DNA of 34,151 bases from positions 1 to 34,151 of the forward strand of contig CALHPU010000130.1 of assembly GCA_938036435.1 (NCBI GenBank), written 5' to 3'. The position numbers and the translations under genes were made by a program. Below are positions 1 to 34,151 of the stretch, piece by piece. The notes under the pieces are model-generated. The model ran no database searches. It saw only the letters and a list, made by a program, of their open reading frames with translations, and was not told where the DNA came from. This stretch comes from an uncultured Pirellulaceae bacterium. GTDB taxonomy: Bacteria > Planctomycetota > Planctomycetia > Pirellulales > Pirellulaceae. Every line of letters starts with the position of its first letter. Position 1 is the first letter of the stretch.

Positions 1-165
1 CATGCCAAGACCCGAAACGAACTTAAGGAACAAATCGACAAAAAGTGCGGGAAAATCTTGAGCAAATACAGAGAACTGGAAATCAAATACGACAAAGACA
101 CCGACCACGGAAAAACACAAGGGGCACGTTTGCGTGTTCCGTCACCAGAGGAAACTAGGGAATAA
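1..165 (+). CDS. 3' end of an unidentified gene (partial)
   Basis: An open frame enters from the left edge and runs 54 codons to a TAA stop. The visible tail is very hydrophilic and rich in Lys and Glu (for example KEQIDKKCGKIL and KYRELEIKYDKD), then becomes Pro/Glu-containing before the stop. The first half could form a short charged helix, possibly a coiled coil. There is no recognisable domain, signal or membrane segment in this fragment, and the start lies outside the window. I do not recognise the family. That it is coding rests on the uninterrupted frame and protein-like composition only, so confidence is moderate. Confidence 0.5.
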   Translation, partial: HAKTRNELKEQIDKKCGKILSKYRELEIKYDKDTDHGKTQGARLRVPSPEETRE

Positions 166-797
166 CAATTAATTGGAGTCAAACACGGACTTTCGTGTCG
201 AAACAGATTGAAGAACACTCGGCCCGGCATCGTCATCGCGAACTTTATCCAGAAGATTTAGCCCGCTCGCAAGCCCGGTAACTTCACCCTTTTCCTCCAC
301 CATTAACCAAACAGGACCGCAATAAATTGAAACGCTTCCATCCGCTAAAAGCTCTGTTACTTGGATACCTCGGGCATATCGGTTTGGGATGGAAACTTAC
401 TCGTCACATGCGTCAAGTCATCTTGCCTCCCCGACGTCAGGCATCGGGGCGCTCTTTCATTGACGCCATAGGCAACGGCTCTGATTGGGAGTTATGTTTC
501 TGTTGCGAAAATGGTGTTTCTTCATTCGGAACCCGGCGGGTATCGACGTGAAGCCGATGGGCTTTTCGGGTTACTGTTTTTGGTCGCGGGGACTCGTTGT
601 GGCCGTTGCGTTGCGTTAAACTAGAGGTTGTTTCAAAACTGAAGCGGTCGCCTTTCGTTTTGCGACTTTAGGGACGATGCTGGGTGTTTAGTAAGCACTG
701 CCGTTGACGGCGTTCAATTCGATTACACCTCTTTTCTTTTGCGACACCGTCTGAGCAGTAATTGCTAAAACCAATTCGAAAGATCAACACGTTGAGA
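166..797. other. 632-bp intergenic stretch, no supported gene
   Basis: Between the partial gene and the HtrA-like gene I see no convincing coding sequence. A 74-codon open frame from a TTG at 327 to 551 encodes an Arg/Cys-rich peptide without family features and was not called. There are small inverted repeats: an 8-bp pair at 336-343 and 387-394, and a 6-bp GC-rich hairpin at 429-449. The promoter of the downstream gene is presumably in the last 200 bp, but no clear -35/-10 pair stands out. Confidence 0.5.
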
Positions 798-2945
798 ATG
801 CCGTTGCGTAACGTTTTTCTTATTCTCGCATTGCTGTTTTTGGCTGATGCTCGACCTGCGCTCACGCAAGAGGTCACAAAACCTGCCGTTTTGCCCGTCT
901 TGGACGAGTTACCGGATGAGATGTCTATCAGCATTGCGATTGATGAGTCTGCACAAACCGTTGCAGGGCCTGAGGAGACTTCGTTGAACGCGACTACAGA
1001 GTTTGGCTCTGGCGATGCTGCCAATGAGGATTTGGTGCGACTAGAAGAACAAGCCGTTAAACGAGCGGTAGCCTTTATCGCGCCGTCAGTAGTCAAAATC
1101 GAGACTCTTGGCGGAGTCGAAGGCAGCGGCCACTCGACCGCCATCTGCGTCTCAGACGCAGGCCTGTTTCTGACAGCTGCTTATAACCTGCGCGGTGATC
1201 CTTCGAGCATCTTTCTCAAAGCTGTTGCACGCGCGAACGATGAAGACAACGACGCAGCGACAAAAGAAGCTAAAACGAAACGATTCATCGCGGAGATTGT
1301 GGCAACAGACCACAGCCGCAACCTTGTATTGCTCAAAGCGGAACCGACTGAGAGTTTTCCGTTTTATCCCGTTTCTATTCCGGAGGAGGATCTGGACCTT
1401 CGGACGGGCGAGACAGTCATTGCTGTGGGTAAAGTTTACGACGAAAGAAAACCGTCTCTATCAGTAGGCATCATCAGTGCACTTGGCCGTATCTGGAGCA
1501 GAGCGATTCAGACGGACGCGAAAATCTCCCGCGCCAACTACGGCGGCCCCCTAATCACACTCAGCGGTGATTTAGCAGGTATTCTCTGCCCACTTTCACC
1601 AGATGATTCAGACGTCGAAGCCGGTGCACAATGGTATGATTCGGGCATAGGTTTTGCGGTCCCTTTGGCGGGATACCAACGCATGATCGACAAACTGGCT
1701 CAAGGGAATGATCTCCATCGAGGACTGCTGGGCGTTTCGATGAAGGGCAAAGACATGTACGCTGATGAACCAATCATCGAGTATTGTCGGCCCAGGTCGC
1801 CTGCCACTGACGCAGGGATAGCAGTTGGCGACAAGCTTTTGACGATCGATGGAAGACCGATAAAGAGCCACGCCCAAATGAAGCACTTGCTTGGCCCGAT
1901 GATTGCCGGTGATGACGTCGTGATCACACTTCTGCGCGAATCGGAAACGCTCTCGGTGACCGCCACGTTGACTGACAAAATTGAGCCATTTGAAGAACTA
2001 TCGCTTGGCGTTGTGCCGGCCAGAACCAGGCGAGGCGAGCTAAAGATTGGACATGTTTTGTCCGGTGGCCCCGGGGACGAAGCCGGTTTGAAGCGTGGCT
2101 ATACACTCACCGCGTTCGATGGCGAAGAACTTGATTCTTGGGACCAGTTACAGAAAAAGCTAAATCAGCTGGCTCCTCAACAGGAGACCACGCTGACCGT
2201 CGAGTCCGCGTTGAAAGACGCCGACGATCCAGCTGCCGAGCAGTTGACCATCACACTTTCGCCGACCCATGCCGCCCCGCCGGTTGGCCTTGCCAAACCG
2301 ATCGAACTCGCCTCCGACAAGGACGCGAAGGCCGAAGTTGTTGAGATTAAGGTTGCTGATTCCTCAAACCGTTGCTTTGCGATCGTTCCGGAGAACGATT
2401 TTGCAACCGCCGGAAAACCTTCTCTGTTCGTTTGGGTCTCGGAACCGGGAGTCCATGACTCAGCCGAAACGTTGAAGGCCACAGCAGCCGCCTGTCAGCG
2501 GAACAACATGTTGCTGATGATCCCGCAGTCACTTGACCAAAAATCGTGGACGCCCGGCGAACATGAGTTCATCTCAAAAGCAGTCCAACGCTTGGCGAAG
2601 AAAGTCGATTTCGACTCGTGCCGGGTTGCCATCGGTGGCGAGAAGACCGCCGGAACGATGGCCTGTCTGACCGCTTTCACTAATCGTAAACAGTTCCAAG
2701 GCCTAATCATGTTTGACTCGCAATTCCCTGCAAGATTGCCTCAGGTCGAAACACGTCCCAGCGAAAGACTTTTGATTTATCTGGCCAATTCCGACGAGTT
2801 TAAATCGGGTCAACGCCTAGATAAAACCATTTTAGCGCTGAAGAAAAAGAAATTTCCAGTTCACAAGAACCCGGTAAACTTCAAACGGTTGATTGCTCTT
2901 TTGCCTGAAGTCGCCGACTGGATAAACACACTCGACCGTCATTGA
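798..2945 (+). CDS. Secreted HtrA-like pseudoprotease with two PDZ domains and degenerate alpha/beta-hydrolase tail
   Basis: This 715-residue protein starts with a signal peptide (MPLRNVFLILALLFLADARP). I chose the ATG at 798 because it begins exactly at the signal peptide; a TTG at 762 would add 12 residues. Residues about 65-300 have the trypsin-like HtrA/DegP layout, but all three catalytic positions are changed: the usual His of the LTNxHV-type motif is Tyr129 (LTAAYNL), the Asp of DLALL is Asn175 (RNLVLL), and the Ser of GNSGGPL is Tyr248 (ANYGGPL). PDZ-like domains follow at about 304-395 and 400-475 (AGIAVGDKLLTIDG; AGLKRGYTLTAFDG). The last 200 residues resemble an esterase-type alpha/beta hydrolase, but the nucleophile elbow reads GGEKTAG (613-619) with no Ser. 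I infer a periplasmic or surface binding/scaffold role, not proteolysis. The next gene begins 45 bp downstream and may be co-transcribed. Confidence 0.85.
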   Translation: MPLRNVFLILALLFLADARPALTQEVTKPAVLPVLDELPDEMSISIAIDESAQTVAGPEETSLNATTEFGSGDAANEDLVRLEEQAVKRAVAFIAPSVVKIETLGGVEGSGHSTAICVSDAGLFLTAAYNLRGDPSSIFLKAVARANDEDNDAATKEAKTKRFIAEIVATDHSRNLVLLKAEPTESFPFYPVSIPEEDLDLRTGETVIAVGKVYDERKPSLSVGIISALGRIWSRAIQTDAKISRANYGGPLITLSGDLAGILCPLSPDDSDVEAGAQWYDSGIGFAVPLAGYQRMIDKLAQGNDLHRGLLGVSMKGKDMYADEPIIEYCRPRSPATDAGIAVGDKLLTIDGRPIKSHAQMKHLLGPMIAGDDVVITLLRESETLSVTATLTDKIEPFEELSLGVVPARTRRGELKIGHVLSGGPGDEAGLKRGYTLTAFDGEELDSWDQLQKKLNQLAPQQETTLTVESALKDADDPAAEQLTITLSPTHAAPPVGLAKPIELASDKDAKAEVVEIKVADSSNRCFAIVPENDFATAGKPSLFVWVSEPGVHDSAETLKATAAACQRNNMLLMIPQSLDQKSWTPGEHEFISKAVQRLAKKVDFDSCRVAIGGEKTAGTMACLTAFTNRKQFQGLIMFDSQFPARLPQVETRPSERLLIYLANSDEFKSGQRLDKTILALKKKKFPVHKNPVNFKRLIALLPEVADWINTLDRH

Positions 2946-2990
2946 GCCGATCTATTATCATCAAGTATTGCCCTGCATCCCCTGCCACCA

Positions 2991-3956
2991 ATGAAACTCG
3001 CATTCACATTATTGCTGCTCTGCTTTTTCTCCGGAAACGCTATTTTTGCGCAGGAGAAATCTGCGCCGAAAAAGGTCCGCCGAGTCAAACGCGTCAAGCG
3101 GCCTATGTTCGACCAAACCGACGGCACTCCAGCAGATGAATCAATTTTCTTTCGCGACGTTTATGCCGAGGCCATCGTTGGGCAGCGGCCCGACGCAATG
3201 GCTTTAGCCCAAAACGCAAACAACAAATCGACTGAGGCAGCAAAGGCGAGCGCGAGTACCGCCAATAATTCTTGGAGCGCGATAGTCGATGCCGCCTCAA
3301 TCGAAGACGAGGTCAAAGCGCAACAGCAAAAGGTTAGCAAGCTGGTGACCACTCCAGTCGTTTTCCAAACGAAGTACGACGAGGTGAATCTCAGTTTTGA
3401 GATTCTGTCTATGTTGTTTTCTGTCATTAGTCAGTACGACGGTGACATCCGATGGTCAGAACACGCGCCGGCAGCACAAATGCTGTTTCAGAAGGCGGCC
3501 GTTTCTTCGCGAACCGGGGCGGTGGCAGGGTTTCGCTACTGCAATACTCGAAAAGAAGACCTGCAAGAGCTGGTGCGTGGCGGTTCGATTGTTGCGACAG
3601 AACCGGCCCCAGAAACCATCGACTGGAGCGAAGCGGCCGACCGATCGCGGCTGATGGTTAGGCTCGAAGAGGCAAATGAGAACCTGAAGAGATTCACCGC
3701 CAACGAAACCGCCTTCACCAGCGCGGTGGGGGAAATTAGCCATGAGGCGAACATGATCGCGCTGATGGCGCGCGTTATCATCCTCGAAGGCATGCCGGAG
3801 GCCGAAGAAGATGACTACGTTGCTTATGGCCAAACCATGCTCGATGCGGCCGCAGAACTTAAATCCTCGGTAAAGCTGGGCGATTTCAACCGCGCGTCAA
3901 ACGCGACAAACCTGATCGGCCAATCTTGCGCTGATTGCCACGCCGATTGGCGTTAG
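2991..3956 (+). CDS. Secreted cytochrome c'-like monohaem protein
   Basis: The 321-residue product has a clear signal peptide (MKLAFTLLLLCFFSGNAIFAQ) followed by a basic Lys/Arg stretch. Its only haem-attachment motif, CADCH, lies six residues from... the extreme C-terminus (SCADCHADWR), the placement typical of the four-helix cytochrome c' family; the region before it is helical and Ala/Glu-rich (about 120-321). The protein is longer than a classical cytochrome c' (about 130 residues), having an extra N-terminal part of roughly 100 residues rich in Ala, Asn and Lys. It should be exported and have haem attached in the periplasm. Partner and ligand are unknown. It follows the HtrA-like gene by 45 bp on the same strand, suggesting an operon. 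The 122-bp palindrome just after its stop may affect transcript ends. Confidence 0.75.
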   Translation: MKLAFTLLLLCFFSGNAIFAQEKSAPKKVRRVKRVKRPMFDQTDGTPADESIFFRDVYAEAIVGQRPDAMALAQNANNKSTEAAKASASTANNSWSAIVDAASIEDEVKAQQQKVSKLVTTPVVFQTKYDEVNLSFEILSMLFSVISQYDGDIRWSEHAPAAQMLFQKAAVSSRTGAVAGFRYCNTRKEDLQELVRGGSIVATEPAPETIDWSEAADRSRLMVRLEEANENLKRFTANETAFTSAVGEISHEANMIALMARVIILEGMPEAEEDDYVAYGQTMLDAAAELKSSVKLGDFNRASNATNLIGQSCADCHADWR

Positions 3957-3968
3957 CGAAGAAATTGG

Positions 3969-4090
3969 CTAGTGGTTGGTCAAAGCTGAAATGATCAGTT
4001 AAGCGTAGTGGATTTCGCCAGAAATCCTTGGCTGATTAGGAATTCTGGCGAATCCCACTACATGTCAACTCAGCTCTGAAAGACCACTAG
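3969..4090. repeat. REPIN-like nested palindrome, 122 bp
   Basis: The stretch is a long imperfect inverted repeat. The outer 26-bp ends (3969-3994 and 4065-4090) match at 20 of 26 positions. The inner 23-bp arms (4005-4027 and 4039-4061) match at 20 of 23. Each inner arm is itself a small hairpin: the left has a perfect 7-bp stem (GGATTTC/GAAATCC) with a GCCA loop, the right a 6-of-7 stem. Two REP-like hairpins facing each other is the layout of a REPIN. No target duplication is evident. It lies 12 bp after the cytochrome stop and could also fold in RNA. Confidence 0.7.
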
Positions 4091-4240
4091 CATCGACCGC
4101 TGCAATTTGTTTTAAAATGGTCGGTAATCCTCATGCGGGGCACTGCTGCTCGATCAAAAGCGAGTGCCAGTAAGCTCCTCCCGGCTATCTCCTAATCTGA
4201 GCAGCCCTTCTAACGTTAGTCTTGACGAGCTCGTCGAGGA

Positions 4241-5782
4241 TTGATATTTACGCAGGTCTACCCGGTTTCGCGAGCCTGTATCTTGACACTATTTGCAAAT
4301 TTCCTCGACATTAGGCACTGCCTGCTAGCCTTGGTGCTTGTCTGCGCCAGCGTCAGCCAAACGTGTGCGCAACGACTGAGATTTCCCGATTCTTTTCAAG
4401 ACCAGTTTGGCAACCTAGGCCAAACAGGCAGCTTGACGTCGCCACAGAGTGGGCTTCTCACTGCCCCCCAAGCGGCCCGTCAGTTACCTAATCTATCGTT
4501 TCCAAATTTCCCGGCACAGAACTTTGATCCGGGCTTCATTCCCCAAGGAGCGCCCGCTGGCAATCTGATCCCGAACCTTCAAGGGTTCCCGCAAGGCGTT
4601 TTTCCCAATGGTCAGCCGCAAAACTTCGGGGCGATACCAACGTTGGATTTGCCCAGATCATCTCAGGCATTCTCGAATCAGATTTTTCCTCAGCGCGACC
4701 CATCGAATTACCAGCTCCAGCCATTTCCAATTTTCCCCAATCCAGCCAATCTTCCTGCGCCTCAAGTTCAGTCTCCAGTCGGTCCACCTCAAAACATATT
4801 GCCACAGTTGCAACCGAGACCAAACACGGGATTTAATCAGCCTCAATTCAACTTTGGCGTCAACCCAAACACATTTCAAAATCGGTTCCCCAATCAGGGC
4901 CTTACCAATAATTATCAGCCCATCTTCGATTGGACTTGGCCCCGCCAGCAATGGCAGCGTTTCCAAACCGAATTCTTACCACGGGTTCTAGAACATCCCC
5001 GAATACGCCAAACCTATCTGCATGGAAGTAACCGTGGGGCCAACCCGGGCAATGAATTGGACATCAACGACATCGAATTCGCGACGACGTTGACGATACC
5101 GAACTTCCTCCAAAGTCGACAGCCTTTGCGGATCAGTCCGGGGTTTATCGCTTCGTTTTGGGATGGTCCAGATACGCCATCAACCGGATTTGATCTTCCG
5201 TCCCAAGCATTCGGGGGATACCTCGCCTTGGATCACGTCACTGATCTCGCCAAGACATCCGGTTTAGAGACCAATTTTACCGTCGGTGTTTACAGCGACT
5301 ATGACAATTTCTCTTCGGATGCGATACGTTTGCAGGGGCGCCTGTTGGGATGGCAGCGCATCAACGAATACACTGTAGGGAAGTTGGGCATTGAGTACTT
5401 GGATCGCGTCAGGGTAAAGCTGCTGCCTGCGGTTGGTCTGTTTATGTCGCCCAACCCAGACATGAAACTCGATCTATACTTCCCCCGCACGAAACTTGCT
5501 CATCGAATTCCCAACGTAGGGAACTACGAAATGTGGTCCTACGTTGGCGCCGAATACGGCGGAGGCAGCTGGGCCATTGAACGTCTTGATGGTAGCGATG
5601 ACCAAGTGGACATCAACGATGTCAGAGCGTTTGTCGGAGTCGAATGGATCGGTCCTCGCCGAGTAAGCGGGTTCTTCGACTTTGGTTACGCTTTCGACCG
5701 CGAATTGGTCTACGCCTCAAACCGAATCAACAATCTCGAGCTTCAAGATACTCTGATGATCCGTTCCGGCGTGGCGTTTTAA
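4241..5782 (+). CDS. Probable outer-membrane beta-barrel protein with Pro/Asn/Gln-rich N-terminal region
   Basis: The 513-residue frame opens with TTG at 4241; a TTG at 4283 (14 codons later) is equally possible and no ATG is available. A hydrophobic export signal ends near SVSQTCAQ (about residue 44). Residues about 45-228 are low complexity, dominated by Pro, Asn, Gln, Phe and Leu with recurring PNxxFP/QNF-type pieces and no predicted fold. From about 240 to the end, alternating polar/aromatic stretches with many Gly, Asp and Tyr look like beta strands, and the chain ends in Phe (IRSGVAF), the usual C-terminal signature for outer-membrane barrel assembly. I therefore infer an outer-membrane protein with a flexible periplasmic or surface region. 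The specific substrate is unknown. It stands alone, converging with the next minus-strand gene 54 bp away. Confidence 0.65.
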   Translation: MIFTQVYPVSRACILTLFANFLDIRHCLLALVLVCASVSQTCAQRLRFPDSFQDQFGNLGQTGSLTSPQSGLLTAPQAARQLPNLSFPNFPAQNFDPGFIPQGAPAGNLIPNLQGFPQGVFPNGQPQNFGAIPTLDLPRSSQAFSNQIFPQRDPSNYQLQPFPIFPNPANLPAPQVQSPVGPPQNILPQLQPRPNTGFNQPQFNFGVNPNTFQNRFPNQGLTNNYQPIFDWTWPRQQWQRFQTEFLPRVLEHPRIRQTYLHGSNRGANPGNELDINDIEFATTLTIPNFLQSRQPLRISPGFIASFWDGPDTPSTGFDLPSQAFGGYLALDHVTDLAKTSGLETNFTVGVYSDYDNFSSDAIRLQGRLLGWQRINEYTVGKLGIEYLDRVRVKLLPAVGLFMSPNPDMKLDLYFPRTKLAHRIPNVGNYEMWSYVGAEYGGGSWAIERLDGSDDQVDINDVRAFVGVEWIGPRRVSGFFDFGYAFDRELVYASNRINNLELQDTLMIRSGVAF

Positions 5783-5836
5783 GACCTCGATGGACCCTCG
5801 GCGCAAGAAAACTCCTCGAGAGCAACTCAAGCGAGC

Positions 5837-6397
5837 CTAATTTTCGGTCAGGTTCTCGGTCGTGATTTTCCACGCAGCATCAATTCTCTTCATCACCAGA
5901 TTCATCCGCCCATTGGTGATCCTGTTTTCTTGTTGGAGATTCCAGTCGGCGGTCACGATTGATGCGAAGTCACCGACCATGTGAATTTTGATATTGCTGA
6001 TTCGCAACGTACCCATCTCCGGCCCAAATTGGCTAGCGAAAGATTCACGCACAGATTCCCAACCCTTTTCTGTCTTTCCGTTTACACTGACCCTCAATAA
6101 GTCAAATTTTCGATAGTCGGCCATGTATCGGTCGAGGTCGCGATTGTTCCACGCATCGGCGCGATTCTTCAGCATCGATTTAACCTGTCGCTCCGGGAGA
6201 CTGACGGTTTCGATATCGGTAGGTTCTGCCTTTAATGAATTGGAGACATCGACCATTGGAGCACGATCGTCATTTGAAGCAGGTGCATCGACGACTCCGC
6301 CTTTACTTCCAAACTGCTCGCCAAAAATATTGAATCCTATCAGTCCGACAGTGAGCATGATTAAGAACAGGATGAGGTCGTTCTTGATAGTCTTCAT
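5837..6397 (-). CDS. Membrane-anchored NTF2-like (SnoaL/DUF4440-type) protein
   Basis: The 186-residue protein begins with a basic tip and one hydrophobic segment (about residues 7-27, NDLILFLIMLTVGLIGFNIF), which should act as an uncleaved anchor or signal. A polar linker of about 45 residues follows. Residues about 72-186 resemble the NTF2-like cone fold: LKNRADAWNNRDLDRYMADY at the start, then KGWESVRESFASQFG, and a closing strand pattern DAAWKITTENL, as in SnoaL/DUF4440 proteins. Such domains bind small ligands or serve as extracytoplasmic accessory domains; no catalytic assignment can be made. It is a single gene, convergent with the beta-barrel gene. A 13-bp palindrome TTTGTTgAACAAA at 6411-6423 lies just upstream of its ATG. 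Confidence 0.65.
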   Translation of the reverse strand: MKTIKNDLILFLIMLTVGLIGFNIFGEQFGSKGGVVDAPASNDDRAPMVDVSNSLKAEPTDIETVSLPERQVKSMLKNRADAWNNRDLDRYMADYRKFDLLRVSVNGKTEKGWESVRESFASQFGPEMGTLRISNIKIHMVGDFASIVTADWNLQQENRITNGRMNLVMKRIDAAWKITTENLTEN

Positions 6398-6720
6398 AAT
6401 GGAAAGCTTTTTTGTTGAACAAAGAATTTTGGTCGCCCACGTCGATCTAGGTTATTGCGATCTGCCGCAGGACGTCCTCCACCTCTGATTGTAATTGGCG
6501 CTCTTCATTGAGTAGATTTTCGCACAATCAAAATGAGAAAACTGTACAAATGCTCCGGCAATATCGGCTGATTCGTCACAATCGTTCATTCAAATTCTGG
6601 ACGACCAACGTCGTATGAGTGACCTTGAATGGCTGGAGAGAAAATGTCCATTTATCTGAGGCAGCTGAGCTATGGTTGGTCCAACGACGTAAGTGGGCAA
6701 GCCTTGCTGACTAGCCGACC
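6398..6720. other. 323-bp intergenic region, upstream of the NTF2-like gene
   Basis: No open frame here has coding character. The region contains the presumed promoter of the minus-strand NTF2-like gene and the 3' side of the oxidoreductase gene. The only clear structure is a perfect 6+1+6 palindrome at 6411-6423, 13 bp upstream of the NTF2-like start; it could be an operator but nothing else supports that. Confidence 0.4.
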
Positions 6721-7803
6721 CTAAGCATCGGACTTGGCCTTTAGCTCTGGATCTCTTTCTAGAGGCAGTTGAATCGTTCGGCCCGTCTCAGCAGCTTTGT
6801 AGATCGCCAGAATTATTTCAACGCTTCTGCGCCCCTCTGCCCCGTCAACCGATAAAGGTTCTCCATTCTCAATTGCCTCGATTACGTCTCTGAATTGCTT
6901 CGCATGAGCAGCGTGCCCAATCGCCGCCGGATCAGCAGCACCACCACCGGTGTCGGTCATCGAGGCATACTTCCGGGCAATCTCATTGTCTTGCGCGGTC
7001 ATTTCGGCGAAGGCCCATGTCTTGATGTCTTCTTCTTCGATAACGACAGAGCCTTGGTTACCGTGAATTTCGATTTTCTTCAGCATGCCGGGGAAAGCCG
7101 CCGTCGACGCTTCAATTACTCCCAGAGCACCGTTGGCAAACTTAAGAGAGGCCGTCGCCACGTCCTCAACCTCAATTCGCTCATGAGCCAGCGTTGCCGT
7201 CTGCGCCGATATCTCGACAACCGGCCCCATTAGCCACGTCAACAAATCAACGCTGTGAATCGCTTGGTTCATCAGCGCACCGCCTCCATCGAGATCCCAT
7301 GTGCCACGCCACTGACCACTGTCGTAGTACTCTTGCGTCCGGAACCATTTGACATAAGCGTCGCCGAGTGTCAGCGTGCCGAACCGACCTTCGTCGATCG
7401 CAGTCTTTAACAGCTGACTTGAATCGTGAAATCGAGAGGGAAAGATCGTGGAGAGCGTGACGTTATTAGCATTACATGCGTCGATAATTTCGTCGCAACG
7501 CTTGAGCGTGATCTCAAGCGGCTTTTCAACGATCACGTGCTTACCGGCGTTGGCCGCGGCAACTGCCGGATCCAAATGTGCTCCACTTGGGGTGCATATT
7601 GTGACGATGTTGACTGCCGGATCGGTCAAGAGCTCATCGACTGACGCATACGCTGTCCCCCCATTCTCTTGGGCAAACTCTTGTGCCGCCTCCAGCCGCC
7701 GGCTTTGACAGGCAACCAATTCTGCCCCGCTGATTTCAGCAATCGCCCGCGCGTGAAAACCGGCAATCATGCCACAGCCAATAATTCCAAATCCAAGTGC
7801 CAT
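6721..7803 (-). CDS. Gfo/Idh/MocA-family oxidoreductase
   Basis: This 360-residue protein has the family's N-terminal Rossmann dinucleotide site (GFGIIGCGMIAGFHA, residues 4-18) and the EKP motif (VIVEKPLE, about 90-97) that carries the conserved Lys. The C-terminal alpha/beta domain includes GGGALMNQAIHSVDLLTW with the conserved His of the active site. The stretch EYYDSGQWRGTWDLDGGG is close to what I know from WlbA/WbpB-type enzymes, which oxidise UDP-GlcNAc-derived uronic acids with NAD, but substrates vary widely in this family and I would not assign one. The length is normal. The start ATG fits the Rossmann domain directly. It is separated from the glycosyltransferase upstream by 364 bp containing two palindromic repeats, so it probably has its own promoter. 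Confidence 0.85.
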   Translation of the reverse strand: MALGFGIIGCGMIAGFHARAIAEISGAELVACQSRRLEAAQEFAQENGGTAYASVDELLTDPAVNIVTICTPSGAHLDPAVAAANAGKHVIVEKPLEITLKRCDEIIDACNANNVTLSTIFPSRFHDSSQLLKTAIDEGRFGTLTLGDAYVKWFRTQEYYDSGQWRGTWDLDGGGALMNQAIHSVDLLTWLMGPVVEISAQTATLAHERIEVEDVATASLKFANGALGVIEASTAAFPGMLKKIEIHGNQGSVVIEEEDIKTWAFAEMTAQDNEIARKYASMTDTGGGAADPAAIGHAAHAKQFRDVIEAIENGEPLSVDGAEGRRSVEIILAIYKAAETGRTIQLPLERDPELKAKSDA

Positions 7804-7869
7804 AGGTGATGTTGTCTGTTAGTGATGGGAGGGTAAACAAATTGTAGGTGCAGAAAAAATCAAGGCTGG

Positions 7870-7971
7870 CACCGGACGGCTTGCGCCCTGACGCTACAAG
7901 TTTTTGCGTTAGGAAGCACGCCAACCGGCTTGTCTATAATTTTTTAGCGGCAGGGCGCAAGCCCTCCGGTG
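7870..7971. repeat. REPIN-like inverted repeat, 102 bp
   Basis: Two 27-bp arms (7870-7896 and 7945-7971) are inverted copies matching at 25 of 27 positions, separated by a 48-bp spacer. The right arm contains its own perfect hairpin (AGGGC-gcaa-GCCCT); the left arm has the same hairpin with one mismatch. It lies in the gap upstream of the oxidoreductase gene. The near-identity of the arms points to a mobilised or recently copied element, not a simple terminator. No transposase gene is nearby. Confidence 0.75.
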
Positions 7972-7987
7972 TGTTGAATCCAAAAAG

Positions 7988-8054
7988 GTGGGGCAAGCAT
8001 CCTGCTTGCCATCATACAATCTCTCGGGATTCGCAAGCGGGAAGCTTACGCCAC
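7988..8054. repeat. Second REPIN-like inverted repeat, 67 bp
   Basis: The 23-bp arms at 7988-8010 and 8032-8054 match in inverted orientation at 18 of 23 positions. The left arm has a perfect 8-bp hairpin (GGCAAGCA-tcc-TGCTTGCC); the right arm has a similar hairpin with one mismatch. It begins 16 bp after the 102-bp element and its sequence is different, so two repeat families appear to be stacked in this gap. Confidence 0.65.
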
Positions 8055-8167
8055 CCAAAGCAATGCCAATTTCAAGTTGCAACGGCGGCCAAAACGTGCG
8101 TCAATTTATCGGCTCACCCGCCATGTTCAAAGGGCTCGATACGCGTTGCGGTCCTGATTACACGAAT

Positions 8168-9133
8168 TTAGTCGCCTACCCCCTGCTCTTTCAATTGAGC
8201 ATACTGGCCCTCGGCGAGCCCGCTGCGGATCAATTGAGCCAACCAAGCTGGGGAAGCGGCGAACTGGCGTTTAAAGCGAAAGTTCAGATAATGAAGCAGT
8301 GATTCCCACCAAAGTCGTCTTTTGTCGCAATGCCAAGCCTCACCCTTTTTCACTAGAGCGCGACCTTGGCCAACGAAGTATCGTCGGATGTATTCCTCAT
8401 TGATGCGGCTGGCATCAACGACGTGGTCAACCACAGAATCCGGATTCCAACGCCCCTCCCATCCATGTTTGAGCATACGTCGAAACAAATCGAGCTCGTC
8501 TTCCCCCAGCACTTCGTCGCCGCGTCTCCCTAGTGAGGAGTCAAAGTGAAACTGTTTTTGAATCGAAGTGCGCAAAGCGAAATTGGCTCCGTAGGGCAGA
8601 CGACTTTCACTGAACACTAGCCGCTGGTCTCCAAGATCTCGTTCAGCAAAACAGCCTTTGAGCAAATCCCAATTCTCAGCGATCCACGTTGGCTTTCTCG
8701 GTTCCAATCTCGCTAATATCTTCCCGCCAAAAAAACCGATCGCACGATTAGCGTCTGCATCGGCAACGGTGCTGGCAACCCAGTTTGCATCCACACAAAC
8801 ATCATCGTCTGTCCACATGACCAGGTCACTATCCAAGTGCTCGACCGCTTTGTTTCGAGCGTGAGTGTGCCCCTGTTGCGTTTCATCAAGCACCAACAAT
8901 TGATGGCGGTTGAAGAACTTGTGCTCTGAAATGTCGGCCAGCACCGAGGAAGTGCCATCGGTACTGTTGTTGTTGACGACGACCAAACGCAACGAGCAGT
9001 CGTAAGGCACAATTAGACGAAAGACCGAATCGAGCATTCTCTTTAGCTGATCGGCCCGATTCCACGTGCAGACCACCAAGTCGATGCGTTCCACTTTTGG
9101 AAACGAGTACCCCGGTTCAAATTGATCGCTCAT
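8168..9133 (-). CDS. Family 2 glycosyltransferase
   Basis: The 321-residue protein has a GT-A fold of family GT2. Visible motifs, in order, are the nucleotide-binding start (IDLVVCTWNRADQL, about 17-30), NNNSTDGTS (about 54-62), the metal-binding DxD-type triplet in MWTDDDVCVD (about 106-115), and the acceptor-side acidic motif GEDELDLFRR (about 207-216). No membrane segments are seen, so it should be a cytoplasmic or peripheral enzyme transferring a sugar from a nucleotide donor to a glycan or lipid acceptor; donor and acceptor cannot be read. It lies 29 bp downstream of lysA on the same strand and is probably co-transcribed with it, though the functional link is unclear. The ATG start at 9133 leaves a 16-residue leader before the fold. 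Confidence 0.85.
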   Translation of the reverse strand: MSDQFEPGYSFPKVERIDLVVCTWNRADQLKRMLDSVFRLIVPYDCSLRLVVVNNNSTDGTSSVLADISEHKFFNRHQLLVLDETQQGHTHARNKAVEHLDSDLVMWTDDDVCVDANWVASTVADADANRAIGFFGGKILARLEPRKPTWIAENWDLLKGCFAERDLGDQRLVFSESRLPYGANFALRTSIQKQFHFDSSLGRRGDEVLGEDELDLFRRMLKHGWEGRWNPDSVVDHVVDASRINEEYIRRYFVGQGRALVKKGEAWHCDKRRLWWESLLHYLNFRFKRQFAASPAWLAQLIRSGLAEGQYAQLKEQGVGD

Positions 9134-9162
9134 GGTTACTGGCCGCGCGAATCTGCAACGTT

Positions 9163-10428
9163 TTAGCTAGGGATCATCTCGCCAGCCACGATGTCTTCAG
9201 GAGTCTGACGCTTCCGGACTAGGTGAGCCGTTCCGCCGTCGATCAGGACTTCGGCGGATAACGGCTTGCTGTTGTAGTTCGAGCCCATGACGAAACCGTA
9301 GGCGCCAGCACACTCGATCACCAGAAAATCACCAACCTCGGCGACTGGCAATTCGCGAGCACAAACAAACCCGCCTTCTTCCTGAGTGAAGATGTCTCCC
9401 GATTCGCACAATGGGCCGCCAACAATAGCATTTTGAAATTCAGTCGACCCTTCTCCCGTAAATGCGATCGACATTGGATGATAGGCACCGTAGAGGATCG
9501 GTCGAGCAAGATTGTTGAAACCAGCATCGACCAGATAGAACAGATTCTCACCCATTTTCTTAATCGCGCGAATCTCAGTCAGCAGGTAGCCGCACTCTGC
9601 GACCAAGAACCTACCCGGCTCAATTTCTAGAGCCACCGAATGACCAAACTCCGTTTCAAGGTCTTTGCGTACTTTATCCCACAACTGAAAGTAGCGATCG
9701 ACATCTAGTCCTTGGTCCTCATTTTTGTAGGGTGTTGGCAATCCGCCGCCCGCACTGATGGTTTTGATCGTTGATCCGACTGCGAGCGCCGTCTGCCGCA
9801 TCGCGTCGCAGACCTGAGACAGATGCTCGAAATCGGTGCCCGAGCCAATATGCATATGCAGACCGGAAACCGTCAGGTCATTTTTGCTCGCCAGTGCGAT
9901 GCATTCGTCAAGTTGCTCGTGCCAAATACCGTGTTTGGAATTGTCTCCGCCAGTGTTGGTTTTGGCACTGTGTCCATGCCCAAAGCCCGGGTTAATGCGC
10001 AACGTGATCTCGCGTCCGGGTGCTGCTTGGCCCAATTGCGCTATCATGTCGGGTGAACCACAGTTAACCGGAATGTTGTGTTCCACGACTAACTCAAGTG
10101 CCTCAAGATCAAAGATATCGGCGGTATAAACCACCGGGTGCGGCTCACCATGCAACTCATAACCGGCGCGCTGCGCTCGATGGACTTCGCCAGAGCTCAC
10201 AGCATCCACGACAACACCATGCTTTCGCATCAGGTCGAGAATCGCAATATTTGAGTTCGCTTTCTGAGCAAATCGAATCACATCGAACTGACGTAGTTGT
10301 TCGATCCGCTGCCGGATTGTTTCGGCATCATAAATATAGGCGGGCGTCCCGAATTTCTTAGCCAAATCCGCAACCGGAATTCCACAGATTTCAGTTCGAG
10401 TCGGTGCAAAAAGTTGCCGTGTGTTCAT
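9163..10428 (-). CDS. lysA: Diaminopimelate decarboxylase
   Basis: LysA decarboxylates meso-diaminopimelate to L-lysine, the last step of lysine synthesis, using PLP in the cytoplasm. The 421 residues are of normal length. The PLP lysine is K56 in RFAQKANSN; the barrel carries HMHIGSG, the phosphate-binding GGGLPTPY, and EPGR; the C-terminal domain has the active-site Cys in GGPLCESGD (C341) and the closing AGAYGF. The related ornithine/arginine or carboxynorspermidine decarboxylases share the fold, but the CESGD motif and overall pattern favour LysA. It reads divergently from the anchored protein at 10574 and is followed closely by the GT2 gene. Confidence 0.92.
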   Translation of the reverse strand: MNTRQLFAPTRTEICGIPVADLAKKFGTPAYIYDAETIRQRIEQLRQFDVIRFAQKANSNIAILDLMRKHGVVVDAVSSGEVHRAQRAGYELHGEPHPVVYTADIFDLEALELVVEHNIPVNCGSPDMIAQLGQAAPGREITLRINPGFGHGHSAKTNTGGDNSKHGIWHEQLDECIALASKNDLTVSGLHMHIGSGTDFEHLSQVCDAMRQTALAVGSTIKTISAGGGLPTPYKNEDQGLDVDRYFQLWDKVRKDLETEFGHSVALEIEPGRFLVAECGYLLTEIRAIKKMGENLFYLVDAGFNNLARPILYGAYHPMSIAFTGEGSTEFQNAIVGGPLCESGDIFTQEEGGFVCARELPVAEVGDFLVIECAGAYGFVMGSNYNSKPLSAEVLIDGGTAHLVRKRQTPEDIVAGEMIPS

Positions 10429-10573
10429 TGGTTTGGAAACTATTGAAGGATGACTGTAAATGGTATTGCCGAATTATAGCAACGTTTTGATGTTTCACAA
10501 ACCGACCGCGGTTGGGGTATGATGATTGGCGTCAGAATTATGTTGGAAACAAGAACCCTCGAGCGATGCAGTT

Positions 10574-11512
10574 ATGACAAGCGAACTTCCACCGGAGCCA
10601 AAAGAAGATTTTCGTTACGACAACTCGAATCGAACTGGAGCCCCTAACGGCCTAGACGCTCCTCCGCGGCCGTATTCGCCGCCCCAGTCTGGCGGATCGT
10701 CGAATAAAAAATTTGGGTGCTGGATCGCAGGTTGCTTTGGAAGCCTGCTCTTGGGCGTGTTGCTGATCGCGGCGATGGGCGTCGGCGGTTACTGGTGGCT
10801 CTCCCAGCAGGTTGAAAAATACACCGACGCAGAACCAGCTCCAATGCCAGCGGTTGAAATGGAAGCGGAAGAAATCGCCGAACTAAACCGAGAAGTCCAA
10901 GCATTTTTCAATCAGGCAGTACCTGAGTCCGAGGCGACCAACGCTGAAGAGGCTACTGAAGGTGAAGCGTTAAGCAAAACGCAAGAGTTGGTTTTGACGG
11001 CGGACCAAATCAATGCCTTAATCCAATCAGACGAGACGTTGGCGAATCGTGCGTACATTGAGATCAAAGACGACAGGATCCTCGCAAAAGTGACCATTCC
11101 AACTGACCAAGTACCCGGCGGCGCGGGACGTCACTTCAACGCTGATGCCGAAGTTGATGTTTCGCTTGAGAACGGCGTCTTGGTGATTCAAATTGTAGAC
11201 GCCAAAGTAAAAGGGGAGCCGCTGCCAGAAGAATTTGCCGACGAGCTGGCCAAACAAAATCTCGCCAAGGAATTTTACAAGAACGTAGAGACCTCCAAGT
11301 TGCTTCAACGTTTTGAAAGCGTCGAAGTGGTCGACAATTCTGTCCGAATGCGTCTTAAGAACCCAGAGGAGGAGCGATCAGGAGCGTCCGAGAAAACGCC
11401 CCCGCTTCAATCGCCGCAAGAAAAGATTCCTACGGGTACGGACACTTCGTCTACGGGAGAACTCTTCGAAGAGCCGACCGATCAATCCGAGTTCGATGAG
11501 CTTACTCAATAA
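10574..11512 (+). CDS. Single-pass membrane protein of unknown function
   Basis: I take the ATG at 10574 (MTSELPPEPKED, 312 residues); a TTG 48 bp earlier is in frame but unnecessary. A Pro/Ser/Asn-rich cytoplasmic leader of about 44 residues precedes one strong hydrophobic segment (about 46-72) that begins with a Cys-containing GCWIAGCFG. Then comes a Glu-rich linker and a domain at about 139-250 (LTADQINALI ... IEIKDDRILAKVTIP ... VSLENGVLVIQIVDAKVKG ... LPEEF), beta-rich by appearance and loosely reminiscent of YpmS/DUF2140-type extracytoplasmic domains. The last 60 residues are Glu/Pro/Thr-rich. I do not recognise a defined family and assign no function. A 17-bp tandem duplication overlaps its stop codon. 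Confidence 0.7.
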   Translation: MTSELPPEPKEDFRYDNSNRTGAPNGLDAPPRPYSPPQSGGSSNKKFGCWIAGCFGSLLLGVLLIAAMGVGGYWWLSQQVEKYTDAEPAPMPAVEMEAEEIAELNREVQAFFNQAVPESEATNAEEATEGEALSKTQELVLTADQINALIQSDETLANRAYIEIKDDRILAKVTIPTDQVPGGAGRHFNADAEVDVSLENGVLVIQIVDAKVKGEPLPEEFADELAKQNLAKEFYKNVETSKLLQRFESVEVVDNSVRMRLKNPEEERSGASEKTPPLQSPQEKIPTGTDTSSTGELFEEPTDQSEFDELTQ

Positions 11513-11541
11513 AGGCGAGCGAACAATAAAGGCGAGCGAAC
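11508..11541. repeat. Perfect 17-bp tandem duplication over a stop codon
   Basis: The 17-bp unit AATAAAGGCGAGCGAAC occurs twice in direct, gapless succession (11508-11524 and 11525-11541). The TAA stop of the upstream gene lies in the first copy. The identity of the copies suggests a recent slippage or duplication event. Confidence 0.85.
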
Positions 11542-11608
11542 TGCCAAAATGAGTTGGTTCAAAGTTCACGACGCTGCGGTGAGGTCTTGTCCGCTCTGGA
11601 GAGGCCGG

Positions 11609-13927
11609 CTAACCCGTACGAGTTGAAGTCCCAATCTGCCGGCTATGGGGCTTGAACTTGACTGTGGTCTCTGCGGCTGCTTTTCCAACAGGGGCTTCCG
11701 GGGTTTCGCCGTAAGTTTTATACCCACCATACTGGTAGCCGTAACGGCCACCGTAATTGTAAGATTTCTGATCCTGACGTCGCAGGCCGTTGATTACCAC
11801 CCCAGACAAACTTCCGCCCATTGCAGAAATGATTTTTCTTGCTTCCTGAGCGTTAGTTCTCGCTCCTTTCCTGATCCTCATGACGAGATAGAGGAGGTCC
11901 ACATATGAGCCAACGATGGCAGGGTCGGTGACCGCAAGCAGAGGCGGCGTATCGATCAACACGAAATCGAACTCCGCCTTTAGTGTTTCGATCAATGTCG
12001 GGAACTGCTCGGAAGTCAAAAGCTCGGCGGGGTTGTGAGGAATTGGCCCCGCAGGAAGAACAGAAAGTCCGCCAGGTATAATCACTTGAGCAGCGTCCTG
12101 CCAAGATTTCTCTCCATAGATTACCGTGGTCGCACCTGAACTGTTGTCCAGTCCAAAGAGCTTGTGCTGTACCGGCTTGCGAAAATCAGCATCAACCAAA
12201 ATCACTCTTTTACCGGACTGTGCGATTGACACTGCGAGATTGGAAACCGTGGTCGACTTGCCATCGCCAGGAATCGGGCTGGTCAACTGAATTACTTTTG
12301 CATTGCTCTTTTGAGCATTGAAAAAGATCGTTGTTCTTACAGAACGGTAGGCCTCTGCGGCCGGTTTCGAAGGTTCGTGTATCGAGACCAACTCCGGAGC
12401 GAGCTGCTGAAAATCTTCACGCTTGCGAACTCTACGCTTCTCAAACATATTGATGTGGCCAATGACTGGAGTATTCAGAAGTTCGCCAACATCATCAGAA
12501 GAACGGAACGTTTTCTCCGCCATGTCTTTGAATGCTGCAAAACCAAGCCCCGTCAGCCCGCCCAAAAACAAACCTGCCACTCCGCAGATCGATAGTTTCG
12601 GTGCGACAACCTCGGCAACTGATGGGGGATCCAAAATGGAAAGGTTTCGCCAGAGATGCTCTTTCAGAGCATTCATCTCGCTCATTCGTTCAATAATCGC
12701 GGCATAGCCGGTTTCCAATCGATCACGTTCTCGTTTGAGAGCGCTCAACTTCTCCACCAAAGCTGAAACGGAGGTGGACTTCTGCTGAATCGTCTTGATT
12801 TGAGTTTCGATCTGCCCCTCTTCTGAGACCAAAAGTTCGACTTTGCGATTCATCATTTTGAGGAAGGTCTCAACAATGTCAGGATCAACGCCCTGTCCGG
12901 TACGCCCCCCTCGCATCGAAGCCAGTTCCTGCGTTCGCATGCTTTCGACTGTCTCAATCTGTCGCCTAATTGACCGTAATTGGGGGTGATCATTGCCGTA
13001 CTGGTTCAAAAGCTCCTGCTCTTCAACCCGTAACTGCACGAGTTGATCTTGAACCCGCGCGTAAGCTCCATCTGAAACCCCTGAGGTTTCAGCCATGATT
13101 TCGCTAACGAGGTCTTCCGAGGATTTACCAATCGCTTTGTCTCGGCGAACATTCTCAATTCTCGCTGTTATTCCATTGCGTTCACTTCGCAAGGCATGAA
13201 GATCATTGTGAAGCAGGCTCAATTGAATTTGGTAGGGATCGGTCACTCTACCATCTACGGTTAACAACTCTGGTCGCGCCGAAAGTTTCTCGATCTCGGC
13301 TTCAACGACATTAAGCCGCGATAGCCATTGTTCTTGGGCAATTTGAACAATGTTCGCGTTCTCGCCACCAATATTCTTGGTAGTGGATTCGATGTGTCGC
13401 CCAAATGACGCCACAATCGCATCAAGCACTTCTTGGCACTCGTCCTGTGTACTTCCACGAAACGATAGTTTTATCACTCCAGAATTTGACTTCGTATCGG
13501 CCGGTTTGACAGCAAACGATTTTGTCTCTCTTAAGTTGTAAAGAATATCATCGCACTCGCTAAACAAATCCATGTCATAGAACTTGCCACGATCAATTGC
13601 TGGTTGGAGAACCAACGTACTCTTGAGAGTCTGCAGATACTTTTCAATCGAAATCTCACCGGCGAACGATTCACGGTCATTAGAATTAACAGACGGAGCG
13701 CTCTTTTCGTCAACGAAGATTTTTGCTGTCGATTCGTACGTCTTGGGCGCCTTGAAGTAATACAAGATCGCAAGACCAGAGAAAAAGACAACGAAGAATA
13801 AGATGAGCCAAAACTTCCTGCGGATCAAATCGACAAGGTCTAGGCTGTAAATGTCCTTGGATTTGGTATTAGCGTTCCCGTGAGGAGACTGTGGACTGTT
13901 TTGGAAATCCAAATTGGCTAAAGACAT
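11609..13927 (-). CDS. Wzz / BY-kinase: polysaccharide co-polymerase fused to tyrosine autokinase
   Basis: Fusion of a chain-length regulator and a bacterial tyrosine kinase controlling EPS polymerisation at the inner membrane. I prefer the ATG at 13927 (772 residues; GGAG 10 nt upstream) over a GTG at 13984. A Wzz-type N-terminus has TM1 at about 39-57, a long periplasmic region with coiled-coil stretches (about 190-430), and TM2 at about 445-465. The cytoplasmic kinase has Walker A IPGDGKST (K557), Walker A' ILVDADFRKP (D579, D581) and Walker B FVLIDTPP. The tail carries seven tyrosines in 17 residues (723-739, YNYGGRYGYQYGG...), the autophosphorylation cluster. It follows the polymerase/ligase-like gene by 87 bp on the same strand, most likely one operon. 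The expected cognate phosphatase is not in the window. Confidence 0.92.
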   Translation of the reverse strand: MSLANLDFQNSPQSPHGNANTKSKDIYSLDLVDLIRRKFWLILFFVVFFSGLAILYYFKAPKTYESTAKIFVDEKSAPSVNSNDRESFAGEISIEKYLQTLKSTLVLQPAIDRGKFYDMDLFSECDDILYNLRETKSFAVKPADTKSNSGVIKLSFRGSTQDECQEVLDAIVASFGRHIESTTKNIGGENANIVQIAQEQWLSRLNVVEAEIEKLSARPELLTVDGRVTDPYQIQLSLLHNDLHALRSERNGITARIENVRRDKAIGKSSEDLVSEIMAETSGVSDGAYARVQDQLVQLRVEEQELLNQYGNDHPQLRSIRRQIETVESMRTQELASMRGGRTGQGVDPDIVETFLKMMNRKVELLVSEEGQIETQIKTIQQKSTSVSALVEKLSALKRERDRLETGYAAIIERMSEMNALKEHLWRNLSILDPPSVAEVVAPKLSICGVAGLFLGGLTGLGFAAFKDMAEKTFRSSDDVGELLNTPVIGHINMFEKRRVRKREDFQQLAPELVSIHEPSKPAAEAYRSVRTTIFFNAQKSNAKVIQLTSPIPGDGKSTTVSNLAVSIAQSGKRVILVDADFRKPVQHKLFGLDNSSGATTVIYGEKSWQDAAQVIIPGGLSVLPAGPIPHNPAELLTSEQFPTLIETLKAEFDFVLIDTPPLLAVTDPAIVGSYVDLLYLVMRIRKGARTNAQEARKIISAMGGSLSGVVINGLRRQDQKSYNYGGRYGYQYGGYKTYGETPEAPVGKAAAETTVKFKPHSRQIGTSTRTG

Positions 13928-14014
13928 CCTGAGAAAACTCCGCTTTTGATTGCGAGAAAGTGGTGCTGGACGGATAAACGACACGCAACGTACGTGATCG
14001 TCTAGTGATTTATT

Positions 14015-16765
14015 CTAATGGCGAGTGCTAACGCGCTCCTTGCGGATTTTTGCCAGGAGGGATTTGATCCGATTTTTTCTAACAGTCGGATCTAGTTCGC
14101 ACATTTTTAATTGTCGTACCGATTCGTCGAATTGTTTTGTTTGAAACAGGGCGAGCGCATAATCGTACCTCCGACTCGCTTGCGTTGGAGCTAGCAAAAG
14201 TGCTTTTTCAAACTGTTTCACTGCTTCAGGATAATCATCGATCAGCATTGCAGATTCGGCTAAAAGTGAAATCCTGTCGATTTCATCCAGTTTGGGATCT
14301 TCGTTGATAATACGCCTGACGTGCGTAATAAAGAACTTTTTGGGAAGCTTTAGCTCAGGAGATCTAAAGTATCTTTTAGCAATCTCGACAAGATACTTGG
14401 CGTTTTGGGGAAGAACTTCCTCATAAAACTGCTTCATGGGTAGATCCTGCAGGCAAAACTCGACAATCAAACCCTCGTGATAACGACGGTGGGGCTGGCT
14501 TAGACACTTCTTCCAAAGATCGATCGCCCGCGCTTGGTCGCCCGAATTAAGTGCGAGAAGTCCGCAATTAAAAAGGAGCGGAGTTTTAGGAACTGACCGC
14601 CTTAAGGCTTCGCTGATAAAATCTGATTCCTGCCGCCGTGTCTCAGTTGCGGAACTGGAACTTGTCAAAGCAATTAGCTGAGCAAGGCGGTATTGGACTT
14701 TCGCTGTCCGTGGGCAAAGCTGCTCTGATTGTTGAAATTCTTTCACCGCCTTTTTCAAATGCTTAATAACACTCGGATCGGATTTGATCTGAACAGCCTC
14801 TGCCGGCGCGAGGCTTTCGGCACGCCGTAGTCTCTTATGAAGGAGTGATACAGCCGTAATATTCCAGACGGTCTCTGAGTCGAGCTTTTTCAATTCCTCT
14901 AATTGTGAGTTCTGCTGTTGCAAGGAAAGATCACCGTTTTCAATCTGCTCAATCTCTGACTGAAGTTGGTCCTGAAGTTTCCGTGCCTCTTGATCTCGAA
15001 ATCGGGCAATGTGCAGATCGCCCAACAAGTAATGAACTTCGGCATCATCAGGTCGAATTGCTGCAGCTGTTTCCAATTGTTGCTGGACCTCGTCCAGCGA
15101 AACTCCATGAATTCCCTTGAGGCCTTGTCCTGCATACTTATTGTATAACTTGATTGACCGCTGAGCTGCTCTTCGAGATTCAACGCCATACGACTCGTAG
15201 ACTGCCCAGCATGCCAAAGCAATCAGCACGAAAACTACAATCAATTGAAATGCGAATACAAATTTTCCAGAAGCGGTTGAGTTTGGATAGCGTGTTGTTC
15301 CGTCGGCAGCACAACTATATCTCCCGACGACAGCGCCCATGAGTATGGCCATCACAGTTGTGTTCGCTGGTTGATAGATCCCAAAATCAACAGTCGCCAT
15401 GACGACCTGTCCGACTAGACATGTGATCGCTGCACTACCTAAAGACCTATCAAGAGGTTCGTTTCTCCGTAGCAACTCGATGCCCGCGAAAAATGCGGAG
15501 CCGATTGTAGCCAGTAGTAGTACTAAGCCCCCCCAGCCTAACTCCACCAGCGTCTCGATATAGATGGACTCCGCATGTGCGAATGTGCGTGGCAAAAAGA
15601 AGGTTTGAAAAACTGGTGAAACGTAGCGATAAGTACCATTGCCAACACCAAGCAGTCCATTTCTCAGGCCGAATGGAACAGCGTCTTTCCAATGGTCTAA
15701 CCTAGGCGCTACTGCATCCGAAAGATCCGACATCGACTGAATCTCCTCAGAAATACTTGCAGATTGTTCTGAAAGAAAGGGCAACGTTACTGAGCCAACG
15801 CAAATCATCAATGCCAGTGCCACGACAGCGGCACGGCTTGTTTTTGAGATTAGGTACAAAGCAGTCAAACCGCTCAGCGAAATTGCTAACATCCCTCCGC
15901 GCGATAGTGAGACGAAAACTCCTGCTACAAGAACTGCCATCGCCGTTAGAAAATACAAATGACTGGGCTTTAGGTTTGCAACAAACTCCAGCAATCGGTA
16001 ACTAACATCAACTCTCGGAGGGTTTTTTGCAGACCATTGGTCTCCAGCGCGTACGAGGTCGACATTTTCATCCGACCGCTGTTTCCATTTGAGGAAATAC
16101 CACACGACAAAAAAGACTCCCGCTGAAAAACAAACGGCAAGAAACCCCGCAGCGTTATTCCCATTTACGAAGGGCCCAAAAGCCGATCCGCCCCAAAGCA
16201 GTTCGTATTGCCAAAAGATTCGCCGGTCACCAGAAAGTTGTTGCAAAACGCCAACAAAACTCACAGCGGCACCAGCCAGCACAATCGCGAAGAACACTGG
16301 GTAGATCCGTTTCCAGTCGATCAGAAAGACCGACGCCGCCAAAAAGATTCCTACCCCATAGATCAAATCGATCAACTTCTGTCGGGTCGCTGGAACGTAG
16401 ACAGAGATAGGTCTTGGAAGAATTTCCCGTTCTGCCGCCGAGAGGGAGTCGTCGTTTGAACCAACGTTAAGTGCAGCCGAAACGGCAACGTTCCTTTCGC
16501 CCAAATGTTTTTGAACGCCAGAGCTGGCTTCAGACGACTGGAAAATCGTAAAGGCAATTCCCGCCAGCAAACACCAGACGATTAGAGGCTGCCTCTTGTC
16601 GTTAATCCGACTACCTTTACACTGGAGAATTTCTAGTGCTGCGCCAATTAATAACAACGCGCACACACCAAGAAATAGGGATCGGGTGAAGGGCCAGTTG
16701 CCCCCAATCGGCCAAGGTGCAGCAAAGGCCAAAACCACAAAAACGAAAGGAAATAAACGAATCAC
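14015..16765 (-). CDS. O-antigen ligase/polymerase-like membrane protein with C-terminal TPR region
   Basis: The 916-residue protein has a polytopic N-terminal half (about 1-520) with roughly a dozen hydrophobic segments, including one at the very start (FPFVFVVLAFAAPWPIGG) and a last one near 505-525. The middle has the Wzy_C/O-antigen-ligase look: a periplasmic loop ending GNGTYRYVSP followed by HAESIYIETLVELGWGGL, a pattern well known in this family. From about 540 to 905 it is soluble and helical, with TPR-like units (PDDAEVHYLLGDLHIARF, YPEAVKQFEKALLLAPTQASRRYDYALALFQ). Such proteins join or polymerise lipid-linked glycans at the periplasmic face. It precedes the Wzz/BY-kinase gene, so it may be the main polymerase or a ligase acting on protein or lipid, alongside the separate Wzy candidate at 20301. 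Confidence 0.82.
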   Translation of the reverse strand: MIRLFPFVFVVLAFAAPWPIGGNWPFTRSLFLGVCALLLIGAALEILQCKGSRINDKRQPLIVWCLLAGIAFTIFQSSEASSGVQKHLGERNVAVSAALNVGSNDDSLSAAEREILPRPISVYVPATRQKLIDLIYGVGIFLAASVFLIDWKRIYPVFFAIVLAGAAVSFVGVLQQLSGDRRIFWQYELLWGGSAFGPFVNGNNAAGFLAVCFSAGVFFVVWYFLKWKQRSDENVDLVRAGDQWSAKNPPRVDVSYRLLEFVANLKPSHLYFLTAMAVLVAGVFVSLSRGGMLAISLSGLTALYLISKTSRAAVVALALMICVGSVTLPFLSEQSASISEEIQSMSDLSDAVAPRLDHWKDAVPFGLRNGLLGVGNGTYRYVSPVFQTFFLPRTFAHAESIYIETLVELGWGGLVLLLATIGSAFFAGIELLRRNEPLDRSLGSAAITCLVGQVVMATVDFGIYQPANTTVMAILMGAVVGRYSCAADGTTRYPNSTASGKFVFAFQLIVVFVLIALACWAVYESYGVESRRAAQRSIKLYNKYAGQGLKGIHGVSLDEVQQQLETAAAIRPDDAEVHYLLGDLHIARFRDQEARKLQDQLQSEIEQIENGDLSLQQQNSQLEELKKLDSETVWNITAVSLLHKRLRRAESLAPAEAVQIKSDPSVIKHLKKAVKEFQQSEQLCPRTAKVQYRLAQLIALTSSSSATETRRQESDFISEALRRSVPKTPLLFNCGLLALNSGDQARAIDLWKKCLSQPHRRYHEGLIVEFCLQDLPMKQFYEEVLPQNAKYLVEIAKRYFRSPELKLPKKFFITHVRRIINEDPKLDEIDRISLLAESAMLIDDYPEAVKQFEKALLLAPTQASRRYDYALALFQTKQFDESVRQLKMCELDPTVRKNRIKSLLAKIRKERVSTRH

Positions 16766-17187
16766 GACGTTTTTCTAGTTAAGTGTTGATTTAGAGTTAG
16801 TTTTCGCCAGAAAGGTTAACCTATCCAATCTGTAGCATCGGCAGGCTATTCGCGGATTCAACAAAAACGTGCTTACATGCTGCACTGAATTGCGTTTCAG
16901 CCATTTGACTAACTGGTCCCTGTTGACTGACTGAGTAGCTTCCATTCTCTTTTAGCTACTTCAATGCTATCACACACATCCCTTTTGAAAAAACGGGCCT
17001 CATCTTTTGCCAAAAGCCCTAAATCTAGCATTATCACAAATATTCCCTTATTCAGTGTATCCAAATCGCTGATTATAGTTGCAGCGATCTAGGAACACAG
17101 TCAAGCAACGCGATTGCTTACCCCCCCAAAGATTTGAAGTGTACTTTCATAGGCTTCAGTAGCCCGCCCTAATCTCTGATCACTCTC
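16766..17187. promoter_or_regulatory. 422-bp divergent regulatory region between the two EPS transcription units
   Basis: This AT-rich gap separates the minus-strand polymerase/BY-kinase unit from the plus-strand EPS series and must hold promoters for both. No gene is seen. Two palindromes could be operator sites: CTTTTGcCAAAAG at 17004-17016 and AAGCAAcgcgaTTGCTT at 17103-17119. No confident -35/-10 pair was found and no regulator gene is adjacent, so the regulatory reading is an inference from position. Confidence 0.4.
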
Positions 17188-19122
17188 ATGATAAATCAAC
17201 AATCTACCCCCGCGAAGCGAAATGAAATTCGCCATCTTCTAGTAACTTTCCGCCTTCCGCTGTTACTGGTACTCCACACGGCAGTCTTCGCTGGAGTTTT
17301 CTGGCTCGCATTTTTAATGCGGTTCACCATGGATATCCCGGTGAAATACCAGAGCCTGTTTTGGCAGGGTGTGCCAGTTATTGTGGCTACGAAGGTGATT
17401 GTGTTCTATTTGATGCGTTCTTTCCACGGTTGGTGGAGATATGTTCATTTCTCCGACGTCATTTCACTAGCGAAGAGCTCTGCTGTCGCATCTTTGTCTG
17501 TCATTGCTATCGACTATTTTCTACTTGATGGAAAAATCCCTCGCACGGTGGTTCTGAATGACTTCGCAATAGGAATCATTATCTTGGGAGGGCTAAGGTC
17601 AAGTTGGCGAGTTTGGGACGAGCGAATTGTTCCAATGCGATCAAAAAGACAGGGCCAACGCTCGTTGATAGTCGGGGGCAATTTCGAATCTGCCCGTTTG
17701 GCGCACCTCATTAACGGGCAGCGTAACCTAGACACTCGAATCGTTGGTATGGTCACGCCAAAATCGCTGTTTAAGTCACAAAAATTCTATGGTGACATTC
17801 GGGTAGTAGGTGAGCTTCAACAGGTTGCTGAATTGATGACCAGCCATCGAGCCAAAGACCTATTTGTTGTCTCGGGTGCTTTGCCAGCGAAGAAATTGCG
17901 TTCGCTACTGGATCTTGCCTCAAACAATAATTTCGAGATCAAAATCCTTCCAAGACTGGAAGAGCAGTTGAAGGGGATGGACAAGGTTCCGATTCGCGAA
18001 GTGTCATACAACGACCTGCTTCGTAGGAAACCCGCAGAGACTGACTTAGGTGCAATTGAAGGAATTGTTTCCGGCAAATCTGTCATGGTCACAGGAGCTG
18101 GAGGATCGATTGGTTCTGAATTATGCCGCCAATTAATTAGATTTAATCTGAGTGAGCTTATCCTTCTTGGCCGAGGAGAAAACCGGATCTATGAGATCGA
18201 ACGCGAATTAAGAGGTTTGGGGCAAGGTGTTGATTTGGTTCCAAAGATTGTCAACATCACCGACAAAGCTAGGATGAAAGAAGTGTTTGAGCAGCACCGT
18301 CCTAGGGTCATTTTTCATGCTGCTGCGCACAAGCATGTGCCGTTGGTAGAACAGAACGTTGGCGAAAGCATTATCAATAACGTCGTAGGAACTAAAAACG
18401 TTGCGGATCTAGCACACCACTATCAGGTAGAACGATTTGTGATGGTGTCAACGGACAAGGCCGTGAACCCCACGAGCGTGATGGGCTGCACGAAGCATAT
18501 GGCCGAGCGGTATTGTCAGACACTCGGGGGGCAATCCAAAACTAAATTCATCTCAACTCGTTTTGGCAACGTACTTGGATCTGCCGGTAGCGTGGTGCCT
18601 TTGTTTCAAAAACAGATTCAGGCAGGCGGACCAATAACGATCACCGACCGACGCATGACTCGTTACTTTATGACGATCCCTGAAGCTTCCCAGTTAGTGG
18701 TGCAAGCCGCGACAATGGGTGACGGTGGGGAGATCTTTGTCTTAGACATGGGAGAACCAGTTAAAATCCTTGACTTAGCTCGTGACTTGGTCCGGTTGGC
18801 AGGTCACCCTCCGGATTCAATTGATATTGTGGAATCTGGGATACGTCCTGGGGAGAAACTGTTTGAGGAACTCTACTATAAGAACGAGACTTCAATACCA
18901 ACCTCTCATGAGAAAATTCTTTCGTCCTTAAGCAGGCAGTATTCACTGACAGAAGTTGATCAACAAATCGCTGCACTTATTGAGGTTGCTTACTCTTCTC
19001 CTGAGGAAGTGAAAAAATCTTTGAAAAACTTTATCCCGGAATTCGACTATTCCTCAAAACGAAAACCGCTCCAAGTTTTCTCTGCTCCACTGCCGTCCGC
19101 GAACATAAGAGAAGCAATTTAG
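17188..19122 (+). CDS. FlaA1/CapD/PglF-type membrane UDP-GlcNAc 4,6-dehydratase
   Basis: The 644-residue protein follows the PglF/WbpM plan: about four N-terminal TM helices (about 20-150), a CoA-binding-like Rossmann domain (about 150-285), and an extended SDR dehydratase domain (about 290-600). The NAD site is GAGGSIGSE (near 303). The catalytic region has Thr422-Asp423-Lys424 (VSTDKAVNP), then MGCTK with Met432 and Lys436 replacing the usual YxxxK; PglF-type enzymes use this Thr-Asp-Lys arrangement. The product is expected to be UDP-2-acetamido-2,6-dideoxy-4-hexulose (a 4-keto sugar) made at the inner face of the membrane. The DegT aminotransferase further along is a plausible next enzyme. 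It is the first gene of the plus-strand EPS series. Confidence 0.88.
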   Translation: MINQQSTPAKRNEIRHLLVTFRLPLLLVLHTAVFAGVFWLAFLMRFTMDIPVKYQSLFWQGVPVIVATKVIVFYLMRSFHGWWRYVHFSDVISLAKSSAVASLSVIAIDYFLLDGKIPRTVVLNDFAIGIIILGGLRSSWRVWDERIVPMRSKRQGQRSLIVGGNFESARLAHLINGQRNLDTRIVGMVTPKSLFKSQKFYGDIRVVGELQQVAELMTSHRAKDLFVVSGALPAKKLRSLLDLASNNNFEIKILPRLEEQLKGMDKVPIREVSYNDLLRRKPAETDLGAIEGIVSGKSVMVTGAGGSIGSELCRQLIRFNLSELILLGRGENRIYEIERELRGLGQGVDLVPKIVNITDKARMKEVFEQHRPRVIFHAAAHKHVPLVEQNVGESIINNVVGTKNVADLAHHYQVERFVMVSTDKAVNPTSVMGCTKHMAERYCQTLGGQSKTKFISTRFGNVLGSAGSVVPLFQKQIQAGGPITITDRRMTRYFMTIPEASQLVVQAATMGDGGEIFVLDMGEPVKILDLARDLVRLAGHPPDSIDIVESGIRPGEKLFEELYYKNETSIPTSHEKILSSLSRQYSLTEVDQQIAALIEVAYSSPEEVKKSLKNFIPEFDYSSKRKPLQVFSAPLPSANIREAI

Positions 19123-19373
19123 ACAGCAAATCCTCTTTTCTCAGTACTCGCACAACGGTTGTCTCACAGTCAAGATGTTTACTGTTACCGATGGTCGTTT
19201 TTATCTCTGAGAGTCATTAGAATCTCCTTAATAGACTTTAGAGCGAATGAGTCGATTTTTGTCTCTTTTGCAAAGCAAAACAGCCGGATCGCAATTGTAA
19301 CGTCCGATCCAGAATCTTGAAAAAACAAATTCCACCGATGCAAAATCGGCACAATTGAGTAAGTATAGCAACC
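19123..19373. other. 251-bp gap within the EPS series with small hairpins
   Basis: No gene is seen between the dehydratase and the first sulfotransferase. It contains a perfect hairpin TTTTGC-aaa-GCAAAA at 19266-19280 and a weaker GGATCG/CGATCC pair nearby. The size suggests an internal promoter for the sulfotransferase-polymerase-flippase genes, but no clear promoter boxes were found. Confidence 0.35.
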
Positions 19374-20279
19374 ATGAAAGAGTCAATCTTTAATATTGAA
19401 GATCGTGTTCAGTGGAAAGGGCAAACTCATTCGCGAAGGCGGAAGTATCGCCGGCTAATTAGTGTTTCCCACTATATGACTCTATGGTTGGGCAAGCGTT
19501 TCCCCAATGCCGTTCCGTTGGTCTATGTCGTTGGCTATCCCAAAAGTGGCACGACTTGGGCAGCTCAATTGGTTGCCGATTACTTACGTCTTCCGCACCC
19601 GCAGCACACCATTTTTCCCCTCGGGTGTCCAGCTGTCATTCAAGGGCATGATTACATTTCCCCCAATTATCCTATTGGGGTATACGTTGTAAGAGACGGC
19701 CGAGACGTGATGATGTCTGGCTTCCATCATTTAAAAAGTCAATTCCTAGAAGGGGGCGGTAGAAAGGGGCACAGGCGTTTTTTTGAATCAATAGATCTTG
19801 AAAAACCGGTCTCGGAACTGCTACCTAGCTTTATCGAGTATTCGGTCACCCAACCGTTTGCAGGTTCTCGTAACTGGCACCAGCATGTACAGTCGTATTT
19901 TGAGTCAAAGGCTCCAAATGTACATCTCGTCCGATACGAAGACCTAATTGACCAACCCGAACAAGCGCTAAGCTCGTTAATGGACGGGTTGACAGGAAGC
20001 GACGTCGATGATCGGAAGATTAAAGAAGCAGTGGATCGCTTCTCGTTTACCCGTCAAACCAGTAGTAAAAAAAAGCCAAGCGGCGCATCTTACCTTCGAA
20101 AAGGCAAGAAAGGTGATTGGCGATCTCATTTCAATCGGGAATCCGCAGAGCTGTTCGAGCAACACTTTGGAGAGTCACTGAGAAGTGCAAATTATGAAAC
20201 TGATGGCTCATGGGTCGATCGGCTCTCTACACCGACGCCAGTCAACGAGGCCGAAGCTTCCAACCAAACCTCCTCATAA
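19374..20279 (+). CDS. PAPS-dependent sulfotransferase (type 1-like, PF00685)
   Basis: Predicted to move a sulfonate group from PAPS to a hydroxyl or amine of the polysaccharide in the cytoplasm. The 301 residues show all PAPS hallmarks: the 5'-phosphosulfate loop GYPKSGTTW (54-62, with K57), the 3'-phosphate site VVRDGRDVMMSG with Arg107 and Ser115 at the canonical spacing of eight, and near the C-terminus RKGKKGDW (242-249), the cofactor-binding motif familiar from eukaryotic cytosolic sulfotransferases. There is no signal peptide. It sits between the dehydratase and the polymerase, 21 bp before the latter, so a glycan acceptor is likely. The sugar and position modified cannot be read from the sequence. 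Confidence 0.92.
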   Translation: MKESIFNIEDRVQWKGQTHSRRRKYRRLISVSHYMTLWLGKRFPNAVPLVYVVGYPKSGTTWAAQLVADYLRLPHPQHTIFPLGCPAVIQGHDYISPNYPIGVYVVRDGRDVMMSGFHHLKSQFLEGGGRKGHRRFFESIDLEKPVSELLPSFIEYSVTQPFAGSRNWHQHVQSYFESKAPNVHLVRYEDLIDQPEQALSSLMDGLTGSDVDDRKIKEAVDRFSFTRQTSSKKKPSGASYLRKGKKGDWRSHFNRESAELFEQHFGESLRSANYETDGSWVDRLSTPTPVNEAEASNQTSS

Positions 20280-20300
20280 CGAACGCTTTCTGGTCGACAG

Positions 20301-21737
20301 ATGTTTAAACAAACAGAAATTTCGAGTCTCGTGCGACTAACGGTGCTATTGGTTGGCATAGTGGCCGCGGTCTTTTCCGTTTGGGCTTGTGTCGACACAC
20401 AAATGCTGTTTGCCGCTTTTGGCGCAATCGCGCTCTTTTTCGTTACTTGTCCATTTCTCCAGATTAAGAAATACGATCTTTTCAGCCCATGGTCGTTTGT
20501 CATCTTGGCAATTGGAGTGCTCTGTACGCCCCAAGCCATCTGCATGTCGTTTATGTGGCCTGAGGCCGAGCCGATTGAGCGAATGATGCTTTTAGGTAAA
20601 GAGCCAGAATACTTTCTTTATCCAGCAGGAGTATTTTTGTTGGGGCTTGTTTGCTTGACATATGGCTACTTTGGTCTGACAAACAGAAAGCCCAAACATC
20701 TTGTCGTTCAACGGCGTTACAACGAGAGAAATCTCTGGATTGTTCTGAGCGCCACAATTGCCGTTTCATTACTCTCTACGTTATTCTTTGTCCGCTACAC
20801 TGGCGGGTTCGAGTCAGGTCGTATTTCCGACAAACGGACAAACCTCAAGACGATTGACGTTCAGGCCGGCGACACTCAGCAGCACGGGCACTTAAGGCAG
20901 GTATCGAAACTTGGATCAGTAGCTTTCTTGATCTTGTACAGCTACTTTCTAGTGAAGTACAAACGCCTGACAATGGCTCAGATTGCCTTTCTTGGTTTCG
21001 TGTTTGTCATAGCCGTCGCAGTGCCTTTCTACTCGAGTTCACGATCGCAGGTCTGTTGGATAGTTCTAAATACATTGGGGGTAAATTATTATCTCGGTCG
21101 TGGCAATTTTATTGCGAAAGTTGCGGTGGTAGGTGCAATCGGCCTAGTACTCTTTACTGCAATGTCCGGGCTACGAAATACGGACACCTCGGCGGCAATC
21201 GAAGATACATCGTCGCTTGAGATTTTTGAGAAACTTATTCTGAATCGCAATGGGCCAGGCCTTTCCAAAACAGCCCATATAATCAACCACGTTCCCGATC
21301 CATTGCAATTTCAGTATGGCTCGACATTTGCCGAATGGCTGATTGCACCAGTTCCACGCGCGATCTATCCCACAAAACCGATGATCGGAAGAGGAGTGAC
21401 TATTGGCAGAACGATTTACGGGATGAAACTCTCTGGAGTGCCTCCGGGATATATCGCCGAACTCTACTGGAACTTTTACATCCCGGGCATCATTTTTGGG
21501 ATGTTTTCGTTAGGCGTCCTGCTCGAGAGGCTTCATTCCATATTCAGAAATGCAACCATTCTCCCTGAGATTGCGGTCCCAATTTATTTATTCGCCGTCA
21601 TGCCAATTGCTTTCTCAGTGCTAGGGAATTCTCTAGGCTACGGCACCATGATGCGACTTGTTGATTTCTTTACAATCACCGGCATTATCTTTCTAGCATC
21701 GACGCGGACACAGGCCTTTGAGCAAAGTTCGCCTTAA
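20301..21737 (+). CDS. wzy: Wzy-like oligosaccharide repeat-unit polymerase
   Basis: This 478-residue protein is hydrophobic throughout with about a dozen predicted membrane segments, beginning with LTVLLVGIVAAVFSVWACV. A large periplasmic loop in the second half contains PVPRAIYPTKPMIGRG, then GVPPGYIAELYWNFYIPGIIFGMF, a pattern known from Wzy/EpsG-type repeat-unit polymerases. It should link lipid-carried repeat units at the periplasmic face of the inner membrane. Wzy proteins are poorly conserved, so the call rests on topology, this loop and context: the Wzx flippase starts 6 bp after its stop. A second polymerase/ligase-like gene lies on the minus strand at 14015. Confidence 0.8.
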   Translation: MFKQTEISSLVRLTVLLVGIVAAVFSVWACVDTQMLFAAFGAIALFFVTCPFLQIKKYDLFSPWSFVILAIGVLCTPQAICMSFMWPEAEPIERMMLLGKEPEYFLYPAGVFLLGLVCLTYGYFGLTNRKPKHLVVQRRYNERNLWIVLSATIAVSLLSTLFFVRYTGGFESGRISDKRTNLKTIDVQAGDTQQHGHLRQVSKLGSVAFLILYSYFLVKYKRLTMAQIAFLGFVFVIAVAVPFYSSSRSQVCWIVLNTLGVNYYLGRGNFIAKVAVVGAIGLVLFTAMSGLRNTDTSAAIEDTSSLEIFEKLILNRNGPGLSKTAHIINHVPDPLQFQYGSTFAEWLIAPVPRAIYPTKPMIGRGVTIGRTIYGMKLSGVPPGYIAELYWNFYIPGIIFGMFSLGVLLERLHSIFRNATILPEIAVPIYLFAVMPIAFSVLGNSLGYGTMMRLVDFFTITGIIFLASTRTQAFEQSSP

Positions 21738-21742
21738 TCACA

Positions 21743-23083
21743 ATGAGAGAAAGATTTAGAAAATTTTCCCAAAGTCGCTTAACGCAAGTGATAATCATCA
21801 AGAGCTTCGCTGCATTGCTTTTGTTGTCATCTCAAGTACTACCCGCTCGAGTTCTGGGCGTAGATGGTTTTGGAACGTTTTCGTATCTTAATTCGGTGCT
21901 CGCGGTGCTTACCTTTCTGGCGATCTGGGGGACTGATCGCCTGTGTCTAAGAGAAGTTTCGCTATTTCGAAAACCTACGCAAAAGAAGTCGAACCGAAGT
22001 CATGCTTCATCTGCCACTTCGAATCTAGATCCTAACGTTAGCGAGTTTGGCCAGCGGCTTTTTGGAGTCTACGCGATTCTTCTCTTCAACACGATCTTTG
22101 TCGGTGTTGGTTTGTGGGTCTACATGGGTAGTCAATTTGCCAACGAGCGTTCGCCCGCTCTTCTAGCGGTGTGTTTAGGGCTAGTTTTAACGCGTGCATT
22201 TAGCCAAGTCAACTATTCCGTTACGCAAGGACTCAGCCGCGTAGTTTTTGCAGAGGTTTGTTTCTCTTTGGGTCGTCCTCTTTTGGTTGTTCTTCCACTG
22301 TTAGTTTTCTATCTCTGCGATTTCAAAGCGAGCGTCCAAGAGGTGTTATTGCTGTTTCTCATATCTTACCTCGTCGTTGGATTGTTACTGCATTGGCGCG
22401 CTTCGCATCAGAGCTTTTTAAAGCTAGACTTCGACCTGTCTGAAATTCCTACGGTCTACAAACTATCTTTCATGTTTTTTGTAGTGGGTATCGGCGTACC
22501 GCTTCTACAAAACATCAACACAATCGAGTTGGGGATATTTGAATCTCGAACTGAGGTCGCGCTGTACTCCGCATGTGCTCGGCTGGTCAGTTTAGTTCTG
22601 ATGGGACTCGTATCCGCAAACTTGCTAATTGCACCGAAACTACCACCTTTGTTTCAAGCTGGTGACATAGCGGGTATGAGATTGATCATCCGCAACAACA
22701 ACAAGATTGTTCTACTTTTGACTTTGGTGCCCGTGATTGGACTTGCCATCCTCGCGGAGAAAGTTCTCTTTTTCTACGGCGAAGAGTTCGTTCCTGCCGC
22801 ATTGATCTTGCGAACTTTGGTAATTGGTCAAGTTTTCAGTGTATTCTGTGGTCCCGTCGTATTGATCTCAACACTAACGGGACTACAACAAAATACTGCT
22901 GCGACCGTGCTGGCAGCTTGCATATTCAATGCGCTCCTGTGTCTGATACTGATCCCTCGATTCGGGGCATTAGGTGCCGCTTATGCAAGCGTTTTTTCAG
23001 CCATATTTCTCAACGGTTTTTTGGCTTGGACAATCAAACGCAAACACGGCCTAAACGTCACAATGCTGAACATCATCAGGTAG
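21743..23083 (+). CDS. wzx: Wzx-type polysaccharide flippase (MOP superfamily)
   Basis: The 446-residue protein has some 12 hydrophobic helices spread over its length and the N-terminal LPARVLGVDGFGTFSYL pattern typical of the oligosaccharide flippase branch of the MOP/MATE superfamily. The second half has AEKVLFFYGEEFVPAALILR and ends with a paired-helix region, RFGALGAAYASVFSAIF, also typical. It should flip the undecaprenyl-linked repeat unit across the inner membrane. A polar insert at about 75-95, rich in Ser, Lys and Asn, forms the first cytoplasmic loop. It is tightly packed after the polymerase and 18 bp before the second sulfotransferase, so these genes are very likely co-transcribed. 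Confidence 0.88.
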   Translation: MRERFRKFSQSRLTQVIIIKSFAALLLLSSQVLPARVLGVDGFGTFSYLNSVLAVLTFLAIWGTDRLCLREVSLFRKPTQKKSNRSHASSATSNLDPNVSEFGQRLFGVYAILLFNTIFVGVGLWVYMGSQFANERSPALLAVCLGLVLTRAFSQVNYSVTQGLSRVVFAEVCFSLGRPLLVVLPLLVFYLCDFKASVQEVLLLFLISYLVVGLLLHWRASHQSFLKLDFDLSEIPTVYKLSFMFFVVGIGVPLLQNINTIELGIFESRTEVALYSACARLVSLVLMGLVSANLLIAPKLPPLFQAGDIAGMRLIIRNNNKIVLLLTLVPVIGLAILAEKVLFFYGEEFVPAALILRTLVIGQVFSVFCGPVVLISTLTGLQQNTAATVLAACIFNALLCLILIPRFGALGAAYASVFSAIFLNGFLAWTIKRKHGLNVTMLNIIR

Positions 23084-23101
23084 AAATATCGTTAGGCACG
23101 T

Positions 23102-24100
23102 ATGTCACATCAATTACAACTAACCGCACAGAAGCTTTTTTTCATCGTCGGGTGTGGGCGATCGGGCACAACGCTCTTGCGCTCAATGCTCGACTCTCAC
23201 CCCAGTATTAAGATACCGCGAGAAACTTTCTTCTTCAACAACATCGCGAAGTTTGAATTTGACGTTTCAGCCAACGAACAAGTAGAGAAGATCGTCGGGA
23301 AACGTCGATTGGAGCTTATTGCCAGTAGATGGTGGATTCGTGAGATGGGTATCAGTGAAGACGACTTAGAGCAATCGTTAGGGGAAGCTCCAGCGACTTG
23401 GCCAAACCTATTCCTGGCACTGATACTTAGCAATGTCGATATCGAAGCAAACCAGCGTGTTGGGGAAAAAACGGTAGGCCATCTTGGTTGCTGCGAACAG
23501 CTTTTGACTGCTTATCCAAACGCCGATGTACTACAAATCATTCGCGATCCACGGGGTGCCTTCGCGTCTTTCCGCAAGGCCAAGGTCGGACTGAATCATG
23601 TCGCACCACTAGTTCGAGATTGGCAAAAAGCAGCCGAAATCGACTTGCGACTGACGAATCACCCACGATACTTTCGACTCCGCTTTGAAGACCTAATTCA
23701 AACGCCCGAAGATCAACTGAAGAAGATCTGTGAACATCTTGGCGTTGATTTTTCCCCCACGATGTTAGAGTTTCATAATCGAAAGAATGCCGGTTTCTCC
23801 GACTTTCAAAACCACCACCAAAACACGATGAAACCCATATTTACAACCTCGTTGAAGGACTGGCAGCAGTCACTCTCTCGCTCTCAAATCGCGCTAATTG
23901 AACACTGTTTGAGCTCGCATATGAAACGAATTGGATATAGCCCAACCGGTGCACGCGTTTCGGGAAACCGGATTCGATTAGCGATCTCCAGCTTCGCCGA
24001 TAGTTTTAGCAAATGCTTTATAAGGCGTCCGCATGCGATAATAACTAAAATTCGTGCCAACTACCGTTCGAGTAAATCGTTAAAATGCCACAAGACGTAA
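23102..24100 (+). CDS. Sulfotransferase (PF13469-like)
   Basis: A second PAPS-dependent sulfotransferase, 332 residues. The 5'-phosphosulfate loop is VGCGRSGTTLL (16-26) almost at the N-terminus, followed by MLDSHPSIKIPRET, the sequence usual for the sulfotransfer_3 group. The 3'-phosphate site is IIRDPRGAFASF with Arg148 and Ser156 spaced by eight. It lacks the RKGxxGDW motif of the first sulfotransferase and differs from it along its length, so the two are not recent duplicates. A basic C-terminal extension of about 50 residues follows the catalytic domain. No export signal is seen, so it should act before flipping, either on the lipid-linked glycan or on a nucleotide sugar. Confidence 0.9.
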   Translation: MSHQLQLTAQKLFFIVGCGRSGTTLLRSMLDSHPSIKIPRETFFFNNIAKFEFDVSANEQVEKIVGKRRLELIASRWWIREMGISEDDLEQSLGEAPATWPNLFLALILSNVDIEANQRVGEKTVGHLGCCEQLLTAYPNADVLQIIRDPRGAFASFRKAKVGLNHVAPLVRDWQKAAEIDLRLTNHPRYFRLRFEDLIQTPEDQLKKICEHLGVDFSPTMLEFHNRKNAGFSDFQNHHQNTMKPIFTTSLKDWQQSLSRSQIALIEHCLSSHMKRIGYSPTGARVSGNRIRLAISSFADSFSKCFIRRPHAIITKIRANYRSSKSLKCHKT

Positions 24101-24233
24101 CCCGCTTACCCTCTGCAGGCGGTCTAGTTGCGCTGCCGTAATCCTCGTCAGCCTAGTTAGACTAAAACACCAATGAGAAGATTCGTAGTATCGAAAGTCG
24201 AGTGCAGACTTTCCATTTTCGATTACCTCCAAC

Positions 24234-24238
24234 AAGGG
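24234..24238 (+). promoter_or_regulatory. Ribosome binding site that decides the GT4 start
   Basis: AAGGG lies 11 nt before the ATG at 24250. It supports that start over the in-frame GTG at 24202, which would add 16 residues before the first strand of the GT-B fold. Confidence 0.5.
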
Positions 24239-24249
24239 TGGATGAATTG

Positions 24250-25398
24250 ATGACTTCAAGCATTCACGTGGTCCTTAATGCAATTCCCCTGCGCCCTGGA
24301 GGCGGGCTAACGGTATTGCTTGGCGTCATCGAGGGGGCTGCCAGTCAGGCAGATTATGACTTAGAGATGACCGTAATCTGTAGTGCTGACGAAACACGAG
24401 ATGCCATTGAATTGCAGGGAGTGGCTTCAAAAGTATTACAACCTATTCGCAACGGCAGCCAACTGCAGCGTTTGATCTGGACGAATTGGTCGGCACCAAG
24501 CTTTGTGAGATCGCTCAATCCGGATATCTTTTTTTCCGTCAATCATTTTGTCGACCGCATCCCCGTACCGCAGATCGTCTATCACCTAAGTATGCTGGGG
24601 TTTTTACCTATCGATCCAGAGTTTGGGCTCATTCGCAAGGCCGCTGAAACAATAAGGAATCGCAGTGCGGCACGAGCGTTGCAATTTGCGGCGGCCAACG
24701 TTTTCGAGTCGGCTCACATCGAAACGATGGCGCGAAAAATCCACCCTCACGAGCAACAGCTCGATGGAGTTATCTACATCGGCCTACCGGGCGAACTAGT
24801 TAATTTGGAACGCTCAAAAAAAGGCGAGTCCAAGACGACCTCCACATCCTCTCAAATATTCTCTATCACTAATCATAATCCTCACAAAGACAACCCAACA
24901 TTGATCAGGGCATTCGCACGACTCGTTCAACTAAAGCCAGAGGTTGAATGGAGCCTCAAAATCGCGGGCGGACTGTTTCCTGAACTTTGGCAACCCCATA
25001 TGACACTTGCCAAAGAACTTGGAGTGTACGACAGAATCGAATGGTTAGGTTTTGTTAGCCAAGCTGACTTGACGAAGCTTCTGCAAGAATCTTTGTGCTT
25101 AATTTCGACCAGTCGCATCGAATCGTTTTGCATGGTGGCCTTGGAATCGATGGCTAGGGGATGTCCTGCGATCGTTGCGGACACGTCATCTATGCCGGAA
25201 AGCGTTGCCGACGCAGGTGTCTTGGTTCCACCGGGAGACGTTGACGCATTCGCTGATGCTGTGGTCAAGTTCTACATGTCCGAAGAGTATCGAAATAAAT
25301 TTGTGCAAAAGGGATATAATCACATCCAACGATTCACTTGGGCAAATTGCGGGAAGAAATTTGCAGACCTGTTCAAAGAAACGATCCGCTTAAGTTAG
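24250..25398 (+). CDS. Family 4 glycosyltransferase (GT-B fold)
   Basis: From the ATG at 24250 (382 residues) the first strand SIHVVLNAIPLRPGGGLTVL begins the acceptor domain with its Gly-rich loop. The C-terminal nucleotide-sugar domain shows ISTSRIESFCMVALESMARG with the GT4 EX7E pair (Glu291 and Glu299), then ADTSSMPESVADAG. It should be a retaining enzyme adding one sugar to the growing repeat unit at the cytoplasmic membrane. The donor is unknown. It lies between the second sulfotransferase and the aminotransferase, with a 149-bp gap before it that holds no other gene. Confidence 0.87.
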   Translation: MTSSIHVVLNAIPLRPGGGLTVLLGVIEGAASQADYDLEMTVICSADETRDAIELQGVASKVLQPIRNGSQLQRLIWTNWSAPSFVRSLNPDIFFSVNHFVDRIPVPQIVYHLSMLGFLPIDPEFGLIRKAAETIRNRSAARALQFAAANVFESAHIETMARKIHPHEQQLDGVIYIGLPGELVNLERSKKGESKTTSTSSQIFSITNHNPHKDNPTLIRAFARLVQLKPEVEWSLKIAGGLFPELWQPHMTLAKELGVYDRIEWLGFVSQADLTKLLQESLCLISTSRIESFCMVALESMARGCPAIVADTSSMPESVADAGVLVPPGDVDAFADAVVKFYMSEEYRNKFVQKGYNHIQRFTWANCGKKFADLFKETIRLS

Positions 25399-25464
25399 AA
25401 AACGAACCAATTAACTTACTGATTCGATTGCTCGCGAGAATTGGCTCTTTGGCAATCAGAAAGC

Positions 25465-26628
25465 ATGACAACACACGCCATGAACGAAGTAAAAAACACG
25501 ACACCAGAAAGAATTTTCTTATCTCCGCCGCACATGGCAGGAACAGAGTTAGAGTACGTCAAGCAAGCTTTTGAGTCGAACTACATTGCGCCCGTGGGCC
25601 CTCAGCTAAATCAGTTCGAACAGCTGTTTAAGGAAATCACAGGATTCGAACACTGTGTCGCTGTCGTCAATGGCACTTCTGCAATTCATCTGACGCTACG
25701 TGCATTGGGAGTTGGACCCGGTGACACCGTCCTTGGCTCAACCCTCACTTTTGTAGGTAGTGTCGCTGCTGTTAAATACCAAAATGCTGACTTGGTGTTT
25801 CTCGATAGCGATCTTGAGACCTGGAATATGGACCCCAATCTCCTCGAACAAGAAATCAAATCTCTTGCGAGTCAGGGAAAGAAGCCCGCTGCGGTAATTC
25901 CAACCGAATTGTACGGTCAGCCGTGCGATTTAGATCGAATTGTTGAAATCTGCAAACCGTTTGAAATCCCGGTTGTCTGCGATAGTGCCGAATCGCTTGG
26001 CGCATCGTACAAGGGACGCTCAGTCGGAAGATCTGCTCGAGCAGCAACCTTCTCGTTTAACGGAAATAAGATCTTGACGACATCGGGGGGCGGGATGATC
26101 GCCAGTGATGATCTCGAGCTCGTAAAACAGTGTCAATACTTCGCAACTCAAGCTCGTCAGCCAGTGTTGCACTACGATCATCACGAGGTTGGCTACAACT
26201 ATAGAATGAGCAACATCCTTGCAGCAATCGGAATTGGACAGCTGGAGGTGCTCTCAGAACGTGTCGACCGTCGACGCGCGATCAGCACGCTGTACGGGGA
26301 GCTGTTACAACCGATTGACGAGATCAAGATGATGCCCGAAGCTCACTACGGACAGTCAAACAAATGGCTTACCGTTATTACCATTGACCAACATTCGTCG
26401 GTTCGTCCTACTGATGTCATTTCAGCGTTACAAGAGGAAAACATTGAATCTCGTCCTGTATGGAACCCGCTTCACACGCATAAGGCATTTGCGGATTGCC
26501 GCTGCGTAGGTGGTGAAGTCGCTGAATCTCTGTTTGAGTCGGGTGTCTGCCTGCCCAGCGGATCTTCGATGACAGACGACGATGTGCATCGAGTAGCCCA
26601 AGTCATCAACACAGTGTTTAGAAAGTAG
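25465..26628 (+). CDS. DegT/DnrJ/EryC1/StrS sugar aminotransferase (EpsN/PglE-like)
   Basis: A PLP enzyme that puts an amino group on a nucleotide-linked keto sugar. From the ATG at 25465 (387 residues) it opens with IFLSPPHMAGTELEYVKQAF and NYIAPVGPQLNQFE, which closely follows EpsN/PglE-type C4 aminotransferases. The PLP lysine is K202 in SFNGNKILTTSGGG, with VCDSAESLGA and the NGTSAIHL loop before it. The natural substrate would be the 4-keto sugar from the dehydratase at 17188, giving a UDP-4-amino-4,6-dideoxy sugar. A PglD-like acetyltransferase to finish a bacillosamine-type product is not in the window. An upstream TTG at 25441 is in frame but lies before the conserved start. The third sulfotransferase starts 12 bp downstream. 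Confidence 0.88.
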   Translation: MTTHAMNEVKNTTPERIFLSPPHMAGTELEYVKQAFESNYIAPVGPQLNQFEQLFKEITGFEHCVAVVNGTSAIHLTLRALGVGPGDTVLGSTLTFVGSVAAVKYQNADLVFLDSDLETWNMDPNLLEQEIKSLASQGKKPAAVIPTELYGQPCDLDRIVEICKPFEIPVVCDSAESLGASYKGRSVGRSARAATFSFNGNKILTTSGGGMIASDDLELVKQCQYFATQARQPVLHYDHHEVGYNYRMSNILAAIGIGQLEVLSERVDRRRAISTLYGELLQPIDEIKMMPEAHYGQSNKWLTVITIDQHSSVRPTDVISALQEENIESRPVWNPLHTHKAFADCRCVGGEVAESLFESGVCLPSGSSMTDDDVHRVAQVINTVFRK

Positions 26629-26639
26629 AACCTGTATCT

Positions 26640-27542
26640 ATGGCCGTTGCCTCCACACCCTCCAAAGCTGCCTGCGACAACGCGTCTTCCAGCCCTGCCA
26701 TTATTATTGGTGCTGGTAGAAGCGGAACGAACATGCTGCGCGATCTATTGGTATCCCTGCCCTACTTTAGCACATGGCCTTGTGACGAAATCAACTACAT
26801 TTGGCGCTACGGCAACCGAAGTTTTGAGACCGATGAATTTACGCGCCAAATGGCCAACCATCGATCGGTCAAGTATATCCGTGACCAATTTGAATCTCAG
26901 CGAAAGAAGGAACCCGACAAAACTTTGGTTGAGAAAACATGTGCCAACTCGTTGCGTTGCGGATTTCTACACGAAATTTTCCCTAATGCAAGATTCGTTC
27001 ACATCATTCGCGACGGGCGCGATGTCGCCGCCTCAGCAGCACTAAGATGGAATGCAAGTTTGGACATTGGGTATCTCTTAAAGAAGGCTAGGTTTGTTCC
27101 TAAATCAGACTTGCTTTATTACGCTTCGAGCTATTTAAAAGCTCGCATCCACAAATTGACCTCCGGTAAATCACGCTTGTCAACTTGGGGGCCAAAATTT
27201 GAAGGCATGCAAGAAGTGTTTGCAAACCACAGCCTACCTATAGCGTGCGCCATCCAATGGCAACGCTGTGTTGATGCTGCTCAAGAACAACTTAGCGATG
27301 TGCCGAGCCATCAAGTCCTGACGATCCGCTACGAAGCGTTTACGCAAAATCCTGCAATTGAATTTGAAAAGGTCTGTCAATTTCTCGGAAGTCAGCCAAC
27401 TAAAGAGACAGTTGAAGAAGTGGTTAAGTCCGTTTCCAGCCGAAGCGTTGGAAAATGGAAGAAGCAATTAAGTGCTGAAGAGATCGAGGAAATAGAGCGA
27501 TTGGTCGGGGATCAACTAAAGCGTCTGGGATATGGGGATTAG
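26640..27542 (+). CDS. Sulfotransferase (PF13469-like), third of the cluster
   Basis: A 300-residue sulfotransferase with the loop IIGAGRSGTNMLRDLL (22-37) for the 5'-phosphosulfate and HIIRDGRDVAASA with Arg124 and Ser132 for the 3'-phosphate. After the loop comes LPYFSTWPCDEINYIW, unlike the equivalent part of the other two enzymes, which suggests a different acceptor. Its C-terminus has the family's closing SVGKWKKQLSAEEIEEIERLVG. There is no signal peptide or membrane helix. The gene is tightly packed between the aminotransferase (12 bp) and the initiating transferase (2 bp), so it is firmly part of the EPS operon. Confidence 0.9.
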   Translation: MAVASTPSKAACDNASSSPAIIIGAGRSGTNMLRDLLVSLPYFSTWPCDEINYIWRYGNRSFETDEFTRQMANHRSVKYIRDQFESQRKKEPDKTLVEKTCANSLRCGFLHEIFPNARFVHIIRDGRDVAASAALRWNASLDIGYLLKKARFVPKSDLLYYASSYLKARIHKLTSGKSRLSTWGPKFEGMQEVFANHSLPIACAIQWQRCVDAAQEQLSDVPSHQVLTIRYEAFTQNPAIEFEKVCQFLGSQPTKETVEEVVKSVSSRSVGKWKKQLSAEEIEEIERLVGDQLKRLGYGD

Positions 27543-27544
27543 TT

Positions 27545-28147
27545 TTGCTAACGACGCGGCAAAGAATACTCAAACGGCTTTTCGACATCGGTGTTTCCTT
27601 TTTGGGATTATCGCTGACGTGGCCCATCATTTTAGTTGGCTGGCTAGCCGCGTCGATCAGCACACGCGCCAACGGCCTGTTTGTGCAAAAACGGGTGGGG
27701 CAACATGGAAAGTTATTCAATGTTTACAAATTGCGTTCCATGCGAGACATTGCAGGGGTTACTACTACGGTGACCTCTGATAACGACATGCGGGTAACAT
27801 GCGTCGGTCGAGTTTTAAGAAAGTTGAAGATTGACGAACTGCCACAACTTTTCAACGTCCTAATTGGACAGATGAGCCTTGTAGGTCCGCGGCCTGACGT
27901 GCCGGGATACGCCGACAAACTTAAGGGCGACGACCAAATTGTCCTGTCAGTAAAACCCGGTGTGACGGGGCCCGCGACCATCGCGTTTCGACACGAGGAG
28001 GAAATCCTTGCCGGGGTCGACGATCCAGAGACTTACAACATTGAAGTCATTTGGCCAGAGAAAGTCAGACTCAATCGCGAGTACGTGCAAAACTACACGT
28101 TCGGTAAAGACCTAAAATACCTTTTTCAAACCGTTTTGAGTATCTGA
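27545..28147 (+). CDS. PglC-like initiating phosphoglycosyl transferase
   Basis: This 200-residue protein is a compact monotopic bacterial sugar transferase (PF02397). It begins KRLFDIGVSFLGLSLTWPII, the re-entrant membrane helix, followed by the amphipathic GLFVQKRVGQHGKLFNVYKLRSM. The acid pair Asp97-Glu98 in KIDELPQLFNV corresponds to the catalytic dyad, and MSLVGPRPDVP is the conserved loop. It should transfer a sugar phosphate from UDP-sugar to undecaprenyl phosphate and so start the repeat unit. The short form matches PglC/WcaJ-core enzymes acting on bacillosamine-like or GlcNAc-type donors. The start is a TTG two bases after the sulfotransferase stop, consistent with translational coupling. 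The following GT4 begins one base after its stop. Confidence 0.88.
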   Translation: MLTTRQRILKRLFDIGVSFLGLSLTWPIILVGWLAASISTRANGLFVQKRVGQHGKLFNVYKLRSMRDIAGVTTTVTSDNDMRVTCVGRVLRKLKIDELPQLFNVLIGQMSLVGPRPDVPGYADKLKGDDQIVLSVKPGVTGPATIAFRHEEEILAGVDDPETYNIEVIWPEKVRLNREYVQNYTFGKDLKYLFQTVLSI

Positions 28148-28148
28148 C

Positions 28149-29375
28149 GTGAAATTGCTGCTCGTTCATCGCTATATCAAGCCTGACACGCCAGGCTACG
28201 CTCACATGCTGTACATCATCGGCAAACATCTTGCCGATGAAGGCCATGACGTCACCATTTTTTCGTCTCAGCCCGGATACAACGATGCCTATGACGGCCC
28301 TAAACTTCCCCGTCGTGAGAACGTCGATGGAATGACCGTCATCCGCACGGCGCTACTCAAGGAAAAGAAAAACAACGCGATTGTCCGCTCAATCAATTTT
28401 TTGATTTTTGGAATCAGCCTGTTTTTTCATGCGGTCGTTCGTAAAATCCCATACGACACCATGACGGTTACGACGTTCCCTCCCGGAATAATGGCAACAG
28501 TGGCACGTGCGATCGGCCTATTCCGCAAAACGAATTACATCTATCACTGCATGGACTTGTATCCAGAGCTCGCCTCGGCAAGCGGCATCCTCAAACGAAA
28601 ATGGCTTGCCAAGTTTTCCTTGATGCTGGACAAACGAAATTGCCGTAAAGCAAAAGCCGTAGTCGTCTTATCCGAGGACATGAAAAAGACGCTTTCCGAT
28701 CGGGCGCTTGACACATCCAATGTTCACATCATCAACAACTTTATCATCGACAGCTTTGACGGAGACGTCGAAGCTTGTGGATTGCCCGAGACGATAAGAA
28801 ATCGCGACAAAAAATTCCGGGTCCTCTTTGCGGGCAACATTGGACGTTTTCAGAGTCTCGATACTGTCGTTGCCGCAGCCCTAGAGCTCGCGCAGAACGG
28901 CGACAGCGAAATGAAACGGAACATAGAATTTTGGTTTGTCGGATCAGGAATTATGGTCGATCAATTGCGGCAGCAAGCCGGTGACGAGCTGAACAAGAGT
29001 ATTTTCTTTCACCCCTATCTGCCAATCGACCAAGTCATGGGAGTCATTGCGGAATCAAACCTTGGAATTGTCTCCCTGTTAAAAGGAGTTATTCAAAGCG
29101 CCTATCCGAGTAAGACGATGACCTACCTTGAGGCTGGTTGCCGGTTGTTGACGCTGGTCGAAGCTGAATCAGAGCTTGCAAGGCTTGTTGAAAAAGAAAA
29201 CATCGGGGCTGTCTGCGATGAAATATCAGCCGAAAAACTAGCCCAGATAATCACCAAAGAATACCGACTGCGTGAAACCCAAGGGGATAATCGCGACAGG
29301 ATTCGAAAGGCTGGCCGACGTAATTTTGGACAACCAACCATACTTCAAAAGTGGACGAAACTGTTGGCTTCTTGA
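28149..29375 (+). CDS. WbuB-like family 4 glycosyltransferase, candidate FucNAc transferase
   Basis: The 408-residue protein starts with GTG one base after the initiating transferase stop. The acceptor domain opens MKLLLVHRYIKPDTPGYAHML and has GHDVTIFSSQPGYN and YIYHCMDLYPELASASG, a pattern I know from WbuB-type transferases. The donor domain has RVLFAGNIGRFQSLD and YPSKTMTYLEAGCR. WbuB of E. coli transfers N-acetyl-L-fucosamine, and the three genes making UDP-L-FucNAc lie just downstream, so this enzyme is the best candidate to use that donor, perhaps as the second sugar of the repeat unit. The donor assignment is inferred from context. No membrane anchor is obvious apart from a hydrophobic stretch around 80-100. 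Confidence 0.85.
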   Translation: MKLLLVHRYIKPDTPGYAHMLYIIGKHLADEGHDVTIFSSQPGYNDAYDGPKLPRRENVDGMTVIRTALLKEKKNNAIVRSINFLIFGISLFFHAVVRKIPYDTMTVTTFPPGIMATVARAIGLFRKTNYIYHCMDLYPELASASGILKRKWLAKFSLMLDKRNCRKAKAVVVLSEDMKKTLSDRALDTSNVHIINNFIIDSFDGDVEACGLPETIRNRDKKFRVLFAGNIGRFQSLDTVVAAALELAQNGDSEMKRNIEFWFVGSGIMVDQLRQQAGDELNKSIFFHPYLPIDQVMGVIAESNLGIVSLLKGVIQSAYPSKTMTYLEAGCRLLTLVEAESELARLVEKENIGAVCDEISAEKLAQIITKEYRLRETQGDNRDRIRKAGRRNFGQPTILQKWTKLLAS

Positions 29376-29723
29376 GTGGATTCAAAATGCGACAAACCAA
29401 GAAAAACTGACTTTCCCAACACATCATTGAGATCGATTAGGTCCAAATCGAAAATCTTGCGGGTCAAACGCTCCCGTAACATTGGTCGCCTTTACTATCA
29501 CCATACTTACAACTAAATTACGAATCCTACTCAGACCGCAAAGTCGCACTATTCAAGCAGGTCCAGCCACCACAATTTTCAAAATTGGATGCTCAACTTC
29601 GACGCAGTAAAACGATTACACAAGAAGAAACAGCCTCCGAGTAGACCATAGCGTTCAAATTAAAGACCTGAGTCTAGCCTGCCTCGATTATCTCCAATTC
29701 ACAATTCTGCCGCACAAATTATT
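29376..29723. other. 348-bp gap before the FucNAc genes
   Basis: No gene is seen. The stretch is AT-rich with a palindrome AATTTTcAAAATT at 29574-29586. Its length suggests a separate promoter for capE-capF-capG, but no convincing promoter boxes were found. Confidence 0.4.
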
Positions 29724-30773
29724 ATGGCCACCACTTCCAATCCGAAAAGTAAAACAGTCCTTATCACCGGAGGTACGGGTTCCTTTGGCAAGACCATGGT
29801 CAAGCACTTACTGGACCAGGGCTATGGCCAGATCCGCATCTTCAGTCGCGACGAATGGAAGCAAGAGGACATGCGGGTACGAATGGCAGAACCTCGGTTG
29901 AAGTTTTACATTGGTGACGTTCGTAGTCGCGCCAGTGTCGATGCTGCAATGGACGGCGTTGATCTTGTTTTTCATGCAGCGGCACTGAAACAAGTTCCAT
30001 CCTGCGAATTTTTTCCGATGCAGGCCGTTGAAACAAACATCATTGGTAGCAACAACGTTATTGAATCAGCCGTCGCTCATGGAGTTGACTGTGTAGTAGT
30101 GCTGGGCACCGACAAGGCGGTTTATCCTGTTAACGCGATGGGGATGACTAAAGCAGTCATGGAAAAAGTCGCGCAATCAATCGCGCGTCGAATGGGCGAT
30201 GGGCACACACGCATCTGTTCGGTGCGATACGGAAACGTAATGTATTCACGCGGAAGTGTGATCCCGTTGTTTGTAAGGCAAATCCGTGAAGGCAAGCCGA
30301 TCACCACGACGGAAAATAGTATGTCTCGTTTCATGCTGCCGTTGCGCGACAGCGTCGCGTTGGTGGAATTCGCTTTTCAGAACGCGCGTCAAGGCGACAT
30401 CTTCATCAAAAAAGCAGCCGCTTGTACGATCGGGCAATTGGCTCAGGCGATGAAAGAACTGTTCAAATCTGACTCTGAAATTAAGATGATTGGAATTCGT
30501 CACGGTGAGAAAATGTTCGAAGCTTTGGCGTCCGTAGCTGAAATGGCTCGCGCTGAAGACATGGGCGACTTCATGAGAATTCCGATGGACGAACGTGAAT
30601 TGAACTACAAGCGTTTCTTCACTGAAGGCGATTCTGATGAGACCAAGTTCGAAGATTACGACTCCCACAACACGGATCAGTTGACCCTACAAGAGGTGAA
30701 GGACCTGTTGCTCTCACTACCAGAGATTCAGCAGGACCTCATTGATGCGGGGCTGTCCACCGACGGCTCGTAG
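29724..30773 (+). CDS. capE: UDP-GlcNAc 4,6-dehydratase / 5-epimerase (CapE/FnlA/WbjB)
   Basis: First step of UDP-L-FucNAc synthesis: converts UDP-GlcNAc to a UDP-4-keto-6-deoxy-L-arabino sugar. The 349-residue soluble SDR has the NAD site ITGGTGSFGKTM near the N-terminus, FHAAALKQVPSCE, and the active-site region with Thr129-Asp130-Lys131 (LGTDKAVYPVNAMG) and Met139/Lys143 in MGMTK in place of YxxxK, as in CapE. RYGNVMYSRGSVIPLF and IRHGEKMFEAL are further family signatures. Unlike the membrane-bound dehydratase at 17188 it has no TM region, so the two act in different branches. The assignment is reinforced by capF and capG directly following in the standard order. Confidence 0.92.
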   Translation: MATTSNPKSKTVLITGGTGSFGKTMVKHLLDQGYGQIRIFSRDEWKQEDMRVRMAEPRLKFYIGDVRSRASVDAAMDGVDLVFHAAALKQVPSCEFFPMQAVETNIIGSNNVIESAVAHGVDCVVVLGTDKAVYPVNAMGMTKAVMEKVAQSIARRMGDGHTRICSVRYGNVMYSRGSVIPLFVRQIREGKPITTTENSMSRFMLPLRDSVALVEFAFQNARQGDIFIKKAAACTIGQLAQAMKELFKSDSEIKMIGIRHGEKMFEALASVAEMARAEDMGDFMRIPMDERELNYKRFFTEGDSDETKFEDYDSHNTDQLTLQEVKDLLLSLPEIQQDLIDAGLSTDGS

Positions 30774-30779
30774 AGATCA

Positions 30780-30816
30780 CTGACCAGTCCAATGCGATCG
30801 TGGCGACGTTGGTCAG
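30780..30816. repeat. Hairpin between capE and capF
   Basis: A perfect 7-bp inverted pair (CTGACCA/TGGTCAG) with a 23-base loop starts 7 bp after the capE stop. There is no T-run behind it, so it is not a typical terminator; it might stabilise or process the transcript. Confidence 0.35.
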
Positions 30817-30885
30817 CGAATACGACACCTCAGCTCTTTATTCGAATGTTTTCGCGTTCGTTCTACCCTATACGCTTGCTCCATC

Positions 30886-32037
30886 ATGAACACAACGGAA
30901 AACGCACCAAAGAAAACGATTCTCGTCACCGGTAGCGGTGGTATGATTGGTTGGCATCTGTCCGTCTTTCTCGATGCCCGTTCCGATAGCGTTAACTTAA
31001 TACGTTGTGATCGAGCAGGGTTTAACGACGACGCCTTTCTGGCTGATGCCGTTTCGAAATCAGACGTCATCGTTCACCTCGCGGGCATGAACCGCGGCGA
31101 CGAAGAAGAAATCGTGGCGGCAAACATTGGAATGGCCGATCGATTGATTGACTTTTGCCTAAAGTCTGATTCCAAACCACAAGTCATCTATAGCTCATCG
31201 ACCCACGCTGAGGGCCCTACGCGGTACGGTTATTCCAAACGAACCGCGGGCGAACATTTTGAGGCATGGGCAGCAGATACAGGAGCCAATTTCTGCAATC
31301 TGGTTCTCCCACACGTCTTCGGCGAACATGGCAAGCCATTTTATAACTCGGTCGTATCGACGTTTGCTTCCCAAATCGTCAATGGCGAGTCGCCGACAGT
31401 CACGGGCGATGGCGATCTAAACCTACTGCACAGCCATGAAGTCTCGAAGATCATTTGGAAGAAGATTGAAACTGGCTTCAAGGGTACTTGTCGCCCTGAG
31501 GGCCAGCCGATCAAGGTCAGCCAACTCTTGGAAAGACTCCAAGCCCTGTGGTCGCGCTACCAAGGTGGTGTTATGCCCAATTTCGACGATCTCTTCGACG
31601 TCCGATTGTTCAATGTCATGCGATCCTATCAAGACCATGAGCAACGGCAAATCGACCTGACGCTGCACGAGGACGATCGTGGTGATCTATTCGAGGCCGT
31701 TCGTGCTGACGGCGGCGGCCAAGTATTTGTCTCCACAACCAAACCCAATATCACGCGTGGAAATCACTTTCATTTTAAGAAGGTTGAGCGATTTTTGGTC
31801 TTCTCGGGCAAAGCAAAAATTCGCTTACGGAAAGTGCTTACTGATGAGATTTTCACTTACGAGGTCAGTGGCGATCAACTTCAGGCGGTCGACATTCCAA
31901 TTCTCCATACACATAACATCACCAACGTTGGTGACGAACCGTTGCTGACATTATTCTGGACCAACGAGCATTACGATCCTGCGGATTCAGATACTTTTTT
32001 CCTTCCTGTCGAACAGATCGAACCCAAACAAGCGTAG
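30886..32037 (+). CDS. capF: Bifunctional UDP-sugar reductase / cupin epimerase (CapF/FnlB/WbjC)
   Basis: The 383-residue enzyme carries out the second stage of UDP-L-FucNAc synthesis: C3-epimerisation by a C-terminal cupin, then 4-keto reduction by an N-terminal SDR domain. The SDR part shows the nucleotide site VTGSGGMIGWHLS, HLAGMNRGDEEE, and the YGYSK catalytic motif (YxxxK) after YSSSTHAEGPTR. The cupin (about 260-383) has the metal-binding cluster NHFHFKKVE (His294, His296, Glu301) and HTHNITNVG (His341, His343). Length and domain order match CapF. It is 112 bp after capE and 6 bp before capG, completing the module. Confidence 0.93.
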   Translation: MNTTENAPKKTILVTGSGGMIGWHLSVFLDARSDSVNLIRCDRAGFNDDAFLADAVSKSDVIVHLAGMNRGDEEEIVAANIGMADRLIDFCLKSDSKPQVIYSSSTHAEGPTRYGYSKRTAGEHFEAWAADTGANFCNLVLPHVFGEHGKPFYNSVVSTFASQIVNGESPTVTGDGDLNLLHSHEVSKIIWKKIETGFKGTCRPEGQPIKVSQLLERLQALWSRYQGGVMPNFDDLFDVRLFNVMRSYQDHEQRQIDLTLHEDDRGDLFEAVRADGGGQVFVSTTKPNITRGNHFHFKKVERFLVFSGKAKIRLRKVLTDEIFTYEVSGDQLQAVDIPILHTHNITNVGDEPLLTLFWTNEHYDPADSDTFFLPVEQIEPKQA

Positions 32038-32043
32038 ACGAAC

Positions 32044-33180
32044 ATGAGCGATAAACTAAAAGTCCTTACGATTCTTGGCACACGTCCGGAGATCATTCGT
32101 CTTTCCCGCACCATGGCGGCGCTGGATAAGTACACCGACCACCAGATTGCACACACAGGTCAAAATTACGATTACGAGCTGAATCAGATTTTCTTTGACG
32201 ATCTGGAGATTCGAAAACCTGACCATTTCATGGGCGTTGATACTTCTTCGCTCGGGAACGTACTCGGTGGAACGCTGATCGAGAGCGAAAAAATTCTTCG
32301 TGCCGAAAAACCAGATGCGGTTGTCATTCTGGGAGACACCAACAGCGCTTTGGCCGGAATTATGGCACGGCGATTGAAGATTCCGCTGTACCATATGGAG
32401 GCAGGTAATCGTTGTTTCGACCTCAACGTTCCTGAAGAGACGAATCGTAGAATCATCGACCACATCAGCGATTTCAATCTGGTCTACACCGAACACGCAC
32501 GACGCCACTTGCTTAGCGAGGGCATCTCGCATCGGCGTATCTACGTGACCGGTTCGCCAATGTGCGAGGTTTTGGACCATTACAAGGACAAAATCAATTC
32601 CTCCAAGGCGCTCGACGAACTCGGACTGACGAAACAAAAATACATGCTCGTTAGCATGCACCGTGAGGAGAACGTGGACTATGAACAGCCGTTGACCAAT
32701 CTAGTGACGGCATTGCAGAATCTGGCTGCAAAATACGACATGCCAGTCATCGTCTCGACTCATCCGCGCACCCAGAAGCGTCTGGACATGTTTGGATTGA
32801 AACTAGAAGACGAACGTGTCAAGTTTCTTAAGCCGTTTGGTTTTTGCGACTACAATCGACTTCAAAAAGACGCGTTCTGCGTCATTTCCGATAGCGGAAC
32901 GATCAGTGAAGAATCCTCAATGCTCAGTTTCCCAGCGGTCACCATCCGAAACGCCCTCGAACGTCCCGAAGCCATGGACACAGGAAGCATCACGATCACC
33001 GGAACGGATCCGCATCGAATTGCAGATTGCGTTGCCGCGGTGACTGACCAATTCTTCTCTGGCAACCACGCGCCTGTGCCGGTTGACTATCAGGTCACTA
33101 ACACTTCGCAACGCGTTCTGCAACTCATTCTCGGCACCGCCAAACTGGCTCATCGCTGGCAAGGTATCGAGACCGTTTAA
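32044..33180 (+). CDS. capG: Non-hydrolysing UDP-N-acetylglucosamine 2-epimerase family enzyme (CapG/FnlC/WbjD)
   Basis: Last step of the module: 2-epimerisation giving UDP-N-acetyl-L-fucosamine. The 378-residue GT-B-like enzyme has the family signature LTILGTRPEIIRL at the start, DTNSALAGIMARR, HMEAGNRCFDLNVPEETNRRI (the NRCFD form is characteristic of CapG-type epimerases and differs from WecB), SMHREENVDY, STHPRTQKRL and DSGTISEE. It is soluble and of normal length. Placement 6 bp after capF and the motif set favour CapG over WecB. It is the last gene of the plus-strand EPS series and converges with a small membrane protein gene 14 bp away. Confidence 0.92.
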   Translation: MSDKLKVLTILGTRPEIIRLSRTMAALDKYTDHQIAHTGQNYDYELNQIFFDDLEIRKPDHFMGVDTSSLGNVLGGTLIESEKILRAEKPDAVVILGDTNSALAGIMARRLKIPLYHMEAGNRCFDLNVPEETNRRIIDHISDFNLVYTEHARRHLLSEGISHRRIYVTGSPMCEVLDHYKDKINSSKALDELGLTKQKYMLVSMHREENVDYEQPLTNLVTALQNLAAKYDMPVIVSTHPRTQKRLDMFGLKLEDERVKFLKPFGFCDYNRLQKDAFCVISDSGTISEESSMLSFPAVTIRNALERPEAMDTGSITITGTDPHRIADCVAAVTDQFFSGNHAPVPVDYQVTNTSQRVLQLILGTAKLAHRWQGIETV

Positions 33181-33194
33181 GCGAGAAGAGACTC

Positions 33195-33626
33195 CTAAAC
33201 GTTTACCGGTTCCGCAGCAGAATTGTCGGCGTGGCAAACAATTCGATCCAGACTGCTGTTGGAGGAAACCCTCTCTGCTGGCGTGGCAGGTATCAAACGG
33301 TACACTAGCAGAACACTCCAAAAAGATAGAGCACACCAATAAAAACCGTAGCCCGTGTGAATCGGATTGAAGCCCTCCAGCAGAATGTCGATGCCAACCA
33401 ATTGGTACATCCAGAACTCAAATCGCTTGAGAAATGCATCACGTGCGACAAAGCATACTGCCAACCACGCCAGCCAAAAACACACGCCAAAAAGAATGCA
33501 CGATGAATAGGTCGCTCCAAGGCAGCTGTGGAAAAACCCCAAGTAAATCGCCAAAGTGACGCTGTAGATCGCCATCCACTGAAGGGAGAACTGGTTTCGT
33601 TTTGAGGTCTTCATCTTGCTTGACAT
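33195..33626 (-). CDS. Small multi-pass membrane protein of unknown function
   Basis: From the ATG at 33626 the product has 143 residues; a GTG at 33686 would add 20 and a third start (MKTSKRN) lies four codons in. After a basic tip there are about four hydrophobic segments: WMAIYSVTLAIYLGFFH, ILFGVCFWLAWLAVCFVA, FWMYQLVGIDILLEGF and FYWCALSFWSVLLVYRLI, with a Ser/Asn-rich tail. I do not recognise a family. It converges with capG and is not obviously part of the EPS cluster. The strong hydrophobic pattern with basic charges at the start supports it as a real gene, but the start is uncertain. Confidence 0.5.
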   Translation of the reverse strand: MSSKMKTSKRNQFSLQWMAIYSVTLAIYLGFFHSCLGATYSSCILFGVCFWLAWLAVCFVARDAFLKRFEFWMYQLVGIDILLEGFNPIHTGYGFYWCALSFWSVLLVYRLIPATPAERVSSNSSLDRIVCHADNSAAEPVNV

Positions 33627-33830
33627 TCGGCTCAACGGGTCACGGCCACTACGCTGGTAAAACCGTATGTTTGGCGAGAAATTCACGCAATTCTCTCAAC
33701 AATCTTTCCGCGTGGTCTACTGGCTTTGGACGTCTGCCTAACGACCGTCTTACGTAGATCCTCTACCGTAACTAGCCGATTCTAAAGCGTCAAACCAGCC
33801 AAGTATCTCGCTTCTCAACCCTTGCGCGAA

Positions 33831-34151
33831 TTATTTGATACTGTGCATCATGTATTTGATAATCGGAGAGATAAGAATGGCAAACAGCCCGATGACCACT
33901 GACACGATGGCGATCTGTGCAAACACTGCAGTGTAGTTCATCAAATTGATTGCCCCTGCGGATGCATCCGCTCCGACCGAACCGGTGATCATCTGCGCAT
34001 AGTGAGCCAGACCACTGGCCGATTCTGTCCCAGTTGCTGCCGCACCTTCGCCTGCGTGCCCGCCGTCGCCTGAGGTGAGTTTAGCAATGATGCCCGCAAT
34101 GTAGTGGGCAAACGAAGACGAAAGAAACCACACACCCATCATGAACGAAAC
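33831..34151 (-). CDS. POT-family (proton-dependent peptide) MFS transporter, 3' end (partial)
   Basis: The frame runs in from the right edge and stops at a TAA (33831-33833), giving the last 106 residues. MMGVWFLSSSFAHYIAGIIA is close to the penultimate helix of POT/PTR2 peptide transporters, and the final helix FAQIAIVSVVIGLFAILISPIIKYMMH also fits. Between them is a Gly/Ala/Ser/His-rich periplasmic loop of about 40 residues. The family imports di- and tripeptides with protons across the inner membrane. The start and most of the gene are outside the window, and the ATG near 34142 is internal. Confidence 0.8.
   Translation of the reverse strand, partial: VSFMMGVWFLSSSFAHYIAGIIAKLTSGDGGHAGEGAAATGTESASGLAHYAQMITGSVGADASAGAINLMNYTAVFAQIAIVSVVIGLFAILISPIIKYMMHSIK

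Follow-up and report, generated by a model that had tools for sequence, protein, structure and literature searches.

The window, by which we mean the whole 34,151-nucleotide stretch of DNA analysed here from an uncultured Pirellulaceae bacterium, probably carries a Wzx/Wzy-dependent cluster for a sulfated surface polysaccharide, in which one of three sulfotransferases (ST3) would modify the initial sugar or disaccharide and the other two (ST1 and ST2) residues added later. The three genes, ST1 (19374..20279, 301 aa), ST2 (23102..24100, 332 aa) and ST3 (26640..27542, 300 aa), lie among polysaccharide genes in one co-directional run on the + strand. ST1 is of the PF00685 type (81.4 bits, cut-off 22), and ST2 (109.5 bits) and ST3 (89.5 bits) are of the PF13469 type (cut-off 27). 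The claim of the sequence-only reading that all three genes encode complete PAPS-binding motifs was borne out: the 5' phosphosulfate loops are GYPKSGTT in ST1, GCGRSGTT in ST2 and GAGRSGTN in ST3, and the Arg/Ser pair spaced by eight corresponds to R107/S115, R148/S156 and R124/S132, respectively. ST1 also shows the longer loop GYPKSGTTW, the motif RDGRDVMMS and a C-terminal RKGKKGDW. With Sulfotransfer_1 or Sulfotransfer_3 profiles above the curated cut-off and both motifs present, the three products are predicted PAPS-dependent sulfotransferases. They did not arise by recent duplication, since their pairwise identity is only about 22-24% in the main local matches. A single-sequence structure model of ST2 had a pLDDT of 35.7 and was set aside.

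All the genes named in the earlier reading were found in place on the + strand, with families assigned by profile search and the flippase below its cut-off in the window. Upstream of ST1 lies a membrane-bound nucleotide-sugar 4,6-dehydratase of the PglF/CapD type (17188..19122, 644 aa; PF02719, 383.5 bits, residues 299-578), whose CoA_binding_3 part is weak and below the cut-off. ST1 is followed by a Wzy-type repeat-unit polymerase (20301..21737; TIGR04370, 49.7 bits, cut-off 40) and a Wzx-type flippase (21743..23083; PF01943, 17.8 bits, cut-off 28.2), the orthologue of which in a congener (L082:2963-4276) exceeds the same cut-off with 31.1. Between ST2 and ST3 are the GT4 glycosyltransferase GT4a (24202..25398; PF00534, 97.7 bits) and a DegT-family sugar aminotransferase of the PglE/LegC kind (25441..26628; PF01041, 311.7 bits; TIGR04181, 367.9, below the cut-off of 420). 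ST3 is followed by a small, PglC-like initiating phosphoglycosyl transferase (27545..28147; PF02397 (Bac_transf), 174.5 bits), the WcaI/WbuB-like GT4 glycosyltransferase GT4b (28149..29375; PRK10307, 95.1 bits, below the cut-off of 276) and three fnl-like genes. The intergenic gaps measure 1-101 bases from ST1 to GT4b, and 348, 112 and 6 bases before fnlA, fnlB and fnlC. On the - strand are a Wzz/Wzc-type co-polymerase with a tyrosine autokinase (11609..13984; PF02706, 44.7 bits; TIGR01007, 165.0, cut-off 108) and a gene fusing a Wzy_C ligase/polymerase domain to TPR repeats (14015..16765; PF04932, 68.9 bits). Of the features of a Wzx/Wzy-type system, the initiating transferase (PF02397), Wzy (TIGR04370) and the co-polymerase (TIGR01007) are present, the latter two above cut-off. 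Promoter-like sites (22, against 18.2 in shuffled sequence, sd 3.8) and terminator-like sites (27 against 20.0, sd 4.7) were close to the shuffled counts, so no operon claim is built on them.

PAPS synthesis and OPX/Wza genes, which the earlier reading had suggested looking for elsewhere in the genome, are both encoded there. Contig C22 carries CysD (511.9 bits, cut-off 413) and a CysN-CysC fusion (914.7, cut-off 715), a separate APS kinase is found on contig C114, and six OPX (PF02563) matches are spread over five other contigs. The assembly has 176 contigs and is 89.75% complete, and within the window the G+C content, about 0.51-0.53 over bases 1-12000, drops to 0.46-0.48 over bases 12001-26000; both observations would fit a degenerate locus or a mis-binned contig, uninformative about the organism. 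We regard this as highly improbable, given that the frames are open, that such a drop in G+C is usual for polysaccharide loci, and that the congener G532 keeps Wzc, Wzy_C/TPR and dehydratase in the order of the window, with a Wzy_C product 62% identical and a close homologue of the 17188 dehydratase at the same place. The Wzy_C/TPR gene adjoins Wzc in congeners.

A similar run was observed in the congener G134, in the order dehydratase, ST, ST1, (deacetylase, methyltransferase), polymerase, flippase, ST2, GT4a and aminotransferase. The gene order that the earlier reading proposed to search for in other genomes is thus matched there as regards the ST1 and ST2 orthologues, which hold comparable places, but the third sulfotransferase is a different one. 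Among the 149 genomes of the family, relatives of ST1 occur in 8 (E<=1e-25, own genome included), of ST2 in 2 (E<=1e-40; the other being G134, 52% identity) and of ST3 in 4, own included, which marks the locus, as judged from ST3, as accessory. All 21 genomes covered from the genus contain PF13469 sulfotransferases, and a lone sulfotransferase gene therefore says little. This frequency, together with the many kinds of substrate that sulfotransferases in general accept, could suggest that the three enzymes act on lipids or small molecules unrelated to the polysaccharide, with their genes placed here only by coincidence. Such a coincidence is very unlikely, considering the three genes in one run between polysaccharide genes, the comparable places of the ST1 and ST2 orthologues in G134, and the tie of the ST3 clade to transferases across three phyla. 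The locus is best interpreted as one for a sulfated polysaccharide, because the three intact sulfotransferases are interleaved with the other genes, PAPS synthesis is encoded, and related sulfotransferases recur within polysaccharide loci of relatives.

ST3 belongs to a clade of 12 members (support 99/99), all 12 sharing the signature TWPCDEINYIWR, which are spread over Planctomycetota, Verrucomicrobiota and Bacillota. All 12 ST3-clade loci, the window counted, contain a transferase homologous to the small initiating one, versus none of the nine loci of sister sulfotransferases. In the transferase tree, 10 of the 12 transferases from ST3 loci form one clade (99/98) that includes none of nine other transferases; those of L037 and L039 lie outside it. 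The product of 27545 has PDB 8e37 and 8g1n as structural relatives over residues 7-150. The structure model of ST3 (pLDDT 80) matches PAPS sulfotransferases, best of all tyrosylprotein sulfotransferases (TM 0.57), and the stretch with the TWPCDEINYIWR signature is poorly modelled (pLDDT below 50 at residues 49-51). A predicted sulfotransferase family present in distant phyla beside the chain-initiating kind of transferase is new here. It is possible, though less likely than not, that ST3 is the founder of an undescribed sulfotransferase family that would be paired with one clade of PglC-like initiating transferases and would sulfate the Und-PP-linked first sugar or disaccharide before polymerisation, and that the two genes moved as a module among these three phyla. 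Viral contigs gave 12 pattern matches to ST3, none of them a relative. The comparison of ST3 with plasmids gave nine records, two of them covering at least 80% of ST3 and all below 32% identity; a Sinorhizobium stretch matched in this search has no annotated genes.

The earlier reading also placed L-FucNAc in the glycan. The three genes are an FnlA-like 4,6-dehydratase/epimerase (29724..30773, +), an FnlB/WbjC-like reductase (30886..32037, +; PF14667, 156.8 bits) and an FnlC/WecB-like 2-epimerase (32044..33180, +). The first two fall short of the curated family cut-offs (TIGR04130, 420.4 of 730; NF047837, 192 of 500), and the third exceeds that of the wecB model (TIGR00236, 264.3, cut-off 210). 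L-FucNAc is nonetheless likely, because the gene order, the PF08485 and PF14667 domains and the identity to E. coli FnlA (56%), WbjC (32%) and the E. coli 2-epimerase (49%) point to an FnlABC-like function. GT4b, which is 22% identical to the GT4 adjoining the fnl genes in an E. coli O26-type locus, is a candidate L-FucNAc transferase. It is possible, if on balance doubtful, that ST3 specifically sulfates the L-FucNAc added by GT4b instead of the first sugar. An fnlC homologue occurs in 10 of 12 ST3-clade loci versus 1 of 9 control loci (9 of 11 versus 1 of 9 when one threshold is used for both sets), and the order of fnl genes and then GT4 is also that of the E. coli O26-type locus. ST3 divergence correlates most with that of FnlA (r 0.92) and FnlC (0.87), followed by GT4b (0.74) and the transferase (0.64), values uncorrected for relatedness; this closer tracking of FnlA, FnlC and GT4b favours L-FucNAc as the acceptor. 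GT4b homologues occur in 5 of the 9 control loci too. A strict tie between ST3 and L-FucNAc is weakened by G228, an ST3 genome given as 91% complete, and by the ST3 genome to which L037 belongs: no fnlB match was found anywhere in either at E<=1e-15, yet ST3 directly adjoins a transferase in both.

Regarding the first sugar, the best solved relatives of the 25441 aminotransferase are 1o61 and 4ztc, which we take to be C. jejuni PglE, and its product is probably a 4-amino-4,6-dideoxy sugar; the pairing expected for a diNAcBac pathway, a PglE-like aminotransferase with a PglC-like transferase, is present. In the 89.75% complete genome, a search for a PglD-type acetyltransferase (TIGR03570) gave five matches, none above cut-off and none on the contig of the window, so the 4-amino group may stay free, and the repeat unit may then be zwitterionic, with amine plus sulfate. 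A constant pairing of the transferase with an aminotransferase is made less likely by the Halanaerobium kushneri locus L038, which has ST3 and the transferase but no aminotransferase homologue in 20.9 kb, so that chains may also start with a sugar that lacks the 4-amino group.

The families, motifs and gene order, the PAPS and OPX genes and the ST3-transferase association are read from sequence; from them we infer the sugars, the sulfation sites, the order of steps and EPS as the end product. In the explanation that we favour, the 17188 dehydratase and the 25441 aminotransferase would produce UDP-4-amino-4,6-dideoxy-HexNAc, and the PglC-like transferase would load a sugar, most likely this one, onto undecaprenyl phosphate. 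GT4b would add L-FucNAc made by FnlABC, and GT4a, perhaps with others, would extend the chain. All three sulfotransferases would work in the cytoplasm while the sugars are still lipid-linked, and would draw on PAPS from CysD/CysNC and the APS kinase. ST3 would modify the sugar, or the disaccharide, that is first assembled on undecaprenyl, and ST1 and ST2 the residues that follow. Wzx would then flip the unit, Wzy would polymerise it, and Wzc and an OPX encoded elsewhere would export the product. The earlier proposal of a sulfated EPS locus is partly supported: a sulfated polysaccharide is probable, with up to three predicted sulfations, and the product may be EPS, a capsule, an O-antigen or a protein-linked glycan. 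We consider it unlikely that the sulfated product is an O-antigen or is attached to protein instead of being free EPS or a capsule. In favour of that reading, the divergent 14015 gene carries a Wzy_C domain of the ligase type fused to TPR repeats, the NCBIfam model that it matches describes a putative O-glycosylation ligase (far below cut-off, 50 of 188), and in an E. coli O-antigen locus the fnl genes are likewise followed by a GT4. The Wzc-type autokinase beside the 14015 gene and the genomic OPX genes fit capsule or EPS export; neither is decisive.

The closest known system is synechan (xss) of Synechocystis sp. PCC 6803, described in the passages considered as a Wzx/Wzy-type cluster with sulfotransferases of distinct subfamilies among glycosyltransferases, OPX elsewhere, and Rha, Man, Gal and Glc as sugars; it has two sulfotransferases, in contrast to three in the window (PMC8205485). 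Against the pSYSM sulfotransferases, presumed by plasmid and annotation to be those of xss, ST2 showed 25% identity over 280 residues and ST3 32% over 133, and ST1 had no match at E<=1e-4; this similarity is distant, and no orthologues were found in xss. No fnl genes were seen there among the 24 features covered, nor XssQ/R/S regulators among 20 window proteins scanned. The wps-1 cluster of the actinomycete Actinoplanes missouriensis is likewise of the Wzx/Wzy type with different sulfotransferases (two) and sulfation predicted only, but its passages contain no L-FucNAc or PglC-like module (PMC13390465). Vibrio sp. KMM 8419 (PMC11641403) and Cobetia marina KMM 1449 (PMC11766843) also have gene clusters for sulfated polysaccharides, with solved structures; as far as their passages go, these capsule clusters differ in being of the ABC-transporter type, with PAPS genes inside and sulfated rhamnose. 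The Vibrio paper also predicts, in the part considered, a sulfated O-antigen from a sulfotransferase gene (PMC11641403). The PVC relative Pontiella sulfatireligans F21 is reported to have a sulfated, mainly N-sulfated exopolymer, and has a cluster in which a sulfotransferase lies together with GT2/GT4 genes and a transaminase for amino sugars; this cluster differs in having one sulfotransferase, and a term search of that paper found no FucNAc/aminotransferase wording (PMC7356697). In a sulfated-EPS study of Shark Bay mats, PF13469 genes were reported in some planctomycete MAGs, as presence/absence only, with most planctomycete orders there lacking them and no planctomycete locus in the passages (PMC9723792). 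For the initiation steps, the abstract on B. subtilis EpsL/EpsD describes a small transferase that loads diNAcBac and a GT4 that adds the second sugar, there GlcNAc, with no sulfation mentioned (PMC10653937).

Genetic descriptions in bacteria are thus few, as the sequence-only reading held, though not absent (synechan, wps-1 and the Vibrio, Cobetia and Pontiella clusters). Passages of papers from 2021 and 2026 confine bacterial sulfated polysaccharides to cyanobacteria (PMC8205485, PMC13390465), while those on Vibrio (PMC11641403), Cobetia (PMC11766843) and Pontiella (PMC7356697) report them there. The three-sulfotransferase planctomycete-like locus and a sulfotransferase family tied to initiation in three phyla make the cyanobacteria-only statement directly testable, and TWPCDEINYIWR offers a sequence signature by which to find producers. 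One paper, in the passages considered, treats PVC bacteria mainly as degraders of sulfated glycans (PMC7356697); if they make their own, their sulfatase-rich genomes would be read differently. Among the literature matches listed (titles and abstract starts, few subscription journals covered), none described the ST3-transferase pair or a bacterial cluster with FucNAc plus sulfotransferase. Three papers contain both words, FucNAc and sulfotransferase, in the text matched, one of them on giant viruses (PMC10117803).

The stretch from 17188 to 33180 comprises thirteen genes, all on the + strand, within one (C130) of the 176 contigs of a 4.57 Mb genome that is 89.75% complete. Nine matched stretches of PF07587 (PSD1), presumably a planctomycete marker, were found in this genome versus none in 14 control genomes, which is consistent with a planctomycete host. 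A Pfam/NCBIfam scan placed the three predicted sulfotransferases, ST1 (19374-20279), ST2 (23102-24100) and ST3 (26640-27542), each above its own Pfam cut-off, and each retains both PAPS motifs in intact form, as the sequence-only reading had proposed. Its placing of these enzymes among polysaccharide genes also held, since the other named functions were matched, with reservations for the flippase (21743), FnlA (29724) and FnlB (30886), which scored below strict cut-offs. We consider it likely, from the gene content, that this is a sulfated polysaccharide locus. The three sulfotransferases share about 22-24% pairwise identity in their main local matches; in a PDB sequence search, ST1 was nearest to cytosolic sulfotransferases, ST2 to tyrosylprotein sulfotransferases and ST3, weakly, to the latter too. 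The predicted ST3 model (mean pLDDT 80, poor around the signature stretch) matched the same fold with a TM of 0.57. Over bases 1-12000 the G+C content is about 0.51-0.53; with the polysaccharide genes, in bases 12001-26000, it drops to 0.46-0.48. Divergent from the locus, 14015-16765 joins a Wzy_C ligase domain to TPR repeats, and its product may ligate glycans to protein or lipid; EPS, capsule, O-antigen and glycoprotein are all possible end products.

Genes for two functions that the earlier reading had suggested looking for elsewhere in the genome were found there. For PAPS synthesis, CysD and a CysN-CysC fusion are adjacent on contig C22, above cut-offs, and a separate APS kinase lies on C114; a GH16-type glycoside hydrolase gene (L030:5028-5900) adjoins the CysD-CysNC genes. 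No OPX gene (PF02563) was found on the window contig, and six matches occur on five other contigs. For synechan, OPX is likewise encoded outside the cluster, and two sulfotransferase genes accompany about two sulfates per unit (PMC8205485). By analogy, three sulfations by ST1-ST3 are possible. The cluster type belongs with the known sulfated Wzx/Wzy kind, as a variant. The same genome holds a second polysaccharide locus on contig C95 (L027:4130-13911), with GT4, Wzy_C, OPX, a large initiating transferase and a sulfotransferase (PF13469, 50.3 bits) close together.

Regarding the sugars, the aminotransferase (25441) was nearest to 1o61/4ztc, which we take to be C. jejuni PglE, and scored below the LegC cut-off. 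Because no PglD/NeuD-type acetyltransferase exceeded the cut-off in the incomplete genome, diNAcBac is not supported, and the 4-amino group may be free or otherwise masked. The small initiating transferase (27545-28147) matched the PglC structures 8e37/8g1n, its top score being to the larger galactose phosphotransferase 8t53. FnlA, FnlB and FnlC (32044) share 56, 32 and 49% identity, respectively, with their counterparts in an E. coli locus whose annotation names an O26 flippase and polymerase.

Relatives of ST1 (E ≤ 1e-25), ST2 (E ≤ 1e-40) and ST3 (E ≤ 1e-30) occur in 8, 2 and 4 of 149 family genomes; two of the ST1 genomes are congeners, the ST3 count includes the window's own genome, and none of the five congeners listed carries an ST3 relative. 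PF13469 is matched in 21/21 genus genomes, with 2 to 16 stretches each. Given these few relatives, the locus is accessory, in a genus where sulfotransferases are usual. Each of the 21 genomes shows a PF13469 match in an open frame of 380-466 aa (here G000:C68:4556-5311, L025), so that one sulfotransferase looks core to the genus and separate from the window locus. The gene order, which the earlier reading had suggested searching for in relatives, recurs in part: congener G134 has dehydratase, sulfotransferase, ST1 orthologue, deacetylase, methyltransferase, Wzy, Wzx, ST2 orthologue, GT4a and aminotransferase, but its 3' part differs (a different GT4, a transferase, then genes of FnlA-like and RmlD-like type, a second aminotransferase and an FnlC-like gene) and no ST3 was found. 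The deacetylase, of the polysaccharide deacetylase type (PF01522, 65.4 bits), is L082:1-825. G532 shares Wzc (11609-13984 in the window), Wzy_C/TPR and the dehydratase (17188), followed by different genes, with no sulfotransferase found up to the contig end. Sulfotransferases are present in four of seven congener loci (G134, three; G144 and G067, two each; G540, one), which is no rate because G134 and G067 were located via theirs; one in G067 barely passes (27.5 versus 27). None was found in the loci of G532, G539, whose contig stops at Wzy_C, and G544.

ST3 profile matches (E ≤ 1e-30) were obtained in 17/392 phylum genomes. Besides the genome of the window, five scored 357-408 bits and the other eleven 147-228 bits. 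The tree included all five high scorers and nine of the eleven lower ones (leaving out G377 and G243), together with G115, G052 and four named genomes. It contained a 12-row ST3 clade (support 99/99) from Planctomycetota, Verrucomicrobiota and Bacillota, in which T45-R56 (TWPCDEINYIWR) is identical in 12/12 members. The row from G087, which is more distant, branches as sister to this clade (87/74), and the G087 locus too has fnlABC, transferase, aminotransferase and GT4b homologues.

Counting the window, an initiating transferase homologue lies near ST3 in 12/12 loci, the aminotransferase in 11/12 (absent from L038), GT4b (28149 in the window) in 11/12 (absent from L037) and fnlC in 10/12 (absent from L037 and L057), with unequal flanks (L022, L023 and L036 are 6-8 kb contigs). 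Identity is just 27-30% for the aminotransferases of L023 (cut by the contig end), L037 and L057, and 16-19% for GT4b in L038, L039 and L057. Nine sister-sulfotransferase loci yielded no transferase or aminotransferase (0/9 each), fnlC once (L068) and GT4b five times; GT4b is therefore not specific to ST3 loci. The ST3-transferase linkage gave a Fisher p of 6e-6 (11/11 versus 0/9), uncorrected for relatedness. Ten of the 12 transferases form one clade (99/98). Those of L037 and L039 lie outside it, as do all nine further transferases in the tree, which include a second L036 copy and that of G087; the transferase of the G134 locus is not a member of the clade. In the titles and abstract beginnings among the matches listed, no description of this pair was found.

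The gene associations suggest that ST3 would act on the first sugar or the first disaccharide. Presence and absence lean slightly to the first sugar; fnlB (E ≤ 1e-15) was absent from the G228 and L037 genomes, whereas the remaining six genomes searched had it. Against this acceptor, ST3 identities correlate more closely with those of FnlA (r 0.92, 7 loci), FnlC (0.87, 10) and GT4b (0.74, 11) than with those of the transferase (0.64, 12); the values for FnlB (0.56, 10) and the aminotransferase (0.51, 11) are lower still. These correlations would favour L-FucNAc as the acceptor, although shared descent can produce all of them. In L037, a locus without fnl genes, a formyltransferase and a PIG-L-type deacetylase (5822-7587) come after ST3 and the transferase and ahead of the aminotransferase, which suggests a formylated amino sugar in that case. 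The ST3 locus of G462 encodes a second, distant sulfotransferase (L061:13595-14482; PF00685, 44.6 bits) directly 3' of the aminotransferase.
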